This document shows positions 1-64,000 of a stretch of DNA of 64,000 nucleotides, piece by piece. The notes beneath the pieces are model-generated. The model was not told the origin of the DNA, did not search any database, and was given only the letters and a program-made list of their open reading frames with translations. Each line of letters begins with the position of its first letter. Position 1 is the stretch's first letter. Source of the DNA: Candidatus Methanomethylophilaceae archaeon (lineage in GTDB: Archaea; Thermoplasmatota; Thermoplasmata; Methanomassiliicoccales; Methanomethylophilaceae); NCBI GenBank assembly GCA_944322255.1, contig CALUOK010000008.1:20507-84506 (forward strand), written 5' to 3'. The translations under genes were made by a program, and so were the position numbers.

Positions 1-20
1 TGACGGTCGTATCCGTTAGG

Positions 21-914
21 ATGGAGGTCAGGGAGCACATAGTGGGGATTGTCGAGCGTCACAACATCGATTACATCATCGGAATCCCTCGCAAAGGGTA
101 CTGGATCGTGGATGATGCCGTCAAGACCTACCTTAGAGGCTATGATGTCGAATGTGCCAGTTACGATTCTGATCGCTCGTATGATGTGACGGGGAAGAAC
201 GTATTGATTTTCGACGATACCATCAACACTGGCCAGCATGTCACTGAGGCGGTTCACAGGGTTCGTGAATCCAGGCCCGCATCGATCGTCGTGGGAACCC
301 TTGCGATCATCGAACAAACTGCCAGAAAACTAGAGGTGGATCTGGCATCCGACATTCCCTTTCATGTGGAATCCATCAGGACGTTCGAGGTGTACGATAG
401 ATACGAGAGCGGACGGGTTGTGCCTGGTTGTCTCTGCTACTACTATGCCTATGTGGTTAGACCGCTGATATACTCGCTTTGTCTGAACCCTGTGAACGAC
501 TACTGTAACTGGTTCTTCAGAACGGATGCTATATGCAGCCATGTCATATTGGACCGCATCAAGCAGACCCTGGGAATCACAGAACACAAGGTCGTCCTGG
601 AGGAGGAGTTCAGGAGTCGGTACGTCCTCCCCATCCCCTGGGACATGGCCTATCCCGGATACAGGCCGGAATCCAGGAGCCTGTCCAAACTCCGCATCTC
701 TACAGTGTCCCTCGATGACGAGGTCATGGTCATGGTCACCCCCGTCATGAATCCCATAGTGGACCACGACCAATCGAACGACGATGCCCAGTCGTTCTTC
801 AACGACATCAGCAGGGCCTTCATTGAGTCCATAAAGGATAGAATCCTGGATGCGATGACCGACATCCATGCGAGACAGGTGGGTTCGCTGCTGATATTCA
901 ACGAATGCAAGTGA
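21..914 (+). CDS. Phosphoribosyltransferase-like protein (possibly 5' partial)
   Basis: The first ~130 residues look like a type I phosphoribosyltransferase: a helix and strand ending GIPRKG (residues 21-26) followed by the PRPP-loop signature VLIFDDTINTGQHV (61-74). Such folds bind PRPP or related phosphoribosyl ligands in nucleotide salvage or as regulators. Residues ~130-297 match nothing I know and contain an aromatic/Cys-rich stretch near 135-170. The frame stays open to the window edge, so the true start could lie upstream, although the ATG at 21 gives a sensible N-terminus. It sits 9 bp before a cyclase-like gene, and the two probably form one unit. The substrate cannot be inferred; a signalling or conflict role is as likely as salvage. 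Confidence 0.6.
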   Translation: MEVREHIVGIVERHNIDYIIGIPRKGYWIVDDAVKTYLRGYDVECASYDSDRSYDVTGKNVLIFDDTINTGQHVTEAVHRVRESRPASIVVGTLAIIEQTARKLEVDLASDIPFHVESIRTFEVYDRYESGRVVPGCLCYYYAYVVRPLIYSLCLNPVNDYCNWFFRTDAICSHVILDRIKQTLGITEHKVVLEEEFRSRYVLPIPWDMAYPGYRPESRSLSKLRISTVSLDDEVMVMVTPVMNPIVDHDQSNDDAQSFFNDISRAFIESIKDRILDAMTDIHARQVGSLLIFNECK

Positions 915-923
915 GGTCGTACG

Positions 924-1694
924 ATGGTCCAGGTGACAGATCATGGGGATAACGTGGTGGCGTTCACGGACATCGTCGGTTTCACAGACATCGCCGAAGA
1001 CAAAAAGGACTACGGGGTTCTGGCAGAAGCGATAGAAGGCGTGTTCGATGAGCTGGAGGAGGAGACCCTTCTTTTCGACTCGGCGAAAGGTTCCAGAGGC
1101 GACATCCGGATCGCTCTGATCGGGGACGCGTTCCTCGTATGCATCCCCGCGGACAGCATGGATTCGACGATTCTGAGATGCATGGATGTGGCATTCAGGA
1201 TACAGAGGCTTCTGTTCCGCGAATACGGGTTGTTGACGAGCGGTGGCGTCGATTCCGGAAATGTGTTCACGGTCGGCCCCTTTCCATCAGGGAACGGTAT
1301 ATCGAGAGCCCATGACAGGTCCAAGGAGGGTCGTACCCATCATCTTCCTTATGCGATAGTCGTTCCGAACGATCTGATGGACAGAGTCAGGACCGCCTAC
1401 ATCGAACAGAGCATCAACAGGAAGGAGGCCGAGAAGTCGTTCGATTCTAGATTCGGTTCGATACGGGTGAAAGATAACTGCTTCCGTCTTCCGTTCGGAA
1501 CGGTTCCAGACGAGACCGATCGTAAGTCGCTCATCGAATCTGTCAACAAGTATCAGGAAACTGGAACATTCCGCAACGATCCTGCAAGATTCATAGACGG
1601 ATTGAAGGAGATGATCGATCAGTTCAATGCCGTGTACCCAGAGTATCCCATCAGATATGAGGTGGGCAAAAGCGGAATTCTCATCTCACAATGA
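924..1694 (+). CDS. Class III nucleotidyl cyclase-like protein (degenerate active site)
   Basis: This 256-residue soluble protein begins VVAFTDIVGFTD (11-22), the signature strand of class III adenylyl/guanylyl cyclases with the first metal Asp (16). It continues to ALIGDAFLV (64-72), carrying the second metal Asp (68). The GGVDSGNVFTVG stretch (107-118) matches the dimer-arm strand. The purine-selecting Lys four residues before Asp68 is Ala. The usual Asn-x3-Arg transition-state motif is replaced by a GISRAHDRSK-like segment (125-134). So metal binding looks kept while purine selection is altered. No membrane or sensor domain is attached. It follows the phosphoribosyltransferase-like gene closely and its 3' end overlaps the convergent winged-helix gene. 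Class III cyclases are uncommon in archaea. Confidence 0.65.
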   Translation: MVQVTDHGDNVVAFTDIVGFTDIAEDKKDYGVLAEAIEGVFDELEEETLLFDSAKGSRGDIRIALIGDAFLVCIPADSMDSTILRCMDVAFRIQRLLFREYGLLTSGGVDSGNVFTVGPFPSGNGISRAHDRSKEGRTHHLPYAIVVPNDLMDRVRTAYIEQSINRKEAEKSFDSRFGSIRVKDNCFRLPFGTVPDETDRKSLIESVNKYQETGTFRNDPARFIDGLKEMIDQFNAVYPEYPIRYEVGKSGILISQ

Positions 1695-1988
1695 GCCTTC
1701 TTCCATGCAGATGTTGTATGCGCTTCTGACATAGGCTGTGGCCTCGCCGGTGACCGAGAACGAACGCTCCCACTTGCCATCTATGTCTACCCATCTTCCA
1801 GATATCATTCCGAGGTCGAACAGCCTGTCCAGATACAAGGACACGTCATCTTCAGACATCTCTTCTTTCAGTGATTCCACTAAATCATTATAAGTGACGG
1901 GAACGCTCCCATTGGACGGATCAGATAGTTTGAATATCTCCAAACAAACACGCATCTGATCAGACAGCTGCACGGACACGGTAATCAC
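1686..1988 (-). CDS. Winged-helix-like small protein
   Basis: This is a 100-residue protein with a predicted helix-turn-helix and wing pattern. Helices span roughly residues 8-20, 32-42 and 46-60 (ending LDRLFDLGMISGRW), followed by a beta hairpin (DIDGKWERSFSVTG). This resembles archaeal ArsR/MarR-like single-domain regulators, but I cannot assign a family. The start used is GTG at 1988; another GTG four codons in is possible. It converges on the cyclase-like gene with a 9-bp overlap of the 3' ends, so it may be unrelated to it or may regulate it. Confidence 0.5.
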   Translation of the reverse strand: MITVSVQLSDQMRVCLEIFKLSDPSNGSVPVTYNDLVESLKEEMSEDDVSLYLDRLFDLGMISGRWVDIDGKWERSFSVTGEATAYVRSAYNICMEEGSL

Positions 1989-2298
1989 TGAATGAGTATT
2001 GCAAAAAAGGACAATGCATTACTTGTAAATAAGAAGGTACGGAAAACTATTTAAAATATTAAACGTCGTTAAAATTGATTTTAACCTTATACCGTGTTAG
2101 AAGTCAACTACAAAGGAAATGATATTGGAAATCAATACATACGATACCTATCATTATACTTCCTACAGTCATACAATGCTTCAAACTATTTCTGAGATCA
2201 GGCGACATATGCTGACTAGATGGATTAAAATCGTCATTTTTGTCCATTAGGTTGCCATCAACAGGGGTCGTCCATTTATACGACATACTTTTCGGCGG
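1989..2298. other. AT-rich intergenic region before the hem operon
   Basis: Markedly AT-rich compared with the flanks. It contains a possible TATA box CATTTATACGA (about 2273-2283) that would serve the tetrapyrrole operon. A minus-strand frame at 2104-2247 could encode a 47-residue peptide starting MDKNDDFNPSSQ with one hydrophobic stretch, but it has no ribosome site or homology I recognise, so I do not call it a gene. A 14-mer, GTCATTTTTGTCCA, near 2233 recurs at the cbiD start (about 25257). Confidence 0.4.
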
Positions 2299-2315
2299 TT
2301 GGACGCATAAACCAA
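2299..2315. promoter_or_regulatory. Operator-like palindrome TTGGAC-GCATA-AACCAA (hem operon)
   Basis: Matches the 17-bp consensus TTGGAT-N5-ATCCAA found across this window at 10 of 12 fixed positions. It sits about 20-25 bp after the TATA-like CATTTATACGA, where transcription would start, and about 67 bp before the first ATG of the operon. A repressor here would block initiation. The binding protein is unknown. Confidence 0.5.
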
Positions 2316-2381
2316 GAGTTTATCACAACCTTCGCCATAGGGGGCGTCCGAAGGAGGAAGGCTGGTTTGGAGAAGGTTCTG

Positions 2382-2999
2382 ATGTCGCCGATCCTGCTGT
2401 CGCCCGGGGACCGTCTGGTCACCGTGTTCGGCGGCGGGAAGGTGGCGCTGCGCAAGTGCAGGCACTTCGAGGGTTTCAGGATCAGGGTGGTCTCGCCCGA
2501 GGTCCTGCCGGAGCTGGAGGCCATCGCCCATGAGGTCATCCGCGAGGCCGTGGACCCCGAGACCGCCGGCGGTTACATGGATGGCTCCGACATCGTCGTC
2601 GCCGCCACCCACGACCACGCGCTGAACGACGCCATCCGCGATGTCTCCATGTCCAAGGGCATCATGACCAACTCCGCCCACGGCGGAGGGGACGTCCTGA
2701 TACCATCCACCCTGCACCGCGACGGGTACACCGTGACGGTGTCCTCCGAGGGGCGCGTCCCGGCGTTCCCGCCGTACGTCATCGAGAGGATCGACGAGTT
2801 CCTGGATCCGTCCTACGACGCCATGCTGGAGCTGCTGGTGGAGCTGAGGAAGGTGATCCGCGACAGGATTCCCACCCAGCCCGGCAGGGCGGAGTTCCTG
2901 GCGTCGGTCCTCGCCGATGAGACGATCTGGGGGATGCTCAGGGACGGCGACACCGAGGGCGCGTACCGCCGCGCCCTAGCAGAGGGCGGTCTGTCATGA
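2382..2999 (+). CDS. Precorrin-2 dehydrogenase (siroheme synthase N-domain, Met8p-like)
   Basis: NAD-dependent oxidation of precorrin-2 to sirohydrochlorin, the branch point for cobalamin, F430 and siroheme. The Rossmann glycine motif VTVFGGGKVALRK occupies residues 13-25. The protein is 205 residues and lacks the SUMT domain of CysG, which is supplied by the separate cobA. I chose the ATG at 2382 because MSPILL...GDR matches the family N-terminus and GGAGAAGG precedes it; an in-frame TTG at 2367 after GGAGG is an alternative. It is the first gene of the operon and overlaps hemA by ATGA. Whether it also chelates metal, as Met8p does, cannot be judged. Confidence 0.85.
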   Translation: MSPILLSPGDRLVTVFGGGKVALRKCRHFEGFRIRVVSPEVLPELEAIAHEVIREAVDPETAGGYMDGSDIVVAATHDHALNDAIRDVSMSKGIMTNSAHGGGDVLIPSTLHRDGYTVTVSSEGRVPAFPPYVIERIDEFLDPSYDAMLELLVELRKVIRDRIPTQPGRAEFLASVLADETIWGMLRDGDTEGAYRRALAEGGLS

Positions 3000-4237
3000 T
3001 CGTTAGCATGCATGTCACACACACCTCCGCCGGGGGCACGGAGGGTCTGAACAACGTGGTCCCCATCCTCGAGGAGGAGGTCGCCAAGAGGATCTCGGTC
3101 CTGGACTCGGTGAACGAGTACATCATAGTCAGGACCTGCAACCGCTTCGAGGTCTACACCGCCACCGCCGACAACAGGGAGGTGGCCGACTACCTGAACT
3201 TCATAATCAGGTCCATAGTCCCCTCGTCCAACATCGCCTACATCCTGGAGGACAAGGAGAGCATCAAGCACCTGTTCAGGGTGGTCTGTGGCCTGGACTC
3301 GCTGATCGTCGGCGAGGACCAGATCCAGCACCAGGTCAGGGAGTCCTACGCCAGGGCCAAGGAGGAGGGGCACGTGGGCCAGATGCTCACCCGCCTCTTC
3401 GACAACGCCATGATCGTCGGCAAGAGGGTCAGGTCGGAGACCGCGCTGAACAAGGGCGCGGTGTCCGTGGGGTCCGCCGCCGTGGAGCTGGCAGAGAGCA
3501 GGATCGGGGACCTGAGCGGGAAGGCGATCACCATCCTGGGCGCCGGGGACATAGCCTCGGTGATATCCAAGAACCTGATCGGCAAGAACGTGGGCACGGT
3601 CATCGTGTCCAACAGGACCTACAGCCGCGCCATAGAGCTGGCGGACGAGCTGGGCGGGAAGGCGGTCAGCATGGCCCGCCTCACCGAGGCCGTGGCCGAC
3701 TCCGACCTGGTCCTGGTGGCCACTGGCGCTCCACACGCGGTGCTGCACTGGCACCATGTCGCGGATGCCATGAGGATGCGCCCGGACAGGAAGCTGCTGA
3801 TCATCGACGTGTCCGTCCCCAGGAACACCGACGACGAGGTCGCGGAGATCCCCAACGTGGAGCTGGACAACATGGACGCGCTCCAGACCATCGCCATGCG
3901 CAACGTGGAGCGCAGGAGGAACGAGATCGTCTCCGCCGAGAGGATCATCGGCCAGGAGCTGGCCAGGCTGGACGCGGAGCAGAAGGAGCAGATGGCGAAC
4001 GACGTGATCCGCAGGATCGGGATCAGGGTCGCCCAGATAAGGGAGCACGAGCTGGACACCGCGCTGTCCAGGGCGGGCTCCGCCGACGTACACGAGCTCC
4101 TGGACGACCTGTCCAGGGCTCTCGCAAACAAGTTCACGGCCGAACTCTACAAGAACCTGAGGGAGGCCTCGCGCGACGGGCGCGTCGACACGTGCAACGC
4201 GGCCGTCGACCTTTTCGGATTGAGGGATGTTCAATGA
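2996..4237 (+). CDS. hemA: Glutamyl-tRNA reductase
   Basis: Reduces glutamyl-tRNA(Glu) to glutamate-1-semialdehyde with NADPH, the committed step of the C5 tetrapyrrole route. The catalytic-Cys signature RTCNRFEVY lies at residues 46-54 (Cys48), the substrate loop GLDSLIVGEDQIQ near 100-112, and the NADPH-binding ITILGAGDIASVI near 178-190. A C-terminal dimerisation helix region follows. Its 413 residues are normal for the family. Start and stop overlap the neighbouring genes by 4 bp, implying translational coupling with the dehydrogenase and hemB. Confidence 0.95.
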   Translation: MIVSMHVTHTSAGGTEGLNNVVPILEEEVAKRISVLDSVNEYIIVRTCNRFEVYTATADNREVADYLNFIIRSIVPSSNIAYILEDKESIKHLFRVVCGLDSLIVGEDQIQHQVRESYARAKEEGHVGQMLTRLFDNAMIVGKRVRSETALNKGAVSVGSAAVELAESRIGDLSGKAITILGAGDIASVISKNLIGKNVGTVIVSNRTYSRAIELADELGGKAVSMARLTEAVADSDLVLVATGAPHAVLHWHHVADAMRMRPDRKLLIIDVSVPRNTDDEVAEIPNVELDNMDALQTIAMRNVERRRNEIVSAERIIGQELARLDAEQKEQMANDVIRRIGIRVAQIREHELDTALSRAGSADVHELLDDLSRALANKFTAELYKNLREASRDGRVDTCNAAVDLFGLRDVQ

Positions 4238-5205
4238 TGATGTACCCAGATGTGCGTCTGAGGAGACTCAGACAGAGCGACAGGATGAGGAACCTCGTGG
4301 CGGAGACCAGGCTGCACCCGGACGAGCTGGTGCTGCCCATCTTCTTCGACGCGAACATCGACAAGGTCAAGGTGACCGGCTCCATGCCCGGGGTGGAGAC
4401 ATACCCGCTCTCGGGTTACGAGGACATCGCCGGGGACATCCAGGGCAATGGGGTCAACTCCGTCCTGGTGTTCGGCGTGCCCAGCCACAAGGACGCCTGC
4501 GGCACCGGCGCCTACGAGAAGGAGGGCGTGGTGCAGAAGGCCATCGCCGGCCTGAAGGAGAACTCCGACATGCTGGTCATCGCCGACCTGTGCCTGTGCG
4601 AGTACACCGACCACGGCCACTGCGGCGTCCTGGACAAGGATGGATACGTCATGAACGACGAGACCATCGAGCTGTACGGCAAGACGGCTGTGTCTCAGGC
4701 CGAGGCCGGTGCCGACATAATCGCCCCCAGCGGCATGATGGACGGCCAGATCGCCGCCATCAGGATGGCCCTGGACGACGCCGGGTTCAAGAACGTCCCC
4801 ATCATGGCGTACAGCGCCAAGTTCTACAGCGCGTACTACGGTCCATTCAGGGACGTGGCCAACTCCGCCCCCGGCAAGGGCAACCGCGCCGGGTACCAGA
4901 TGCCCTGCGGCAACAGGCTGGAGGCCATGAGGGAGATCGAGATGGACGTGGCCGAGGGAGCGGACATGATCATGGTCAAGCCCGCCGGCCCGTACCTGGA
5001 CATCATCCGCGACGCCAGGGACAGGTTCGACCTGCCGCTGGCCGCGTACCAGGTCTCCGGGGAGTACGCGATGATTAAAGCAGCAGCCGCCAACGGATGG
5101 ATCGACGAGGAGAGGATCATGATGGAGTCGCTCCTGGGGATCAAGAGGGCCGGCGCGGACATCCTGATAACATACTTCGCTAGAGAGGCGGCCAGGCTGA
5201 TGTGA
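4234..5205 (+). CDS. hemB: Porphobilinogen synthase (delta-aminolevulinate dehydratase)
   Basis: Condenses two 5-aminolevulinate molecules to porphobilinogen. Zinc-site cysteines are in DLCLCEYTDHGHC (Cys120, Cys122, Cys130). The Schiff-base lysines are in AYSAKFYSAYYGPFR (Lys196) and MIMVKPAGPYLD (Lys249), so this is the zinc-dependent type. The product is 323 residues. The start is one of three consecutive ATGs (4234, 4237, 4240); I take 4234, which overlaps the hemA stop as ATGA. It is followed 4 bp later by hemL. Confidence 0.95.
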   Translation: MMMYPDVRLRRLRQSDRMRNLVAETRLHPDELVLPIFFDANIDKVKVTGSMPGVETYPLSGYEDIAGDIQGNGVNSVLVFGVPSHKDACGTGAYEKEGVVQKAIAGLKENSDMLVIADLCLCEYTDHGHCGVLDKDGYVMNDETIELYGKTAVSQAEAGADIIAPSGMMDGQIAAIRMALDDAGFKNVPIMAYSAKFYSAYYGPFRDVANSAPGKGNRAGYQMPCGNRLEAMREIEMDVAEGADMIMVKPAGPYLDIIRDARDRFDLPLAAYQVSGEYAMIKAAAANGWIDEERIMMESLLGIKRAGADILITYFAREAARLM

Positions 5206-5209
5206 TACC

Positions 5210-6478
5210 ATGAGCAGGTCAGCAGAACTCTACGCAAGGTCCTCCGCGGTCACACCCGGGGGAGTGTCCAGCCCCGTCAGGAGGTACGAGCCCAACCCGG
5301 TGTTCATCGAGTCCGGCTCCGGATGCAGGATGACAGACGCCGACGGGAGGGAGTACATCGACCTCTGCATGGCCTACGGCCCCCTGGTCACCGGCCACGC
5401 CCACCCGAAGGTCATGGACGCCGTCCGGGAGCAGCTCTCGAAGGGAACCGTCTACGGGGCCCCCTCCGAGACAGAGCTGAAGCTCATCGAGAGGATATCC
5501 AAAGAAGTGCCCTGCGCAGACATGGTCAGGCTGTCCAACTCCGGGACCGAGGCCACCATGCACGCCATCAGGGTCGCACGCGGCTTCACCGGCAGGGACA
5601 ACATCGTGAAGATGAACGGCGGGTTCCACGGGGCCCACGACGCCGCACTGGTGCAGGCGGGCAGCGGGTCCAACGCCGGTGTGCCCTCGTCAAAGGGGGT
5701 CCTCGCCGACACCGCCAAGCACACCCACACAGTGGAGTACAACGACGCCCAGGCGCTGTCCGACCTCCTGGAAAAGGATGATGACATCGCCTGCGTCATC
5801 ATGGAGCCGGTCCTGGGCAACGTGGGGGTCGTCCCCCCGAAGGACGGCTACCTCTGGGATGTCAGGAGGATCACGAAGGAGCACGACGTGGTCCTGATCT
5901 TCGACGAGGTCATCACCGGCTTCAGGGTCTCCTCGGGAGGAGCGCAGAAGAAGTACGGCGTGACCCCGGACATGACCACCATGGCCAAGATCATCGGCGG
6001 AGGTTTCCCCGCCGGGGCGTTCATGGGCAGGAGGGACATCATGGAGAACGTGGCCCCCCAGGGCCCGGTCTACGTGGCCGGCACCTTCGCCGGCAACCCG
6101 GTCTCCGCCGCCGCGGGGCTGGCGCAGATCGACGTGATGTGCTCCGACGGCAACTACGCCACCCTGGACAGGAGGTCCGACAGGCTGGTCCGCTCCATAA
6201 GGGACACCATGGCCGACGCCGGCGTGAGGGGATGCGTCAACTCCGTCGGGTCCATGTTCTGCATATTCTACGGCATCGACGAGGTCACCAACGCCACTCA
6301 GGCCACACAGACCGACCGCGCCATGGGCGACAGGCTGTTCAGGTACATGCTGGAGCACGGCGTCTACGTCCCGCCGTCCGCCCTGGAGGATGACTTCCTC
6401 TCCATAGCCCACACCGACGAGGACGTGGCGCAGCTGGAGGAGGCCTTCAAGGGATTCTTCTCGGAGGTCAAGGAATGA
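5210..6478 (+). CDS. hemL: Glutamate-1-semialdehyde 2,1-aminomutase
   Basis: PLP-dependent class III aminotransferase converting glutamate-1-semialdehyde to 5-aminolevulinate. It shows the PLP-binding Asp in LIFDEVITGFR (Asp232) and the Schiff-base Lys in TTMAKIIGGGFPAG (Lys260). SNSGTEATMHAIRVAR (109-124) binds the cofactor phosphate. At 422 residues it is full length. It lies between hemB and hemC and overlaps hemC by ATGA. The order hemA-hemB-hemL-hemC supplies the whole early pathway from one transcript. Confidence 0.95.
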   Translation: MSRSAELYARSSAVTPGGVSSPVRRYEPNPVFIESGSGCRMTDADGREYIDLCMAYGPLVTGHAHPKVMDAVREQLSKGTVYGAPSETELKLIERISKEVPCADMVRLSNSGTEATMHAIRVARGFTGRDNIVKMNGGFHGAHDAALVQAGSGSNAGVPSSKGVLADTAKHTHTVEYNDAQALSDLLEKDDDIACVIMEPVLGNVGVVPPKDGYLWDVRRITKEHDVVLIFDEVITGFRVSSGGAQKKYGVTPDMTTMAKIIGGGFPAGAFMGRRDIMENVAPQGPVYVAGTFAGNPVSAAAGLAQIDVMCSDGNYATLDRRSDRLVRSIRDTMADAGVRGCVNSVGSMFCIFYGIDEVTNATQATQTDRAMGDRLFRYMLEHGVYVPPSALEDDFLSIAHTDEDVAQLEEAFKGFFSEVKE

Positions 6479-7350
6479 AGGTGGGGACCCGCGAGAGCAA
6501 GCTCGCCATGAGGCAGACCGAGATCTTCTGCGAGCGCATGGCCGAGGCCAATCCGGACATCGACTGCGAGGTCATAGGCCTGAAGTCCCTGGGGGACATA
6601 GACCTGACATCACCGCTCAACCAGATGGCGGCCACCGGCGCCTTCGTCCGCGAGCTGGACGAGGCCATGAAGCAGGGCGCCATCGACTGCTCCGTCAACT
6701 CGTTGAAGGACATCCCCATCGATGTCGACCCGGAGCTGATGGTCGTGGCCGTCTTTCCCCGCGACGCGGACGAGGACGTCATCCTCCCCTGCCCGCTGGA
6801 GGAGCTCCCCCAGGGTGCCAAGGTCGGCACGGCATCCGTCAGGAGGCAGAGCATGCTCCACGAGGTCCGCCCGGACCTCAGGGTCGAGGTGCTCAGGGGC
6901 AACATCCACACCCGTCTGCAGAGACTGGACGACGGGGACTTCGACGCCATCATCCTGGCCAAGGCCGGTCTGGACCGCATGGGTATCGAGCGTCCCATGC
7001 ACGTGCTGGACAAGGAGGTCTTCGTGCCCGCTCCCGCCCAGGGCGCCATCGCAGTCGAGTGCAGGAAGGACGACGACGAGACCCGCAGGGCGCTGCAGAA
7101 ACTGGACCACATGCCCACCAGGATCGCCACCGGCGTGGAGAGGGGCATAATGAAGCTCATGGGGGCGGGATGCTCCTCCCCCGTCGGCATCAACGCCGTC
7201 GTGGATGGGGACAGCGTCCACGTCAGGGCGGTGTCATACGGGTATACCGACGAGCCCAGGAGGGTCGAGACCGACCTTCCATGCGACTACGTGATGGACG
7301 AGCTGCTCGACATCGCCGAGTATCTAACAGGAAAGAGGGACCACATATGA
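6475..7350 (+). CDS. hemC: Hydroxymethylbilane synthase (porphobilinogen deaminase)
   Basis: Polymerises four porphobilinogens to hydroxymethylbilane. The dipyrromethane-cofactor Cys is Cys233 in MGAGCSSPVG and the catalytic Asp is in NSLKDIP (Asp79). The arginine-rich TASVRRQ...R and RGNIHTRL segments (119-148) bind substrate carboxylates. Its 291 residues and three-domain pattern are typical. Start and stop overlap hemL and cobA by a few bases. Confidence 0.95.
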   Translation: MKVGTRESKLAMRQTEIFCERMAEANPDIDCEVIGLKSLGDIDLTSPLNQMAATGAFVRELDEAMKQGAIDCSVNSLKDIPIDVDPELMVVAVFPRDADEDVILPCPLEELPQGAKVGTASVRRQSMLHEVRPDLRVEVLRGNIHTRLQRLDDGDFDAIILAKAGLDRMGIERPMHVLDKEVFVPAPAQGAIAVECRKDDDETRRALQKLDHMPTRIATGVERGIMKLMGAGCSSPVGINAVVDGDSVHVRAVSYGYTDEPRRVETDLPCDYVMDELLDIAEYLTGKRDHI

Positions 7351-8090
7351 CCGGGAAAGTCTACCTAGTCGGCGCGGGGCCTGGAGACCCCGGCCTTTTC
7401 ACGATCAAGGGAATGGAGCTGCTCAGGAGCGCCGACGTCGTCATGTACGACGCCCTGGCCAACCCCGAGCTGCTGAAGGAGTGCAGGGAGGGCGCCGAGC
7501 TCATCGACGCCGGGAAGAGGGCCAGGGACCACCACCTGAGCCAGTGGCAGACCAACGAGCTCCTGGTGAAGTACGCCAAGGAGGGCAAGACCGTGGTCCG
7601 CCTCAAGGGCGGCGACCCGTTCCTCTTCGGTCGCGGGGCCGAGGAGGCGGAGGAGCTGAGGAAGGCCGGGGCAGAGGTGCACGTTGTGCCCGGGGTGTCC
7701 TCGTCCATATCGGTTCCCGAGCTGGCCGGCATCCCCGTGACCCACAGGGACCACACCTCGCTGGTCACCTTCATCACCGGCCACGAGAAGGCCGACCGCA
7801 CCGAGGACAGGATCGACTGGAAGGCCCTGGTCGGAGGCCACGGGACGCTGGTGATCCTGATGGGACTGGGCAACGCCGGGTTCATCTCCAAGCAGCTCAT
7901 CGAGGGCGGTATGTCCCCGGACACGCCCGCCGCGATCATATCCAAGGGTTCCACGCCTGACCAGAAGGTGGCGGTCACGACGGTGTCCGGACTGGAGTCC
8001 GCAATCAAGGACAACGGACTGGAGCCCCCGGGCATCATGGTCATCGGGTCGGTGGCCAAGGTGCGCGACATCCTGGGGGACCTGGCATGA
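7347..8090 (+). CDS. cobA: Uroporphyrinogen-III C-methyltransferase (SUMT)
   Basis: Adds two SAM methyl groups to uroporphyrinogen III, giving precorrin-2. Seen: the N-terminal VGAGPGDPGLFTIKG, the LKGGDPFLFGRGAEE SAM loop and the VVPGVSSSISVPELAGIP motif, all diagnostic of the class III tetrapyrrole methyltransferase family. At 247 residues it is the stand-alone form without CysG-type fusion. ATG at 7347 overlaps the hemC stop. An in-frame extension upstream runs through hemC and is not used. Its product feeds the dehydrogenase at the head of the operon. Confidence 0.93.
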   Translation: MTGKVYLVGAGPGDPGLFTIKGMELLRSADVVMYDALANPELLKECREGAELIDAGKRARDHHLSQWQTNELLVKYAKEGKTVVRLKGGDPFLFGRGAEEAEELRKAGAEVHVVPGVSSSISVPELAGIPVTHRDHTSLVTFITGHEKADRTEDRIDWKALVGGHGTLVILMGLGNAGFISKQLIEGGMSPDTPAAIISKGSTPDQKVAVTTVSGLESAIKDNGLEPPGIMVIGSVAKVRDILGDLA

Positions 8091-8860
8091 CCACGGTCGG
8101 CTTCACCCGCCCCACCCAGAGGATCAAGGACTCCATCGACGAGGCCCGCGCCATGGGCCTGGACGTCATGGCCGCCCCGTCCCTGGAGATCATCCCCGGG
8201 GACGAGGAGGAGTTCAAGAAGCTGGAGGATTCCGTCACCGACGGCTGCACCGTGGTGTTCGGGTCTTCCACCGCGGTGGAGCAGTGCCAGAAGTTCTACG
8301 GAGACAGGATAAGGCAGGTGTTCGAGGGGGCGAGGATCGTCTCCATCGGCCCCGCCACCACGAAGAGGCTGGAGTCCGCCGGGTTCACGGTGGACGCCGT
8401 GCCGGAGGACTACTCGTCCTACGGGCTGGTCGACCTCCTCAAGGACGAGGCCAGAGGCAGGAGGATCGTCATCGTCCGCTCCGACAGCGGCTCCGACGTC
8501 CTGTCCGACGGCCTCAGGGAGGCCGGTGCGGACCTCGTCTGCATAGCGTCCTACAAGCTGAAGGAGGTCGGGATGTGTCCCGCGCTCCTGCACCTGCTGA
8601 TTGCGGTGAAGAGGGGCCAGCTGGACTGCATGGCCTTCACCTCGCCCATGTCCGCGTCGTCGTTCATCCGCCACCTGGAGGAGCGCTTCGGCAAGGAGAA
8701 GGGCGACGAGTACCTCCGCGGCATAAGGATCGCCGCCATCGGCAGGCCCACGTCCGAGAGGCTGGAGAGCCTCGGGTTCAAGCCCGACATCGTGCCCGAG
8801 AAGACGACGTTCCACGACATGCTCCAGGCCGTCAAGGACGCGTTCCCCGAGACCGAGTGA
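8087..8860 (+). CDS. hemD: Uroporphyrinogen-III synthase
   Basis: Cyclises hydroxymethylbilane with inversion of ring D. Primary sequence in this family is poorly conserved, but the bilobed pattern is visible: an N-terminal GFTRPTQRI, the inter-domain VVFGSSTAVEQ, the second-lobe SIGPATTKRLESAGF and a repeat-like IGRPTSERLESLGFKPD near the C-terminus. It has 257 residues. Position between cobA and a terminator in a complete tetrapyrrole operon supports the call. ATG at 8087 overlaps the cobA stop. Confidence 0.9.
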   Translation: MTTVGFTRPTQRIKDSIDEARAMGLDVMAAPSLEIIPGDEEEFKKLEDSVTDGCTVVFGSSTAVEQCQKFYGDRIRQVFEGARIVSIGPATTKRLESAGFTVDAVPEDYSSYGLVDLLKDEARGRRIVIVRSDSGSDVLSDGLREAGADLVCIASYKLKEVGMCPALLHLLIAVKRGQLDCMAFTSPMSASSFIRHLEERFGKEKGDEYLRGIRIAAIGRPTSERLESLGFKPDIVPEKTTFHDMLQAVKDAFPETE

Positions 8861-8865
8861 AAACC

Positions 8866-8881
8866 AGGGCCTTCGGGCCCT
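8866..8881 (+). terminator. Hairpin terminator after hemD
   Basis: AGGGCC-TTCG-GGCCCT, a perfect 6-bp stem with a stable UUCG tetraloop, begins 5 bp after the hemD stop and is followed by an AT-rich stretch. It marks the end of the tetrapyrrole operon. Confidence 0.6.
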
Positions 8882-8950
8882 TGATTATATTATAATTCAT
8901 ACTAGAATTCATTATTCTCGATTAGAAAGTATCATTGAAGATTTTAATTT

Positions 8951-9004
8951 GATTTTAATCGATTAGAATTCGATTTTAATCGATTAGAAACTCGATTTTA
9001 AAAA
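8951..9004. repeat. Tandem ~21-bp AT-rich repeat in a promoter
   Basis: Two near-identical copies of GATTTTAATCGATTAGAA (starting 8951 and 8972) plus a truncated third at 8994 lie just upstream of a TATA-like TTTAAATAAATT (about 9005-9016) and the ATG at 9035. Each copy contains the palindrome AATCGATT. Phasing of about two helical turns suggests cooperative binding by a dimer, perhaps by the downstream regulator itself. Confidence 0.55.
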
Positions 9005-9034
9005 TTTAAATAAATTAAAACCAATCTCCTGTTC

Positions 9035-10453
9035 ATGGTAGAGCTCATCTTCCGCGACGATGTGTGCCTCAATCAGGAGGACGAGAACTTCGAGGCGAAG
9101 TCATTCTCCAGAGGGATTCCGGAGTCCCTGTGGGAATCGTACTCCGCATTCGCCAACACATCCGGGGGAACGATCGTCCTCGGACTGGACGAGACCGACC
9201 GCGGACTCGTGGTCGGCGGTGTCAGCAATGCATACGGCATCAGGGACGATCTGTGGAGCACTCTGAACAACCCGCAGAAGGTGAGCGTAAACGTCCTTGT
9301 TGGCAACGATCTCAGGGTGGTGGAGCACGGAGGCAAGGAGCTCATAGTCATGGACGTCTGTGCAGCGGACCGCACGCTCCGTCCAGTCTACATCAGGAAC
9401 GTCAACAGCGGCACCTACAAGCGCAACGGCACGGGGGACTACCACTGCAACGCCGCCGAGATTGCCTCCATGTACCGCGACGCCTCCCCGGACTCGCACG
9501 ACGTCCTGACATCGAGGCTGGCCGGGATGGACGACCTCAATCCGGACTCCATCGAGGCCTACAGGAACATGATGTCCTCGGTCTCCCCCACGAGCGAATG
9601 GCTCACGCAGTCCAAGGACGAGTTCCTGAGGCTGATAGGTGCCGCCAGGACGGAGGACGGGGTTCTGAAGCCGACCCTGGCAGGGCTCATGATGTTCGGG
9701 GAGGACTATGCAATATCAGCGGAGATACCCGGTTTCTCCCTGGACTACAGGGAGTACGAGGACGGAGGCGACGAGTGGACCCTGAGACGTCTCAGCGGCA
9801 CCCCTAACTGGTCCGGGAACCTGTTCGACTTCTACATCTTCGTCACCAACAGGATCCAGCTCCAGGTTGGCACGGGTTTCAAGGTGCCTGACGGGATGAA
9901 CCGCGTCGACGACACGACTCTGGTGAGGGCCCTCAGGGAGATAGTGTCCAACGCCGTCCTGCATGCGGACTACTGGGGGAGGGGCGGGATCGTAATAGAG
10001 GTCCGTCCCGACAGGTTCACGGCGAGGAACCCTGGCACGTTCCGCATCCCTATAGACGAGGCCGAATCCGGAGGCCTCAGCGATCCCAGGAACAGGGCCC
10101 TGTTCAAGATGCTGGGTCTCATAGGCAGGGCGGAGAGGGCCGGGAGCGGGGTCCGCAGCGTGATGCTGTCATGCGAGGCGCTGGGCCTCGGCCGTCCCGA
10201 CATCAGGGAGTCGCAGCGCCCCGACACCGTGACCGTGACGGTCAACCTGAAGGCGACCGAGGAGAGCGGCATGGAGGGAAGGGTCCTGAGGATCATCGGC
10301 GATGACCCGAAGACGACGATGGAGGAGATGTCCGAGGCGCTGGGCATATCCAGAAGCGCCGTCGTGTCGCTGCTCGGAAAACTGCGCGACGATGGCAGGG
10401 TCAGGAGGGTCGGCGGACCCAGGGGCCGCTGGGAAGTGGTTAAGGGTGTTTGA
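9035..10453 (+). CDS. AlbA_2 (Schlafen-like) domain / GHKL-type ATPase transcriptional regulator
   Basis: The N-terminal ~120 residues carry the AlbA_2 pattern: ENFEAKSFSRGIPESLWES, then SAFANTSGGTIVLGLDE. The middle resembles the RecG-like C-terminal ATP-binding module with ALREIVSNAVLHADYWGRG (GHKL Bergerat-like N box) and an AGSGVRSV glycine loop. The last ~65 residues form a winged helix (TMEEMSEALGISRSAVVSLL). This architecture is widespread in archaea as a putative DNA-binding regulator; its ligand is unknown. A TATA box at about -27 suggests a leaderless mRNA. Tandem repeats just upstream may be its operator. It converges with the next gene. Confidence 0.75.
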   Translation: MVELIFRDDVCLNQEDENFEAKSFSRGIPESLWESYSAFANTSGGTIVLGLDETDRGLVVGGVSNAYGIRDDLWSTLNNPQKVSVNVLVGNDLRVVEHGGKELIVMDVCAADRTLRPVYIRNVNSGTYKRNGTGDYHCNAAEIASMYRDASPDSHDVLTSRLAGMDDLNPDSIEAYRNMMSSVSPTSEWLTQSKDEFLRLIGAARTEDGVLKPTLAGLMMFGEDYAISAEIPGFSLDYREYEDGGDEWTLRRLSGTPNWSGNLFDFYIFVTNRIQLQVGTGFKVPDGMNRVDDTTLVRALREIVSNAVLHADYWGRGGIVIEVRPDRFTARNPGTFRIPIDEAESGGLSDPRNRALFKMLGLIGRAERAGSGVRSVMLSCEALGLGRPDIRESQRPDTVTVTVNLKATEESGMEGRVLRIIGDDPKTTMEEMSEALGISRSAVVSLLGKLRDDGRVRRVGGPRGRWEVVKGV

Positions 10454-10467
10454 GCGCTCCGAGCGGA

Positions 10468-10866
10468 TCAGAGCATCTTGGCGCAGGACGGGATCTGCCT
10501 GCAGGCCACGGAGAAGCAGTAGACCTGCACGTCCTTGCCCTGCATCCCCTGCAGCGCCGACTGCCAGTTGATGACGGGCAGGTCGTCGCACATCAGGAAG
10601 TTGCATCTCCTCCCGGAGGCCATCTCCTCGTCCATGTACCTCCTCAGGTCCTTGGGGAAGTCGATGCCGTTGTCGCTCAGGACCTCCCTGTCGATGAAGA
10701 TCGTCTTGGAGTCGGGCTCCTGCCTCTTGATCTCGGCGGTGACCAGGTCGATGAGGCCCTGCAGCCCCTCGGTCCTGAGGCCGGCGATGGTCTTGTATTC
10801 GGGATCCTTGACGTAGTCCTCCAGCTTGTCCCTGGGGTCGCTCTCTGCCGGGCACGCGTATACCAT
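10468..10866 (-). CDS. Conserved-looking hypothetical protein, 132 aa
   Basis: Unrecognised. The protein is soluble with five cysteines: one in the N-terminal YACPAESDP and four in the C-terminal half (RRCNFLMCDD, VYCFSVACRQIPSCAK), the last group suggesting a metal or redox site. The middle (IFIDREVLSDNGIDFPKDLRRYMDEE) is charged and helical. A TATA-like AATAAATATGG about 25 bp upstream of the ATG at 10866 points to a leaderless transcript. Codon use matches the neighbours, and it lies convergent and almost abutting the AlbA_2 gene, so it is likely genuine. Confidence 0.55.
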   Translation of the reverse strand: MVYACPAESDPRDKLEDYVKDPEYKTIAGLRTEGLQGLIDLVTAEIKRQEPDSKTIFIDREVLSDNGIDFPKDLRRYMDEEMASGRRCNFLMCDDLPVINWQSALQGMQGKDVQVYCFSVACRQIPSCAKML

Positions 10867-11026
10867 GAGTGGGAGAATCGCGTCCCACCATATTTATTGG
10901 TGGCACCTTAGGCGTTGGATGATACCATGCCTTTCTGACGATTCTATTTAATTATTCCTAAACAGCCAGACCGTTTCGTTGTAGTGCGGTCACGCTTAAA
11001 TACGCTCGATGTCGATTCTAAGAATC

Positions 11027-11608
11027 ATGTCATTCTTCGACAACACTAAAATCGCCGGGTGGGGCCTGTTCTTCATCGGAATCCTGATGATCATCTCGGC
11101 CATCATCTCCATCTGGCAGGGTGCCACCAAGGAGGGGGACGACAGGCTCGCCCTCGTCGTGGTCGGCATCGGAGCGCTTCTCGCGGCGTTCGTCTACTTC
11201 GGATTCGGAAACAAGGTGCGCAAGGGAGAGATCACCGCCAAGATCGACGTCCTGGCCCAGTTCGTCAAGACCGTCGGAATCGCCACCATCGTCGCCGCCT
11301 TCTTCGCGGCCATCGCCGGTATCTGGGGTGTCAGCGTGTCCACCTGGACCAACGTCATCATCCTGATCATCGGTATCATCATCGTCTGGATCGGCGGCAA
11401 GATCGACGACGGAAAGGCCACCAACTTCGACAAGATCCTCTGGATCCTGCTGGTCGTCATCTTCCTCATCGAGTTCATCCTGAACCTGGCCGGTGCCTTC
11501 GGCGGTGAGTGGTACAGCATCCTCACCTGCATCCTCATGGCCATCGTCTACCTGTACATGCTCGCCTTCATGTTCGACGGCGACGTCAGGAAGAAGATGG
11601 GAATGTAA
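11027..11608 (+). CDS. Small integral membrane protein (about six TM segments)
   Basis: A 193-residue, highly hydrophobic protein. Hydrophobic segments appear near residues 10-30, 45-62, 80-102, 107-126, 140-160 and 165-185, separated by short charged loops (QGATKEGDDRLA, GNKVRKGEITAK, GGKIDDGKATNFDK). The start is ATG 11027 because CTTAAATACG lies ~25-30 bp upstream, consistent with a leaderless mRNA. It resembles the DUF308/HdeD-like proteins downstream in style but I cannot align it convincingly. Function unknown. Confidence 0.55.
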   Translation: MSFFDNTKIAGWGLFFIGILMIISAIISIWQGATKEGDDRLALVVVGIGALLAAFVYFGFGNKVRKGEITAKIDVLAQFVKTVGIATIVAAFFAAIAGIWGVSVSTWTNVIILIIGIIIVWIGGKIDDGKATNFDKILWILLVVIFLIEFILNLAGAFGGEWYSILTCILMAIVYLYMLAFMFDGDVRKKMGM

Positions 11609-11735
11609 GGTCCCGGAACACGATCCACAAACCTCTTACCTAAACCTCTTAACTTTCTTTTGAGTCCGTTCAAAACCGACGGTTTCCCAGCAAACCCTTA
11701 TCTCCGCGCTCCCGGATACTCGGTGCGGTGCTACA

Positions 11736-12266
11736 ATGGAAGTAACCATAGAGAAGTTCAACCCGTGGAAGGACTCCCTCATATCCGGCATCTTCCTGCT
11801 GATCATCGGGATCATCATGGTCGCCCTCCAGGGCGAGTCCCTGAGCATCATCCTGATCATCGCGGGTATCCTGTGCGTGGTTATGGGAGCGTTCACGCTC
11901 TACGGAGGTCTCAAGTCCAAGTTCACCCCGACGCTCGTGATGGGCGCCATCGTCCTGGTCATCGGACTGGCCCTGCTGCTGGTCACCGGCCTGGTCGAGG
12001 ACTTCATGATGGCCATGCTCTGCATCGCGGTCATACTGATCGGACTGGTCACCCTGCTGGGCATGGGCGGCGGATTCGCCGTCGCCAAGGGCAGCAGGAT
12101 CATCACCGTGATCATCGGGATCCTGATGGTCGTGGTCGGTATCTACGGCCTCCTCAACCTGGACGGCGCCGCCGACCTGGTGATGACCGTCATCGGAATC
12201 ATCCTGATCATCGCGGGAGTGCTCCAGCTGGTCGAGTTCTACCAGCTGAAGAAGATCTCCTCGTGA
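11736..12266 (+). CDS. DUF308/HdeD-like membrane protein
   Basis: 176 residues with six closely spaced hydrophobic segments and repeated IxxIIxGIxxVxxG patterns (for example LLIIGIIMVALQGE, ILIIAGILCVVMGAF, IIGILMVVVGIYGL), characteristic of the HdeD/DUF308 family of small membrane proteins. An internal duplication of three-helix units is apparent. In enterobacteria HdeD relates to acid stress; in archaea the role is unknown. A paralogue lies at 12664-13167. Confidence 0.65.
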   Translation: MEVTIEKFNPWKDSLISGIFLLIIGIIMVALQGESLSIILIIAGILCVVMGAFTLYGGLKSKFTPTLVMGAIVLVIGLALLLVTGLVEDFMMAMLCIAVILIGLVTLLGMGGGFAVAKGSRIITVIIGILMVVVGIYGLLNLDGAADLVMTVIGIILIIAGVLQLVEFYQLKKISS

Positions 12267-12289
12267 GATAAACCGTAAATGGGTTCCGG

Positions 12290-12306
12290 CCCCGGCGATG
12301 CCGGGG
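12290..12306. terminator. GC hairpin between convergent genes
   Basis: CCCCGGC-GAT-GCCGGGG, a 7-bp perfect stem, lies between the stop of the DUF308 gene (12266) and the stop of the convergent parvulin gene (12331). It could terminate either. Confidence 0.5.
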
Positions 12307-12330
12307 TCCGGTTCCCGGAAAACATCCGGC

Positions 12331-12612
12331 TCACTTCTGGCCGGTGATCTTTATGATGTGGTACCCGAACTCGGTCTTCACCGGTCCGACCACGTCGCCG
12401 GTCTTGCCGCTGAAGCAGGCCTGTTCGAACTCGGGGACCATCTGGCCCTTGCCGAACCACCCCAGGTTCCCGCCCTTGGACTTGGAGGGGCACTTGGAGA
12501 ACCTCTTGGCCAGCTCGGCGAAGTCCTCGCCCTTGGCGATGCGGTCCATGATCTTCTGTGCGTCCTTCTCGCTTCCCACGAGGATGTGCGATGCGCTGAC
12601 TGATTTGACCAT
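12331..12612 (-). CDS. Parvulin-type peptidyl-prolyl isomerase
   Basis: A 93-residue single-domain PpiC parvulin. SASHILVGSEKDA opens the fold, ELAKRFSKCPSKSKGGNLGWFGKGQMVPEF carries the conserved S-x-C-PS-x-GG-LG-f motif (split here by description), and EFGYHIIKI supplies the C-terminal active-site His. No signal peptide or chaperone domain is present, so it is cytoplasmic. It probably catalyses Xaa-Pro isomerisation. It shares a promoter region with the divergent DUF308 gene. Confidence 0.9.
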   Translation of the reverse strand: MVKSVSASHILVGSEKDAQKIMDRIAKGEDFAELAKRFSKCPSKSKGGNLGWFGKGQMVPEFEQACFSGKTGDVVGPVKTEFGYHIIKITGQK

Positions 12613-12631
12613 GCATGTCGCATCGCGCTCT

Positions 12632-12641
12632 GGTTTATAAG
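12632..12641. promoter_or_regulatory. Shared TATA element for divergent genes
   Basis: GTTTATAAGG lies 23-32 bp upstream of ATG 12664 on the plus strand. Its complement CCTTATAAAC lies 20-29 bp upstream of ATG 12612 on the minus strand. One near-symmetrical TATA box could therefore serve both leaderless transcripts. Confidence 0.45.
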
Positions 12642-12663
12642 GGTTAGAACCCTTCCGTCAACC

Positions 12664-13167
12664 ATGGGAAGGGAAGTGGACAGGGTCTCGCCGACGAGGG
12701 ATCCGCTCGCCACCGCTGTGCTCATGCTCTTCGTCGGACTGATAATGGTTGTCCTGGGCGCCGGGGCCATCCAGATTGTGGTGGTCTTCGCCGGTGTGAT
12801 GATGATCGTCTACGGATCGTCGCACATCAGCCGCGGCATCCGCGGGAACGCGTCCACGGACCTGGTAATAGGGATACTCCTGGCAATCGTGGGTCTGCTC
12901 CTGGTGGTGGCCACCGGCTCCATGACCCAGATCCTCATAATCGTGGTGGGCCTGTTCCTGATGGTCCTGGGCATCCTTGCCATAGTCGGCAACCTGGACT
13001 CTGGCGGCCGCAGGCGCACCGTGGCCCTGGTCGTCGGCATAGTGATGATCGTCCTGGGCGTCCTGCTGGTGGCGTACCCCGGCGGGACGACGGACACGTT
13101 CATCAGGATCCTGGGCGTGGTGATGGTTGTCGCCGCGTCCCTCAGCGTGTACACGTACGCGCGTTGA
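12664..13167 (+). CDS. DUF308/HdeD-like membrane protein
   Basis: 167 residues, six hydrophobic segments with paired glycine patterns (FVGLIMVVLGAGAI, GILLAIVGLLLVVATG, GIVMIVLGVLLVAYPGG). It is homologous in layout to the protein at 11736-12266, the two flanking the parvulin gene. It ends with a short charged tail (YTYAR). A TATA box ~27 bp upstream of the ATG supports this start. Function unknown. Confidence 0.65.
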   Translation: MGREVDRVSPTRDPLATAVLMLFVGLIMVVLGAGAIQIVVVFAGVMMIVYGSSHISRGIRGNASTDLVIGILLAIVGLLLVVATGSMTQILIIVVGLFLMVLGILAIVGNLDSGGRRRTVALVVGIVMIVLGVLLVAYPGGTTDTFIRILGVVMVVAASLSVYTYAR

Positions 13168-13204
13168 GGATACCTAAATAAAATCTTCCGCCATACACCC
13201 AGTG

Positions 13205-14728
13205 ATGAAAGGGATGAACAAGGCGATCGTGGGGATCGTCTTCGGTATTGCACTCATATACGCGGCGCTGTCGCTGATGCTGACGGTGCTAAACCTCATG
13301 GACACGGGCACGGTGTCCATGTTCCTGTTCCTGCCCCACGGAGGGGAGCTGGGAGTGGACCTGGGGGACTACCTCGGGTTCCTCGTCGAGCCGTACGACT
13401 CGTTCCTCTCCCTGGTGGGCGTCACGGTCACCGGCGACGCCGGGACCCTGAAGATCATAGAGCTAGTCCTCGTGGTGGCCGGGTTCGCACTGGCCGCGGC
13501 CGGGATGGTCACCAGGCCGTCCCTGGACTGCACAGGGACCAACAACCCCGCCCAGTACCTCTGGACCCACAGGCCCGGAGCGGCCGCGAGGTGCCTGACC
13601 GCCCCCTGGGGACTCCTGACCGCATGCTGGCGCAGGTCGAAGCCGCTGGTCATCGTACCGATAGTACTGCTCCCGTTCTACGCCTCCTGGGCCCTGATGA
13701 TGACCGTGTTCCTCATCATCCCGTTCGCGGTCATGCGCGCGGTCATCGGTGCCAGGATCAGGTCGGCCGCCAAGCGCGAGGGGAGGGAGTACGAGAAGTC
13801 CACCCAGTACGCCGTCTGCCCCAAGTGCAAGAGGAACTTCGTCAGGCCCAAGGTCAAGTGCAAGTGCGGCCTGGACCTGGACTACCCCGTTCCCAACGCC
13901 TACGGCTACAAGTACCACGTGTGCAACAACGGCCACGAGATCCCCTGCACCTCCGGAAAGAGGTCCAATCTCAGGACCATCTGCCCCTACTGCGGCGCGG
14001 ACATCGAGACCAGGGAGGCCATGCCCGTGTCCGTGGCCATGGTAGGAGCCGTGGGGTCCGGCAAGACCACCATGATGCTGGCCGCCGTGGACACCATAAC
14101 CAAGATGGCCAGGACCAGGGACGTGTCCGTGGAGGCGGTCACCCCCGGAGTGTCCAAGCAGGCCGTCATGGCCAAGGACGTGGCCCCGAAGACAGCCCCC
14201 GGGGAGCTGGACACCGAGTGCCTGTTCCTCAGGTCCAGGACCATGCAGGACAAGGAGCTGATGATAAACGACATCTCCGGCCAGGAGTTCGAGCCCAGGG
14301 AGGGGAAGGCGCTGTTCGAGGAGTACTACACCTACACCGACGGGATAGTGTTCGCCTTCGACCCCATGTCGCTGACCAGGCAGAGGAGGGGGGCTATGCC
14401 AATGGACGTCTTCGAGTCGTTCCACTTCATGTACTCCCAGATCACCGGGACCAGCCCCAACAAGGTCTCCGACGTGCCCATGGCAGTCGTGGCCACGAAG
14501 AACGACATCGTCAGCCCCCGTCTGGCGGACAAGGACGTCAGGAGGTTCCTCATCGAGAACGGCCAGGACGGGTTCGTCAGGGTTCTGGAGTCTCTGTTCT
14601 CGGATGTGAGGTACTTCGCGGTGTCGTCATACGGCGACGACTGCATGTCCGCTGCGAAACCGTTCTGGTGGATCGTCTCCAAGACGGACCAGGAGCTGGC
14701 CGGCGCCGTGCCCATCGAGATGGACTGA
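13205..14728 (+). CDS. Membrane-anchored zinc-ribbon P-loop GTPase
   Basis: The 507-residue protein has three parts. Residues ~1-190 contain several transmembrane helices (near 5-30, 85-105 and 150-180). Residues ~200-275 hold treble-clef/zinc-ribbon cysteine pairs (CPKC, CKCG, CNNGHEIPC, CPYCG). From ~278 a P-loop domain begins with MVGAVGSGKTT, followed by NDISGQEF as a likely Walker B/switch region (DxxG-like) and VATKNDIV as the G4 NKxD-like motif. This resembles the TRAFAC double-GTPase families linked to zinc ribbons. It is probably a membrane signalling GTPase. ATG 13205 is preferred over GTG 13202; AATAAAATC ~28 bp upstream is TATA-like. Confidence 0.65.
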   Translation: MKGMNKAIVGIVFGIALIYAALSLMLTVLNLMDTGTVSMFLFLPHGGELGVDLGDYLGFLVEPYDSFLSLVGVTVTGDAGTLKIIELVLVVAGFALAAAGMVTRPSLDCTGTNNPAQYLWTHRPGAAARCLTAPWGLLTACWRRSKPLVIVPIVLLPFYASWALMMTVFLIIPFAVMRAVIGARIRSAAKREGREYEKSTQYAVCPKCKRNFVRPKVKCKCGLDLDYPVPNAYGYKYHVCNNGHEIPCTSGKRSNLRTICPYCGADIETREAMPVSVAMVGAVGSGKTTMMLAAVDTITKMARTRDVSVEAVTPGVSKQAVMAKDVAPKTAPGELDTECLFLRSRTMQDKELMINDISGQEFEPREGKALFEEYYTYTDGIVFAFDPMSLTRQRRGAMPMDVFESFHFMYSQITGTSPNKVSDVPMAVVATKNDIVSPRLADKDVRRFLIENGQDGFVRVLESLFSDVRYFAVSSYGDDCMSAAKPFWWIVSKTDQELAGAVPIEMD

Positions 14729-14735
14729 AACCACT

Positions 14736-14753
14736 GCCCGCCTCCGGGCGGGC
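14736..14753 (+). terminator. Hairpin terminator after the GTPase gene
   Basis: GCCCGCC-TCCG-GGCGGGC, a 7-bp perfect stem starting 8 bp after the stop, followed by a pyrimidine-rich tract (TCTCTTTCTTT). Confidence 0.65.
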
Positions 14754-14872
14754 GCAGATCTCTTTCTTTGCTGGCCATGTCGCCGGTGATCAGAATTCTG
14801 ATCCGCCGACGATCTTCATGTTTGGACCCCCGTCCAAGGGGATTTCTATCCGGGGTTAGACGACCATCGGAA

Positions 14873-15034
14873 TCAGTCGTAGCGGCGGTAGGGGTTCATG
14901 GTGATCCAGTTCCAGAACCTCTGCAATCTGGTCCTCTTCACACCCTCTCTCCGTTCCCTCTCTTCCAGGGCCTCTTTGGCATGTTCAGCCAGTTCCTTCT
15001 TCGTGTACAGACGTACGCCATTGATTTCGATCAT
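14873..15034 (-). CDS. 53-aa basic small protein, copy 1 of a repeated family
   Basis: It encodes a 53-residue basic protein starting MIEINGVRLYTKKELAEHAK, with a charged central helix (EALEERERREGVKR) and the C-terminal motif TRLQRFWNWITMNPYRRYD. Two further gapless 53-residue copies lie at 19195-19356 and 19429-19590, conserved at TK/RRE...KRTR(L/W)QRF(W/R)NWI...PYRR(Y/F)D. Conservation of frame and length with diverging third positions shows it is coding. The ATG overlaps the stop of the upstream 3-TM gene (ATGA), so the two are translationally coupled. No family recognised; an amphipathic membrane- or nucleic-acid-binding peptide is plausible. Confidence 0.7.
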   Translation of the reverse strand: MIEINGVRLYTKKELAEHAKEALEERERREGVKRTRLQRFWNWITMNPYRRYD

Positions 15035-15516
15035 TGAATAACCCCCAGTGTGAACAGGGACATGCCTAAGCCGAACAGGATTATCTCAACATTCCATAGT
15101 TTGTTCATCCGACTGTGTTTCATGATGTTGTATTCGAGAGAACCGAGTCTGCTCTCGATAACGATATCGATAGCTGACTGTAGATTATTAAACCTTACCT
15201 TATGATTTATAAATGAGATTCCAAGGAGGGTTTTGCCACTCTGGTTTATGATTATGATGCAAAGCGATATGGACATCAGCATCAGGACTATGACCAGTTG
15301 ATGAATGTAGCTGTCAAAGCCCATGCATGCGACGATGATCGCACATGCTAGGGAAGCCACGATGGACGAGCCTGTACGATACCCTTCGATCTCACTCAAT
15401 ACAGTGTCGTTCTGGTATCCGACCTCGTATAAGATGAACCAGGCTGTTCTCTCGCGCACCATATCTGCGATTTCTCGTCTAAGTGATTTAAACCAGTATG
15501 CGTGCAGGCACGTCAC
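15031..15516 (-). CDS. Three-TM membrane protein paired with the 53-aa protein
   Basis: A 161-residue protein with an N-terminal amphipathic/charged region (FKSLRREIADMVRERTAW), TM1 at ~51-68, TM2 at ~72-92, a ~50-residue cytosolic-type linker (INHKVRFNNLQSAIDIVIE...) and TM3 at ~142-160 ending directly at the C-terminus (GLGMSLFTLGVIQ). The same topology and C-terminal motif occur in the protein at 57185-57733. The start is uncertain: GTG 15516 is used, no Shine-Dalgarno is visible, and Met19 is an alternative. Function unknown. Base composition is AT-richer than the housekeeping genes. Confidence 0.6.
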   Translation of the reverse strand: MTCLHAYWFKSLRREIADMVRERTAWFILYEVGYQNDTVLSEIEGYRTGSSIVASLACAIIVACMGFDSYIHQLVIVLMLMSISLCIIIINQSGKTLLGISFINHKVRFNNLQSAIDIVIESRLGSLEYNIMKHSRMNKLWNVEIILFGLGMSLFTLGVIQ

Positions 15517-15698
15517 AAAGTCTGTTTCACTGATGTTAGGGATTATAGGGTGTTATGGAATCGACAACTCGAAACTCATAATGATGATGGATAGAATTTA
15601 CAGGTTATAGCATTGAAGAATCAGATCACAACATCATTTCATGCCTAAAAATCTTCATATTTTTCATAAAATTCGATTGATTATACCCATACCCCCTA

Positions 15699-15715
15699 TT
15701 GGATTATACATCCAA
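15699..15715. promoter_or_regulatory. Operator palindrome TTGGAT-TATAC-ATCCAA
   Basis: Exact match (12/12) to the window-wide 17-bp consensus. It lies 57-73 bp upstream of the binding-protein start at 15772, one of two copies in this promoter. Confidence 0.7.
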
Positions 15716-15746
15716 ATCACTAAATACCCATTTCAGTCATGCCTAA

Positions 15747-15763
15747 TTGGATATAGCATCCAA
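15747..15763. promoter_or_regulatory. Operator palindrome TTGGAT-ATAGC-ATCCAA
   Basis: Exact match to the consensus. It occupies -25 to -9 relative to ATG 15772, where the TATA box of a leaderless transcript would be (GGATATAG), so occupancy should exclude TBP or polymerase. Centres of the two copies are 48 bp apart. Confidence 0.7.
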
Positions 15764-15771
15764 GTGATTGA

Positions 15772-17187
15772 ATGAACAAGAAGTTTGTTGCATTGGTGGT
15801 AGTCGCCATCGTCCTGGTCGCGGCGGTGGTCGCCGTCGCAGCCAATACCAAATCCGGAAGCGGCGGGTCGGACGAAATCGATCTCGTTTCTAGCGGAAAC
15901 TACCTGAAGATCTTCGGGAACGCGAACGGGGACCATCTGATCGATGAGACCGACGTGAACATTATCCAAGATTACATCAATGGAGACGTCAAGGATTCAG
16001 ATCTGATCAGAGTCACTGAAGAGGATAACGGAAACGTGTATTATCTGGCGGATGCGAATCTCGATGGCACCGTTGATGAGAAGGACATCAGTTATCTCAG
16101 GGGGATCATCGACAGAACCGGGGAGGAGATGAGTCTGATCGATACATTCGGCCATCTTGTCACGGTTCCCATGACTAGCAACCGCATCATTTGCGATTAT
16201 TTCGCCACTGCGGAACTGCTGATGCTGGTTGGTGTCCAGGACAAAATCGTCGGAGCCAGCAATGCGCTCATGGTCCTCTCTGACTATTACCTGCAGGGAG
16301 CTGATTTGGACAACGTGGTGAATTTCTACAGCAGGACCGCACCCGACTACGAGGCTGTGGCCGAGGCGAATCCTGACATCTGGGTCGTATCGGAAGATTA
16401 TGCGCCGACATACGGCAACAATGTCAACTGCCCAGTTGTCGGGCTGGACAGCCTTGTGTTCGATTTCGAGGATATCTATTCCAGCAGTCCGATCATGTCT
16501 GCTCTTCTCGCAGGGTATATTTTCAACAATGTGGACAAGGCAATAGAGTATGTCAACTGGTATCTGGAGAAGTGGGATATGCTCTACTCGGTGACCTCAC
16601 AGCTCTCCGATGATGAGAAGCCCACCGTCTTCTGCACAGGGTATGACAACCATGTAGTGGATCAGAGTGTGAACCAGTGTCGTGTCTTCCTCAGCAATAC
16701 CGTGCCGTACAAGGCTGTGGAGCTCGCCGGTGGGAAGAACATCATAGATGATTGCTCATCACTGCCAGATCCCAAGCCCAGGCCCACTTCCAATGTCAAT
16801 ATGGAGTTGGAATGGATATCGGAGCAGAAGTACGATTACATGTTCGTCCACTGCACCAAGTACACCGGTTCCGGGGGAATATCCTCGACCGTTCCAGACC
16901 ACGGCTATACCTGCCATGATCCTTCCGAATACAGGGCAGCACAGGATGGGCTGGGAGATATCGTGCCATTCTCGAACAGCTGCGATCCCGACAACATGTA
17001 TCTGATGCCGGGCGACTACATGAACGGGGCATCTGGAGGCATACTGTCTGCAATCGAAATCGCCAGTGTCATCCATCCCGAACTGTTCCCGGATCTGGAT
17101 GTTCTGGAGGAACAGCAGGAGTACATCGATCTGATGGGATTCGACTACGACGTTCATCAGGGCGTGTTCTTCCTGGAGAATGCTTAA
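15772..17187 (+). CDS. ABC transporter substrate-binding protein with dockerin-like repeats
   Basis: A 471-residue extracellular solute-binding protein. Residues 5-25 are a hydrophobic N-terminal anchor or signal without a lipobox Cys. Residues ~44-120 hold two dockerin-type calcium loops (GNANGDHLIDETD and ADANLDGTVDEKD, each followed by a helix). From ~125 a FecB/BtuF-like domain begins (DTFGHLVTVPMTSNRIIC). Such proteins bind ferric siderophores, heme or cobamides. Permease and ATPase genes follow at once, separated by a small hairpin. Two operators lie upstream. G+C looks lower than in the hem and cbi operons, and direct repeats flank the cassette, hinting at separate ancestry. Confidence 0.8.
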   Translation: MNKKFVALVVVAIVLVAAVVAVAANTKSGSGGSDEIDLVSSGNYLKIFGNANGDHLIDETDVNIIQDYINGDVKDSDLIRVTEEDNGNVYYLADANLDGTVDEKDISYLRGIIDRTGEEMSLIDTFGHLVTVPMTSNRIICDYFATAELLMLVGVQDKIVGASNALMVLSDYYLQGADLDNVVNFYSRTAPDYEAVAEANPDIWVVSEDYAPTYGNNVNCPVVGLDSLVFDFEDIYSSSPIMSALLAGYIFNNVDKAIEYVNWYLEKWDMLYSVTSQLSDDEKPTVFCTGYDNHVVDQSVNQCRVFLSNTVPYKAVELAGGKNIIDDCSSLPDPKPRPTSNVNMELEWISEQKYDYMFVHCTKYTGSGGISSTVPDHGYTCHDPSEYRAAQDGLGDIVPFSNSCDPDNMYLMPGDYMNGASGGILSAIEIASVIHPELFPDLDVLEEQQEYIDLMGFDYDVHQGVFFLENA

Positions 17188-17189
17188 AC

Positions 17190-17203
17190 GGGGATTCGTC
17201 CCC
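17190..17203 (+). terminator. Hairpin between binding-protein and permease genes
   Basis: GGGGA-TTCG-TCCCC starts 2 bp after the stop of the binding-protein gene. Probably an attenuator or 3'-end stabiliser giving more binding protein than permease. Similar hairpins follow the other two binding-protein genes (39569, 50830). Confidence 0.45.
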
Positions 17204-17217
17204 CCTTTATCATTTCC

Positions 17218-18312
17218 ATGACCGAGGAATGCAGAGCTGGTCTGATTGAGGAGGAGCAACGCAAGATCCTGCTCATCAGGTCCCGCCGCGTGATTTATCT
17301 GTCGATTCTGGTCGCGTCCATATTCGCCATAATGGGATACTCGTTCACAGTTGGGTCCTCATCCCTCACAGCCTTGGATGCGTACAAGATTCTTATCGAT
17401 CAGATATTCCCGGGGACGTTCGTTTCAGATTTCCCAGAATCGACATACGCCAACTACGTGTTCATAGTGACAGAGTTAAGGGCACCACGTGTCCTGGTTG
17501 CCGCACTGGTCGGTGCGATTTTCGCCATAGGTGGGTGTATTACTCAATCCATCCTCAAGAATCCCCTAGCTACGCCGTACACGCTCGGTGTGTCATCGGG
17601 TGCATGCGTCGGTGCATCCCTATACTACATCTTCGGGATATCGCTTGTCGGAGGGACAATAGGGCTGATGGGTAACGCGTTCTTATTCGCTCTGCTGCCG
17701 GTGGCTGTCATGATGATCGCCATCACCAGGAGGACGGTCACTCCGATGATCCTTGTACTCAGCGGTGTCGCGTTCTCATACATCTTCAGTTCCATGAACT
17801 CCATCATGCAGTACTTTGGTGACGACAGCGCCATCGCCAACGTTGTATTCTGGACCATAGGAGATCTCACGATGACTGACATGTGGATGGTTCCGATGCT
17901 GGTCGTCGCGTTGGCCCTCTATCTGGTGTATGTGATCTATTTCGGCAAGGATATGGACATAATGCGCATGGGCGATGACACTGCATCGTCACTGGGAGTG
18001 AACGTCACCTTCGTCAGAGCATCGGCGATGGTTGTAGCATGTTTGATGACTGCCGTCTCGGTCTCATGTACCGGTCCCATCGGATTCATATGCCTTCTTG
18101 CACCCCACATCTGCAGGAGATTGGTGGGATCCGACATGCGTTGGCTGGCCCCCACGTCCGCCTGTGTTGGGGCGATACTAATGCTCGTAGCCGATATGAT
18201 TTCCAAGGCTCTGTTCGCTCCGGTGATGCTGCCTGTCGGTGCTGTGACGGCCATACTTGGAGCGCCAGTCATGGTGTATATGCTCTACTCAAAAAGGGGG
18301 CTGAAAGCATGA
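17218..18312 (+). CDS. FecCD-family ABC permease
   Basis: 364 residues with about ten transmembrane helices of the BtuC/FecCD fold. Diagnostic segments are TELRAPRVLVAALVGAIFA, the ILKNPLATPYTLGVSSGA coupling loop and GPIGFICLLAPHICRRLVG near the C-terminus. It transports iron chelates, heme or corrinoids. It sits between the substrate-binding gene and its ATPase, overlapping the latter by 4 bp. There is a single permease gene here, so the channel is presumably a homodimer. Confidence 0.9.
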   Translation: MTEECRAGLIEEEQRKILLIRSRRVIYLSILVASIFAIMGYSFTVGSSSLTALDAYKILIDQIFPGTFVSDFPESTYANYVFIVTELRAPRVLVAALVGAIFAIGGCITQSILKNPLATPYTLGVSSGACVGASLYYIFGISLVGGTIGLMGNAFLFALLPVAVMMIAITRRTVTPMILVLSGVAFSYIFSSMNSIMQYFGDDSAIANVVFWTIGDLTMTDMWMVPMLVVALALYLVYVIYFGKDMDIMRMGDDTASSLGVNVTFVRASAMVVACLMTAVSVSCTGPIGFICLLAPHICRRLVGSDMRWLAPTSACVGAILMLVADMISKALFAPVMLPVGAVTAILGAPVMVYMLYSKRGLKA

Positions 18313-19082
18313 CAGACATGATGGTCTCCGCGGAAGGTGTTGAATTCTCATATGACCGCAAGGAACGGATTCTGAAAGGTGTGGGATTGGAACTTGGTCG
18401 CGGGGAGATCCTGGGCATCCTGGGTCCCAACGGATCTGGGAAGACGACGTTCCTGAAATGCATCAATAGGATTTTGGAGCCCTGTCAGGGAAAGGTATTG
18501 CTGATGGGTGATGACGTTGCAGGGATGAGAAAACGTGACATAGCCCGTAAAGTGGGTCTGGTCCCGCAGTCTTCAACCAATGATACATCATCACCGATGG
18601 TCTATGATGTTGTCATGATGGGTCGTCGTCCTCATATGACATGGCAGTTCACTGATGAGGATGACCGCATCGTATGGGATATCATGAGGAGGCTGGATGT
18701 AGCGCACCTCGCATCCCATCACTTTAACGAACTCAGCAGTGGGCAGAGTCAGAGAGTGCTCATAGCACGTGCCATTGCTCAGAACGCGGAGGTTCTTCTT
18801 CTGGACGAGCCGACTTCGAATCTGGATGTCAGATATCAGATGGATGTGATGGACCTCATCCGTGGTATCGTGAAGGAGAACGATGTGTGTGCGTGTGCGA
18901 TAATCCATGATCTGGATCTAGCGATGAAGTACTGTGACAAAGTGGTTCTAATCAGGGATGGAAGGGTGATGTCCTCGGGATCGGTTGACGAAGTGATGAC
19001 GCCTGAGAACATTCATGATACATACGGAATTGAGGTCATCGTTGAGAAGATATACGGGCGTAACAGGGTGATGGTCGTTTGA
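18309..19082 (+). CDS. FecE/BtuD-type ABC ATPase
   Basis: 257-residue ATPase of the Fe/B12 uptake family. Walker A GPNGSGKTT, Q-loop LVPQSS, signature LSSGQSQR, Walker B VLLLDEPTSNLD and the H-loop HDLD are all present. It drives the adjacent FecCD permease. ATG 18309 overlaps the permease stop; longer in-frame extensions would run inside the permease and are rejected. It ends the three-gene importer operon. Confidence 0.9.
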   Translation: MTDMMVSAEGVEFSYDRKERILKGVGLELGRGEILGILGPNGSGKTTFLKCINRILEPCQGKVLLMGDDVAGMRKRDIARKVGLVPQSSTNDTSSPMVYDVVMMGRRPHMTWQFTDEDDRIVWDIMRRLDVAHLASHHFNELSSGQSQRVLIARAIAQNAEVLLLDEPTSNLDVRYQMDVMDLIRGIVKENDVCACAIIHDLDLAMKYCDKVVLIRDGRVMSSGSVDEVMTPENIHDTYGIEVIVEKIYGRNRVMVV

Positions 19083-19194
19083 TTCCAAAGGAAAACGGAG
19101 AGTCATATGACTCCCAGCTACTGAGATGGATTCAATCTGCAGAGGATTACATTTGTTTGTGAGAAGCTGTCGTCCGGATTTGGTGTTACGGAAG

Positions 19195-19356
19195 TCAGTC
19201 GTAGCGACGGTAGGGGTTCATGGTGATCCAGTTCCAGAATCTCTGCAACCTGGTCCTCTTCACGCCCTCCCTTCTTTCTCTCTGTTTCCTGGCCTCTCTG
19301 GCCTGTTTTGCCAGTTCCTTCTTGGTATACAGACGTACTCCATTGATCTCAATCAT
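19195..19356 (-). CDS. 53-aa basic small protein, copy 2
   Basis: Identical to copy 1 (14873-15034) in length and in most of its residues: MIEINGVRLYTKKELAKQAR at the start and QRFWNWITMNPYRRYD at the end. Differences cluster in the central helix (ARKQRERREG). DNA similarity continues past both gene ends, so this is a duplicated segment. The partner membrane gene upstream is reduced to a remnant that still overlaps by ATGA. Whether this copy is expressed is unclear. Confidence 0.65.
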   Translation of the reverse strand: MIEINGVRLYTKKELAKQAREARKQRERREGVKRTRLQRFWNWITMNPYRRYD

Positions 19357-19420
19357 CGAACCATCCCCAATGTGAACAGGACATGTCTGAGCCGAACCGA
19401 ATCATCCGAATGCAACGGTG
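19353..19420 (-). pseudogene. Remnant of a 3-TM membrane protein gene (C-terminal end only)
   Basis: The DNA immediately upstream of copy 2 aligns with the last ~50 bp of the gene at 15031-15516. It keeps the terminal codons (LFTLGMVR stop, against SLFTLGVIQ stop) and the ATGA overlap, but a 1-base deletion shifts the frame before that and similarity fades beyond ~19410. This looks like a decayed partner gene. Confidence 0.55.
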
Positions 19421-19428
19421 AGGCGGTT

Positions 19429-19590
19429 TCAGTCGAACCGACGGTATGGCGTCCCGTCGATCCAGTTCCTGAACCTCTGCCATCTGGTCCTTTTCTCGCC
19501 ATCCCTGGCATCCCTCGCATCCATGGACTCTTTCACTTTGCGCACCATCTCGCGTCTGGTCAGTATCTCGACTCTGCCTCCGCAGTTCAT
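19429..19590 (-). CDS. 53-aa basic small protein, diverged copy 3
   Basis: Gapless 53-residue homologue of copies 1 and 2, starting MNCGGRVEILTRREMVRKVK and ending KRTRWQRFRNWIDGTPYRRFD over its last 21 positions (read as KRTR, WQRFRNWID, GTPYRRFD). An upstream in-frame ATG at 19620 exists, but alignment with the other copies fixes the start at 19590. It lies 70 bp upstream of copy 2 on the same strand. An AT-rich stretch at 19625-19660 (TTTACTATATG on the minus strand) may be its promoter. Confidence 0.55.
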   Translation of the reverse strand: MNCGGRVEILTRREMVRKVKESMDARDARDGEKRTRWQRFRNWIDGTPYRRFD

Positions 19591-19730
19591 GTCATTGCCC
19601 CTGTCACGAACGAATCGCATCCGCTTTCGATAACATATAGTAAATTAATAAACTTAATTCCTGACCAGACGGACGATAACGAACAATTCCGAACCGGCAC
19701 TTCCAGTTCAGGAGGTCGAGCCGGTGCACC

Positions 19731-21080
19731 TCACTCGTTCCTGTACTCCAGGCACCTCTCCAGGAACCTGGTGGCGAACTCCGGGTTGGAGTAGTAGTAC
19801 AGATGGGGGTATCCGGCGAGCATCCTGCCGGTGTCGTGCATGCAGTCGTACTCCCTGCCGTTGGCCTTCACCGCCCTCCAGTCGGAGCCGCAGTTGTCGC
19901 TGTCCCAGTAGTGGAACTCGTGGCCCTTGACGGAGATCTCCCCGCGGGTAACGCCGTTCTCCTTCAGGGGCGAGAACTCTGCGTAACCGAACCTGGTCAG
20001 CTTCCCGGTGTTCCTGACCTCTCCGGGTATCACGCCGCACATGGCGTGCATCTCCCCGTCGGAACCCTCCATCCTGTCGTGGAGGTACATGAACCCGCCG
20101 CACTCGGCGATGCAGGGCATGCCGTCGGCGATCTTCTCCCTGATGTCCCTGAGCATGGAGGTGTTGGACTCCAGTTCGGCGGAGTGCAGCTCCGGGTAAC
20201 CGCCGGACAGCACGATGCCGTCCACGTCCGGGAGCTCTGGGTCGGCCATGGGCGAGAACCTGACGATCTCCGCCCCGCACCTCTCCAGCAGCTCCACGTT
20301 GTCCTCGTATGTGAAGCAGAACGTCTCGTCCGCCGCAAGGCCTATCCTGACCCTGCCGTCGATGTGTCTGACCTCAGGCGCGGAGTACTCCAGGTCGGGG
20401 GCGGAGCCCGCCATCTTTATAAGAAGGTCTATGTCCAGGGTGCCCTCCAGCACCTCGGCCAGCCTGTTGAGCTTGTCCTTCAGCTCGTCGATCTCCGACG
20501 GGAGCACCAGACCCAGGTGCCTGCTCTCCAGGACCAGGTCGCTGACCTTGGGGACGTAGCCGATGGGCTCCACGCCCATCTCCCTGGCCGCGGGGGCGAT
20601 GGTCTCGTAGACCCTCTGGGACATGTTGTTGAATATCACGCCCCTGATGTTGTTCTCCCTGAACTCCAGGAAGCCCTTCAGCATCGGCAGCACCGACATG
20701 CTGGCGCCGCGGCAGTTCAGCAGAAGGATGACGGGGATGTCCAGCCTCTGGGACACGTCGTAGGAGCTTGCCTCCGAGCTCAGGATGCCGATTCCGTCGT
20801 AGAATCCCATGACACCCTCCACCACGGAGATGTCGCAGGTCTCGGCAGTCCTTCCGAAGAGGTACCTCAGGGTGTCGTCGCCCACGAAGTAGGCGTCCAG
20901 GTTCTTCGACCTGGCGCCGATCACCCTGGAGTGGAACATTGGGTCGATGTAGTCAGGGCCGCACTTGAACGAGGCCACCTTCAGCCCCCTGTTCACCAGC
21001 GCCTGCAGTATCCCGCAGGTGACCAGCGTCTTCCCGGACCCGCTGGCGGGCGCGGCTATCATGAACCTGGGCAGGCTCAT
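19731..21080 (-). CDS. cbiA: Cobyrinic acid a,c-diamide synthase (CbiA; CfbB-like possible)
   Basis: Glutamine-dependent amidation of side chains a and c of cobyrinate. The N-terminal P-loop APASGSGKTLVT (10-21) belongs to the dethiobiotin-synthetase-like ATPase domain. The C-terminal class I glutaminase shows the nucleophile-elbow region MPCIAECGGFMYLHD (catalytic Cys in AECGGF) and the late HEFHYWD. Its 449 residues are normal. Methanogens carry a paralogue, CfbB, acting on Ni-sirohydrochlorin for F430. Linkage to cbiJET, cbiG and cbiD favours CbiA but does not exclude CfbB. It overlaps cbiJET by 4 bp and is last in its operon. Confidence 0.85.
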   Translation of the reverse strand: MSLPRFMIAAPASGSGKTLVTCGILQALVNRGLKVASFKCGPDYIDPMFHSRVIGARSKNLDAYFVGDDTLRYLFGRTAETCDISVVEGVMGFYDGIGILSSEASSYDVSQRLDIPVILLLNCRGASMSVLPMLKGFLEFRENNIRGVIFNNMSQRVYETIAPAAREMGVEPIGYVPKVSDLVLESRHLGLVLPSEIDELKDKLNRLAEVLEGTLDIDLLIKMAGSAPDLEYSAPEVRHIDGRVRIGLAADETFCFTYEDNVELLERCGAEIVRFSPMADPELPDVDGIVLSGGYPELHSAELESNTSMLRDIREKIADGMPCIAECGGFMYLHDRMEGSDGEMHAMCGVIPGEVRNTGKLTRFGYAEFSPLKENGVTRGEISVKGHEFHYWDSDNCGSDWRAVKANGREYDCMHDTGRMLAGYPHLYYYSNPEFATRFLERCLEYRNE

Positions 21081-23077
21081 CTGCCCCTCACCACCGCGAT
21101 GTACACGGGGTTCTGGCCGGTCATCAGGTGGTACCTCCCCAGGCGCCTGGACTTGGCGATGGTGACGTTCACGAACTCCTCCTCAACCAGGTTCAGCTCC
21201 TTGACGACCTGCATGGTCTCGGCCATGGTCTCCATGGTCACGGAGTTGATGACGATCCTCACGTCGGGGTTCTTGTCCAGCAGGCACTGGACGATGGACT
21301 TCAGGTTGCCGGCCGAGCCGCCGATGAAGGCGTGGGTCGGGGCCGGCAGGTCCCTCATGGCCTCCGGCGCCAGACCCCTCACGACCTCCAGGTTCGCCGC
21401 CTGGAACTTGCGCTTGTTGATCTCGATCAGGTCGGCGGCGATGTCCTCCCTCTCGATGGCGTACACCTTCCCCAGGTAGGCGGTGAGGGCCATCTCTATG
21501 GACACCGAACCGGTGCCGGCGCCGATGTCGTACACGACGGAGTCCCTGCACAGCTTCAGCTTGGCAACGGACAGGGTCCTGACCTCGCTCTTGGTCATGG
21601 GTGCGTCCCCGCGGGTGAAGACCTCGTCGGGGATGGATATGGAGTTCCTGGTGTCCGGGGTGGGGTTCTCGATGAGCGCCACGCACAGGTCCCCGAAGCT
21701 CTCGTCCAGGCACTGGGACGGCGTCCCTGTGAAGATCCTCTCAGTCGGATAGCCGAAGTCCTGCCCCACAGTGACGGACACGCTGTTCAGGTTGTACTCG
21801 AACAGCTGCCTGCACATCTCGTGGACGGTGTCCTGGCCGGACAGCAGGGTGAATACCTTGGCGCGGGTGCCCACAAGGTTGACTATGTTGGACTCGCGGC
21901 CGTGGCAGCTGGTGAGGTAGGCGTCCTGCCAGGTGGTGCCCAGCTTGGCGCACAGGTACACTAAGGACGAGATCCCGGGCTCCACGTTCACGTCGTACAC
22001 GTTGCGGTCCAGCTTCCCCAGCAGACCGGTGGCCCCGCTGTAGAACCCAACGTCCCCGGAGAGGAGGACGGCCACGTTCCTGTAGCGGGGGTTCTCGTCG
22101 AGGTACCTGGCGATGACGTCGGATCTGTACTCTGTCAGGACGTCCTTGCCGGTGGAATCGACAGCTTCGAGCATCCTCTTCGCGCCCACTAGCAGGTCGG
22201 CGCCTATGACGATGGAGGCGGACCTCTCTGTGAGGTCTCCGGGACCCATGCCGATGCCAATCAGCGACACCCTCCTCCTCCCGAGCTTAGGCGCCTGAGG
22301 TTCAATGCCCGAAAACGGGAACTCCAGCTCCTCGGCCAGGCGCACCTGCACCTGGCGGAAGTCCAGTCCGGCGTCCTCCGGCCTGTTGATGACGACCAGC
22401 GTCGCCCCGGCCTTCCTGGCCGCGCGGACCTTCTCGCTGAACCCCCCGGCGTCGCCGGAGTCCTTGGTGACCATGAACGAGGCGCCGACCTGCCTGAGCA
22501 TGGCGGTGTTCATCTCCTCGGAGAACGGCCCCTGGGCGCAGATCAGGTTCCTGCCCTCGAACCCCAGGGCGGCGCACTTCTGCACCGATTCCGCGGTGGA
22601 CAGCACCCTGGCGACCACCCTCTCGGTGTAGTCCGGTATCCTGGTGTACAGGGCGAGCTCGTTGGAGCCGGTGGAGGCGAGGATCCTACCCTCGGTGCCC
22701 TTCAGGTACTCCACGGCCTCCTCCAGGCTGTCGAAGCGGACCACACCCTCGGTGTCCTCCTCGGAGTCCGGCCTCTTGAGTCTGATGTACTCCGCGCCGG
22801 TCCTCCCGCAGGCCTCCACTATGTGCTTCGTGATGTTCAGGGCGTAGGGGTGGGTGGCGTCCACCACGATGGAGATGTCCAGGTCGCGGATGACGTCGGC
22901 GATGCCGTCGGCCCCGCCGCAGCTGCCGACGCGGACGTCGATGTTGGCGCTGGGCTCCATAACCACCGCGCCGTACTCCGTGGCCACCCTGACGTGCACC
23001 ATGATCCCCTCGGAGCCCAGCCACTCGGCCAGCTCCCTTCCCTCTGTGGTCCCTGAGAAAATAAGAATGCGCTTCAT
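21077..23077 (-). CDS. cbiJET: Triple fusion: precorrin-6A reductase CbiJ, C5-methyltransferase CbiE, C15-methyltransferase/decarboxylase CbiT
   Basis: A 666-residue three-domain protein. Residues 1-252 are CbiJ/CobK (ILIFSGTTEGRELAEWL, later VVDATHPYALNITKHI). Residues ~270-475 are CbiE (SLIGIGMGPGDLTERS, AVLLSGDVGFYSG, VEPGISSLVYLCAKLG). Residues ~483-666 are CbiT (MTKSEVRTLSVAKLKL then the SAM motif VVYDIGAGTGSVSIE at 514-528). CbiE-CbiT fusions (CobL-like) are common; an added CbiJ on one chain is less so. The chain would carry reduction of the ring and methylation at C5 and C15 with loss of the C12 acetate carboxyl. It lies between cbiG and cbiA, 1 bp from cbiG. Confidence 0.9.
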   Translation of the reverse strand: MKRILIFSGTTEGRELAEWLGSEGIMVHVRVATEYGAVVMEPSANIDVRVGSCGGADGIADVIRDLDISIVVDATHPYALNITKHIVEACGRTGAEYIRLKRPDSEEDTEGVVRFDSLEEAVEYLKGTEGRILASTGSNELALYTRIPDYTERVVARVLSTAESVQKCAALGFEGRNLICAQGPFSEEMNTAMLRQVGASFMVTKDSGDAGGFSEKVRAARKAGATLVVINRPEDAGLDFRQVQVRLAEELEFPFSGIEPQAPKLGRRRVSLIGIGMGPGDLTERSASIVIGADLLVGAKRMLEAVDSTGKDVLTEYRSDVIARYLDENPRYRNVAVLLSGDVGFYSGATGLLGKLDRNVYDVNVEPGISSLVYLCAKLGTTWQDAYLTSCHGRESNIVNLVGTRAKVFTLLSGQDTVHEMCRQLFEYNLNSVSVTVGQDFGYPTERIFTGTPSQCLDESFGDLCVALIENPTPDTRNSISIPDEVFTRGDAPMTKSEVRTLSVAKLKLCRDSVVYDIGAGTGSVSIEMALTAYLGKVYAIEREDIAADLIEINKRKFQAANLEVVRGLAPEAMRDLPAPTHAFIGGSAGNLKSIVQCLLDKNPDVRIVINSVTMETMAETMQVVKELNLVEEEFVNVTIAKSRRLGRYHLMTGQNPVYIAVVRGR

Positions 23078-23078
23078 G

Positions 23079-24110
23079 TCAAACGAACCTCGGTTCTATC
23101 CTGCGGCGGCAGACCGCGACGGTCATCCCGTCCCTCGCCGTCTTCCTCAATATGAAATCGTTTCCGCCCGACGCCATGGCGGCCGAGCGCTCGCAGACGC
23201 AGTCCACCTCTGTGACGCTCTGCACGAACTGTGACCTGGAGTAATCGCCTTCCAGGGAGTTCAGCTCCCCGGAGGTGTAGAACCTCGCCGGAGCCTTCAG
23301 GTTCCTGGCAAGTTCGAGGATGGCCTCCTCGTCCCTCTTGATGTCTATGCTGGCCACGGCCGCGACCCTCTCGGGTGCGATGCCCAGGGACTCCAGCGTC
23401 TCGGACACGAAACCATGCAGTTTCGATGGGTCCGTGCCCCTCTTGCAGCCCACACCCAGGACGACGTCCATGGGGACAAGGTTCAGTGTGACCCCGAACG
23501 GTGCCTTCTCGGGATCGGCGGAGACGCAGACCCCAAACTCGCCGGAGTCGGCGACGGTGATCCCGTCGGGGAGGTCCCCTGTTATTTCTATATCGGAGCA
23601 GAATCCGACGAACCTGCCGTCTAGGACCCTCGCGGAGACGTCCTTGGCGATCTTGAGCGAGGAGATCCTCATGCCGTTCCTGGTGGCGAATGTGTCCACC
23701 GAGAACTTCCCGTTGAGGTCGGTGGCCGTTGTGATGATCGCCTCGGCGCCTATGCCGTCGGCGATCCTCTCGGTGAGTTGGTTGCAACCGCCTATGTGTC
23801 CGGACAGCAGGGCTATGGCCCATCTGCCGTGCTCGTCGATGCATACGACCGCGGGATCGGTGTCCTTGCTCCTCACGTACGGTGTGATGTACCTCACGGC
23901 TATTCCCGTGGCCCCGACGAAGACGATGGCGTCGCATTCGGAGAACGATGTCCCGACCCACTCGCGGACCGGGCCCTGTACCGGTTCGAGACCGAGGCTG
24001 TCAGATGACGTCTTGGAGAAGAGGCGGACGTCCTCGTCCGCCAGCGCCTCCCCGACCCTCTTGGCGGTGGCGCATCCGTTGGTGGAGAACGCCACGACGT
24101 CGATTCTCAT
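23079..24110 (-). CDS. cbiG: Cobalt-precorrin-5A hydrolase CbiG
   Basis: Opens the delta-lactone of cobalt-precorrin-5A, releasing acetaldehyde. A 343-residue product with the CbiG N- and central-domain signatures IVFVGATGIAVRYITPYVRSK-like (residues ~63-83) and LLSGHIGGCNQLTERIA, and the C-terminal domain VLGVGCKRGTD...L, which includes ASIDIKRDE. The start ATG at 24110 overlaps the cbiD stop; a longer in-frame extension lies inside cbiD and is rejected. Confidence 0.92.
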   Translation of the reverse strand: MRIDVVAFSTNGCATAKRVGEALADEDVRLFSKTSSDSLGLEPVQGPVREWVGTSFSECDAIVFVGATGIAVRYITPYVRSKDTDPAVVCIDEHGRWAIALLSGHIGGCNQLTERIADGIGAEAIITTATDLNGKFSVDTFATRNGMRISSLKIAKDVSARVLDGRFVGFCSDIEITGDLPDGITVADSGEFGVCVSADPEKAPFGVTLNLVPMDVVLGVGCKRGTDPSKLHGFVSETLESLGIAPERVAAVASIDIKRDEEAILELARNLKAPARFYTSGELNSLEGDYSRSQFVQSVTEVDCVCERSAAMASGGNDFILRKTARDGMTVAVCRRRIEPRFV

Positions 24111-25261
24111 ATCCCGTTCCTCCGGATCTCCTCGCGGACCTCGTCCAGCATACCGTCCGCCAGGGACGTCTTGCCGAGGAGGCCGTACACGGAGGAGAAC
24201 ATGACCGCGGACGTCCTGATCGCTCCGCCGGTGCGGTGGTTCATGTGGTACTCTATCTTGGGCATCATGACCTCGCAGACCTTGGGGATCAGCCCTTCGG
24301 CGTCTAGGACCTCCAGCGCGTCGTCGGTGGAGATGCACTCCATTATCCTCAGCACGGTCTCCATGGAGGCGCCGGCAACCGCCGCGTTGGCCGCCAGGAC
24401 CTCCATCCTGGCGTCGGCGTTGCGGGAGTGGGTGTTCATGATCCCTGCGGCAAGCTTGACCATCTTGCCCAGGTTGGACACCAGGACGACGTCCACGCCC
24501 AGCTCGCAGGCGTGGTCCAGCATCTCCCCCACGAAGTTGCTGCACTTGACCGCGAAGTCCGCGTCGATCCCGGGGATGTTGTCGCTGAAGTCCTTCCCGT
24601 AGTTGCCGGGGACCACCAGCAGCACCCTGTTCCCCTCGGCGGCGCGGAGGTTCATCTCGGTCTTCACGGTGTCGATGAGGGCGGTCTCGCTCATGGGCTC
24701 CACTATGCCGCTGGTGCCCAGGATGGAGATCCCGCCCACGATGCCAAGGCGGGGGTTGAACGTCTTCCCGGCGATCTCCTCCCCCTCGGGGACGGATATT
24801 ATAGCGGAGAACCCCCCACCGTACGAGAACGACGAGGCCACGTCCTCCAGCGCCTCCCTTATCATGGCTCTGGGGACCCTGTTGATCGCCGCGTTGCCGG
24901 GCGGCTGGTCCAGGCCCCTACGGGTGACCCTGCCCACACCCTTTCCGCCGTCGATGTCGATCCCCGACTCGGTTAGGGTGACGTCGGAGTAGACCAGGGT
25001 TCCGTGGGTGGCGTCGATGTCGTCGCCCCCGTCCTTCCTGACCGCGCACCTGGCGTGGTTCGAGTCGAAGGAGAGGTCCTCCACGGGCAGCTCCAGGGTT
25101 ATCCCCTTGGGGGTGGCTATGGTGACCCTGTCCACAGGCCTGCCGGAGAGCACGGCCTCAGCCGCAGCCTTGGATGCCGCGGCGGCGCACGTCCCGGTGG
25201 TGTGGCCCCGTCTCAGTCTCTTGTTGTTGACATAGGTGTAGAGCTCGGGATTACCTGTCAT
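24107..25261 (-). CDS. cbiD: Cobalt-precorrin-5B C1-methyltransferase CbiD
   Basis: SAM-dependent methylation at C1 of the corrin ring. The N-terminal RRGHTTGTCAAAASKAAAE motif is diagnostic, followed by VTRRGLDQPPGNAAINRVPR and later GTSGIVEPMSE. I start at ATG 25261 (MTGNPELYTYVNNKRL), 384 residues; an upstream in-frame Met-like start at 25330 would run through the operator region. It is the first gene of the minus-strand cobalamin operon and is divergent from cbiL, with which it shares a ~125-bp promoter region containing an operator. Confidence 0.92.
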   Translation of the reverse strand: MTGNPELYTYVNNKRLRRGHTTGTCAAAASKAAAEAVLSGRPVDRVTIATPKGITLELPVEDLSFDSNHARCAVRKDGGDDIDATHGTLVYSDVTLTESGIDIDGGKGVGRVTRRGLDQPPGNAAINRVPRAMIREALEDVASSFSYGGGFSAIISVPEGEEIAGKTFNPRLGIVGGISILGTSGIVEPMSETALIDTVKTEMNLRAAEGNRVLLVVPGNYGKDFSDNIPGIDADFAVKCSNFVGEMLDHACELGVDVVLVSNLGKMVKLAAGIMNTHSRNADARMEVLAANAAVAGASMETVLRIMECISTDDALEVLDAEGLIPKVCEVMMPKIEYHMNHRTGGAIRTSAVMFSSVYGLLGKTSLADGMLDEVREEIRRNGI

Positions 25262-25313
25262 TTTTGTCCACCAGTCCGTACCAGCGTGCCATACTGTATA
25301 CTGATAATGCGAA

Positions 25314-25330
25314 TTGGATACATCCGCCAA
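25314..25330. promoter_or_regulatory. Operator-like palindrome TTGGAT-ACATC-CGCCAA in the cbiD/cbiL divergent promoter
   Basis: 10 of 12 consensus positions. It abuts the TATA-like CTTATAATAC (25331-25340) that would serve cbiL, whose ATG is 46 bp further on after an AAGGAGTGA ribosome site. Because the region is divergent it could regulate both cbi operons. Confidence 0.5.
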
Positions 25331-25385
25331 CTTATAATACTTGGGTCACGATGAGACCTCCGACCCAAAAAGGAGTGAAACAACG

Positions 25386-26087
25386 ATGGCAGGCAAGCTG
25401 TACGGCATCGGCGTCGGCCCCGGTGACACCGGGCTCATGACGCTCAGGGCCAAGGAGGTCCTGGAGGGCTGCGGCGTCATCGCCTATCCCGTGAAGAGGA
25501 TCGGCGAGGGCAGCGTCGCGCTCGAGATCATAAAACCCGTGGTCGACATCTCCGAGAAGAGCATCGAGGAGTTCCTCTTCAGCATGGACCCCGACGACAG
25601 CGTCAGGGAGAAGTGCCGCGAGGACAACCTGAACAAGATGTGCAGGCTCCTCGACAACGGAGAGGACATCGCCATGGTGACCCTCGGCGACGTGGGTGTG
25701 TACAGCACCTACATGTACATCGACGCGGAGATCAAGGCCAGGGGGTACGAGACCGAGGTGGTCCCGGGCATCCCCAGCTTCTGCCACGGCGCGGCCGTGG
25801 CCGGCATCCCGCTGATGATCGGCAACGAGGGCCTGGCCGTCGTGCCGGTCGCCAAGGAGAACTCCAGGCTCCTCGAGAACGCCATGGACAATTTCGACAA
25901 CATCGTGGTCATGAAGGCGTTCAAGGCCATCGGCATGATCTGCGACATGATGAGGGAGAGGGACATACCCCTGGACAGGGCCACCGTCGTCTGCAACGTG
26001 GGCCTGGAGGACGAGTACGTCGGACCCATCGTGCGCGACAGGGAATACGGGTACTTCACCACGGTGATTATCAAGAAGAAGGGGTGA
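25386..26087 (+). CDS. cbiL: Cobalt-precorrin-2 C20-methyltransferase CbiL
   Basis: 233-residue tetrapyrrole methyltransferase. MAGKLYGIGVGPGDTGLMTL opens the domain, VTLGDVGVYSTYMYI and VVPGIPSFCHGAAVAGIPL follow, typical of CbiL/CobI. It methylates C20 of Co-precorrin-2. Start chosen at ATG 25386, which has GGAGTGA 8 bp upstream; an in-frame ATG at 25341 lies near the TATA box. First gene of cbiL-F-H-C. Confidence 0.92.
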   Translation: MAGKLYGIGVGPGDTGLMTLRAKEVLEGCGVIAYPVKRIGEGSVALEIIKPVVDISEKSIEEFLFSMDPDDSVREKCREDNLNKMCRLLDNGEDIAMVTLGDVGVYSTYMYIDAEIKARGYETEVVPGIPSFCHGAAVAGIPLMIGNEGLAVVPVAKENSRLLENAMDNFDNIVVMKAFKAIGMICDMMRERDIPLDRATVVCNVGLEDEYVGPIVRDREYGYFTTVIIKKKG

Positions 26088-26093
26088 CCAAGG

Positions 26094-26849
26094 ATGATTT
26101 CTTTCATAGGTGCGGGTCCCGGCGACCCCGAGCTGCTCACACTCAAGGGCAAGAGGCTGATCGACGAGGCGGACGTGATCATCTACGCCGGCTCCCTGGT
26201 CAACCCGGATGTCCTCTCCGGAAAGAAGGAGGGCGCCAAGGTCTACAACAGCGCCCTGATGGACCTGGACGAGGTCATCGAGGTCATGGAGAAGGCCGAG
26301 AAAGAGGGCAAGAAGTGCGTCCGCGTGCACACCGGCGACCCGGCCATCTACGGCGCCCACAGGGAGCAGATGGACAGGCTGGACAAGCTCGGCATCACGT
26401 ACGAGGTCATCCCCGGGGTCTCCTCGTTCCTGGGCACCGCGGCGGTGCTCAACAGAGAGTACACCATGCCCGGCAAGAGCCAGACCGTCATACTCACCAG
26501 GATGGAGGGCAGGACGCCCATGCCCCCGGGGGAGAAGCTCCCGGACCTGGCCAGGCACCACGCCTCCATGGTCATATTCCTCTCAATAGGCTTCATGGAC
26601 GAGATGGTGAGGCAGCTGGAGGAGGGAGGCTACGAGCCCACCACCCCCGTGGCTGTCGTGTACAAGGCTACATGGCCCGACCAGAAGATCGTCACCGGAA
26701 TCCTGCAGGACATCGCCCAGAAGGTGAAGGACGCCGGCATCAAGAAGACCGCCCTCACCGTCGTCGGGGACTTCCTCGGGGACGAGTACGAGCTGTCCAA
26801 GCTCTACGACAAGCACTTCACCACCGAGTTCCGCAAGGGGGTGGAGTGA
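26094..26849 (+). CDS. cbiF: Cobalt-precorrin-4 C11-methyltransferase CbiF
   Basis: 251 residues. MISFIGAGPGDPELLTLKGK start, VHTGDPAIYGAHREQMDRL loop, VIPGVSSFLGTAAVLNREYT and VVYKATWPDQKIVTG are hallmark CbiF/CobM motifs. It methylates C11. ATG 26094 follows cbiL by 6 bp with an AAGGGGTGA ribosome site, and the stop overlaps the cbiH start. Confidence 0.93.
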   Translation: MISFIGAGPGDPELLTLKGKRLIDEADVIIYAGSLVNPDVLSGKKEGAKVYNSALMDLDEVIEVMEKAEKEGKKCVRVHTGDPAIYGAHREQMDRLDKLGITYEVIPGVSSFLGTAAVLNREYTMPGKSQTVILTRMEGRTPMPPGEKLPDLARHHASMVIFLSIGFMDEMVRQLEEGGYEPTTPVAVVYKATWPDQKIVTGILQDIAQKVKDAGIKKTALTVVGDFLGDEYELSKLYDKHFTTEFRKGVE

Positions 26850-27595
26850 TGGCCAGGGGCAAGCTCCACGTCGTCGGCTTCGGGCCCGGCGGCCACGAGC
26901 ACATGACCTTCAAGGCCGCCCAGGTGATCCAGGACGCCGACGTCGTCACCGGCTACACCACCTACATCAAGATGCTCCAGCCGATCTTCCCGGACAAGGA
27001 GTACAAGGCCACCGGGATGATGAAGGAGGTCGAGAGGTGCAGGATGGCCATCGAGGACGCCATGTCCGGCAAGGACGTGGCCATCGTCTCCTCGGGGGAC
27101 TCCGGCATCTACGGCATGGCGGGCATCGTCTACCAGCTGGCGGACGAGATGAAGGCCGACATAGACATAGACACCGTCCCCGGAATGACCGCCGCCTCCA
27201 CAGCGGCGTCGGTGCTGGGGGCACCGCTGATGCACGACATCGCCATCATCAGCCTCTCCGACCTGATGACGCCCATCGACCTCATCATGAGGAGGGTCGA
27301 GTGCGCCGGGGAGGGGGACTTCGTCGTGTGTCTCTACAACCCCAAGAGCAAGACGAGGACCGAGTACCTCAACGACGCTCGTGAAATCCTTTTGAAGCAC
27401 CGCTCCCCGGAGACCCCGGTCGGAATCGTCAGGAACGCCGGCAGGGACGACGAGAGCAAGCAGGTAACCACATTAGGGGACCTGGACAAGGCGGATGTGG
27501 ACATGTTCTCGATCGTAATCATCGGGAACTCCCAGACGTACGTGTCGAACGGCAGGATGATCACACCCAGAGGATACAGAATCGGAAGTGATTGA
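26849..27595 (+). CDS. cbiH: Cobalt-precorrin-3B C17-methyltransferase CbiH
   Basis: 248 residues. KLHVVGFGPGGHEHMTFKA, VSSGDSGIYGMAGIVYQL and TVPGMTAASTAASVLGAPL identify CbiH/CobJ, which methylates C17 and contracts the ring. ATG 26849 overlaps the cbiF TGA by one base. No extra C-terminal ferredoxin-like domain is present. Confidence 0.92.
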   Translation: MARGKLHVVGFGPGGHEHMTFKAAQVIQDADVVTGYTTYIKMLQPIFPDKEYKATGMMKEVERCRMAIEDAMSGKDVAIVSSGDSGIYGMAGIVYQLADEMKADIDIDTVPGMTAASTAASVLGAPLMHDIAIISLSDLMTPIDLIMRRVECAGEGDFVVCLYNPKSKTRTEYLNDAREILLKHRSPETPVGIVRNAGRDDESKQVTTLGDLDKADVDMFSIVIIGNSQTYVSNGRMITPRGYRIGSD

Positions 27596-28225
27596 TTGAC
27601 ATTGGAATTCGTGAAACCCGAGGACATAGAGAAACGCAGCATGCAGATCATCACGTCGGAGCTGAACGGCAGGACATGGCCCGAGCCCCAGTTCTCCATC
27701 GTGAAGAGGTGCATCCACACGTCGGCTGACTTCGACTACGCCGACAACCTGGCATTCTCGGAGGACGCCGCGGAGATCGGCGTGCAGGCCATCAGGGACG
27801 GGGCGGACATCGTCACCGACACCAAGATGGCCGCGGCGGGCATCAACAAGAAGAAGCTCGGCGCCTACGGCGGCAAGGTCCACTGCTTCATCAGCGACGA
27901 CGACGTGGTCGCCGAGGCGAAGGAGCGCGGATGCACCCGCGCCACCGTCTGCATGGAGCGCGGAGCGGAGATCGCCAGGGAGAAACCCGTGATCTTCGCC
28001 ATAGGCAACGCCCCCACCGCCCTGGTGAGGCTGTGCGAGCTCATCGACGCCGGCGAGGTCAAGCCGGCACTGGTCATCGGAGCCCCCGTGGGGTTCGTGA
28101 ACGTCGTCGAATCAAAGGAGATGCTCATGGAGCGCGACGTCCCGTTCATCGTCCCCAGGGGTAGGAAGGGCGGCTCCAACATCGCCGCCACCATCTGCAA
28201 CTCGATGATCTACTTCAAGGGTTGA
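27596..28225 (+). CDS. cbiC: Cobalt-precorrin-8 methylmutase CbiC
   Basis: Moves the C11 methyl to C12, giving cobyrinate. 209 residues with KRCIHTSADFDYADNLAFS, which contains the catalytic His in the conserved IHTSAD segment, and VGAPVGFVNVVESKE-like residues later (GAPVGFVNVVE). There is no ATG at the front: TTG at 27596 directly after the cbiH stop, or TTG at 27602, both after GGAAGTGA. The latter gives better ribosome-site spacing. Last gene of the operon. Confidence 0.9.
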   Translation: MTLEFVKPEDIEKRSMQIITSELNGRTWPEPQFSIVKRCIHTSADFDYADNLAFSEDAAEIGVQAIRDGADIVTDTKMAAAGINKKKLGAYGGKVHCFISDDDVVAEAKERGCTRATVCMERGAEIAREKPVIFAIGNAPTALVRLCELIDAGEVKPALVIGAPVGFVNVVESKEMLMERDVPFIVPRGRKGGSNIAATICNSMIYFKG

Positions 28226-28234
28226 ACCAATTTA

Positions 28235-28250
28235 CCCGCCGGAAGGCGGG
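28235..28250 (+). terminator. Hairpin terminator after cbiC
   Basis: CCCGCC-GGAA-GGCGGG, a 6-bp GC stem with a GNRA-like loop, lies 9 bp after the stop and is followed at a distance by TCTCTTCTATTATT. Confidence 0.6.
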
Positions 28251-28553
28251 GTCCACCACATCTCTTCTATTATTCGACGATTCCCGGAATCCGTCGCATG
28301 TGTGATGTCGGACATGCAGTCGGGATTGTTGCATAATTTTGGAATTTCTATCCACCAATATTTCAATGTTTGTGTCCTGATGGCAATCTTTGTCCATCAA
28401 GCTATACCGGGGTAAGGTACTTTAAAAATCGAATTTCGAAGAAAAACGAAGATTACAGAACGTCCGCTGGCGGATACAGGTGGGAGAAATCTTCAGAAAT
28501 CATGGCAAACGGTGGCAATCTTCTATTTTCTGACATAATTTAACGGCTTTGAG
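28251..28553. other. AT-rich intergenic region upstream of cbiM
   Basis: No convincing gene. A 61-codon minus-strand frame has no ribosome site. An ACTTTAAAAATC stretch near 28420 is TATA-like but far from cbiM. The functional promoter appears to be at 28554-28605. Confidence 0.4.
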
Positions 28554-28570
28554 TTGGATGAATCATCCTA
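28554..28570. promoter_or_regulatory. Operator TTGGAT-GAATC-ATCCTA (cbiM, upstream copy)
   Basis: 11 of 12 consensus positions. It lies just upstream of the TATA-like TTTATACATAA (about 28575-28585). Confidence 0.65.
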
Positions 28571-28588
28571 ACAGATTTATACATAAGA

Positions 28589-28605
28589 TTGGATTCAACA
28601 TCCAA
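28589..28605. promoter_or_regulatory. Operator TTGGAT-TCAAC-ATCCAA (cbiM, downstream copy)
   Basis: Exact consensus. It sits just after the TATA element, over the expected transcription start. The two copies flank the TATA box with centres 35 bp apart. The leader from here to cbiM (28676) also holds CCGGGACATGTCCCGG, a short hairpin at about 28640-28656. Confidence 0.7.
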
Positions 28606-28675
28606 TTCCTATCGGTAGCGGAAACGACCGCGGTAAAACCCGGGACATGTCCCGGATAATCAAGGTGAATTCAAA

Positions 28676-29731
28676 ATGCACATAATGGAAGGATATCTAG
28701 ACCCCATCTGGTGTGCCGTGTGGTTCATCCTCGCTATCCCCTTCATCGTGTTCGGTGCAAGGGCGATCGTGAAGCTGATGCGCGAGCACCCGGAGCAGAA
28801 GATGACTGTAGCCCTCTCCGGAGCCTTCATCTTCCTTCTCTCATCCATGAAACTGCCCTCTGTGACGGGTTCGAGTTCTCACCCCACCGGTACGGGCCTG
28901 TCCGCCGTCCTGTACGGTGTCAGCGCCACCTCTTTCCTCGCCCTGATCGTCCTGATCTTCCAGGCGATCCTTCTGGCTCACGGCGGAATAACCACGCTCG
29001 GAGCCAACGTCTTCTCCATGGGTATCTTCGGACCCCTCTGCGGAGTCCTCATCTGGAACCTTATGAGGAAGGCCGGAGCGAGCATCCCGGTGAGCATGCT
29101 GGGTGCGGCCATCGTCGCCGACCTGCTCACATACGTCTGCACCTCCGTCCAGATGGGACTCAACTGGGGAGGATACGCCGAGTTCCTCACAACCTTCGCC
29201 GTCACGCAGATCCCGCTGGCCATCGTAGAGGGAATCCTCTTCTACATGTTCGCCCAGTACCTGCTCAACAACAAGCCCGAGGTCTTCGAGACCGCCGGCG
29301 GAATCATCATGCCCAGGAAGGAGGCCGTCCCGGTCACCGAGACCGGCAGCAAGAAGTCCAGGAACATCTACATCGCCGGATTCGCTGTGATCGCTGTCGT
29401 GGTCATCGCCATCCTCGCCTACGGAGCCTCCGTGGGATTCGAGTTCGGCGGAGCCGACGACGCGGCCGGAAGCCTCGTCGACGGAGAGCCCTGGTGGACT
29501 GGAATATGGGGAGACTACGAGCTGCCCGGAGAGACCGAGAGCATGCTCTTCGCCCTGCAGGCCGCCATCGGTGCGATCATCATCGGGTTCGTCATCGGAA
29601 GGTTCACCAGGACCAAGGCCGAGAAGGAGATGCTCAAGGGCAACGAGGGCAACGGAGGATCCCAGAACAGGGTCCAGGGTGCCGAGCCCGTCTCCGAGGC
29701 CCCCGCAGGCGAGAAGTACTACTACAAGTGA
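28676..29731 (+). CDS. cbiM: Cobalt ECF transporter S component, CbiM-CbiN fusion
   Basis: 351 residues. The CbiM part (about 1-225) begins MHIMEGYLDPIWCAVWF; in this family the N-terminal Met-His and the following residues coordinate Co2+. It continues with several TM helices including SSSHPTGTGLSAVLYG and TTLGANVFSMGIFGP. Residues ~235-330 form a CbiN-like module: TM helix (IYIAGFAVIAVVVIAILAYG), extracytoplasmic loop with FEFGGADDAAGSLVDG, and second TM (AAIGAIIIGFVIG). Normally CbiN is separate. ATG 28676 opens the cbiMN-Q-O-O operon under two operators. A hydrophilic ~40-residue tail follows. Confidence 0.9.
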   Translation: MHIMEGYLDPIWCAVWFILAIPFIVFGARAIVKLMREHPEQKMTVALSGAFIFLLSSMKLPSVTGSSSHPTGTGLSAVLYGVSATSFLALIVLIFQAILLAHGGITTLGANVFSMGIFGPLCGVLIWNLMRKAGASIPVSMLGAAIVADLLTYVCTSVQMGLNWGGYAEFLTTFAVTQIPLAIVEGILFYMFAQYLLNNKPEVFETAGGIIMPRKEAVPVTETGSKKSRNIYIAGFAVIAVVVIAILAYGASVGFEFGGADDAAGSLVDGEPWWTGIWGDYELPGETESMLFALQAAIGAIIIGFVIGRFTRTKAEKEMLKGNEGNGGSQNRVQGAEPVSEAPAGEKYYYK

Positions 29732-29737
29732 TAGAAG

Positions 29738-30595
29738 ATGACAGGGAAAGGCGCTAAACCCAGGGAGAAGGCCTCCGGGACATCAGAACACATACAGATG
29801 GACGCTCTGGCGTACAGTTCGAGGATGCTCCACTGGCCCCCGTTGGGCAAGCTGCTCCTTGTCATCTCGGTTCTCGTCGTAAACATAATGACCGATTCGG
29901 TCATCACGGCATTCGCTGTGATGGCCCTCGGTCTGATCCTCATGGCGTACTCCACGAACATGAGGATCCCCTTCATCCTCGGCGTGTTCATCGCCGAGGC
30001 TATACTCATTCTGATAATAGCATGCGGAATAATATCCATCAACGGGGACACGTCGCAGCCCTGCATATGGAGCGCGGACTTCCTGTGGATGGACTTCTAC
30101 ATGACCTCCGACAGTTTCAACGAGGCCTGGCTGGTGATGATCAGGGCGATTGCGGGAATCACAATGATGATGGCCTTCGCCACATCCACGCCCATTCCCC
30201 ATTTGGCGCAGGCGCTCAGGCAGATCAGGATCCCCGACGAGATATGCGAGATCGTCGTCCTCATCTACCGCTACGCGTTCCTGCTCTTGGAGAGGCTGGA
30301 CACCATGTGGAGCGCCGCCAGCAGCAGGCTCGGGTTCTCCGGTTTCAGACGCACGATGAGGACCACGGCCTCCATAGCCGTGGGGATATTCACCTCGTCG
30401 ATGAACCTGGCCGACAAGGCCCAGGTCTCCCTGGAGTGCAGGGGCTACCGCGGGTACTTCCCCATATGGAACCGTCCCAAGAAGGCCGGGGTCGGCTGGG
30501 TGGCCATCGCCGTCGTCACGTTCGTCCTGTTGTACATCCTCGGGACGCACACCGAGGGCGTCATCGATTTCGCCGGTATCGTATTCGGGGTGTGA
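29738..30595 (+). CDS. cbiQ: Cobalt ECF transporter T component CbiQ
   Basis: 285-residue membrane protein with ~5 TM helices. The coupling motifs that contact CbiO appear as the ARG-like ASSRLGFSGFRR and the SLECRGYRG segments in the C-terminal cytosolic half. It follows cbiMN by 6 bp and precedes the first cbiO by 2 bp. It forms the scaffold of the CbiMNQO importer. Confidence 0.9.
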   Translation: MTGKGAKPREKASGTSEHIQMDALAYSSRMLHWPPLGKLLLVISVLVVNIMTDSVITAFAVMALGLILMAYSTNMRIPFILGVFIAEAILILIIACGIISINGDTSQPCIWSADFLWMDFYMTSDSFNEAWLVMIRAIAGITMMMAFATSTPIPHLAQALRQIRIPDEICEIVVLIYRYAFLLLERLDTMWSAASSRLGFSGFRRTMRTTASIAVGIFTSSMNLADKAQVSLECRGYRGYFPIWNRPKKAGVGWVAIAVVTFVLLYILGTHTEGVIDFAGIVFGV

Positions 30596-30597
30596 GC

Positions 30598-31719
30598 ATG
30601 GATTTCGAGTACATCATCGAGGCAAGGGATCTGACATACAGCTACGAGAAGAAGGACGGCGCCCCCATGTCTCTGAAGGGCGTTTCCCTCGGAATCAAAC
30701 CCGGCATCCGCACCGTCATACTCGGGGCGAACGGTGCGGGGAAGTCCACTCTGTTCTATCATTTCAACGGCGTGTTCAAGCCGAAGTCGGGGGAGGTCCT
30801 GTACAGGGGCATCCCCCTGTGCTACGACAAGGAGATTCTCTACCAGCTGAGGGAGGACATCGCGGTCGTGGTGCAGAACCCGGACGAGCAGATATTCTCG
30901 TCCACGGTGGAGGAGGACGTGGCTTTCGGGCCGATGAACAGGAACCTTCCCCCGGATGTCGTGGAGAGCAGGATCAGGGACAGTCTGTTCAAGGTGGGCA
31001 TGGAGGAGTTCAGGAACCGTCCAACCACCCAGCTGTCCTACGGGCAGAAGAAGAGGGTGGCCATCGCCGGCGCCCTGGCCATGGAACCCAAGGTGCTGAT
31101 CCTGGACGAGCCCACCGCCGGTCTGGACCCGCAGATGTCCCAGGAGGTCATGGAGCTGGTCGACCAGATGTGCATGACGGGGACGACGGTGATCATATCG
31201 ACCCACGATGTGGATCTGGCCTATGCCTGGGCTGATGAGATCCATGTCCTCAGGCTGGGACACCTGGTCTACTCGGGCAAACCAGAGGAGTTCTTCGAGG
31301 ACAGGGACTCCGTCGCCCTGTCCGGTCTGTCCCTTCCGCACACGTTCTCCATCAACCACTCGCTGGAGGCGATCAGGGGGCTTCCGGATGCACCATATCC
31401 CCGGACCAACAGCCAGCTGCTCGCCAAGCTCGCCCCGTCGGACTCGGACTTCGGGCGGATAAGGATCGTCCCCGTCTCCCAGGACAGCCAGATAGACACA
31501 GACGGGGACGTGGTGGGCGTGTACGGCTTCGAGGCGAAGAAGCTGTTCCGCGACCGCGGCATATCCGCCGACATCAACTTCAACGCCATAGAGGGCTGCT
31601 GTCTCAGCGCCATGCAAGGTCACGACACGACCATCTACTGCGACCAGGAACTCGCGGCCACGATCAGGTACAGGATAGGCATACTGACGATGTTCGGGCA
31701 TGTCCCGGAGGTGGTGTGA
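30598..31719 (+). CDS. cbiO: ECF ATPase CbiO, copy 1, with extra C-terminal domain
   Basis: 373 residues. Walker A LGANGAGKST, Q-loop VVQNPDEQIF, signature LSYGQKKR, Walker B VLILDEPTAGLD and H-loop STHDVDLA define CbiO in the first ~235 residues. The last ~135 residues, including YPRTNSQLLAKL and a GVYGFEAKKLFRDRG...FNAIEGCCL...QGHDTTIYCD block, are an extra domain shared with copy 2 and not part of standard CbiO. ATG 30598; the stop overlaps copy 2. Confidence 0.88.
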   Translation: MDFEYIIEARDLTYSYEKKDGAPMSLKGVSLGIKPGIRTVILGANGAGKSTLFYHFNGVFKPKSGEVLYRGIPLCYDKEILYQLREDIAVVVQNPDEQIFSSTVEEDVAFGPMNRNLPPDVVESRIRDSLFKVGMEEFRNRPTTQLSYGQKKRVAIAGALAMEPKVLILDEPTAGLDPQMSQEVMELVDQMCMTGTTVIISTHDVDLAYAWADEIHVLRLGHLVYSGKPEEFFEDRDSVALSGLSLPHTFSINHSLEAIRGLPDAPYPRTNSQLLAKLAPSDSDFGRIRIVPVSQDSQIDTDGDVVGVYGFEAKKLFRDRGISADINFNAIEGCCLSAMQGHDTTIYCDQELAATIRYRIGILTMFGHVPEVV

Positions 31720-32882
31720 TGTCCGACGGGACGATCGAGACTGTCGACCTCACGTATTGGTACTCCGGCAACGACTGGGCGTCCCTCGACGACGTGAGCA
31801 TCAAGATAAGGAAAGGTGTCAAGACCGTCATCCTGGGAGCCAACGGGGCGGGGAAGTCCACCCTGTTCTATCATTTCAACGGCGTGTTCAAGCCGAGTGC
31901 CGGTTCGGTGTCCTTCAACGGGGAGGTCATAAGCTACAGGCGGAAGGCCCTGAGGGCCCTGAGGTCCAAGGTGTCCGTCGTCCTCCAGAACCCGGACGAC
32001 CAGATATTCGGTCAGACCGTCGAGGAGGATGTGGCATACGGCCCCACGAACCTCGGTCTGGATGACGATGAGATCGAAAGCAGGGTTTCCAGAGCTCTCC
32101 GTCTAGTCGGTCTGGACGACCTCAGGGACAGGAACACGCTGAAGCTTTCCTACGGCCAGAGGAAGAGGCTTGCCCTCGCTGGCGCTCTGGCCATGGAGCC
32201 CGAGGTCCTGATCATGGACGAGCCCACGGCGGGTCTCGACCCCCAGATGGCACTCGAGCTGATGGAGCTGGCCGAACAGCTCCACCATTCAGGGACAACG
32301 GTGGTGATATCCACCCACGACGTGGATCTGGCCTATGCATGGGCAGACGAGATCCACGTGCTCAGGAGAGGGGAGCTCATATACTCCGGTCGCTCGGAGG
32401 AGTTCTACTCCGACCCCATCAGGGTCTACACCACCGGCGTGATGCAGCCGTCCATGTTCCTCATCAACAAGAGCCTCTGCGACATGCGCGGTCAACCGGA
32501 GGCCCCGTATCCCAGGACGGAGACGCAGCTGATCTCCAAGATGGCATCCGGCCCCAAGGGGAGGTTCCTCATCATGCCGGTCAGCGACAGGCTGGACAAG
32601 TACATGGTAGATGCGGCCGTGGACGAGGTCGGGGGCGACCTGGCCATAGGGCTCTACGGCGCCGTCACACGCAGCATGCTCTTCGACAGCATGCTGCCTG
32701 TGAACTACGTCTTCGACGGGTTCGAATCCTGCATGTCGGAGTGTCTGATGGGCAGGGACTCCCTGCTGCTGTGCGACGCGGACTGCGTGGACCTGATCCT
32801 GGCGAAGATGGAGAGGCTGAAGGACTTCGGCACCGTTGTGGAGTTCAAGGTCCTCGACGACCCCCACTCCGGAAGCGCCTGA
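31719..32882 (+). CDS. cbiO: ECF ATPase CbiO, copy 2, with the same extra C-terminal domain
   Basis: 387 residues, paralogous to copy 1 over the full length (same GANGAGKSTLFYHFNGVFKP segment). Walker A, Q-loop NPDDQIF, signature LSYGQRKR and Walker B LIMDEPTAGLD are intact, so a heterodimeric ATPase with copy 1 is likely, as in EcfA/EcfA'. The C-terminal domain shows YPRTETQLISKM and LYGAVTRSML...FESCMSECLMGRDSLLLCD. ATG 31719 used; GTG 31716 also possible. Last gene of the importer operon, convergent with the ABC-2 permease. Confidence 0.88.
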   Translation: MSDGTIETVDLTYWYSGNDWASLDDVSIKIRKGVKTVILGANGAGKSTLFYHFNGVFKPSAGSVSFNGEVISYRRKALRALRSKVSVVLQNPDDQIFGQTVEEDVAYGPTNLGLDDDEIESRVSRALRLVGLDDLRDRNTLKLSYGQRKRLALAGALAMEPEVLIMDEPTAGLDPQMALELMELAEQLHHSGTTVVISTHDVDLAYAWADEIHVLRRGELIYSGRSEEFYSDPIRVYTTGVMQPSMFLINKSLCDMRGQPEAPYPRTETQLISKMASGPKGRFLIMPVSDRLDKYMVDAAVDEVGGDLAIGLYGAVTRSMLFDSMLPVNYVFDGFESCMSECLMGRDSLLLCDADCVDLILAKMERLKDFGTVVEFKVLDDPHSGSA

Positions 32883-32894
32883 GCCCGTCAGCGC

Positions 32895-33641
32895 TCATCT
32901 TCTGCTTCTCGTCAGGAGATGCACCGAGAGCGAGTAGAACGCAGCCATGTAGATCAGCATGGCCGCCAGGGAGACCCATGGGACCCCTGTTCCAAGCATC
33001 GCCGATCTGAGGCATTCCGTGCTGTGCGTCAGGGGCAGGATGAGGATCGCATCCTGGATCGCACCCGGCAGGGAGTCCAGGGAGAACACGGTCCCGCAGA
33101 GGAACGTCATCGGGAGGACGACCAGGCTGTTGAACAGGTTGAGCGTCAGATGCGAGTTCGCCAGAAGTCCAGATGCGACCCCGAGGAGGCCGTAGGTGAG
33201 GCACGAGGCCACGATCAGCACCACGGCCGACGGTGTCAGATGCAGGTCCGGGGTGAGCAGGAGCCCCATGGCGTAGAGCAGGGCGCAGCTGATGAGCCCC
33301 CGTGCCATCCCCGCATACGCCTTCCCGAGCACTATCGCGGACGGAGACATGGAGCACAGGAAGAGCTCGTCGAAGCTCTGGTAGTAGGTGCGCTGCAACA
33401 TGACCTTGGTGGCCACGGAGCTCACGCAGGCGGTCAGGGTGGTCAGGGCCACCACGCCAGGGATCATGAACGAGATGTAGTCGTACCCGTCCATGGTGAT
33501 CCCGTCGCCTAGTCCGTATCCGAACGCCGCCAGGTACAGCAGAGGCGTGACGAGGCACGTGATCAGGACTGTGGCGATGTTCCGCCTGATGAAGCACATG
33601 TCTATCCATGCGATCCTGAAAGAGTCCGTCAGGGCGCTCAT
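32895..33641 (-). CDS. ABC-2 type permease (set 1)
   Basis: 248 residues, six predicted TM helices, DrrB/NodJ-like: VLITCLVTPLLYLAAFGYGLG, a re-entrant MLQRTYYQSFDELFLCSMSP coupling region and the conserved VVLPMTFLCGTVFSLDSLP before the last helices. Such permeases export drugs, lipids or heme-like molecules. ATG 33641 overlaps the stop of the ATPase gene. Third gene of the minus-strand operon that begins with the CobN-type gene. Homologous to the permeases at 53908-54672 and 55293-56051. Confidence 0.82.
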   Translation of the reverse strand: MSALTDSFRIAWIDMCFIRRNIATVLITCLVTPLLYLAAFGYGLGDGITMDGYDYISFMIPGVVALTTLTACVSSVATKVMLQRTYYQSFDELFLCSMSPSAIVLGKAYAGMARGLISCALLYAMGLLLTPDLHLTPSAVVLIVASCLTYGLLGVASGLLANSHLTLNLFNSLVVLPMTFLCGTVFSLDSLPGAIQDAILILPLTHSTECLRSAMLGTGVPWVSLAAMLIYMAAFYSLSVHLLTRSRR

Positions 33642-34522
33642 ATCCTGAACCTCACCTCCTCCGTGGCCTGCACGTCCCGCCCGGTCATCTCGAGGAACAC
33701 GTCCTCCAGGCTGGTGGCGCGGATGGCGACCCCCGGCCCCGCAGGCAGGGAGTCCCTGAACCTTATGGCCCCGTCCCAGTCGGGGAAGTATCTGCAGACC
33801 TTCGTCCCGGAGTCGCGGTACTCGACCGTCCATCTTCCGACGGAGTCCATGAGTTCGGCTGGTGTTCCGATGCAGACTGTCCTCCCGTGGTCGATGATGG
33901 CCGTCCTGTCGCAGAGCTCCTCCGCCTCGTCCATGTAATGGGTGGTGATGAAGATCGTCCTGCCGTCCGAGTTCAGGCGGCAGATCAGGTCCCACAGCAT
34001 GTGCCTGGACTGGGTGTCCAGTCCGGCCGTGGGTTCGTCCAGGAACAGGATCGAAGGGTCATGGACCAGGGCGCACACGATGGCCACCCTGCGCTTCCAG
34101 CCGCCTGAGAGGTTGACCACGAGCCTGTCGAGGTAGGGCTCCAGCCCCATCATGCCCACCAGCTCCTCCATGCGGCGGCCGGCCTCCTTGGCAGGTATCC
34201 TGTGGAGTATGGCATGGTATCTGATGTTCTCCCGTACGGTCACGTCTCTGTCCAGGGCGATGTGCTGTTGGACGATGCCTATCCTCTCCTTCACGGGGTC
34301 GGACAGTCCGGAGACCGTCCTGCCCTGGATCTCTACGGTTCCGGAGGTCGCCGGAGCCATCATGGTCAGCATGCGTATGGTGGTCGTCTTCCCGGCGCCG
34401 TTTGGTCCCAGGAAGCCGAATATCTCCCCTTCCCGTATGTCCAGGTCTATGCCGTCCACCGCGGTGACGTCCCCGAACCTCTTGACGAGTCCCTTTGCGG
34501 AGACCACTGTGTCCCCCTTCAC
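33638..34522 (-). CDS. ABC-2 type ATPase (CcmA/DrrA family, set 1)
   Basis: 294 residues. Walker A GPNGAGKTTT, Q-loop IVQQHIALD, signature LSGGWKRR, Walker B ILFLDEPTAGLD, H-loop TTHYMDEAE, then a DrrA-type C-terminal tail. The start is GTG 34522, overlapping the CobN stop (GTGA) after GAGGGG; a longer frame runs inside the cobN gene and is rejected. It powers the adjacent permease. Tight coupling to a CobN-type subunit suggests a tetrapyrrole or metal substrate, but this is inference. Confidence 0.83.
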   Translation of the reverse strand: MKGDTVVSAKGLVKRFGDVTAVDGIDLDIREGEIFGFLGPNGAGKTTTIRMLTMMAPATSGTVEIQGRTVSGLSDPVKERIGIVQQHIALDRDVTVRENIRYHAILHRIPAKEAGRRMEELVGMMGLEPYLDRLVVNLSGGWKRRVAIVCALVHDPSILFLDEPTAGLDTQSRHMLWDLICRLNSDGRTIFITTHYMDEAEELCDRTAIIDHGRTVCIGTPAELMDSVGRWTVEYRDSGTKVCRYFPDWDGAIRFRDSLPAGPGVAIRATSLEDVFLEMTGRDVQATEEVRFRI

Positions 34523-37500
34523 TGCATCCCCTCGAACCCTTCCTCCAGTTCCATGAACAGCTCCTCGAGCTGGGCACGGGTATCCGCGTCGGGCGACCAC
34601 ATGCCCCTGCCCACAGCCTCCAGGAGCCTGGAGGCCGTCTCGTACATCGCGTACGGATTGGCCTCCCTGAACCACTCCGCCGTCTCCTCGTCGAACAGGA
34701 ACCTGTCCGCGATCGACTGGTACATCCACGGGTCGACGATGTCGGACGTGGCATCCCAACCGAAGACGTACTCGGTCATGTTGGATATCTCCTCGGCACC
34801 CTTGAATCCGTGGCGTTTCAGGCCCTCCAGCCATCTGGGGTTGTTTATCTTGCTCCTGAAGATGAAGCGCCCCTCCTCGTCCACGGTGCGGGTCCTGACC
34901 CTGGAGGGGTCGGCGGAGGAACCGATCACAGACATGGGCATGCACCCCCTCACCGATCTCACGGCGGCGTTGAGTCCGCCGAGGTCGTTGTACACATCGT
35001 CGTTGTCGAACATGTCGTATTCGCGGCTGGTGCTGTTCTTCACAGTCACATCCATCTGTTCCAGCCTCCTGCGGAACATCTCGGGCATGGCCTCGCCCTT
35101 GCGGCCGATGCCGTACGCGTACTGGCCGTAGCTTCTGAATATCGACCCTATGTCGGACACGTCCTTCCAGTCCGACGTGCGTACCAGGATGTTGGTCCCG
35201 GACCCGTAGGTCCCCGGGGCGTCCCCGAATATGCGGACCGCCGCCTCCTCGCGGGCCCTGTCCTCGGGTATGCCCTCGGCGATGGCCCTGGATACATCCT
35301 CGCGGACGTTGGCCAGAAGGTGGTTCTCCTCGTCGCTCTCGTCGAGTGCGGCTATCATCCGGACGCCCTCGTCGATGAGGTTCACCAGGTAGGGGAACGT
35401 GTCCCTGAACAGGCCGCTGATCCTCAGCGTGACGTCGATGCGGGGGCGTCCGAGCTCGGACAGAGGGATGACCTCCAGGCCGGTCACCCTGCCGGCGTAT
35501 CCCGTCCACACCGGGCGCAGTCCCAGGAGCCACAAGACGTAGGCGACGTCGTCCCCACCGGTCTTCATGGTGTCCGTGGCCCAGATGACCATTCCCACGG
35601 TGCGCGGATACGCCCCGTGGTCCGACACATAGAGCTCCAGCATCTGGTCGGCCATCTTGCGGCCTATGTCCCAGCTGCTGTGCCATGGCACGGCCTCCGG
35701 GTCGATCGAGTAGAAGTTCCTGCCGGTGGGCAGGATCTGGGCCCTGCCGCGTGTAACGCATCCAGCGGGGCCCGGCTCGATGAACCTCCCCTCCAGTGCG
35801 CGGAGCGTGTTCCTGATCTCGTCTGAGGTCTTCAGGAGGTTCGGGTGGAGGTCGTCGCAGATGAACCTCACGGTCGCCTCCGCGTCACGGTTCCCTCCGA
35901 GCCTGTCGCGCACCATAGACACGGACGCCTCCGGGTCGAACCCGAGGTCCATGATCCCGCCGATCAGGTCGAAGGTAAGGTCGTCGACATAGTCCAGGAC
36001 CTCGCCGTTGATTCTCCCGGAGGATGTGCGTCCCGACGGGTCGTCGATCAACGCGTCGAGGTCGTATCCGAGGCCGCTTGCGACCGAACGTCTGAGCGAC
36101 GGGACCTCGCCGTTGTCAAGACGGGTGAGCGAGTACAGGGCCTCAAGCATGAGCCGCCCTTCCGGCGGTCTTCCCAGTATGTGCAGGCCGTCCTTGATCA
36201 GGGAGTCCTTGACCTCGGTGATGTAGTCGTAGATGTCGTCGACGCGTTCGGCCAGCTCCGCATCGTTGCAGTCCGGGGACAGCTTGAGGTCGTTGTGCAG
36301 CTCCATCGACACCATCTGGTCGCGTATCTCGGACAGTATCATCGGAAGGGAGCCGTCGTTATGCTTGGAACAGGCGTCCATGTACATCTGGACGGCGGTC
36401 TCCAGCCGTTCGATCTCATCGTATCCCCCGGCGCGGGTCATTATTGGGATCATGTGGTCGATGATGACGGCTGAAGCCCGTCTTTTGGCCTGGATCCCCT
36501 CCCCCGGGTTGCCGATGATGTAGGGGTAGACGTCGGGCAGGGAATCCATCACGTAGTCGGGGCAGCAGTCGCCGGAGAGGGCCACGGATTTCCCGGGGAG
36601 CCACTCCAGTGTGCCGTGGGTCCCGACATGGACGACGGCATCGGCGCCGAAGACGTTCCTGAGCCATCTGTAGAACGCCAGGTACTGGTGTGGCATCACC
36701 GTGTCCGGGTCGTGGTAGCTCTTCTGGATGTCCCTTCCCCTGTCGGGTTGGAACCCTACGAAGACGTTCCCGAACATCCTGCCCGGTATCGTGAATCCGC
36801 CGTCCACCGTGTAGAACTCCCCGGGGGGTTCTCCCCAGCCATCCTCGATGCGTCCCATCGCGTCGTCCGAAAGGGCCGAGTACCATCTCCGGTAGGCATC
36901 CATGGGGACCACGTCCGCCGCCCTCCTGCGGACCTCCTCGTCCGACAGCCACTCGGTGTCGTTCGTCAGTCCCGACATGAGCATGTCCGTGAGGTCCTTC
37001 GCCGTCTCCGGAACGGCTCCGCCGACGTCGTACCCCTCCTCAGCCATCCTGTGAAGCAGGTCGACGACGCTGGCGAACGTGTCCAGTCCGGAGGCGCCGC
37101 CGGCGTTCGAGTTCTTGGGCGGGTACATGTAGAGTAGGACGGCCACCCTCCTGTCCCGGTTGGGTGTGCGGCGAAACCTGGCCCACATGACGGCCATGTC
37201 GGCCAGGCGATCGGCCCGTTCGGCGATGGATACGTAGCGCCTGGTGTCGTCGGTGCGCTCCGTACAGGCCGAGGGGACACCGATGATCTGACCGTCGAAC
37301 TCCGGATGGGCCACGTCGTAGGCTATCTCGGGAGGTGTGAGTCCGAACACGTTGTCCCTCCATGTTTCGAAGTTGGAGGCCACGGTCATCGCCTGGATGA
37401 CGGGGACACCGTAGGACAGCATGAAGTTGTCATCGCACACCTGCTCCCCGCACCCGGGGCTGGCTATCAGCGTCTGGGAGAAGCTCATCGTCTCGATGAT

Positions 37501-38241
37501 GGCATCGAGCACCGGCTCCCCGTCACGGGACAGCTTCTCGGAAAGTATGCGTTTCACCCCCATGGACCCGGAGGCGGCGTCCTCGTACGTCCTCAGGAAG
37601 ACCGGAACCGGTACGCCCCCGTGCCTTTCCACAGCACTGATCAGCCCGTCCACATTGTCCAGGTTCCCGGTCAGCCATTGCTTCTGGTAGAAGAAGATCC
37701 CGATGACTGGTTTACCCTCGTCGATGCCGTCGATGTAGTCCTCGAACCCTATGCTTTCCCTGCCCGGGTAGTACAGGCCCTGGGCCGGAGGGACCTCAGG
37801 AAGCGGCACATCGACGTCCTCGCCGTCGAACCTGCGGATGCCCCACAGGATGAGGTTCCTGTAGTTCTCGTCACCACCAAGCGAGAAGTACGTCAGTGCC
37901 AGCACATATTCCTCGTCCGTACCGTCGAACATCCAACGGAACTCCGATGTGACCTCGTCATCCGAGCACAGCAGCAGTCCGCTGGCCTTCCCGGACTCGA
38001 TCGCATCCCTGAGGCGCTGGAACCTTCTCATGAGCGTCGGGTCCCCATGGACCTTTATTGTCACCAGATCGGCGTCTCCGATGATCCCGAGCGCTTCGTG
38101 AAGCAGTGCAGGGTCGGAGTCGAGGTCGGTGGCGTCGAAGTTGACGTAATCAAGGACGGGATGCTCCCGGGCCACCTCCGAGGCCGCGGCGTTGAGTAGG
38201 AAACTATCCATGGTTCCGATGGAGATGTTGACCAAGCGCAT
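34519..38241 (-). CDS. cobN: CobN/BchH-type chelatase large subunit, copy 1
   Basis: 1240 residues, the usual CobN length. The conserved core is at ~residues 525-620: HQYLAFYRWLRNVFGADAVV, VHVGTHGTLEWLPGKSVALS, CCPDYVMDSLPDVYPYIIG, NPGEGIQAKRR. Further on are VGMVIWATDTMKTGGDDVAY and the C-terminal EYVFGWDATSDIVDPWMYQ. In aerobic cobalamin synthesis CobN inserts Co2+ with ATPase partners; in archaea with the early-cobalt route its substrate is unknown. First gene of an operon with an ABC-2 transporter, divergent from a FecBCD importer. A weak operator (38250) lies 9 bp upstream of the start. Paralogue of 44596-48342. Confidence 0.88.
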   Translation of the reverse strand: MRLVNISIGTMDSFLLNAAASEVAREHPVLDYVNFDATDLDSDPALLHEALGIIGDADLVTIKVHGDPTLMRRFQRLRDAIESGKASGLLLCSDDEVTSEFRWMFDGTDEEYVLALTYFSLGGDENYRNLILWGIRRFDGEDVDVPLPEVPPAQGLYYPGRESIGFEDYIDGIDEGKPVIGIFFYQKQWLTGNLDNVDGLISAVERHGGVPVPVFLRTYEDAASGSMGVKRILSEKLSRDGEPVLDAIIETMSFSQTLIASPGCGEQVCDDNFMLSYGVPVIQAMTVASNFETWRDNVFGLTPPEIAYDVAHPEFDGQIIGVPSACTERTDDTRRYVSIAERADRLADMAVMWARFRRTPNRDRRVAVLLYMYPPKNSNAGGASGLDTFASVVDLLHRMAEEGYDVGGAVPETAKDLTDMLMSGLTNDTEWLSDEEVRRRAADVVPMDAYRRWYSALSDDAMGRIEDGWGEPPGEFYTVDGGFTIPGRMFGNVFVGFQPDRGRDIQKSYHDPDTVMPHQYLAFYRWLRNVFGADAVVHVGTHGTLEWLPGKSVALSGDCCPDYVMDSLPDVYPYIIGNPGEGIQAKRRASAVIIDHMIPIMTRAGGYDEIERLETAVQMYMDACSKHNDGSLPMILSEIRDQMVSMELHNDLKLSPDCNDAELAERVDDIYDYITEVKDSLIKDGLHILGRPPEGRLMLEALYSLTRLDNGEVPSLRRSVASGLGYDLDALIDDPSGRTSSGRINGEVLDYVDDLTFDLIGGIMDLGFDPEASVSMVRDRLGGNRDAEATVRFICDDLHPNLLKTSDEIRNTLRALEGRFIEPGPAGCVTRGRAQILPTGRNFYSIDPEAVPWHSSWDIGRKMADQMLELYVSDHGAYPRTVGMVIWATDTMKTGGDDVAYVLWLLGLRPVWTGYAGRVTGLEVIPLSELGRPRIDVTLRISGLFRDTFPYLVNLIDEGVRMIAALDESDEENHLLANVREDVSRAIAEGIPEDRAREEAAVRIFGDAPGTYGSGTNILVRTSDWKDVSDIGSIFRSYGQYAYGIGRKGEAMPEMFRRRLEQMDVTVKNSTSREYDMFDNDDVYNDLGGLNAAVRSVRGCMPMSVIGSSADPSRVRTRTVDEEGRFIFRSKINNPRWLEGLKRHGFKGAEEISNMTEYVFGWDATSDIVDPWMYQSIADRFLFDEETAEWFREANPYAMYETASRLLEAVGRGMWSPDADTRAQLEELFMELEEGFEGMQ

Positions 38242-38249
38242 ATGCTTAC

Positions 38250-38266
38250 CTGGATGTATATTCCAT
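38250..38266. promoter_or_regulatory. Weak operator-like site CTGGAT-GTATA-TTCCAT (cobN copy 1)
   Basis: 9 of 12 consensus positions, 9 bp upstream of the cobN start on the minus strand. Degenerate, and plausible mainly by context. Confidence 0.3.
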
Positions 38267-38296
38267 TATCAAGTATAATATGAGCAGTGACGACTC

Positions 38297-38313
38297 ATAC
38301 CATATCTGGGTAT
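38297..38313. promoter_or_regulatory. Second-type palindrome ATACC-ATATCTG-GGTAT
   Basis: Perfect 5+5 dyad of the second motif ATACC-N7-GGTAT, located midway in the divergent region between cobN copy 1 and the binding-protein gene. The motif recurs at 44498 and 55009 (exact) and 48450 (9/10). Confidence 0.55.
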
Positions 38314-38396
38314 GGTAGAAACCGACAATTTATAGAAACATATAGTTGTAAAAAATATCCACAAATCTGGGTTAATCGTAAATACCGAAATTATGA

Positions 38397-38413
38397 TTGG
38401 ATATTACATCCAA
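38397..38413. promoter_or_regulatory. Operator TTGGAT-ATTAC-ATCCAA
   Basis: Exact consensus at -28 to -12 relative to ATG 38425, the same placement as at 15747. Confidence 0.7.
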
Positions 38414-38424
38414 CGGTGTTACGC

Positions 38425-39564
38425 ATGGATAGAACTAAGACTATTTCGATCGCGGTCGTCGCGGTCATCGTGGTGGTCGCCGCCGCAGCGGCGGTCGTCT
38501 ACACGAACAGCGACGACGGCTACAAGTACGATACCAGCAAAGGCTGGTACTCATGGGATCCCATCGCGATGGAGACCAAGACGGCATACTTCAGTATCAC
38601 ACCTCTTCTGATCACCGCCGCCGAGGGCATGTACGAGGAGATCTACGACGACACCATAGACTACAGCGAATACACCCTGTCCGACGTCCCCGAGGATTTC
38701 CTCAGTTACGACAGCCTCGTTGTGACTTCCGACCAGGATACCGTCACGATCAAGAGCACCATAAGGGAGAGCACGGACGCCAACGGCAGCAAGGTCATCG
38801 AGACCGTCGTAGCGAAGAACCCTGACAACCTGCTGACCACTTCTGGATACTCCGCGGTTCTCCATGCCCTTCTGGAGATGAGGTACGGTTCGGACGAGGC
38901 GGACTCCATGCTGTGGGACTACGTCTACGCCCTCGACAAGAGCTCCTGGACGACAGCAAGCATGTCCGACCTTTACGGGCTGACCATCCCCGGCGACGTC
39001 ATCAGCGTGGCATCCACATACGACCTCATCGGCAACCTCGAGAGCTACGTGGACTACGTGTCCGATGCCACCAGCAACGGTGAGACCTTCCTGATGCTGG
39101 CATCCGGATCGCTCAAGAGCAACGCATCGGAGCTCGGTCCGTTCTTCGACGTCCTCGATTCCGCCGACAGCCAGGCCAGCGCGGTGTTCTTCTTCTCCAA
39201 CGACCTGTCCGACGTCCTCGCCGCCTTCGAGGTGGTGGGCGCGATCTACGGTCTCGAGGACGAGGCACAGGATTACATCGACAACTTCCGTCTCCACATG
39301 TACGCCATCAACCAGGAGTCGAAAGCCCAGGACAGGGGATACAAGGTGTATCTGGAGTCCAACAGCGGAACCGCCGCCGGCAACGGCACGATCACATCGG
39401 ACGTCTTTGAGATGCTCTGTCTCGAGAACATAAACAAGACAGACCAGTGGCAGACCGTCTCTGAGGAGGTCGTCATCGACGAGCAGCCGGAGGTCATCAT
39501 CTTCTACGACACCAACACCAAGAGCTGGGACGAGAGGATGAGGGTGGGCGTAACCCTGACCTGA
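38425..39564 (+). CDS. ABC transporter substrate-binding protein (no dockerin; unusual C-terminus)
   Basis: 379 residues. N-terminal hydrophobic anchor (about 5-29, TISIAVVAVIVVVAAAAAVV), then a FecB/BtuF-like two-lobe protein: VISVASTYDLIGNLESYVDY, a long connecting helix (DLSDVLAAFEVVGAIYGLED) and EQPEVIIFYDTNTKSWDERM near the end. The chain stops soon after the EVIIFYD strand, so the last ~40-60 residues common in this family appear to be missing; there is no obvious continuation in another frame. It lacks the dockerin loops of its two paralogues. Start ATG 38425; an earlier in-frame ATG would place the operators inside the gene. First gene of an importer operon. Confidence 0.75.
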   Translation: MDRTKTISIAVVAVIVVVAAAAAVVYTNSDDGYKYDTSKGWYSWDPIAMETKTAYFSITPLLITAAEGMYEEIYDDTIDYSEYTLSDVPEDFLSYDSLVVTSDQDTVTIKSTIRESTDANGSKVIETVVAKNPDNLLTTSGYSAVLHALLEMRYGSDEADSMLWDYVYALDKSSWTTASMSDLYGLTIPGDVISVASTYDLIGNLESYVDYVSDATSNGETFLMLASGSLKSNASELGPFFDVLDSADSQASAVFFFSNDLSDVLAAFEVVGAIYGLEDEAQDYIDNFRLHMYAINQESKAQDRGYKVYLESNSGTAAGNGTITSDVFEMLCLENINKTDQWQTVSEEVVIDEQPEVIIFYDTNTKSWDERMRVGVTLT

Positions 39565-39568
39565 AACC

Positions 39569-39587
39569 GAGGGGGTGACACCCCCTC
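39569..39587 (+). terminator. Perfect hairpin between binding-protein and permease genes
   Basis: GAGGGGGTG-A-CACCCCCTC, a 19-bp perfect palindrome starting 4 bp after the stop. It probably attenuates transcription into the permease or protects the 3' end of the upstream message. Confidence 0.5.
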
Positions 39588-39606
39588 ATCAACAGGCGGC
39601 GACTAA

Positions 39607-40668
39607 ATGTCCGAAGCTCAACCGTACGAATCCTCCGAGGAACTGGAGAGGGACATCTCGAAGATGGAGAGCCGCGCGTTCTGGGCGATCCTGATCCTGG
39701 TGTTCGCGGTCATGGCCACGTATTTCTGCTGTCTTTTCATCGGGCAGTCGTCCATGACGTACAGGGACGTCATAGAGACCCTCCTCGGTGGCGGGACCTG
39801 GGGGAACCACTACAACGTGTTCACCCTCCGCATGCCGAGGATCGCCTGCGCCGCCATAGTGGGTGCAGGGCTTGCTGTGGCGGGCATGGCCATGCAGGCC
39901 ATGTTCAAGAACCCGATGGCGTCCCCGTCGATCCTCGGTCTGTCCTCAGGGGCCTCGTTCGGAGCCAGTCTGGCGATAGCGTTCGGATTCGGGGCGTTCG
40001 CCGGCTCCTTCTCGATCCCAGTCATGGCATTCGTGTTCTGCTTCCTGACGCTGATACTGGTGTACGGGCTGGCGGTCACTCGTTACGGGACGCCGGTCAC
40101 GCTGCTGCTCCTTTCCGGAGTGGCGGTCGGCGCCTTCTTCAGCGGGATGACGTCGTTCATCCAGTATATCGTGGAACCGGACATCTTGCAGGGTGTGGTC
40201 TACTGGACCATGGGGAGCTTCAACCGTTGCCACTGGGATTCCTTCTGGATAGCCCTGGTGGTCGTAGGAGCCGGTATCGCCCTGATATGCCTATGCGTCC
40301 GCGAGCTCAACCTGATGTCGCTGGGGGAGGAGCAGGCGAAGGCGCTGGGCGTCAACATAAGGCGCACCCGCCTGATGCTTCTGCTCGGAACATCCCTGGC
40401 CGTGGGCGGCTCGGTCGCCGTTTCCGGGACGATAGGGTTCGTGGGTCTGATAATCCCGCACGTCTGCCGCGCCATCGGCGGGCCGAACCACAAGTTCATG
40501 GCCCCCATGTGCATACTCGGCGGAGCCGTGTTCATGATGGTCATGGACGCCATCTCGAACAGTATCAGCTTCACGGGCGTTCTGCCGGTGGGCATCCTCA
40601 CATCGATGCTCGGTGCCCCCTTCTTCATCTACATCATGAGGAAGAGGAAGAACGAGATCTGGGGGTGA
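39607..40668 (+). CDS. FecCD-family ABC permease
   Basis: 353 residues, ~10 TM helices. TLRMPRIACAAIVGAGLAVAG, MFKNPMASPSILGLSSGASF and GTIGFVGLIIPHVCRAIGG are signature segments of the BtuC/FecD fold. It lies between the binding protein and the ATPase and is presumably homodimeric. A ~45-residue hydrophilic N-terminal extension precedes the first helix. Confidence 0.9.
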   Translation: MSEAQPYESSEELERDISKMESRAFWAILILVFAVMATYFCCLFIGQSSMTYRDVIETLLGGGTWGNHYNVFTLRMPRIACAAIVGAGLAVAGMAMQAMFKNPMASPSILGLSSGASFGASLAIAFGFGAFAGSFSIPVMAFVFCFLTLILVYGLAVTRYGTPVTLLLLSGVAVGAFFSGMTSFIQYIVEPDILQGVVYWTMGSFNRCHWDSFWIALVVVGAGIALICLCVRELNLMSLGEEQAKALGVNIRRTRLMLLLGTSLAVGGSVAVSGTIGFVGLIIPHVCRAIGGPNHKFMAPMCILGGAVFMMVMDAISNSISFTGVLPVGILTSMLGAPFFIYIMRKRKNEIWG

Positions 40669-40672
40669 GTAG

Positions 40673-41485
40673 ATGAGATTGAATGTCAACGGAGTCACCT
40701 TCGGGTACGATTCTACAAGGATCCTAGACGATATCGAGTTCGAGGCTCGCCAGGGGAGCATCCTGGGCATCATCGGGCAGAACGGATGCGGCAAGACCAC
40801 CCTGCTGAAATGCATAAACAACATGCTCAAACCCCTGGGCGGGAGCATCCTCGTGGAGGACATGCCCGCCGGTGTCCTGGACCCGGACAAGGAGGGCCGC
40901 GATTCGGTGGAGGTCTCCGAGATGAACCGCAAGGAGCTGGCGAGGTGCATGAGCGTGGTCTCCCAGAGCGCGTACATCTCCTTCCCGTTCAACGGGTTCG
41001 ACGCCGTCATGATGGGCAGGTACGCCCGTCCGGGGAAGACCCGCAGGGAGGACATCGATGCGGTCTACAGGGCCATGAGGTCGGCCGGCGCGCTGGAGTT
41101 CGCCAAGAGGCCGGTGAACGAGCTGAGCGGAGGGGAGCTGAGAAGGGTCATGATCGCCAGGGCCCTGGCCCAGGAGCCGGAGATACTGCTGCTGGACGAG
41201 CCGACGCTGCATCTGGACGTGAACCACCAGTTCGACCTGATGGACCTCATAACCGGCCTAAAGCGCGATATGGACATGATCGTGATCATGGTGACACACG
41301 ACATGACGTTCGCGGCCAGGTACTGCGACCAGGTGATACTCATGGAGGATGGCCACATAGTCGCCGCGGGCGACACCAGGGATGTGTTGACCGCGGAGAT
41401 GATCAAGGAGGTCTTCGACATACGTGCAGTGGTCGAGTACGACGAGCGTGTCGGAGGACTCAATGTCGTGATGATAGGCAGATAA
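40673..41485 (+). CDS. FecE/BtuD-type ABC ATPase
   Basis: 270 residues. Walker A GQNGCGKTT, Q-loop VVSQSAYISF, signature LSGGELRR, Walker B ILLLDEPTLHLD, H-loop THDMTFA. Residues ~62-83 contain an insertion (MPAGVLDPDKEGRDSVEVSE) not usual before the Q-loop. It powers the adjacent FecCD permease. The operon ends at a strong terminator facing the ChlD-like gene. Confidence 0.9.
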   Translation: MRLNVNGVTFGYDSTRILDDIEFEARQGSILGIIGQNGCGKTTLLKCINNMLKPLGGSILVEDMPAGVLDPDKEGRDSVEVSEMNRKELARCMSVVSQSAYISFPFNGFDAVMMGRYARPGKTRREDIDAVYRAMRSAGALEFAKRPVNELSGGELRRVMIARALAQEPEILLLDEPTLHLDVNHQFDLMDLITGLKRDMDMIVIMVTHDMTFAARYCDQVILMEDGHIVAAGDTRDVLTAEMIKEVFDIRAVVEYDERVGGLNVVMIGR

Positions 41486-41496
41486 ACGGTTTCGGA

Positions 41497-41521
41497 GGGG
41501 GTCATCCCCCATTTTATTTTA
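41497..41521. terminator. Bidirectional terminator between convergent operons
   Basis: GGGGG-TCAT-CCCCC (41497-41510) followed by ATTTTATTTTATT. The T-rich tail suits the plus-strand importer operon. The minus-strand ChlD-like gene ends at its edge. Confidence 0.65.
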
Positions 41522-43414
41522 TTGGATCGCGGACCGGACGGTTTCCGCCAGCCTGTCCGCATCGAGGTCCTCGAGCCTGAAGTACGTCCCGCAGAGCTCC
41601 TCCGCCAGGCGGCGGGCGTTGTCGAACCTTATGTATCCGGTGCTGGCGTCCACCACTATCCACCTTACCTGCGGGATGGCCATTTCCGAGGCCAGCTTCA
41701 GGACCTCCTCGTTGGCGTCCGCACCCTCTCTCAGGGGTACGTTGGCTCTGCCGTCCGTTATCAGGACTATGTAGCAGGACTCGCCCGGATGGGACCTGGA
41801 GTAGGAGGTCATGAAGTCGCCGACGGTGACCAGGGCCTCCCCGAGAGGCGTCTTCCCGCCGGTGGGCAGTTCCTCCAGCTTGCGGTAGCTGTACTCGACA
41901 GATTTGGTGGGCGGCAGTATCAGCTCCGCCGTGTCCCTGCGGAACGCCATCATTCCGATGCGGTCCCTCTTGACGTAGCTGTCCCTGAGCATGGACAGCA
42001 CCGCGCCCTTCACGGCGGCCATCCTGCGGCGGACCCCGAGAGAGCCGCTGGCGTCGACGAGGAACAGTATGGTGCATCCGGACCTGCGCTCGCGAACCTT
42101 CCTGCGTATGTCCTGCCTCTCGATGCGGATCGCCAGGTCGCCCCTGTCCCTGGAGACCTGGTACGGGGCGGCGGCCCTCACGGTGGCGTCGAAGGCCATG
42201 TCGGTGCACTTCCCATCGGGGATACGGGACCGGGCGTAGCGTCCGGAGGCGTCGTTGCTCTCGGCCATCGCCCTGCGTCCCTTGTGGCTGGATGTGCTCC
42301 TGACGACCCTGCCGTCATCATCAAGATAGTCTATGACCCTGAACTGCTCCCCTATCTCGAAGAGCATCTCCTCCAGCATCTGCTGGAGGTCCTCTTCCGG
42401 AGGCGTATCCGGATGGTCGCGGGGAGTGTCGGGGGTGTCGCCACCGCCGTCCCAGTCGTCAGGGGGTTCCCTGTCGGGTCCTCCGTCATCGCTTTCGTCC
42501 CTCTGCTCGTCCTGTTCGCGGTCATCCTGGGGCTCCTCCGGCGGCTCGGGCGGTGGCGGCGAGTAGTTCCTGCGGTGGGCGAGGCAGATCATCGCCGCAT
42601 CCTCCAGGTCCTTCCTCATCACCTCGTCCCTGTCGTTGAGGGCCGCCATCGCGCAGGCGGCGTTCACCAGCGCCAGGTCGCCGCGGAAACCGTCGGCCCC
42701 GACCTTCGAAGTCAGGTCCACCGCGACACCAAGCAGGTCGTCCGAGATTGACACCAAGGGGAGAATCCGGGCGGCCCTCCGCATCCTCGACCTGACGGCC
42801 TCCTCCTCGTTGCCGTACATCATCACGAACCCCTCGGGGTCGTCCCAGAACGCCTTGTTGCGTCTGAGCACCTCCGCCCTGGCCTCCGCATCATCATCTG
42901 GGAAGTCCGAGTATGCGCAGAGGTCGAAGCGGTCCAGGAGGTGGGACGAGATGTCCGAGTCCGCGGGGTTCATCGTGGCTATCATGACGGTATCGCACCC
43001 GTACTCTCCGGAAACCCCCTCGCGCTCGAGGATCACGCGACCGGACTCCACGCAGTCAAGAACGGATGACAGGACCCGCTGGTCCATGAGGTTGACGTCA
43101 TCCACATAGAGGACGGCGCCGTCCGCTCTCGAGAGGATCCCGGGATCCATCACCGGGCGGCCGGAGCGGACGGTGGCCTCGACGTCCATCCCCCCGAAGA
43201 TCTGCTCCTCGGTGGCGTTCAGTGGCAGGTTGACCACCTTCCTGCCGGTCAGGGATCCGACGGACCTCGCGAGGGCCGTCTTCGCAGACCCGGCCCCGCC
43301 GCGTATCAGCACCGTGCGGAGCCGGGGATTGACGCAGACGCACATGATGGCGTTCTTCGCATCCTCCATGCCGTACACGGCGGAGAAGGGGAAGCTCAGA
43401 TCGACCTGAGGCAT
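41519..43414 (-). CDS. ChlD/BchD-like chelatase subunit (AAA+ and VWA domains)
   Basis: 631 residues. The AAA+ part has Walker A RGGAGSAKTA and Walker B VLYVDDVNLMD. An acidic, proline-rich linker spans ~residues 295-350 (PPPPEPPEEPQDD and similar). The C-terminal von Willebrand A domain keeps the MIDAS motif FLVDASGSLG. Together with the ChlI-like neighbour it should form the motor that works with a CobN/BchH subunit. Start at ATG 43414 (MPQVDLSFPF), overlapping the upstream ATPase gene by 19 bp; longer frames lie inside that gene. One of the few genes ending in TAA. Confidence 0.87.
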   Translation of the reverse strand: MPQVDLSFPFSAVYGMEDAKNAIMCVCVNPRLRTVLIRGGAGSAKTALARSVGSLTGRKVVNLPLNATEEQIFGGMDVEATVRSGRPVMDPGILSRADGAVLYVDDVNLMDQRVLSSVLDCVESGRVILEREGVSGEYGCDTVMIATMNPADSDISSHLLDRFDLCAYSDFPDDDAEARAEVLRRNKAFWDDPEGFVMMYGNEEEAVRSRMRRAARILPLVSISDDLLGVAVDLTSKVGADGFRGDLALVNAACAMAALNDRDEVMRKDLEDAAMICLAHRRNYSPPPPEPPEEPQDDREQDEQRDESDDGGPDREPPDDWDGGGDTPDTPRDHPDTPPEEDLQQMLEEMLFEIGEQFRVIDYLDDDGRVVRSTSSHKGRRAMAESNDASGRYARSRIPDGKCTDMAFDATVRAAAPYQVSRDRGDLAIRIERQDIRRKVRERRSGCTILFLVDASGSLGVRRRMAAVKGAVLSMLRDSYVKRDRIGMMAFRRDTAELILPPTKSVEYSYRKLEELPTGGKTPLGEALVTVGDFMTSYSRSHPGESCYIVLITDGRANVPLREGADANEEVLKLASEMAIPQVRWIVVDASTGYIRFDNARRLAEELCGTYFRLEDLDADRLAETVRSAIQ

Positions 43415-44421
43415 TCTTCCAGCTCCCCGGTGTCGAACGCGGACTCCTCGAACGGGCGGCGCCTCATGCGGTGGGACAGGACCAGGGCGGCCACGGCGCG
43501 TATGTCGTCGCGGGTCGTCTTCTTCCGGGCCTCCAGGGCCGCGTTGGCGCGCGCGGCCTTCATCATCGTTATGTCTGCCCTGTGACCGTCGATCCCGAAG
43601 TGGGTGGTCACCGAGACTATGGCGTCGAGGACGGAGTCGTCCGTCGTCACCGACGGGAGGCTCCTCCTCGCCTCCGATAGGGCGACCCTGATCCTCTCGG
43701 TCTCCTCGGACACCGATTCCGTGTACCTCTCGGGGTCCTCGTCGAAGGCGATCCTCCTGCGCACCACCTCCTTCCTCTGGGCGGTGTCCCTGTCCCCGCG
43801 GACGTCCACCGACAGTCCGAACCTGTCGAGCAGCTGGGGCCTCAGTTCGCCCTCCTCGGGGTTCATCGTGCCGACGAGGATGAACCTGGCGGGATGGGAG
43901 AACGACACGCCCTCCCTTTCGACGTAGTTGACGCCCATGGCCGCCGAGTCGAGGAGCAGATCCACGATGTGGTCGTCCAGGAGATTGACCTCGTCGACAT
44001 ACAGGAGGTTCCCGTTGGCCTGGGCGAGCACACCCGGCTCGAACCTTTTCTCCCCCGTCTTTAGGACATGCTCTATGTCGAGGGTCCCCGCGACCCTGTC
44101 CTCGGTGGCGCTGAGTGGGAGCTCCACGACCCTCATGCGTGTCCTCTCCGTGGGCAGGTGCTGTCCCGCAGCCAGTTTCTCGCTGCAGTACGGGCATACC
44201 CTGTCCGGTCTGGACGGGTCGCAGTTGAACGGGCATCCGGCCACCGTGCTCCTGCTGGGCAGTATCTGTCCCAGCGACCTGACGGTGGTGGATTTGGCGG
44301 TGCCCTTCTCACCCTTGATCAGAGCCCCTCCTATGGTGGGGTCGATAATGTTCAGCAGGAGGGCGCGTTTCATGTCTTCCTGGCCAACGATCGATGCGAA
44401 GGGAAACAGTAACTTGTCCAT
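43396..44421 (-). CDS. ChlI/BchI-like chelatase AAA+ ATPase
   Basis: 341 residues. Walker A GEKGTAKST, a cysteine-rich insertion GCPFNCDP...CPYC after the first strand, Walker B LLYVDEVNLLDD, sensor-1 ILVGTMNPEEGELRPQLLDR. It belongs to the magnesium/cobalt chelatase I family and forms hexamers with the D subunit. First gene of the two-gene motor operon, divergent from cobN copy 2 across 174 bp holding both palindrome types, so the chelatase subunits are likely co-regulated. Confidence 0.9.
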   Translation of the reverse strand: MDKLLFPFASIVGQEDMKRALLLNIIDPTIGGALIKGEKGTAKSTTVRSLGQILPSRSTVAGCPFNCDPSRPDRVCPYCSEKLAAGQHLPTERTRMRVVELPLSATEDRVAGTLDIEHVLKTGEKRFEPGVLAQANGNLLYVDEVNLLDDHIVDLLLDSAAMGVNYVEREGVSFSHPARFILVGTMNPEEGELRPQLLDRFGLSVDVRGDRDTAQRKEVVRRRIAFDEDPERYTESVSEETERIRVALSEARRSLPSVTTDDSVLDAIVSVTTHFGIDGHRADITMMKAARANAALEARKKTTRDDIRAVAALVLSHRMRRRPFEESAFDTGELEECLRSI

Positions 44422-44432
44422 GAGCAGATTCC

Positions 44433-44449
44433 TCGGATGATACTGCCAA
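44433..44449. promoter_or_regulatory. Weak operator-like site TCGGAT-GATAC-TGCCAA (chlI-like gene)
   Basis: 9 of 12 consensus positions, 12 bp upstream of the ATPase start on the minus strand, matching the placement of stronger copies elsewhere. Confidence 0.35.
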
Positions 44450-44497
44450 TATCAGGTATATAACGAATCCAGTTCCAGCAATCAGAACGCATACATC

Positions 44498-44514
44498 ATA
44501 CCCCTTTCAGGTAT
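44498..44514. promoter_or_regulatory. Second-type palindrome ATACC-CCTTTCA-GGTAT
   Basis: Perfect dyad in the divergent region between the ChlI-like gene and cobN copy 2. A TATA-like TTTTATATAC lies at about 44563-44574, ~25 bp before ATG 44596. Confidence 0.55.
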
Positions 44515-44595
44515 CTGGCACTGTTCGATAGGTCATACCCGTAAAGGGTTCTGTCGAGTGTTGTTTTATATACTAGTGACGAAGGTCAATCAACC

Positions 44596-47500
44596 ATGCG
44601 CATGGACATAATTTACATCTCCATCCAGAGCACGGACGCGGCCAGCATGAGGGGCCCTGTCGAGTCCCTATGCGGAGAGAAGGGTTGGGACATGCGCATC
44701 ACATGTGCGAACGACTCGGATGTGGACGCCGACCCCGTCCTCTACCACGACATCGCCGTGAGGGCCCGTGACGCCGACCTGGTGCTTGTCAGATGCATGT
44801 CCGATCCCACCCGCATGAGGAGGTTCGCCGACCTGGAGAAGGTGCTCCGCGAGTCGAGTGGTTACGTGATGGTGTACTCCGGGAACATGGAGGTCGGCCT
44901 GATGTACAGGGACCTGTTCAAAGGGGACGACGTCCAGTACGCCAGGCTTCTCGGGTTCGTGAGGGGGAGGGGCCCGGAGAACGACCGCGGGATCGTCATG
45001 TGGCTCCACAACGCACTCACCGGCGAGGGGGAGGTCCCAGAGCCCGTCTCGCACCGTTCCAGCGGGATTCACCACCCCCGTTTCGATTCCGACGTGACCC
45101 TGGAGGAGTACAGAGCCTCCCTGGACCCGGATAGGCCGACGGTCGGCCTGATGTACCCGGTGAACCTCTGGATCTACGACAACCAGGCCCACATAGACGC
45201 GCTCATCGCAGAGCTGGAGGACCAGGGTATGAACGTGATCCCGGTGTTCTTCGCATCCACCGTGGCGTCCGATTCGGCGAAACGCGGCACGGCATCGGTT
45301 GCAGAGGAGTTCTTCACCGACGGCGGTAGGCCCACCGTGGACGCCGTCATAATGACGACCCCGTTCTCCCAGCTAAACAACTCCCGCGACTGCTCAGGGC
45401 TCTACACCCCGGACGAGCAGAACTTCTTCCACACGATGCTCGGGGTGCCGGTGTTCCAGGCGATGACGTCACCGGTCCATTTCTCGGATTACGAGGAGAT
45501 ATCCGCCAAGGGCGGCACTGACGGGTTCAAGGTCAGCGTCATCTGGGCGGAGGTGGACGGGCAGATAATCACGGTCCCTGTGGGGAGCAACGAGGGCGGG
45601 AGGGGAGGTCCCAAGCGCTACACGCCCATCCCGGACAGGATATCGCATCTCGCCCGGGCCGTGGGAGGCTGGGTGAGGCTCGCACGCAAGCCCCCGTCGG
45701 AACGCAGGGTCGCCCTGCTGATGTACCAGTCAAGGCCCGACTCGGGGAGGATCGGCGCCGCCGCCGGCCTGGACACCGTGCAGAGCGTCAGGGACATCCT
45801 GGAGCGTCTCTCGGCCGAGGGGTACTTGTTGGACCACGTCCCCGCCGACCAGGGGGAACTGGTCTCGGAGCTGCTCGACGGGATAACGAACGACCTGGAG
45901 TGGTCGTCTTCCCGGAGGGTGAGGGAGAGGGCGGCCGGTTCGATGTCCGTCGGCGAGTACAGGGGGCACTACGACCGGATCCCGGGGTTCGACAGGTCCC
46001 GCATGGAGGATGCATGGGGAGAGCCCCCGGGGAGCGTCTGCGTAGACGACGGCAGGTTCGTCATTCCCGGTCTCGTGAACGGCAACGTGTACATCGGATA
46101 CCAGCCCATGAGGTCATGGGCCGACCAGGTGGAGGCCGTGTACCACGACCCGGTCATCCCCATGCCCCATCAGTACCTTGCATTCTACAGATGGCTCAGG
46201 GACGTGTTCCGGGCGGACGTGGTGGTGCACATGGGCACCCACGGCACGCTGGAGTGGCTCCCCGGGAGGAGCCTCGGGCTGTCCGGGAAGTGCTTCCCGG
46301 ACCTGGTCCTGGACGGGATCCCGAACGTGTACCCGTATGTGATCGACGATCCGGGGGAGGGGATCCAGGCGAAACGCAGGTCCGAGGCCGTCCTCATAGG
46401 CCACATGTGCCCCACGATGACCAGGGCGGGGAAGTACGATGAGATCGAGGCCATCGACGAGCCGCTCCAGGAGTACTTCAAGGCCCGCACCTCCTCCGCC
46501 GAGGTCCGCTCCTCGATCCTCGGGCAGCTGCTCGAGGCGGTCCGCGGAGCCGGGATGATGGAGGAGCTGGGGATACCCGAGGACATCGATCCGGAGGGTC
46601 TGGAGCCCTATGTGGAGGGGATCCACGACCACGTGTCGGAGGTCAAGGACCTGCTGATCCGCGATGGCCTCCACATCCTCGGGAGGGCGCCGGAGGACGA
46701 GCTGCTCACCGAGGACATCTATTCGCTGACGCGTCTCCGCAACGGGAGCGTTCCGTCGCTCAGGGAGTCCGTCGCGAGGGCGATGGGCTACGACCTGGAC
46801 TCCATAATGTCGGATCCCTCGGGAACCACGGGCGGGACGGTCAATTCCGTCGTACTCGACGGGATCGAGGACAGGACCATGTCGTTGCTGGCATCGATGC
46901 AGGAGGCCGGCTACGATGCCGACAGGTGTCTCGCAATCGCATCGGAGCTCGGCGGGAGCGGGGAGCTGGACGTGGTGGTCCGCTACATCTGTGAGATGGT
47001 CGTGCCGAACCTCCGCAGGATGACAGACGAGATGGACAACCTGTTGCGCGCCCTCGACGGCGGGTACGTCCTTCCGGGCCCCTCGGGAGCGCCCACGCGC
47101 GGGAACGCGTCAATCCTCCCGATGGGCAGGAACTACTACGGCATAGATCCGGACATAGTGCCCACGCCGGCTGCCTGGGACATCGGCAGGAGGATGGCCG
47201 ACAAGATGGTGGAGAGGTATGTGGCCGAGAAAGGCTCGTATCCGAAGGAGATCGGGTTCATCATATGGGCCACGGACACCATGAAGACCAACGGCGACGA
47301 TGTGGCCTACATCCTATGGCTGATGGGGGTCAGGCCGGTCTGGTCCCGCATGGGTGGGCAGGTCATAGGCATCGAGCCCGTGCCGCTGTCCGAACTGGGA
47401 AGGCCCAGGCTGGACGTCACCGTCAGGATCACCGGTCTGTTCAGGGACGCGTTCCCGAACCTGATCGACCTCATAGACGACGCGGTCAAGCTGGTGGCGG

Positions 47501-48342
47501 GATTGGACGAGTCCGAGGAGGACAACGTCATGGCCGCCAACCTGCGCAGGGACATCATAGAAGGCATGGCCAACGGACTGACCGTTGACGAGGCCCGCAG
47601 GAGGGGCTCCGTGCGCATATTCGGCTGCCCTCCCGGAGGATACGGCGCGGGTGTGAACCATGCCATCGAGACCGGGGACTGGAAGACCGTTCAGGACCTG
47701 GCGGACATCTACATCAGGTGGGGCGGTCACGCCTACGGCCGCGACCTACACGGGGAGAGCATGAGGGACGAGTTCGTCCGCAGGTTCTCGAGGGTCGGTG
47801 TAACCGTGAAGAACATGCCCGACAGGGAGATAGACCTCCTGGACATCGACGACGTCTACGGGTATCTCGGCGGACTGAACTCGTTCGTCAGGGCATACGG
47901 GAACAAGGACGCCGTCTCCTACATGGGTGACGGGTCGGACCCGGACAGGGTCAGGGTTAGGGGCACCAAGGAGGAGCTGGCCCTGGTCTACCGGAGCAAG
48001 GTGCTCAACCCGAAGTTCGTGGAGGGCCTGAAGCGCCACGGTTACCGCGGGGTGTCCGAGATCGCCAACCTGACGGAGTACACCTTCGGCTGGGATGCCA
48101 CGTCGGACGTGGTGGACGACTGGATGTACCAGAAGCTCACCGAGCGCTACCTGTTCGACGACGACACCCGGGAGTGGATGGAGGATGAGAACCCGCACGC
48201 CATGATGGACATCATGGACCGTCTGTTCGAGGCCATCGACCGCGGCATGTGGGATGCGGACGGGGAGACCGTAGACCGCCTGAAGGAAATATACCTGGAG
48301 CTCGAGGGGAGGGTGGAGGAGGTCAACGACCGTCGATCCTGA
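44596..48342 (+). CDS. cobN: CobN/BchH-type chelatase large subunit, copy 2
   Basis: 1248 residues, clearly paralogous to copy 1. Core: HQYLAFYRWLRDVFRADVVV, HMGTHGTLEWLPGRSLGLS, CFPDLVLDGIPNVYPYVID, DPGEGIQAKRR. Later it shows IGFIIWATDTMKTNGDDVAY and EYTFGWDATSDVVDDWMYQ. The substrate-lobe N-terminal ~350 residues diverge most from copy 1, suggesting a different tetrapyrrole. It is divergent from the ChlI/ChlD-like motor genes and followed by a FecBCD importer. It may insert a metal (Co, Ni) or, like CobN-related heme-processing proteins in anaerobes, remove one. Confidence 0.88.
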   Translation: MRMDIIYISIQSTDAASMRGPVESLCGEKGWDMRITCANDSDVDADPVLYHDIAVRARDADLVLVRCMSDPTRMRRFADLEKVLRESSGYVMVYSGNMEVGLMYRDLFKGDDVQYARLLGFVRGRGPENDRGIVMWLHNALTGEGEVPEPVSHRSSGIHHPRFDSDVTLEEYRASLDPDRPTVGLMYPVNLWIYDNQAHIDALIAELEDQGMNVIPVFFASTVASDSAKRGTASVAEEFFTDGGRPTVDAVIMTTPFSQLNNSRDCSGLYTPDEQNFFHTMLGVPVFQAMTSPVHFSDYEEISAKGGTDGFKVSVIWAEVDGQIITVPVGSNEGGRGGPKRYTPIPDRISHLARAVGGWVRLARKPPSERRVALLMYQSRPDSGRIGAAAGLDTVQSVRDILERLSAEGYLLDHVPADQGELVSELLDGITNDLEWSSSRRVRERAAGSMSVGEYRGHYDRIPGFDRSRMEDAWGEPPGSVCVDDGRFVIPGLVNGNVYIGYQPMRSWADQVEAVYHDPVIPMPHQYLAFYRWLRDVFRADVVVHMGTHGTLEWLPGRSLGLSGKCFPDLVLDGIPNVYPYVIDDPGEGIQAKRRSEAVLIGHMCPTMTRAGKYDEIEAIDEPLQEYFKARTSSAEVRSSILGQLLEAVRGAGMMEELGIPEDIDPEGLEPYVEGIHDHVSEVKDLLIRDGLHILGRAPEDELLTEDIYSLTRLRNGSVPSLRESVARAMGYDLDSIMSDPSGTTGGTVNSVVLDGIEDRTMSLLASMQEAGYDADRCLAIASELGGSGELDVVVRYICEMVVPNLRRMTDEMDNLLRALDGGYVLPGPSGAPTRGNASILPMGRNYYGIDPDIVPTPAAWDIGRRMADKMVERYVAEKGSYPKEIGFIIWATDTMKTNGDDVAYILWLMGVRPVWSRMGGQVIGIEPVPLSELGRPRLDVTVRITGLFRDAFPNLIDLIDDAVKLVAGLDESEEDNVMAANLRRDIIEGMANGLTVDEARRRGSVRIFGCPPGGYGAGVNHAIETGDWKTVQDLADIYIRWGGHAYGRDLHGESMRDEFVRRFSRVGVTVKNMPDREIDLLDIDDVYGYLGGLNSFVRAYGNKDAVSYMGDGSDPDRVRVRGTKEELALVYRSKVLNPKFVEGLKRHGYRGVSEIANLTEYTFGWDATSDVVDDWMYQKLTERYLFDDDTREWMEDENPHAMMDIMDRLFEAIDRGMWDADGETVDRLKEIYLELEGRVEEVNDRRS

Positions 48343-48449
48343 TGGCTATTCAATGGATGGATGCTATATTCATATGTTCTTTTCTTCCTATATATTTTAA
48401 AAGATATAGTATACAAATTTATCGCAATTTTACAATTGACATAAATACT

Positions 48450-48466
48450 ATACCCCAGTACAGTAT
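48450..48466. promoter_or_regulatory. Second-type palindrome ATACC-CCAGTAC-AGTAT
   Basis: 9 of 10 positions of ATACC-N7-GGTAT, followed at once by ATATAAACATAA, a TATA-like stretch. It lies ~66-82 bp upstream of ATG 48532. Confidence 0.5.
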
Positions 48467-48501
48467 ATAAACATAATTTCTGCATCGTTTGTAAATAATA
48501 G

Positions 48502-48518
48502 TAGGATGATTAATCCAA
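48502..48518. promoter_or_regulatory. Operator TAGGAT-GATTA-ATCCAA
   Basis: 11 of 12 consensus positions at -30 to -14 relative to ATG 48532, over the expected transcription start for a TATA near 48467. Confidence 0.6.
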
Positions 48519-48531
48519 TCGAGGTTCCATC

Positions 48532-49428
48532 ATGGAGATAAGAATCAACGACGTGGGCTTTTCATACGCCAGCGTTCCTGTTCTCAGCGGGATAAGCCTG
48601 GATATCAAGGGCCCCGGTTTCGTTTCAATCCTGGGTCCCAACGGCGTCGGGAAGTCGACCCTGATACACTGCATCAACAAGATCCTGCAGCCCAAATCGG
48701 GGTCGGTCCTCATAGACGGGAAGGATGTCAGGGACATCTCCATCAAGGAACTGGCCAAGGATGTCGGATACGTTCCGTATTCGGCCAATGACACTTTTCC
48801 CCTGACAGTAGTGGACACCGTCATGATGGGGAGGCATCCCCATTCCAAATGGAACACGCTGGATCGGGACCTGGACATCGTCTACGACACATTGAGGATG
48901 CTCGGCATATCCCACCTGGCCATGCGCCAGTTCAACGAGCTCTCCGCAGGGCAGCACCAGAAGGTGATGCTCGCCAGAGGGCTCGTCCAGGAGCCGCAGA
49001 TCCTCCTTCTGGACGAACCCACGTCGAATCTGGACATCCGCCATCAGCTCGATGTGACGAAGATGCTGAAGAGGCTCTCCGAAGAGCGCGGCATCCTCAT
49101 CGTCATGATCAGTCACGACATCAACATCGCCGCGAAGTTCGCCGACCAGGTGATCCTGATGTTCCAGGGCAGGATCTACGATGTGGGCGCGCCGGCGGAG
49201 GTGATCACGGAGGACAACCTCCGCAGCGTCTACGGGGTGGAGTCGAAGGTGATCGACGATGACGGCAGGCCCCATGTCATACTGAAGGATGCCCTGCCCA
49301 TGTCGGAGTCCTGCAACCCGTCGGCCGTCATGGCCCACATCAGGGCCCAGCGTGCGTCACAGGACGCCGCGGACTCGGACGGGAAATCCGTCAGACGTGG
49401 TGTCGAACGCATCCTCGGCCGCACATGA
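48532..49428 (+). CDS. FecE/BtuD-type ABC ATPase
   Basis: 298 residues. Walker A GPNGVGKST, Q-loop region VGYVPYSAND, signature LSAGQHQK, Walker B ILLLDEPTSNLD, H-loop SHDINIA. A ~45-residue hydrophilic tail follows the ATPase domain. Here the ATPase comes first in the importer operon, unlike the two other FecBCD sets; it is closest in style to the ATPase at 18309. Confidence 0.9.
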   Translation: MEIRINDVGFSYASVPVLSGISLDIKGPGFVSILGPNGVGKSTLIHCINKILQPKSGSVLIDGKDVRDISIKELAKDVGYVPYSANDTFPLTVVDTVMMGRHPHSKWNTLDRDLDIVYDTLRMLGISHLAMRQFNELSAGQHQKVMLARGLVQEPQILLLDEPTSNLDIRHQLDVTKMLKRLSEERGILIVMISHDINIAAKFADQVILMFQGRIYDVGAPAEVITEDNLRSVYGVESKVIDDDGRPHVILKDALPMSESCNPSAVMAHIRAQRASQDAADSDGKSVRRGVERILGRT

Positions 49429-49447
49429 ATTCTATGGAAGTGACATT

Positions 49448-50824
49448 TTGGACAAGAAGACTACAATGATCGTCGCAGCAGCGGTAGTCGTGATAGTCGT
49501 TATCGCAGCCGCTGCGGCGGCCATAACCCGCGGCGGAGGAGATGGGGACCCCGGCGAATCCATCGCTTCGCAGCTCCAGATTATGGGCAACGCCAACGAC
49601 GACTACACGATAGACGACAAGGATATGGAGATAGTCGACGACATAATCGCCGGCACCAAGTCGTTCACAGACTACCCTCTCGCCGATGCCAACAACGACG
49701 GGAAGGTGGACGCCTCCGACAAGCAGCTCCTCCAGGACATAATCGACAGGAAGAGCGGCACCGTCTTGCGCGTCATGTGTCTCGACACCTCGGGGAACAA
49801 CACCGTCGTCGACGTCGAGTACCCTCTGAGGAACGTCGTGACCTACGCCACCAACATGCAGCTGCCCGTCCTGTACGCCAACGGGGGACAGTACATCGTC
49901 GGATACTTCACCAGCAGCTACGAGGTGGCGGAAGGCTCCATCAACCCCGCAGCCAAGGATCTCGAAGGCTCCTCCAGGGAGATCTCGGACGCATCATGGA
50001 CCCTGTTCACGCAGCTGGACGCCGGACTCGATACGGGTGTCGGTGCGTTCCTCACCGACTACAGCGCCGTGGCGCAGATCACCGCATCACGCCAGGCCGA
50101 CCTCGACGCCGCGGGCATCCCACTGATCATCTACCCCTCCGCCAACGCCGCAGACGAGATAACCACCGTCCTCACGCTGGGGTTCCTGTTCGGCGGGGAC
50201 TGCGAGTCCCTGGCGGTCGAGTACGCCCAGGCCAGCTGGGATGTGGTCAACGCCATCGACTCAGTGGTGGGGGACCTGTCCGACTCAGAGAAGACGACGT
50301 ACATCAGCTGCACGATGTGGATCTACATCTGCGAGGGGGACTCCACATACAACACCACGGCTACCGATGCAGGGGGCAACTGGTACGGGAACGTGAACTC
50401 CGGGTTCGGATCCACGTACAGCGGTGACGGTTCCACTAAGATGCAGAGCGTCGAGGCGCTGTCCAACTACCAGGACGTCGATGTGGTCATCAATAACCGT
50501 TCGATGGACTGGGGGCTGACCGCCGATGAGATGCGTGACCTGATCATCGACGACTGTTGGGAGAAGGACAGGGACGGGTACGCGGTGAAGGACTACTTCG
50601 CCGGACTCGAGGAGAACATGTACTTCGTCAACAACATCCTGCCGGGCGCTGTCAAGCTGGCGTACATGGCCCACATCCTCTACGGAGACGATTTCTCCAT
50701 GGAATGGGCGGATGGGATCCTCCAGCAGTTCATCGACATGGGCACCGCCCCGCTGGAGGGGCAGACGGTCGACTCGATACCCGCCTGCATAGACCACTCC
50801 GACTATCTGGACGCCAAGGCCTGA
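49448..50824 (+). CDS. ABC transporter substrate-binding protein with dockerin-like repeats
   Basis: 458 residues. It starts at TTG 49448 (GGAAGTGA just upstream; the next in-frame ATG is six codons in). Hydrophobic anchor at ~7-27. Dockerin-type calcium loops GNANDDYTIDDKD and ADANNDGKVDASD occupy ~44-105. A FecB/BtuF-like domain follows, with VGYFTSSYEVAEGS and IPLIIYPSANAADEITTVL (positions approximate). Same architecture as 15772-17187. No lipobox. Dockerins usually dock to cohesins, none of which is present here, so the repeats may mediate calcium-dependent surface association. A hairpin and two permease genes follow. Confidence 0.8.
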   Translation: MDKKTTMIVAAAVVVIVVIAAAAAAITRGGGDGDPGESIASQLQIMGNANDDYTIDDKDMEIVDDIIAGTKSFTDYPLADANNDGKVDASDKQLLQDIIDRKSGTVLRVMCLDTSGNNTVVDVEYPLRNVVTYATNMQLPVLYANGGQYIVGYFTSSYEVAEGSINPAAKDLEGSSREISDASWTLFTQLDAGLDTGVGAFLTDYSAVAQITASRQADLDAAGIPLIIYPSANAADEITTVLTLGFLFGGDCESLAVEYAQASWDVVNAIDSVVGDLSDSEKTTYISCTMWIYICEGDSTYNTTATDAGGNWYGNVNSGFGSTYSGDGSTKMQSVEALSNYQDVDVVINNRSMDWGLTADEMRDLIIDDCWEKDRDGYAVKDYFAGLEENMYFVNNILPGAVKLAYMAHILYGDDFSMEWADGILQQFIDMGTAPLEGQTVDSIPACIDHSDYLDAKA

Positions 50825-50829
50825 AAACG

Positions 50830-50848
50830 GGGGGAGGCGACCTCCCCC
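50830..50848 (+). terminator. Hairpin between binding-protein and permease genes
   Basis: GGGGGAGG-CGA-CCTCCCCC, an 8-bp perfect stem 5 bp after the stop. Third instance of this arrangement in the window. Confidence 0.5.
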
Positions 50849-50862
50849 TCACTTAAGATACA

Positions 50863-51951
50863 ATGGTGGACGAATCTGGGTTGACAAGGGAGGAGATGAA
50901 GGCGGAGTACCGCCGCGGCATCCTCCTCAAGGTCGCCATGCTGGTGTTCAGCCTGATCTGCATAGTCCTGTTCGTCGGACTGCTCTCGGTCTCCAACTAC
51001 GAGGGCGTGGGCCTGATGGAGACCTATCAGATCATCTGGAACCATCTGTTCGGGGAACCCTACGAGACCGGCTCCCTCTACTGGTGGGCCGACCGGTACA
51101 TCTGGAACACCGCCATGCCCCATGCGCTGGCGGCCATACTGGCCGGTGCAGCCCTGGCGGTATGCGGGGCTATGATGCAGTCCATCATGACAAACCCCCT
51201 GGCGGACCCGTACAGCACGGGCATATCCTCCGGGGCATGCTTCGGCGCCATAAGTGCCATAGTCATGGGCCTGAGCTTCTCGACCGTGGTCGGGGAGATG
51301 GGGATCGTGACCAACGCGTTCATAGGGGCCATGGTCCCCGCGCTGCTGATAGTGTTCCTCTCCCAGAGGATACATATGACCCCCGCCACGCTGATCCTCC
51401 TCGGAACGGCCGTCTCGTACTTCTTCAACTCCATGGTGACGTACCTGATGGTCACGACGGACGTGGACACGCTGCAGAGCGCCTACCTCTGGCAGATCGG
51501 GAGTCTCGACGGCATGACCTGGAGCTCGCTGCCGTTCATGGCGGTGTTCACGATCGCCGGTTCCGCCATCGTGATGCTCATGGCGTCTAAGCTGAACGTG
51601 ATGTCCCTGGGGGAGAACAGCGCGGTGAGCCTCGGCGTAGACATCCAGAGCTTCAGGCTGTACTGCCTCATCCTCATGGCGGTCATGACCGCGGCCATAG
51701 TGTCCTTCACAGGCATCCTCGGCTTCATAGGCCTCGTGGCCCCGCACCTCGTGAGGCTGGTGATCGGCTCCGACAACCGCTTCGTGATCCCGATGTCCAT
51801 GGCGGTCGGGGCGCTGCTGATGCTGGTGTCGGACTATCTGGCGTTCCAGTTCGCCAGCATCCCCGTCGGCGTCGTCCTGAGCGTGATCGGGAGTCCGGTG
51901 TTCTTCGCGTTGATCGTCTGGCAGAACAAGAGGACGGGGGCGATATACTGA
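50863..51951 (+). CDS. FecCD-family ABC permease
   Basis: 362 residues, ~10 TM helices. AMPHALAAILAGAALAVCGA, IMTNPLADPYSTGISSGACF and GILGFIGLVAPHLVRLVIG are the family landmarks. It pairs with the next permease, so this importer may use a heterodimeric channel, unlike the other two. Confidence 0.9.
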   Translation: MVDESGLTREEMKAEYRRGILLKVAMLVFSLICIVLFVGLLSVSNYEGVGLMETYQIIWNHLFGEPYETGSLYWWADRYIWNTAMPHALAAILAGAALAVCGAMMQSIMTNPLADPYSTGISSGACFGAISAIVMGLSFSTVVGEMGIVTNAFIGAMVPALLIVFLSQRIHMTPATLILLGTAVSYFFNSMVTYLMVTTDVDTLQSAYLWQIGSLDGMTWSSLPFMAVFTIAGSAIVMLMASKLNVMSLGENSAVSLGVDIQSFRLYCLILMAVMTAAIVSFTGILGFIGLVAPHLVRLVIGSDNRFVIPMSMAVGALLMLVSDYLAFQFASIPVGVVLSVIGSPVFFALIVWQNKRTGAIY

Positions 51952-51977
51952 GCTCCATCGGAAACGAATCCGCGCGC

Positions 51978-53015
51978 ATGGAGTACAGGGCCACCAACAG
52001 GAGGAAGGTCGCCTTCGTCATCCTATTCGCGGCCATCGCGGCGGGGGCCTTCTTCCTGACCCTCAGCTTCGGAGTCTACGACATCTCGTTCTCCGATTCC
52101 ATCGGTGCATTCTTCGGGCATCTGGCCGGAGGGTATGTGGATCCGACCGACGACCATTACATATGGGACGTGCGCACCCCGCGTGCCATCGGGGCCATAC
52201 TTGTCGGGGCGGGCCTGTCCGTCGCGGGCGTCGTGATGCAGAACGATTTCAAGAACCCGCTCGCGGACCCCTACACACTGGGGATATCGTCCGGAGCATT
52301 CCTCGGGGCCACACTCAGTCTTGTACTCGGCATATCCCTGATCCCCGCGTTGTCCGGGAACACGGCGACGGTCGTGAACGCGATGGTCTTCTCGTTGTTC
52401 CCCACGGCGATAATCATACTGGTGGCCAGGTTCAGGAGGATGACCCCGGTGGCCATGATACTGACCGGAATCGCGGTCATGTACCTGTTCAGCTCCATCA
52501 CGCAGATAATCCTGGTGTCCGCCACGGCCGAGTCTCTATCCGACGCCTACCAGTGGAGGGTCGGATCGCTCAACAGGGTCACCTGGGATTCCCTTCCCGT
52601 GATGCTGGCGGTGGACGTCGTCATGATCCTGCTCCTATGGCTTCTTTCCGGGAAGCTCAACGTCATGTACGCCGGGGACAGAGGGGCGCAGACCCTCGGC
52701 GAGACGGCGCAGAGGATCCGCGTGGTCACGCTGGTGATGGCCTCCCTGATGACGGCCTGCATGGTCTGCTACACCGGGACCATCGGGTTCATCGGCCTGG
52801 TGGGGCCGCATGTGGCGAGGATCTTCGTGGGTTCGAACAACCGGTACCTGATCCCGGCGTCGGCCGCCTTCGGTGCGGCGTTCGTGATACTGGCGGACAC
52901 GGTGGCGAAGGTCAGCGGTGCGAACGGCCTGCCCGTGGGGGTCATATGCTCGATGATCGGCGGCCCCCTGTTCATATGGATACTGATTAGGCAGAGGAAG
53001 AGCGCCTGGCTCTGA
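51978..53015 (+). CDS. FecCD-family ABC permease, second subunit
   Basis: 345 residues. VRTPRAIGAILVGAGLSVAG, DFKNPLADPYTLGISSGAFL and GTIGFIGLVGPHVARIFVG. ATG 51978 is used; no clear ribosome site, and translation may couple to the upstream gene. Paralogous to the preceding permease. Confidence 0.9.
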   Translation: MEYRATNRRKVAFVILFAAIAAGAFFLTLSFGVYDISFSDSIGAFFGHLAGGYVDPTDDHYIWDVRTPRAIGAILVGAGLSVAGVVMQNDFKNPLADPYTLGISSGAFLGATLSLVLGISLIPALSGNTATVVNAMVFSLFPTAIIILVARFRRMTPVAMILTGIAVMYLFSSITQIILVSATAESLSDAYQWRVGSLNRVTWDSLPVMLAVDVVMILLLWLLSGKLNVMYAGDRGAQTLGETAQRIRVVTLVMASLMTACMVCYTGTIGFIGLVGPHVARIFVGSNNRYLIPASAAFGAAFVILADTVAKVSGANGLPVGVICSMIGGPLFIWILIRQRKSAWL

Positions 53016-53050
53016 GCATCAAACGTTTTACTATCAGTGACGGTGGTAGA

Positions 53051-53907
<857 letters not shown>

Positions 53908-53911
<4 letters not shown>

Positions 53912-54672
53912 TCGTCGACTTCCTCAAGCAGGTGTATTATGTGGCCTGGGGGGACATGAGGTTCCTGAGGCACAACTTCTGGAACATACTGGTCATGAGC
54001 GTCATGAGTCCGCTGCTGTACCTGATAGCGTTCGGGTTCGGCCTGAGGACCGGTGAGACCAGCATCGGGGTCTCGTACGTCGCATTCGTGATCCCTGGGA
54101 TAGCGGCCCTGTCCTCGCTGTCCTCATCGTTCTCGTCGACTTCCACGAGGATGAACGTCCAGAGGCTCTACTACAAGAGCTTCGACGAGATGATTATGTG
54201 TCCCCTCAGCCTCTCGGCCATCGTGTTCGGCAAATGCACCCTGGGGGTCGTCAGAGGACTGATAGCCTGCGGGCTCATCTACGTCCTCGGGCTCTGTCTC
54301 CCGCAGGCCCCAGAGCTAGTGGCTTCGCCGCTGGTCATCGTGTGCATAGTGCTCTCCTGCGTGGTGTTCTCCATGCTGGGCATGGCTGCCGCCCTCCTGG
54401 CCAAGTCACATCAGAGCATGGCGACGTTCAACAGCCTGATCATACTGCCCATGACATTCCTGTGCGGGACGTTCTTCTCGGTCTCAGATCTCAACGTGGT
54501 CTTCCAGGCGATTCTGTACTGCCTTCCGCTGACCCATGCCAGCGAGTGCATCAGGGCCGCCGCGCTCCCGGACTACCTGGACTTCCCCGTCGTCTCCCTG
54601 GTGGTGCTGATCGCGTTCGGTGTGGCGTTCTTCCTGCTGGACCACTGGCTTCTGAAGACAAGGAAGGTGTGA
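53908..54672 (+). CDS. ABC-2 type permease (set 2)
   Basis: 254 residues, ~6 TM helices. It shares with set 1 and set 3 the N-terminal YVAWGDMRFLRHNFWNILVM layout, the LYYKSFDEMIMCPLSLSA coupling region and IILPMTFLCGTFFSVSDL. GTG start at 53908 overlaps the ATPase stop. Substrate unknown; export is usual for the family. Confidence 0.82.
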
Positions 54673-54763
54673 GGTGACGCTGGGCCCCGGATGTCGGTCC
54701 CATGACGGCATCCGTGGGCTCCCATTACACAGAAAGGTGCGTTCTGCATAATCAGGGGTCCGT

Positions 54764-54933
54764 GCACTCCACCGATCGAAGTCGGTAGTCGTGCGGAAGT
54801 GAAAACTGCCGGGTCGAACCCAACGGCCCGGCTGTTTGTAAGATAGGAGGAGGGTCGCCAGGAATCTGGTTCACGCCGTTCTGAATTCGGTACCACATGC
54901 ATCTTTTCCTCCTGCATCCATGGTAGGCGACCC
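54764..54933. other. Cluster of three inverted repeats; possible structured RNA or decayed small gene
   Basis: No confident gene in 54673-54960. Three dyads occur in series: GCAC...ACCGA-TCGAAG-TCGGT...GTGC (54764-54794), GCCGGG...CCCGGC (54808-54832) and GGGTCGCC...GGCGACCC (54852-54933). On the minus strand the last one encloses GGAGG-AAAAG-ATG (ATG at 54902) in a hairpin closed by ATGCA/TGCAT, and opens a frame of 109 codons (MHVVPNSERREPDSW) that runs 100 bp antisense into the permease gene. The antisense overlap makes a real protein doubtful. Confidence 0.35.
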
Positions 54934-54963
54934 AATAATTGCAATGTATTTCAAGTATTTAAA

Positions 54964-54980
54964 TTGGTTTATGCATCCAA
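54964..54980. promoter_or_regulatory. Operator TTGGTT-TATGC-ATCCAA
   Basis: 11 of 12 consensus positions in a gene-poor AT-rich stretch. Nearest candidate target is the minus-strand frame or RNA at 54764-54933; no plus-strand gene follows. Confidence 0.55.
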
Positions 54981-55008
54981 CCATACATATGATTATATTT
55001 TCCAGGCA

Positions 55009-55025
55009 ATACCATCCGGGGGTAT
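55009..55025. promoter_or_regulatory. Second-type palindrome ATACC-ATCCGGG-GGTAT
   Basis: Perfect dyad, 45 bp from the operator at 54964, repeating the pairing of the two motifs seen at 38297/38397 and 48450/48502. Confidence 0.5.
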
Positions 55026-55032
55026 ATTAATA

Positions 55033-55049
55033 TTGGATGTATATGTCAA
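55033..55049. promoter_or_regulatory. Half-site TTGGAT-GTATA-TGTCAA
   Basis: Perfect left half with a poor right half (9 of 12 overall), next to two better sites. Confidence 0.3.
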
Positions 55050-55095
55050 CTCTAAATACTCGGACACCCATGATGTAGCGGTCACAGGAAACCAA

Positions 55096-55188
55096 GGTAT
55101 GACACGCAATCCCAAAACCTTGCGAATCGCAGAACTGTGACCACGCATATCGTCCGTTCTTTCCTGCTTCGGGGTTGGGTGTCATACC
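55096..55188 (+). repeat. 93-bp inverted repeat / long hairpin
   Basis: Perfect 10-bp arms GGTATGACAC (55096-55105) and GTGTCATACC (55179-55188). After one mismatch the pairing continues for seven more pairs including a G-U pair that is only stable on the plus-strand RNA. The ~57-nt interior is unpaired by eye. It could be a small non-autonomous element, a regulatory RNA or a terminator for the region. No other copy seen in the window. Confidence 0.45.
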
Positions 55189-55292
55189 ATCTCGGCTTAC
55201 TGTCCGAATATCGGCCCGTTCTTGACATCATCCACAGATGGGTTCGTAGATGGGGTCGTGGAGACTCTGCGCCCATCGGATGCCGGATGACT

Positions 55293-56051
55293 TCAGCACC
55301 TGTTGGTCCTGATCAACCAATAGCATGCGGCGAAGAACGCTGCGGTGTAGGCCAGGAGTATCAGCACGGAGTCGAAAGGTACGCCGGTATCCAGCATCAG
55401 CCCCCTCATGATCCCGCTGACATGGGTCAGGGGCAGCGCGTACACCACCCACGACGCCCCGTCGGGCAGGGCGGATACGTCGAACAGGGTGCCGCAGAGG
55501 AACGTCATGGGGATTATCGCGATGCTGTTGAACAGGTTCAGCCTCTGGGTGTGGTTGCACAGCATCCCGGCCAGCATCCCGAAGCAGGAGAACGTGAAAC
55601 CAGCCACCAGGACAACCACAAACACCCAGGGGTCGAAGGTCACGTCCGGGGAGACCAGATGGCCGATCGCCATTATCGCGGTGCAGCTTATCAGCGCCCT
55701 CACCGTCCCGGCAAGTGTCTTGCCCAGGACCATCGAGGAAATGTGAATGGGGCACAGCTTCAGCTCGTCGAAGCTCATGTAGAACAGCCTCTGCAGCAGG
55801 ATCTTCATGGATACGGTGCTGAAGGTCGCCGACAGCGTGGTCAACGCTATGATCCCGGGGATGATGAATGCGATGTACTGGGAGCTGCCCTGCTCCATGC
55901 TTCCTCCGAGGCCGAAGCCGAAGGCGAGCAGGTACAGCAGCGGGCCGACGAGGCAGGTCACCAGGACCTCTCCGATGTTGTCCCTGATGTACACCAGGTC
56001 GCCCCACGCGACCCTGTACGTCTCGTCCAGGATGGTCAGCGGTCCGGTCAT
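55293..56051 (-). CDS. ABC-2 type permease (set 3)
   Basis: 252 residues, ~6 TM helices. VLVTCLVGPLLYLLAFGFGLG, LLQRLFYMSFDELKLCPIHI and AIIPMTFLCGTLFDVSALP align with set 1, its closest relative here. ATG 56051 overlaps the ATPase stop by 4 bp. Second gene of a two-gene operon under operators at 56984-57027. Confidence 0.82.
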   Translation of the reverse strand: MTGPLTILDETYRVAWGDLVYIRDNIGEVLVTCLVGPLLYLLAFGFGLGGSMEQGSSQYIAFIIPGIIALTTLSATFSTVSMKILLQRLFYMSFDELKLCPIHISSMVLGKTLAGTVRALISCTAIMAIGHLVSPDVTFDPWVFVVVLVAGFTFSCFGMLAGMLCNHTQRLNLFNSIAIIPMTFLCGTLFDVSALPDGASWVVYALPLTHVSGIMRGLMLDTGVPFDSVLILLAYTAAFFAACYWLIRTNRC

Positions 56052-56926
56052 GCCAGGTTCCCTCCGGTTATGGAGAGGTACACGTCCTCCAGGGTGGTCC
56101 TGCGCATGCTGTAGTACCTGTCTCCGAGGGATTTCGCGAACGTCCTCGCCGATCCCCTGTCCGCGAAGTGCCTGCGGACCGTTCTCCCCTCGGCATCGGT
56201 CGTCTCGACGGTCACCCTCCCGACGATGTCCCTGAGCTCGTCGACGGTCCCCATGGCGACGATCCTCCCGTGGTCCATGATGGCGACCCTGTCGCACAGG
56301 AGCTCGGCCTCCTCCATGTAATGGGTGGTGAGGAATATGGTGGTCCCCCTGCCGTTAAGCGTCCTGACCAGGTCCCAGAGCACGTGGCGGGACATGGTGT
56401 CCAGACCCGCGGTCGGTTCGTCGAGAAGCAGTATCTCCGGCTCGTGGACCATCGAGCAGACGATCGACGTCTTCCTCTTCCACCCTCCGGACAGCTCGTC
56501 GACGAGCCTGTCCATGTACTCGTCCAGGCCCAGGAGCTCCACTGCCCTGTCGATCCTGGCGTCCATCTCGGAACGGGGGATCTTGTGCAGGAGGGCGTGC
56601 TGCTTGATGTTCTGCCTGACGGTCAGGTGCTTGTCCAGGCTGATGTGCTGCTGCGCTATGCCTATGCGCTTCCTGACCTCCAGGTAGTCCTTGTCCACGT
56701 CGAAGCCGTCTACCAGGATCCTTCCGGAGGTCATCCTCTGGATGGTGGTGATGGTGCGGATGGTCGTGGTCTTGCCGGCGCCGTTGGGCCCCAGGAACCC
56801 GAAGATCTCGCCGCGTCTGACGGAGAAGCTGATGCCGTCCACTGCAGCCAGGTCGCCGAACCTGACGGTCAGGTCCTGGACCTCTATGATCTCGTCATCG
56901 GGTTTCTCCGTCGTCTCCGGGGTCAC
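56048..56926 (-). CDS. ABC-2 type ATPase (CcmA/DrrA family, set 3)
   Basis: 292 residues. Walker A GPNGAGKTTT, Q-loop IAQQHISLD, signature LSGGWKRK, Walker B ILLLDEPTAGLD, H-loop TTHYMEEAE. GTG 56926 is the start used, without a clear ribosome site. A TATA box (CTATATAAAG on the minus strand, 57010-57001) sits between two operator sites upstream, so it probably belongs to the same regulon as the cobalt importer. Confidence 0.83.
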   Translation of the reverse strand: MTPETTEKPDDEIIEVQDLTVRFGDLAAVDGISFSVRRGEIFGFLGPNGAGKTTTIRTITTIQRMTSGRILVDGFDVDKDYLEVRKRIGIAQQHISLDKHLTVRQNIKQHALLHKIPRSEMDARIDRAVELLGLDEYMDRLVDELSGGWKRKTSIVCSMVHEPEILLLDEPTAGLDTMSRHVLWDLVRTLNGRGTTIFLTTHYMEEAELLCDRVAIMDHGRIVAMGTVDELRDIVGRVTVETTDAEGRTVRRHFADRGSARTFAKSLGDRYYSMRRTTLEDVYLSITGGNLA

Positions 56927-56983
56927 GTCTTGTCATCACGCTCATCGGTTCTTATGCTTGGTCCCGGAATACAGGAAACTATG

Positions 56984-57000
56984 TTGGATGATAATGACAA
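56984..57000. promoter_or_regulatory. Half-site TTGGAT-GATAA-TGACAA
   Basis: 9 of 12 consensus positions, just downstream of the minus-strand TATA box of the ABC-2 operon, over its likely transcription start. Confidence 0.35.
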
Positions 57001-57010
57001 CTTTATATAG

Positions 57011-57027
57011 TTGGATGATATATCCAA
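57011..57027. promoter_or_regulatory. Operator TTGGAT-GATAT-ATCCAA
   Basis: Exact consensus abutting the TATA element CTTTATATAG (57001-57010) of the minus-strand ABC-2 operon. With 56984 it brackets the TATA box, as at cbiM. Confidence 0.7.
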
Positions 57028-57184
57028 TATTGCCACGGAGAAGTCCAATCATTCAGCATGTTTCCTCCTCGCCGAATATCAAAATCCCGTGGCCTTTCTT
57101 TTTCCAGGTTGCTTGTCGCCGACGCTGTTGACACGTGACTGCACGGTGCCTCTTTTAAATCATGAACGTCAAAATCAACTGTCC

Positions 57185-57733
57185 ATGAATTCCGATGGAC
57201 CCGAACATTGGACCGGAACAACGGAGACGTACGTGATCGCGGAGGAGTTCGACTTCGAGGGAGGAGACCCACCACCGGATGGACGTTCTGCGATGGCCGA
57301 GAAGGCCTTGGACAGGATGATGGCCGAAGTGAGCAAAAGACACCAGATGGAATCCGACAGGCTGTCAATGAACGTCACGTTCTCCGGGGTTCTGATGACT
57401 ATGTCTGCGGCACTGCTGGTTTATCTTATGAACAGAGACGTATCGGTTTGTTGGGTGATTGCCGTCCTTGTCTCGATAGCGAGCATAGTTCCTGGAATCA
57501 TCGAGATACACGCGCTCTCGCTAAGACATGACGGAATCCAGATCGGCGATATGGTCGAAGAGTTTAATAGGCATAATTATGAACTCGTCAGCTATTTACT
57601 GTTCAATAGCAATGCCAGAATCGTAAGCCAGTTCAAAGCGATGAACCTCAGGATAGTCAAGACACAGAAATGTCAGATTCTGTTGTTCATCGTGGGGATG
57701 ATCCTGGTTCTGATGATGGAGGTGGTCGATTGA
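57185..57733 (+). CDS. Three-TM membrane protein, second paralogous-looking pair
   Basis: 182 residues: acidic N-terminal region (about 1-60), TM1 ~63-82, TM2 ~87-107, a ~55-residue soluble segment and TM3 ~162-180 ending at the C-terminus (LLFIVGMILVLMMEVVD). Order, spacing and end match the protein at 15031-15516 (LFGLGMSLFTLGVIQ). Start at ATG 57185 because CTTTTAAATC lies ~27-33 bp upstream (leaderless); an earlier in-frame TTG at 57011 is inside the operator. Its stop overlaps the start of the next gene. Function unknown. Confidence 0.65.
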   Translation: MNSDGPEHWTGTTETYVIAEEFDFEGGDPPPDGRSAMAEKALDRMMAEVSKRHQMESDRLSMNVTFSGVLMTMSAALLVYLMNRDVSVCWVIAVLVSIASIVPGIIEIHALSLRHDGIQIGDMVEEFNRHNYELVSYLLFNSNARIVSQFKAMNLRIVKTQKCQILLFIVGMILVLMMEVVD

Positions 57734-58185
57734 GGGAATGGGGGAGAAGGTGGAAGAGCCTGTGGTTCCTAAGGGATAAGAACGATCACGAGCCGTTTGT
57801 AATCCTCGAGTACAGGGCACCTCCAGGTACCCAGACGATAGACAACTCTGAGGAGTTCGAGAGGGTCCGCAGATGTGTCGCCGAGGGCAAGGACCCTTTC
57901 GAAGGCAGATACAGCTACACGGGTTGGGGTATGAAGCGGAAGCATCTGCCGAAAACCGTGCCCATTCTCGAATACAGGGCACCTCCGGGAACCCAGACGA
58001 TAGACAACTCCGAGGAGTTCGAGAGGGTCCGCAGGTGTGCGGAGCAGGGCATCCTGCCCTACGCCCGTCCTCGTCCCAGTTTCTGGCGGTCGTTGAGGCG
58101 CTCCGAGGGTTCCAGGGCCAAGACGGTGCCGCATCAGCATCTGGAGGAGAGTGACGGCCCCTCAGCCGATGAGCACCGGCGGTGA
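57730..58185 (+). CDS. Soluble partner protein with two tandem repeats
   Basis: 151 residues, starting at TTG 57730, which overlaps the upstream stop (TTGA) and has GGAGGTGG at ideal distance. Two nearly identical blocks occur at residues ~25-60 and ~77-112, each ILEYRAPPGTQTIDNSEEF then ERVRRC. The N-terminus LREWGRRWKSLWF and the C-terminal SFWRSLRR are Trp/Arg-rich, reminiscent of the QRFWNWI...PYRR end of the 53-aa proteins that follow the other 3-TM gene. No known domain recognised. The recent-looking duplication suggests repeat-number variation. Confidence 0.6.
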   Translation: MREWGRRWKSLWFLRDKNDHEPFVILEYRAPPGTQTIDNSEEFERVRRCVAEGKDPFEGRYSYTGWGMKRKHLPKTVPILEYRAPPGTQTIDNSEEFERVRRCAEQGILPYARPRPSFWRSLRRSEGSRAKTVPHQHLEESDGPSADEHRR

Positions 58186-58192
58186 GCTGAGG

Positions 58193-59218
58193 TCACCGTT
58201 CGCTCGGTCTGCGCTCGGTCCCGTCCGGGTATCTGATGAACCTCTCTGTCCCAAGGGGCTGGGCGCGGTCGACGAGCTGCCAGGGCCACTCGTGGTACTC
58301 GTTCTTCCTGATCTCGTCCAGTCCCGCCCTGACCTCCTTCAGGCTGGCCAGGTATATCGGTCCGAACGACGCCATCCTCTGGCCGATCGGCCTCCCCTCC
58401 AGGAGCCACATCACCGACGGCTCTTCGCCGTTCTCCACCACGACCTCGGTGTTCTCCAGAAGTTTCAATCTGCTCTCCCCCTCCACGGGGATGCCGTTGA
58501 ACGTCGCGTCCTTGCCCGTCACGAAGTACAGGTTCCTGTTCGCACCGTCCGCACCCGCATCCACGGTGAGCCTCGCGCCCGGCTCCAGGGAGAACCTGAT
58601 TATCCTGACCCCGTGGTCCCCGTGGGCCCAGGACTCCGGGCTGGGGGACGCCGCCGACGCATCGCGGAACGATCCGCAGATGACCTTCGCCTCCCAGCCG
58701 TCTCCCCTGGCGCGGGCCACGTCCCGGTCCCAGACGGTGTTCACCGCGTTGTCCCTGTTCTTCAGCTCCAGCGGCAGGTTCAGCATGATCTGGGTGATGT
58801 CGTTGGGGTTCCTGTCCTCCTGGTTGGCCAGGGGGTACATCTCGTTGTGGCTGTACCTGGACGACGCGCACACCCACTGCACGTCCCCGAACCCGAACCT
58901 GCCCTCGATGCCCATGTTGTCGAAGTGGTCCACGTAGCCCAGCTCGGCCAGGGTGATCGTCTCGTATCCCCAGTGGGCGTGCATGGGGAACCCGGGCACG
59001 ACCTTCCCGTGGTACATCCTGAAGCCCAGCCTCTTCTCGTAGTCCCTGCCCAGGTCCCTGCCGCCGATCTGCTCCAGCGGAGGCGCCTGCTGGCGGTTGC
59101 CGTGGGGGTAGTCGTCCTCGTGGTGCGAGGCGAATATGAAGGGGTCCTCGGTGTCCCAGTGCATTCCGAGTATGCTGACCTTGAACGGTCCCGTGGGCTT
59201 CCTGGAGAATAGGGCCAT
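58193..59218 (-). CDS. Pirin-family bicupin protein
   Basis: 341 residues. FPMHAHWGYETITLAELGYVD carries the metal-binding His pair and Glu region of pirin's N-terminal cupin (HxH then E). The mid-protein Q-rich IMLNLPLELKN segment and the second cupin (LTVDAGADGANRNLYFVTG) follow. Pirins act as quercetinases, redox sensors or regulators; the substrate is unknown. Start ATG 59218 (MALFSRKPTGPF); longer in-frame starts have no ribosome site. Convergent with the preceding pair. Confidence 0.8.
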   Translation of the reverse strand: MALFSRKPTGPFKVSILGMHWDTEDPFIFASHHEDDYPHGNRQQAPPLEQIGGRDLGRDYEKRLGFRMYHGKVVPGFPMHAHWGYETITLAELGYVDHFDNMGIEGRFGFGDVQWVCASSRYSHNEMYPLANQEDRNPNDITQIMLNLPLELKNRDNAVNTVWDRDVARARGDGWEAKVICGSFRDASAASPSPESWAHGDHGVRIIRFSLEPGARLTVDAGADGANRNLYFVTGKDATFNGIPVEGESRLKLLENTEVVVENGEEPSVMWLLEGRPIGQRMASFGPIYLASLKEVRAGLDEIRKNEYHEWPWQLVDRAQPLGTERFIRYPDGTERRPSER

Positions 59219-59479
59219 GAGGCGGAATCGGCGGGACGGACATAAAGTTAGGGATGGGTGGACCGGCCCGTCCCGTGCCTCCGCGGTCCGGACAAGGTTG
59301 ATGACGGATCGTCGGACCCCGGATGTAACGGATGTGCGTTCCATGGCCGGTCCGAGTGACGTTTCCCGGTCCATCTATTTGAATGGATGCCGTGGAATCG
59401 ATATTGCAACGTCCTTACGACCGGAATCGAGGCGTTCTGGTAACTACAAACCATCGGCAGGATTAAGGCGGGAGGCTCC

Positions 59480-60199
59480 ATGGAGTCCACCATGCCCGGA
59501 GAGGGGACCCGTCTGAACAAGTACATCAGCGAGGCCGGAGTGGCCTCGCGCCGCGCGGCCGACAGGCTGGTGGAGGAGGGCAGGGTCACCATAAACGGCA
59601 GGGTCGCCGTCCTGGGGGACAAGGTCTCCGATGGCGACGTGGTCGCCGTCGACGGCAGGGAGGTCAGGCCCAAGGGGAGGGACGTCATCCTGGCGTTCAA
59701 CAAGCCCAGGGGCCTCACGTGCACCTCCAACTCCGACGACCCGGACAACATCATCGACTTCATCGGGTACCCGGAGAGGATCTACTCCGTGGGCCGTCTG
59801 GACAAGGACTCCGAGGGTCTGCTCATAATGACCAACAACGGGGAGCTGGCCAACAGGATAATGAGGTCCAGGGCCGAGCACGAGAAGGAGTATATCGTGA
59901 AGGTGGACAGGAAGGTCACCGCCGAGTTCGTCAGGGGCATGTCCGGAGGCGTCCCGATCATGGGCAGGGTCACCAAGAAGTGCCTGGTCGAGCGCACCGG
60001 CGAGAAGGAGTTCAGGATCGTGCTCAGACAGGGGCTCAACCGCCAGATCAGGAGGATGTGCGGCCATTTCGGCTACACCGTCCTGGAGCTGAAGAGGGTC
60101 AGGGTGATGAACATCGAGCTGGGCGACCTCAAGACGGGCAGGTACAGGGACCTGACGGACGAGGAGCGCAGGGAGCTTTTCAGGGAGCTGGGACTGTGA
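59480..60199 (+). CDS. RsuA/RluB-family pseudouridine synthase
   Basis: 239 residues. An S4 RNA-binding domain (TRLNKYISEAGVASRRAADR, residues ~10-60) is followed by the catalytic domain with SVGRLDKDSEGLLIMTNNG (catalytic Asp in GRLDKDSEG) and GLNRQIRRMCGHFGYTVLEL. It isomerises uridine in rRNA. Common in bacteria and sporadic in archaea, so acquisition by transfer is likely. GGAGG precedes the ATG. Overlaps the next gene. Confidence 0.92.
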   Translation: MESTMPGEGTRLNKYISEAGVASRRAADRLVEEGRVTINGRVAVLGDKVSDGDVVAVDGREVRPKGRDVILAFNKPRGLTCTSNSDDPDNIIDFIGYPERIYSVGRLDKDSEGLLIMTNNGELANRIMRSRAEHEKEYIVKVDRKVTAEFVRGMSGGVPIMGRVTKKCLVERTGEKEFRIVLRQGLNRQIRRMCGHFGYTVLELKRVRVMNIELGDLKTGRYRDLTDEERRELFRELGL

Positions 60200-60762
60200 C
60201 GGAATACAGGATGCTTGAGAGCGGGGACATACAGGAGGCCGTCAGGATCTCCAAGGTGCAGCTGGGGATCGACTATCTTGACGAGGGGGACTTCGAGGAC
60301 GCCATGTCCGACCCCGGGCAGTTCTGCATCGTCGCCGAGGAGGACGGCCGCGTGGCGGGGTTCGCCATATGTCAGGTGTTCGGACCGGAGCTGGAGGGCG
60401 AGAAGCTCATGCTGCCCGACTGCCCCGAGAGGGACATGGTTATGTCCACACCGCTCACCGGGCTGCTGGACTCCGTCGCCGTCTCGGCGGAGTTCAACGG
60501 AAGGGGCATCGGCACCGAGCTTGGCCGCAGGTGCGTCTCGGAGATGCGGAGGCGCGGATGCGGCATCGTGTGCGCCATGGCCTGGAAGAACATCCACGGC
60601 GTGACCAACATAGCCAGGGTCCTGGAGAGGCTGGGTCTGCAGGAGACCGTCGCCATCCAGGGTTACTGGAACCTGATGGTGGACTCCCCGGAGGGGCACG
60701 ACTGTCCCATATGCGGCGCCCCGTGCAGGTGCTGGGGCGTGTTCTGGTATCGCCGGATCTGA
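60196..60762 (+). CDS. GNAT-family acetyltransferase with C-terminal zinc-binding tail
   Basis: 188 residues. The acetyl-CoA loop is in LDSVAVSAEFNGRGIGTELG (R/Q-x-x-G-x-G/A pattern as GRGIGT); VRISKVQLGIDYL begins the fold. The end CPICGAPCRCWGV has four cysteines in a possible zinc knuckle. GTG 60196 overlaps the upstream stop; ATG 60211 is an alternative. Cotranscribed with the pseudouridine synthase; the acceptor is unknown. Confidence 0.75.
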   Translation: MTEYRMLESGDIQEAVRISKVQLGIDYLDEGDFEDAMSDPGQFCIVAEEDGRVAGFAICQVFGPELEGEKLMLPDCPERDMVMSTPLTGLLDSVAVSAEFNGRGIGTELGRRCVSEMRRRGCGIVCAMAWKNIHGVTNIARVLERLGLQETVAIQGYWNLMVDSPEGHDCPICGAPCRCWGVFWYRRI

Positions 60763-60772
60763 TAGGGCCGGT

Positions 60773-62044
60773 TCAAGGTCCGAGGGAGGTTATGGGGACG
60801 ACCGTCACTCCGTCGGGGCGGCGGTACGCGTACGTCGTCATCCCGCATATCACGCACAGGAGCGATGGCGGGCAGCCCTCCTTCTCGAAGAACTCGTTCA
60901 TCTTCAGGAGGTTCTCTGCCGCATCATCGATCTGTCCTGCGCCAAGCTTTATCTCGAACGCTCCCCAGCGTCCGTCATCCGTCTCGACTACCGCATCGAT
61001 CTCCCTCCCGCGGCCGTCGCGGTAGTGGAACATCTTGCCGCCCCTGTGCTCAGTGTAAATCTGGAGGTCGTGCTCGCAGAGGGATTCGAACATGAACCCG
61101 AACGTGTTGAGGTCGTTCTTCAGGATCTTCTCGTTCAGATCCAGGGCGGCGATCGCGAGGGAGACGTCCGTCAGGTGTCTCTTCGGTGCCTTACCTATCC
61201 TCGCATCGGATCTGACATTCGGGCTGAAACTCGGGGTGTCTTCGATCATATGCATCCTGTAGAGGCAGTCCCAGTAGGTGTCGAACGTCTCCCGGGCTAT
61301 GTTCTCGTTGTCGAACTTCTTCATGTCAGACATGATCTTGCTGTTGGTTGCCAGAGAGCTCTCGTTCCTCGCGAGGGATCTGAGGAGCATCGCCATCTTG
61401 TCCGAGTCTAGGTCCCTTCCATCCATCCTAGCCGCGTCTTCCGAGGCATGTTCCACATAGTCCTTCGCTATGATCCCTGGGACGACGCCTTTGACCAGGC
61501 TTCCTGGCCATCCGCCGCGGACGCAGAGACGGATTAGATGTTCCAGCGTGACCTCTCCACAGCTCTTCATCTCCATCTCAGAATCGAACATGTCTCTCAG
61601 GGAGATGCTCCCGTCAGAATCCCCGCTCTCGTACAGCGTCATGGTGCGCATCCTCATCCTTCCGATGCGTCCGGTTCCGCTGTGGACGTATTCGTTCCTT
61701 CTCGGTACGGACGAACCCGTCAGGATGTACCTCCCCTTCTGCTGCTTCTTGTCCACATCCGAGCGGACGGTGTCCCATAGGGCGGGAATCTCCTGCCACT
61801 CGTCTATGAGGTGCGGTTCCTCCCCCCTGAGGGCCATCCTCAGATCAGCTTTTACGAGCTCCTTCGTGGGTATCGGACCCTCCGTATCAGCTATGCCGAT
61901 CTCGCTGTTGGCATGGTTCTTCGCTGTCCATGTCTTTCCGCACCAGCGAGGTCCTTCGATGGATACCGCTCCGAACGATCCGAGCATCGCCCCCATCCTT
62001 TCATCAATCAGTCTGGGTCTGTATCCGTCTGGTGTCAGCGTCAT
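60773..62044 (-). CDS. AAA_14 / DUF4143 ATPase
   Basis: 423 residues. P-loop VSIEGPRWCGKTWTAK (a GPRxxGKT Walker A), Walker B-like HLIDEWQEIPALWD, sensor-like YILTGSS, and a C-terminal DUF4143 nuclease-like region (EIDAVVETDDGRWGAFEIKL, resembling a PD-(D/E)xK-type E...EIK motif). Widespread in archaea and bacteria, often mobile, function unresolved. It is preceded by tandem 46-bp palindromic repeats. Confidence 0.85.
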   Translation of the reverse strand: MTLTPDGYRPRLIDERMGAMLGSFGAVSIEGPRWCGKTWTAKNHANSEIGIADTEGPIPTKELVKADLRMALRGEEPHLIDEWQEIPALWDTVRSDVDKKQQKGRYILTGSSVPRRNEYVHSGTGRIGRMRMRTMTLYESGDSDGSISLRDMFDSEMEMKSCGEVTLEHLIRLCVRGGWPGSLVKGVVPGIIAKDYVEHASEDAARMDGRDLDSDKMAMLLRSLARNESSLATNSKIMSDMKKFDNENIARETFDTYWDCLYRMHMIEDTPSFSPNVRSDARIGKAPKRHLTDVSLAIAALDLNEKILKNDLNTFGFMFESLCEHDLQIYTEHRGGKMFHYRDGRGREIDAVVETDDGRWGAFEIKLGAGQIDDAAENLLKMNEFFEKEGCPPSLLCVICGMTTYAYRRPDGVTVVPITSLGP

Positions 62045-62072
62045 GATGGATGGTGATAATGCATGCTAGCTA

Positions 62073-62164
62073 TTAGTAGGTTTTCCATAGATGAACTAGT
62101 AGGATTTTCTACTAGTTGTTAGTAGGTTTTCCATAGTTGAACTAGTAGGATTTCCTACTAGTAG
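62073..62164. repeat. Two tandem 46-bp repeats, each with a CTAGTAG/CTACTAG palindrome
   Basis: Copies 62073-62118 and 62119-62164 differ at only a few positions. Each reads TTAGTAGGTTTTCCATAG, a short spacer, then CTAGTAGGATTT and its inverted partner CTACTAG. They lie in the 155-bp gap upstream of the DUF4143 ATPase gene (start 62044). They look like operators or an element end. Confidence 0.65.
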
Positions 62165-62199
62165 CTGGTGGAAATCTATGATTCTGTACGCACAGGCCC

Positions 62200-63114
62200 T
62201 CAGACGAGGGCTGTGAGCCATCCCAATATGTCGGAGTAGACATTCTCATGGTCCGTCTCGTTTAGGATCTCGTGTCTCATGCCCGGGTACAGGATCATGT
62301 CGGGCTTCAGGCCACGTCCCTCCAGGGCGGCCTTGGCCTTCTCGACCCCCTTCCCGAAGTCTCCCACGGGGTCGTCCTGCCCGGAGATGAACAGCACCGG
62401 TAGGTCCTTGGGGATGTTCCCGAAGCCCTCCTCCCTCTCCACCCTGCGGATCAGGGTGAACAGGTCGCGGTACGCCGCGTCCGTGAACCGGAACCCGCAG
62501 TCCGGGTCGGCGTCGTAGGCCTTCAGGGACTCGGGGTTGGCGCAGAGCCACTTGTTGGGGAGGTCCGGCGAGTCGAACCTCTTGTCGTAGCTGCCGAACA
62601 CCAGGTTGTTGAGCAGGCCGCTGCGGTGGTGGTTCCCCCTGACCATGCAGAGCAGCTTGGCGATTGTCAGAGCCAGGGTCACCTGGTAGCCTGCCTGCTG
62701 ACCCGTACCCATGATGACTGCCGCGTCCACGTCGTTACCACCGACGGTCAGGAACCTCCTGGTCACGAAGGACCCCATGCTGTGCCCCATGACGAAGTGC
62801 GGGATCCCGGGGAGGTCGGACCTCATCCTGTCGTTGACCTTGCGCATGTCCTCAACGAGCATGTCGTCCCCGTGCTCCTCGGCGATGAACCCCTTCTCCT
62901 CGGAGGTCCCGCCGTGGCCCAGGTGGTCGTGGCCGTAGACTGCGAACCCGTTGGTGTTCAGGAACGTCGCGAAGTCCTCGTACCTGAGGATGTGCTCGGT
63001 CATGCCGTGGACTATCTGGAGCGATGCTTTCGGATTCCCCTCTGGCATCCACCTGTAGCAGTTCAGCTCCTCGTCGCCGCGGGACGACGGCATCGTGAAG
63101 TTCTCTCTGGCCAT
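62200..63114 (-). CDS. Alpha/beta hydrolase, monoacylglycerol-lipase-like
   Basis: 304 residues. LQIVHGMTEHILRYEDFA supplies the oxyanion HG motif, FVMGHSMGSFVTRRF the nucleophile elbow (GHSMG), ISGQDDPVGDFG the acid and YPGMRHEILNE the His. It is a serine hydrolase of the lysophospholipase/monoglyceride lipase group (Hydrolase_4). No signal peptide. Probably acts on lipid or ester substrates; the physiological one is unknown. Confidence 0.88.
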   Translation of the reverse strand: MARENFTMPSSRGDEELNCYRWMPEGNPKASLQIVHGMTEHILRYEDFATFLNTNGFAVYGHDHLGHGGTSEEKGFIAEEHGDDMLVEDMRKVNDRMRSDLPGIPHFVMGHSMGSFVTRRFLTVGGNDVDAAVIMGTGQQAGYQVTLALTIAKLLCMVRGNHHRSGLLNNLVFGSYDKRFDSPDLPNKWLCANPESLKAYDADPDCGFRFTDAAYRDLFTLIRRVEREEGFGNIPKDLPVLFISGQDDPVGDFGKGVEKAKAALEGRGLKPDMILYPGMRHEILNETDHENVYSDILGWLTALV

Positions 63115-63413
63115 GGACGGTGTCTCGCCTTCGTCGGTATATCATGGTTGCGAACGGTGCGAAGGGTCGGTGCGAAGCTGTTCCCGTTCCGGGTCTTCCC
63201 ATCTTTACCTTAAACGCCTCTTCGCAGATTTGTGTTGTAACGCCGTTGATTGCAAACAAGGTTCGAAAGCAGGCATGAGAGTGCAGATGTCTCCGTACTG
63301 GAGAGGTGGGAAACGGGTCGGAGATCATTGATTCAATGACCGTTAATAGTTTTTCGGCATTTTCGGTGACCCCCCTGTGAGCCTTTTATACCGCATCCGA
63401 CGATGGAGAGACC

Positions 63414-64000
63414 ATGGGGAGGAAGGGCAGGTCCGAGGGCAAGGGGTTCGTCACCAGGGTGTACCCCGCGTATCCCAACAGGACGCAGGAGCGCGAGATG
63501 CTGAGGCAGCTCGACGTCGCCAGGAGGGTGTACAACCACTTCGCCGGAATCTGCATCGACTGCCTGGTGGACGGCAACCACATCCCCGATTTCTATGAGA
63601 TGAACGGGGAGTTCACCCGGATGAGGGCGGACGACTATCTGCTCAGGACGGTGAACTCATACACCCTGAGGGAGACCATCACACGTGTCTGTCAGGCGGT
63701 GGACAGATGCGAGAGGAGATCGCTGGAGGACGGGGAGCTCCACGTACCACGCATCAAGACTCCGTCCAGGTTCCGCTCCATATGCTTCGACCCCCATCCG
63801 TCGAAGATCAGGAACAACCGCATATTCCTGAACAGGGAGCTGAGCATCCGCTGCAGGAACCTGTCCAAGCCCAAGGACGGCAGGGCCGTGACCGTGAGGG
63901 TTGTGCATAAGGGCACCGGGAGGTGGTACATCCACATCACCTACGAGACCGACAGGCTGATCCGCGGGGAGATGGACGTGGAGGAACCGAACAAGGCCGA
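63414..64000 (+). CDS. tnpB: IS200/IS605-type TnpB (3' truncated by window end)
   Basis: N-terminal ~195 residues of a TnpB/OrfB RNA-guided nuclease: FVTRVYPAYPNRTQERE, LDVARRVYNHFAGICID and NSYTLRETITRVCQAVDRCE match the N-terminal helix-turn-helix/wedge region. The part running to the edge (RFRSICFDPHPSKIRNNRIF, then ELSIRC and WYIHITYE) leads into the RuvC domain, whose catalytic residues are beyond the window. TTTTATA ~24-30 bp upstream of ATG 63414 suggests a leaderless mRNA. No TnpA is visible upstream, so it may be a solo TnpB. Confidence 0.75.
   Translation, partial: MGRKGRSEGKGFVTRVYPAYPNRTQEREMLRQLDVARRVYNHFAGICIDCLVDGNHIPDFYEMNGEFTRMRADDYLLRTVNSYTLRETITRVCQAVDRCERRSLEDGELHVPRIKTPSRFRSICFDPHPSKIRNNRIFLNRELSIRCRNLSKPKDGRAVTVRVVHKGTGRWYIHITYETDRLIRGEMDVEEPNKA

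Follow-up and report, generated by a model that had tools for sequence, protein, structure and literature searches.

A Conserved Palindrome at Corrinoid-Linked Genes of Methanomassiliicoccales, a Probable Cobamide-Responsive Repressor Site

Introduction

The palindrome TTGGAT-N5-ATCCAA is probably a conserved corrinoid-regulon signal in Methanomassiliicoccales, and the predicted site of a dimeric repressor activated by a cobamide. Members of this order are described as making methane via methyl:corrinoid methyltransferases (PMC4153887), and therefore depend on cobamides. The palindrome was noticed in the window, the whole 64-kb stretch of DNA analyzed here, where a first-pass annotation described it as the operator of a “tetrapyrrole/metal” regulon. 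The scope of the regulon is narrower, covering the synthesis, chelation, and transport of corrinoids (B12). The operator and its regulon are otherwise supported, with the qualification that most sites of the same genome outside the window adjoin genes that have no link to B12. A literature search gave nothing on this motif, or on a Methanomassiliicoccales B12 regulator, among the matches listed.

Abundance and Distribution of the Palindrome

The window contains 5 exact copies of the palindrome, against 0.00 expected from 100 dinucleotide shuffles. With up to one mismatch, 8 copies are found versus 0.11 expected; with up to two, 12 versus 2.02; and with up to three, 31 versus 19.5, so that the four 9/12 sites discussed below are individually non-significant. 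All 14 positions listed in the first-pass annotation are present with the match quality claimed, and two further sites with up to two mismatches, at 336 (intragenic) and 28339, were absent from that list. In the whole genome (1.88 Mb), the genome-wide scan that had been proposed as a check finds the palindrome to be rare, with 7 exact copies and none of the reversed pattern, and leaves the regulon standing. The excess over shuffles and reversed control is that expected of an operator. Copies with up to two mismatches number 62 genome-wide, versus 19 expected. Five of the 7 exact copies fall inside the 64 kb of the window, out of 1885 kb in total (binomial P 9e-7).

Across Methanomassiliicoccales, 622 exact copies are present in 128 of 147 genomes, while reversed copies number only 2; the other 19 genomes lack an exact copy. 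Outside the order but within the same class, 7 of 84 genomes have a copy, one each. The site is kept upstream of orthologues in related genomes, namely in the promoters of precorrin-2 dehydrogenase–hemA, cobN/chlI, cbiD/cbiH, and binding-protein genes, and this second proposed check also failed to overturn the regulon.

A logo of 157 sites extends the motif to a 21-bp palindrome, aRTTGGATGWWWCATCCAAYt. Copies with other spacer lengths number 0 in the examined loci, which were selected by the 5-bp gap and so give no independent evidence on spacing. Because the palindrome is an inverted repeat, often in or near the leader, it could in principle be a mobile repeat, a terminator, or an mRNA-leader fold instead of a protein site. 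Such an origin is very improbable: beyond 2 bp on either side of the palindrome the sequence is no longer conserved, the logo has no T-run, and the spacer varies. No Rfam family, cobalamin riboswitch included, matches the window at gathering scores.

Sites and Genes of the Window

Most sites of the window lie beside corrinoid-pathway, chelatase, and transporter genes. The 10/12 site TTGGACGCATAAACCAA (2299..2315) is 51 bp 5′ of a precorrin-2 dehydrogenase-type gene (2367), which is followed by hemA (2996), and a TTTATA box begins at 2275, 24 bp ahead of the site. Elsewhere, exact sites occupy the precorrin-2 dehydrogenase promoter where it is divergent from cbiT or cbiX (loci L188, L196, L201, and L295). 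A second 10/12 site (25314..25330) lies between the divergent cbiD (24107..25330, minus strand) and a cbiH-type gene (25613..27595, plus strand), whose product has a cobJ/cbiH domain at residues 418–655. The TTG from which cbiD was called falls within this site; the Pfam domain starts only at residue 39, and the real start is probably farther downstream. In a relative (locus L038), an exact site lies between the same gene pair.

Several sites are positioned immediately ahead of a start codon. Two exact sites, 15699..15715 and 15747..15763, precede a Peripla_BP_2 substrate-binding protein gene (15772..17187, plus strand) by 56 bp and, from the ATG, by 8 bp; a FecCD/BtuC-type permease gene follows at 17218. 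The exact site 38397..38413 is 11 bp ahead of ATG 38425 of another substrate-binding protein gene; the reading frame was called from 38287, which is probably too early, and ATG 38425 is used here. The 11/12 site 48502..48518 is 13 bp ahead of the ATG of an ABC transporter ATPase gene (48532..49428, plus strand), with FecCD permease genes farther on at 50863 and 51978. The regular placement claimed for these sites is thus borne out, as those at 15747, 38397, and 48502 leave gaps of 8, 11, and 13 bp to an ATG.

Two further pairs flank a TTTATA box, as had been proposed. The 11/12 site 28554..28570 and the exact site 28589..28605 lie on the 5′ and 3′ sides of the TATA box of cbiM, the latter 70 bp from the ATG of a cobalt transporter component that is a CbiM–CbiN fusion (28676..29731, plus strand). 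The exact site 57011..57027 and a 9/12 match (56984..57000) are on opposite sides of a TATA box, and the exact site is 84 bp ahead of the start of their minus-strand target, an ABC transporter ATPase gene (56048..56926) whose ABC-2 type is judged by its neighbour.

The remaining 9/12 matches, each non-significant taken singly, include two near chelatase genes. One (38250..38266) is 8 bp from the start of a CobN-like subunit gene (34519..38241, minus strand), whose product shares 44% identity, across its length, with the CobN that Pfam calls at 44596. Another (44433..44449) is 146 bp ahead of that gene (CobN-Mg_chel; 44596..48342, plus strand). The annotation placed all sites upstream of named genes, which fails for the 11/12 site 54964..54980 and the 9/12 match 55033..55049. 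Both lie between the ends of convergent ABC-2 operons, at about 54672 and 55293, and neither precedes a recognised gene.

Target Genes across 16 Genomes

In 16 genomes, every exact site (146 in total) was considered individually, with genes called by an open-reading-frame heuristic. A called gene start lies within 400 bp of 130 sites, and 7 are well inside a called reading frame, one of them owing to a wrong start call. For 80 of the 146, a corrinoid-pathway, chelatase, or binding-protein/ABC-transporter gene is at most 260 bp away; 36 are at corrinoid-pathway, chelatase, or corrinoid-protein genes, and 47 at binding-protein or ABC-transporter genes. In the control, 1 of 223 genes is of a scored type, these genes being a non-random set drawn from nikR, zinc-ribbon, and tandem-Lrp loci. 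In an earlier control set, the presence of cbiM at Fur loci spoiled the comparison (7 of 123), and the second set omits those loci. Corrinoid, chelatase, and transporter targets include cbiA/cobB, cobT-like, cbiT, cbiK, cbiX, cbiM, btuR, met8–hemA, cobN, and chlI. Pfam assignments of 123 nearest genes include Peripla_BP_2 (17), NifH (7), ABC_tran (7), CobN (5), GATase_3 (4), DBI_PRT (3), and ChlI (3). The transporters are known here by family, not by substrate, and some are of the ABC-2 type. Several secreted targets had been read as transcobalamin-like, a reading that was dropped because the two that were scanned gave no Pfam call for such a domain.

Sites outside the scored gene set number 66 of 146, of which 20 are more than 260 bp from any called gene, and the scored fraction is low in single genomes (1/6 in G016 and 3/11 in G021). 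In the genome of the window, 12 sites with 0–1 mismatch lie outside the window, and the neighbours of 10 were scanned. Only one has a clearly corrinoid-linked neighbour, a ribonucleotide reductase gene; the rest adjoin topA, Panacea-domain, phosphomannomutase-type, L16, cysteinyl-tRNA-synthetase-type, or Pfam-less genes. Enrichment of targets for B12 synthesis, chelation, and transport is found over the 16 genomes; among the sites of this genome that lie beyond the window it is weak. The promoter of a 104-aa membrane protein/TFB carries the site in three genomes (10/12 in G000, exact in G073 and G095) and is read as a target only. Other site-linked proteins are a 177–222 aa protein near nikR, fused NifH–NifD-like proteins, and a zinc-ribbon HTH protein.

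Promoter Geometry

The position of the TATA box relative to the site supports the repressor geometry that had been suggested. In 71 single-target windows, TATA-like hexamers at −36 to −19 number 14 versus 1.6 expected, and 20 are upstream of the site versus 6 in the mirrored position. With TATA-like boxes 19–36 bp before it, the site would coincide with the transcription start, a position typical of repressor sites. The end of the site is a median of 21 bp from the called start codon (72 windows). A dimeric repressor is predicted to bind the palindrome and may block TBP/TFB or RNA polymerase, either by covering the transcription start or, where sites flank the TATA box, from a position next to it.

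The sites could instead serve an activator, bound beside the promoter to recruit TBP when B12 is short. A second TATA cluster, 18–23 bp past the site start (17 matches in 151 oriented windows and 6 in the 71 single-target windows), is compatible with such a protein, and archaeal Lrp activators are described as binding just upstream of the BRE (PMC2995911). Activation nevertheless appears unlikely, given the preponderance of boxes ahead of the site in single-target promoters and the short distance from site to start codon.

Signal and Candidate Regulators

The signal is more plausibly the cobamide end product than the cobalt ion, because genes for late steps (btuR, cobT-like, and cbiA/cobB) and a TSCPD-type ribonucleotide reductase gene carry the site, and because 17 of 20 examined fur–cbiM promoters do not. 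A plentiful B12-type cofactor would then cause the repressor to shut off the site-bearing genes. Among the regulators named in the first-pass annotation, a cobamide-sensing protein is possible, while a DtxR- or NikR-type protein finds no support at the loci examined.

A metal-ion repressor of the Fur, NikR, or DtxR family, responding to cobalt, nickel, or iron, is an unlikely alternative to the cobamide-activated repressor. Its appeal is that cbiM, chelatase, and binding-protein genes are often targets, and in genus g20 an exact site is common to a fur–cbiM operon and the divergent cbiA/cobB. Against this, the late B12 genes btuR and cobT-like bear sites. Fur has no match in the genome of the window or in the relative G087, which has 19 sites; the 63 of 147 genomes with a match (59 over the family cut-off) do not give the presence expected of a Fur/Nur regulator. 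Sites at up to two mismatches are absent from the upstream stretches scanned at 26 of the 29 Fur loci, and the 3 promoters with one are 3 of the 20 where cbiM adjoins fur. In favour of NikR, it is encoded in 143 of 147 genomes, and in the genome of the window and in G034 the gene that follows nikR is succeeded by an exact site, ~600 bp past nikR. Genomes without sites also encode NikR, however, and none of 30 further nikR loci has a site at 0–1 mismatch. NikR sites consist of two half-sites about 16 bp apart, whereas those of the palindrome are 5 bp apart. For DtxR/IdeR, the genome's own dtxR–feoB locus (L040) has no site at 0–2 mismatches.

Less likely again is an Lrp/AsnC-type regulator, possibly with a siroheme-decarboxylase-like tetrapyrrole fold, sensing a corrinoid or siroheme-type molecule. 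The 7-3-7 palindrome with its A/T center resembles archaeal Lrp sites, such as the 13-bp palindrome that FL11 is described as binding (PMC2995911). In G135, an exact site is followed after 46 bp by a tandem Lrp gene, and the best match of the model of its product (mean pLDDT 90) is the siroheme decarboxylase NirDL. Yet at E 1e-8, only 33 of the 147 genomes match tandem Lrp, with no match in the genome of the window, so it does not co-occur with the palindrome, and 29 of 30 tandem Lrp loci have no site at 0–1 mismatch. Tandem Lrp was rejected, and structure and homologue searches with it led to no regulator.

Three other proteins were set aside. For a small Lrp at L105, the site is 289 bp off, with a TATA-like stretch in between. 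The zinc-ribbon HTH protein is matched in 65 of 147 genomes, few of them in the site-rich families f5 and f6; of 30 loci of this gene, 8 (L144, L145, L146, L150, L151, L171, L172, and L173) have a site at 0–2 mismatches a short distance upstream, and the gene also has a site in G073, G087, and G066. The protein next to nikR has 39 homologues and no Pfam family name, and led to no regulator.

Relation to Known Systems and Significance

Bacterial cobalamin riboswitch regulons span genes for B12 synthesis, for cobalt/corrinoid transport, and for B12-dependent enzymes. The regulon described here is similar in placing one cis element at these gene classes, but the element is a short palindromic DNA site, with no RNA element in the window. 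Nur/Fur-family operators, such as the Streptomyces Nur box tTGCaa-N5-ttGCAA, are also 17-bp dyads of 6-5-6 design near genes for metal transport, but the half-site differs and this genome lacks a Fur match. Archaeal Lrp/FFRP sites are likewise described as short palindromes, often several per promoter (PMC2995911), though the tandem Lrp is not tied to the palindrome across the order. A further likeness is TrmB of Halobacterium salinarum, a transcription factor through which another archaeon controls its cob/cbi genes; in the account of PMC3794607, it differs as a glucose-responsive activator with the motif TACT-N7-8-GAGTA.

The palindrome would play in these archaea the role of the cobalamin riboswitch in many bacteria. 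It is conceivable, with somewhat less than even confidence, that one dedicated cobamide-responsive repressor–operator pair replaces the riboswitch order-wide, with a repressor outside the families known to sense cobamides. With its 21 bp defined and its natural copies in the hundreds, the site makes archaeal B12 sensing directly testable and provides bait for the regulator. The palindrome also gives a way of listing B12-linked genes that have no assigned function, and a point of access to a nutrient that gut methanogens use.

Motif abundance and distribution

All positions of the palindrome TTGGAT-N5-ATCCAA listed in the first-pass annotation are correct in the window sequence. The motif occurs there 5 times exactly (0.00 expected), 8 times at 0–1 mismatch (0.11 expected), 12 times at 0–2 mismatches (2.02 expected) and 31 times at 0–3 mismatches (19.5 expected), so it is only position that argues for the 9/12 sites. 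The window (G000:C8:20507-84506) makes up 3.4% of the 1.88-Mb genome and holds five of its seven exact copies (binomial P 9e-7). The reversed pattern has no copy in this genome; at 0–2 mismatches the motif reaches 62 copies against 19.

Exact copies are found in 128 of the 147 genomes of the order Methanomassiliicoccales and sum to 622, versus 2 copies of the reversed pattern. G104 and G028 are among the fairly complete genomes in which the exact search found none, and family f3 (6 genomes) carries 0–1 copies. A phylum sample of 389 genomes, 56 from the order and 333 from outside it, was counted from its listing. Of the 56, 50 carry the motif. Beyond the order, 7 of the 84 genomes sampled from its class have one copy each, and 79 of all 333 outside genomes have at least one, with a maximum of 4. 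Because outside genomes carry few copies in this sample, the abundance of the motif is specific to the order. The relatives of the window's cobN come from MAGs named Methanomethylophilaceae, Methanomassiliicoccaceae or Thermoplasmata; since Methanomethylophilaceae is a family of Methanomassiliicoccales, the order surveyed is taken to be the latter.

Site shape and promoter position

A symmetrised logo of 157 distinct sites with enough flank gives the extended consensus aRTTGGATGWWWCATCCAAYt. A purine prevails at −1 (A 0.42, G 0.47), A reaches 0.55 at −2 and G 0.58 at position 7, and the three central bases are A/T at 0.92 or more. Among 71 single-target promoters, the flanks predict 1.6 TATA-like hexamers between −36 and −19, counted from the site start, and 14 are observed; 20 such hexamers lie upstream versus 6 in the mirrored stretch. 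The archaeal TATA box usually stands about 25 bp from the transcription start, so a site preceded by such a box would cover that start. Measured in 72 windows, the site stands a median of 21 bp from the called start codon. This position is the one expected of a repressor. Another TATA-like cluster lies 18–23 bp past the site start: all 151 oriented windows together contain 17 matches, of which the 71 single-target windows account for 6. Within the window, the TATA boxes of cbiM and of the ABC operon at 56926 each have a site on either side. The product at 28676-29731 is a single 351-aa protein, CbiM and CbiN fused.

Genes beside the sites

All 146 exact sites of 16 genomes were read, together with further sites from other genomes. 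A called gene starts within 400 bp of 130 of the 146, and none is called within 260 bp of 20. Relative to ORFs of at least 100 aa, 94 sites are clear, 45 overlap an ORF edge and 7 lie well inside. A corrinoid-pathway, chelatase or corrinoid-protein gene stands within 260 bp of 36 sites, a binding-protein or ABC-transporter gene within that distance of 47, and a gene of either class within it of 80; identical labels match 1 of 223 control genes from site-free nikR, zinc-ribbon and tandem-Lrp loci. Counting against the regulon reading, 66 of the 146 sites are away from this gene set, and the fraction is low in single genomes (1/6 sites in G016, 3/11 in G021).

A Pfam scan of the 123 nearest genes matched 100 families. 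The 25 listed include Peripla_BP_2 (17), ABC_tran (7), zinc ADH (7), CobN (5), GATase_3 (4), Fur (3), ChlI (3) and DBI_PRT (3). NifH and nitrogenase-component-1 score 7 each. CbiA has 11 matches; this domain picks up NifH-type proteins too. Pfam places beside sites CbiA with GATase_3 (L046, L053), BtuR (L061), CbiC (L109), DBI_PRT (L106), ChlI (L081), NAD_binding_7 as in precorrin-2 dehydrogenase (L083) and CbiK (L217); CbiX (L060) was named by reading. Relatives carry exact sites at the precorrin-2 dehydrogenase promoter divergent from cbiT or cbiX (L188, L196, L201, L295), the divergent cbiD/cbiH promoter (L038) and the chlI/cobN promoters (L030, L039), and weak window sites thereby gain support.

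Outside the window, the genome has 12 sites at 0–1 mismatch, and the neighbours of 10 were scanned. Only one of these has a clear B12 link, a scarcity that counts against the reading: a one-mismatch site adjoins a ribonucleotide reductase, which has barrel and TSCPD domains and is probably the B12-dependent class II enzyme. The others adjoin topA, Panacea-domain, phosphomannomutase-type, ribosomal protein L16 and cysteinyl-tRNA-synthetase-type genes, and some genes without a Pfam domain.

Sites 54964 (11/12) and 55033 (9/12) had been placed upstream of named genes; no recognised gene follows either. The 620-bp gap (54672-55293) that holds both, along with TATA-like stretches, separates convergent ABC-2 operons; the two sites could have a short ORF or a small RNA as their target. 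Four genomes of genus g20 (L050, L267, L302, L310) have an exact site between two convergent gene ends, named by reading as mevalonate-kinase-like and geranylgeranyl-reductase-like.

Other neighbours recur. Fused NifH-NifD-like proteins of ~700 aa have a site close upstream (L086, L098, L112, L211, L217, L219, L224, L227); three such loci belong to genome G087. A protein of 177–222 aa, sometimes located between nikR and topA, has a site in five genomes (L016:9680-10348, L070:963-1496, L202:3113-3673, L272:2916-3473, L281:2924-3484); no Pfam domain was found in the two scanned. In three genomes of the genus, a site separates a 100–104 aa membrane protein gene from a TFB operon (L027:4704-5191, L094:3509-4044, L080:684-1551). 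An 11/12 site lies 185 bp before the gene of a 101-aa winged-helix-like protein (L019:5389-5694); by reading, this protein is related to the 92–94 aa genes of L029:8349-14712, where three units follow in succession, each a 430–634 aa gene then a 92–94 aa gene.

Candidate regulators

Fur matches 63 of the 147 genomes, and none matched in the window's own genome. The site stands at the fur promoter in 3 of the 29 best Fur loci with a gene call, all three in genus g20; on these two grounds Fur was rejected as the regulator. The cbiM gene adjoins fur in 20 of these 29 loci (L114-L142). Since 17 of the 20 lack the site, metal import there appears to be under separate control, which further disfavours Fur.

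DtxR and NikR were both proposed in the first-pass annotation. For DtxR, no site was found at the dtxR-feoB operon of the window's own genome; for NikR, none of 30 loci has a site at 0–1 mismatch. NikR is present in 143 of 147 genomes, site-free ones included. In the window's own genome and G034, an exact site lies ~600 bp past nikR, with the next gene between.

A zinc-ribbon HTH protein, a recurrent site-bearing target in family f1, own genome included, is a possible secondary regulator. A tandem Lrp protein (HTH-RAM-HTH-RAM; G135, L192:3473-4441) adjoins an exact site; its confident structure model is closest to the siroheme decarboxylase NirDL. Its 84 homologues come from Methanomassiliicoccales or Methanomassiliicoccus wherever an organism is named among the matches listed. 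As an order-wide regulator it was rejected, with matches in only 33 of 147 genomes and none in the window's own. Taken together, these results leave no tested candidate that fits the whole order.

Relation to known systems and overall reading

No Rfam element was found in the window. A literature search on the motif, with most subscription journals outside its scope, found nothing. The nearest published archaeal case found is TrmB in Halobacterium, which has a different motif and signal (PMC3794607). The motif is a real signal specific to the order and bears the marks of a corrinoid regulon operator, and we infer that the site is most likely bound by a repressor responding to cobamide.
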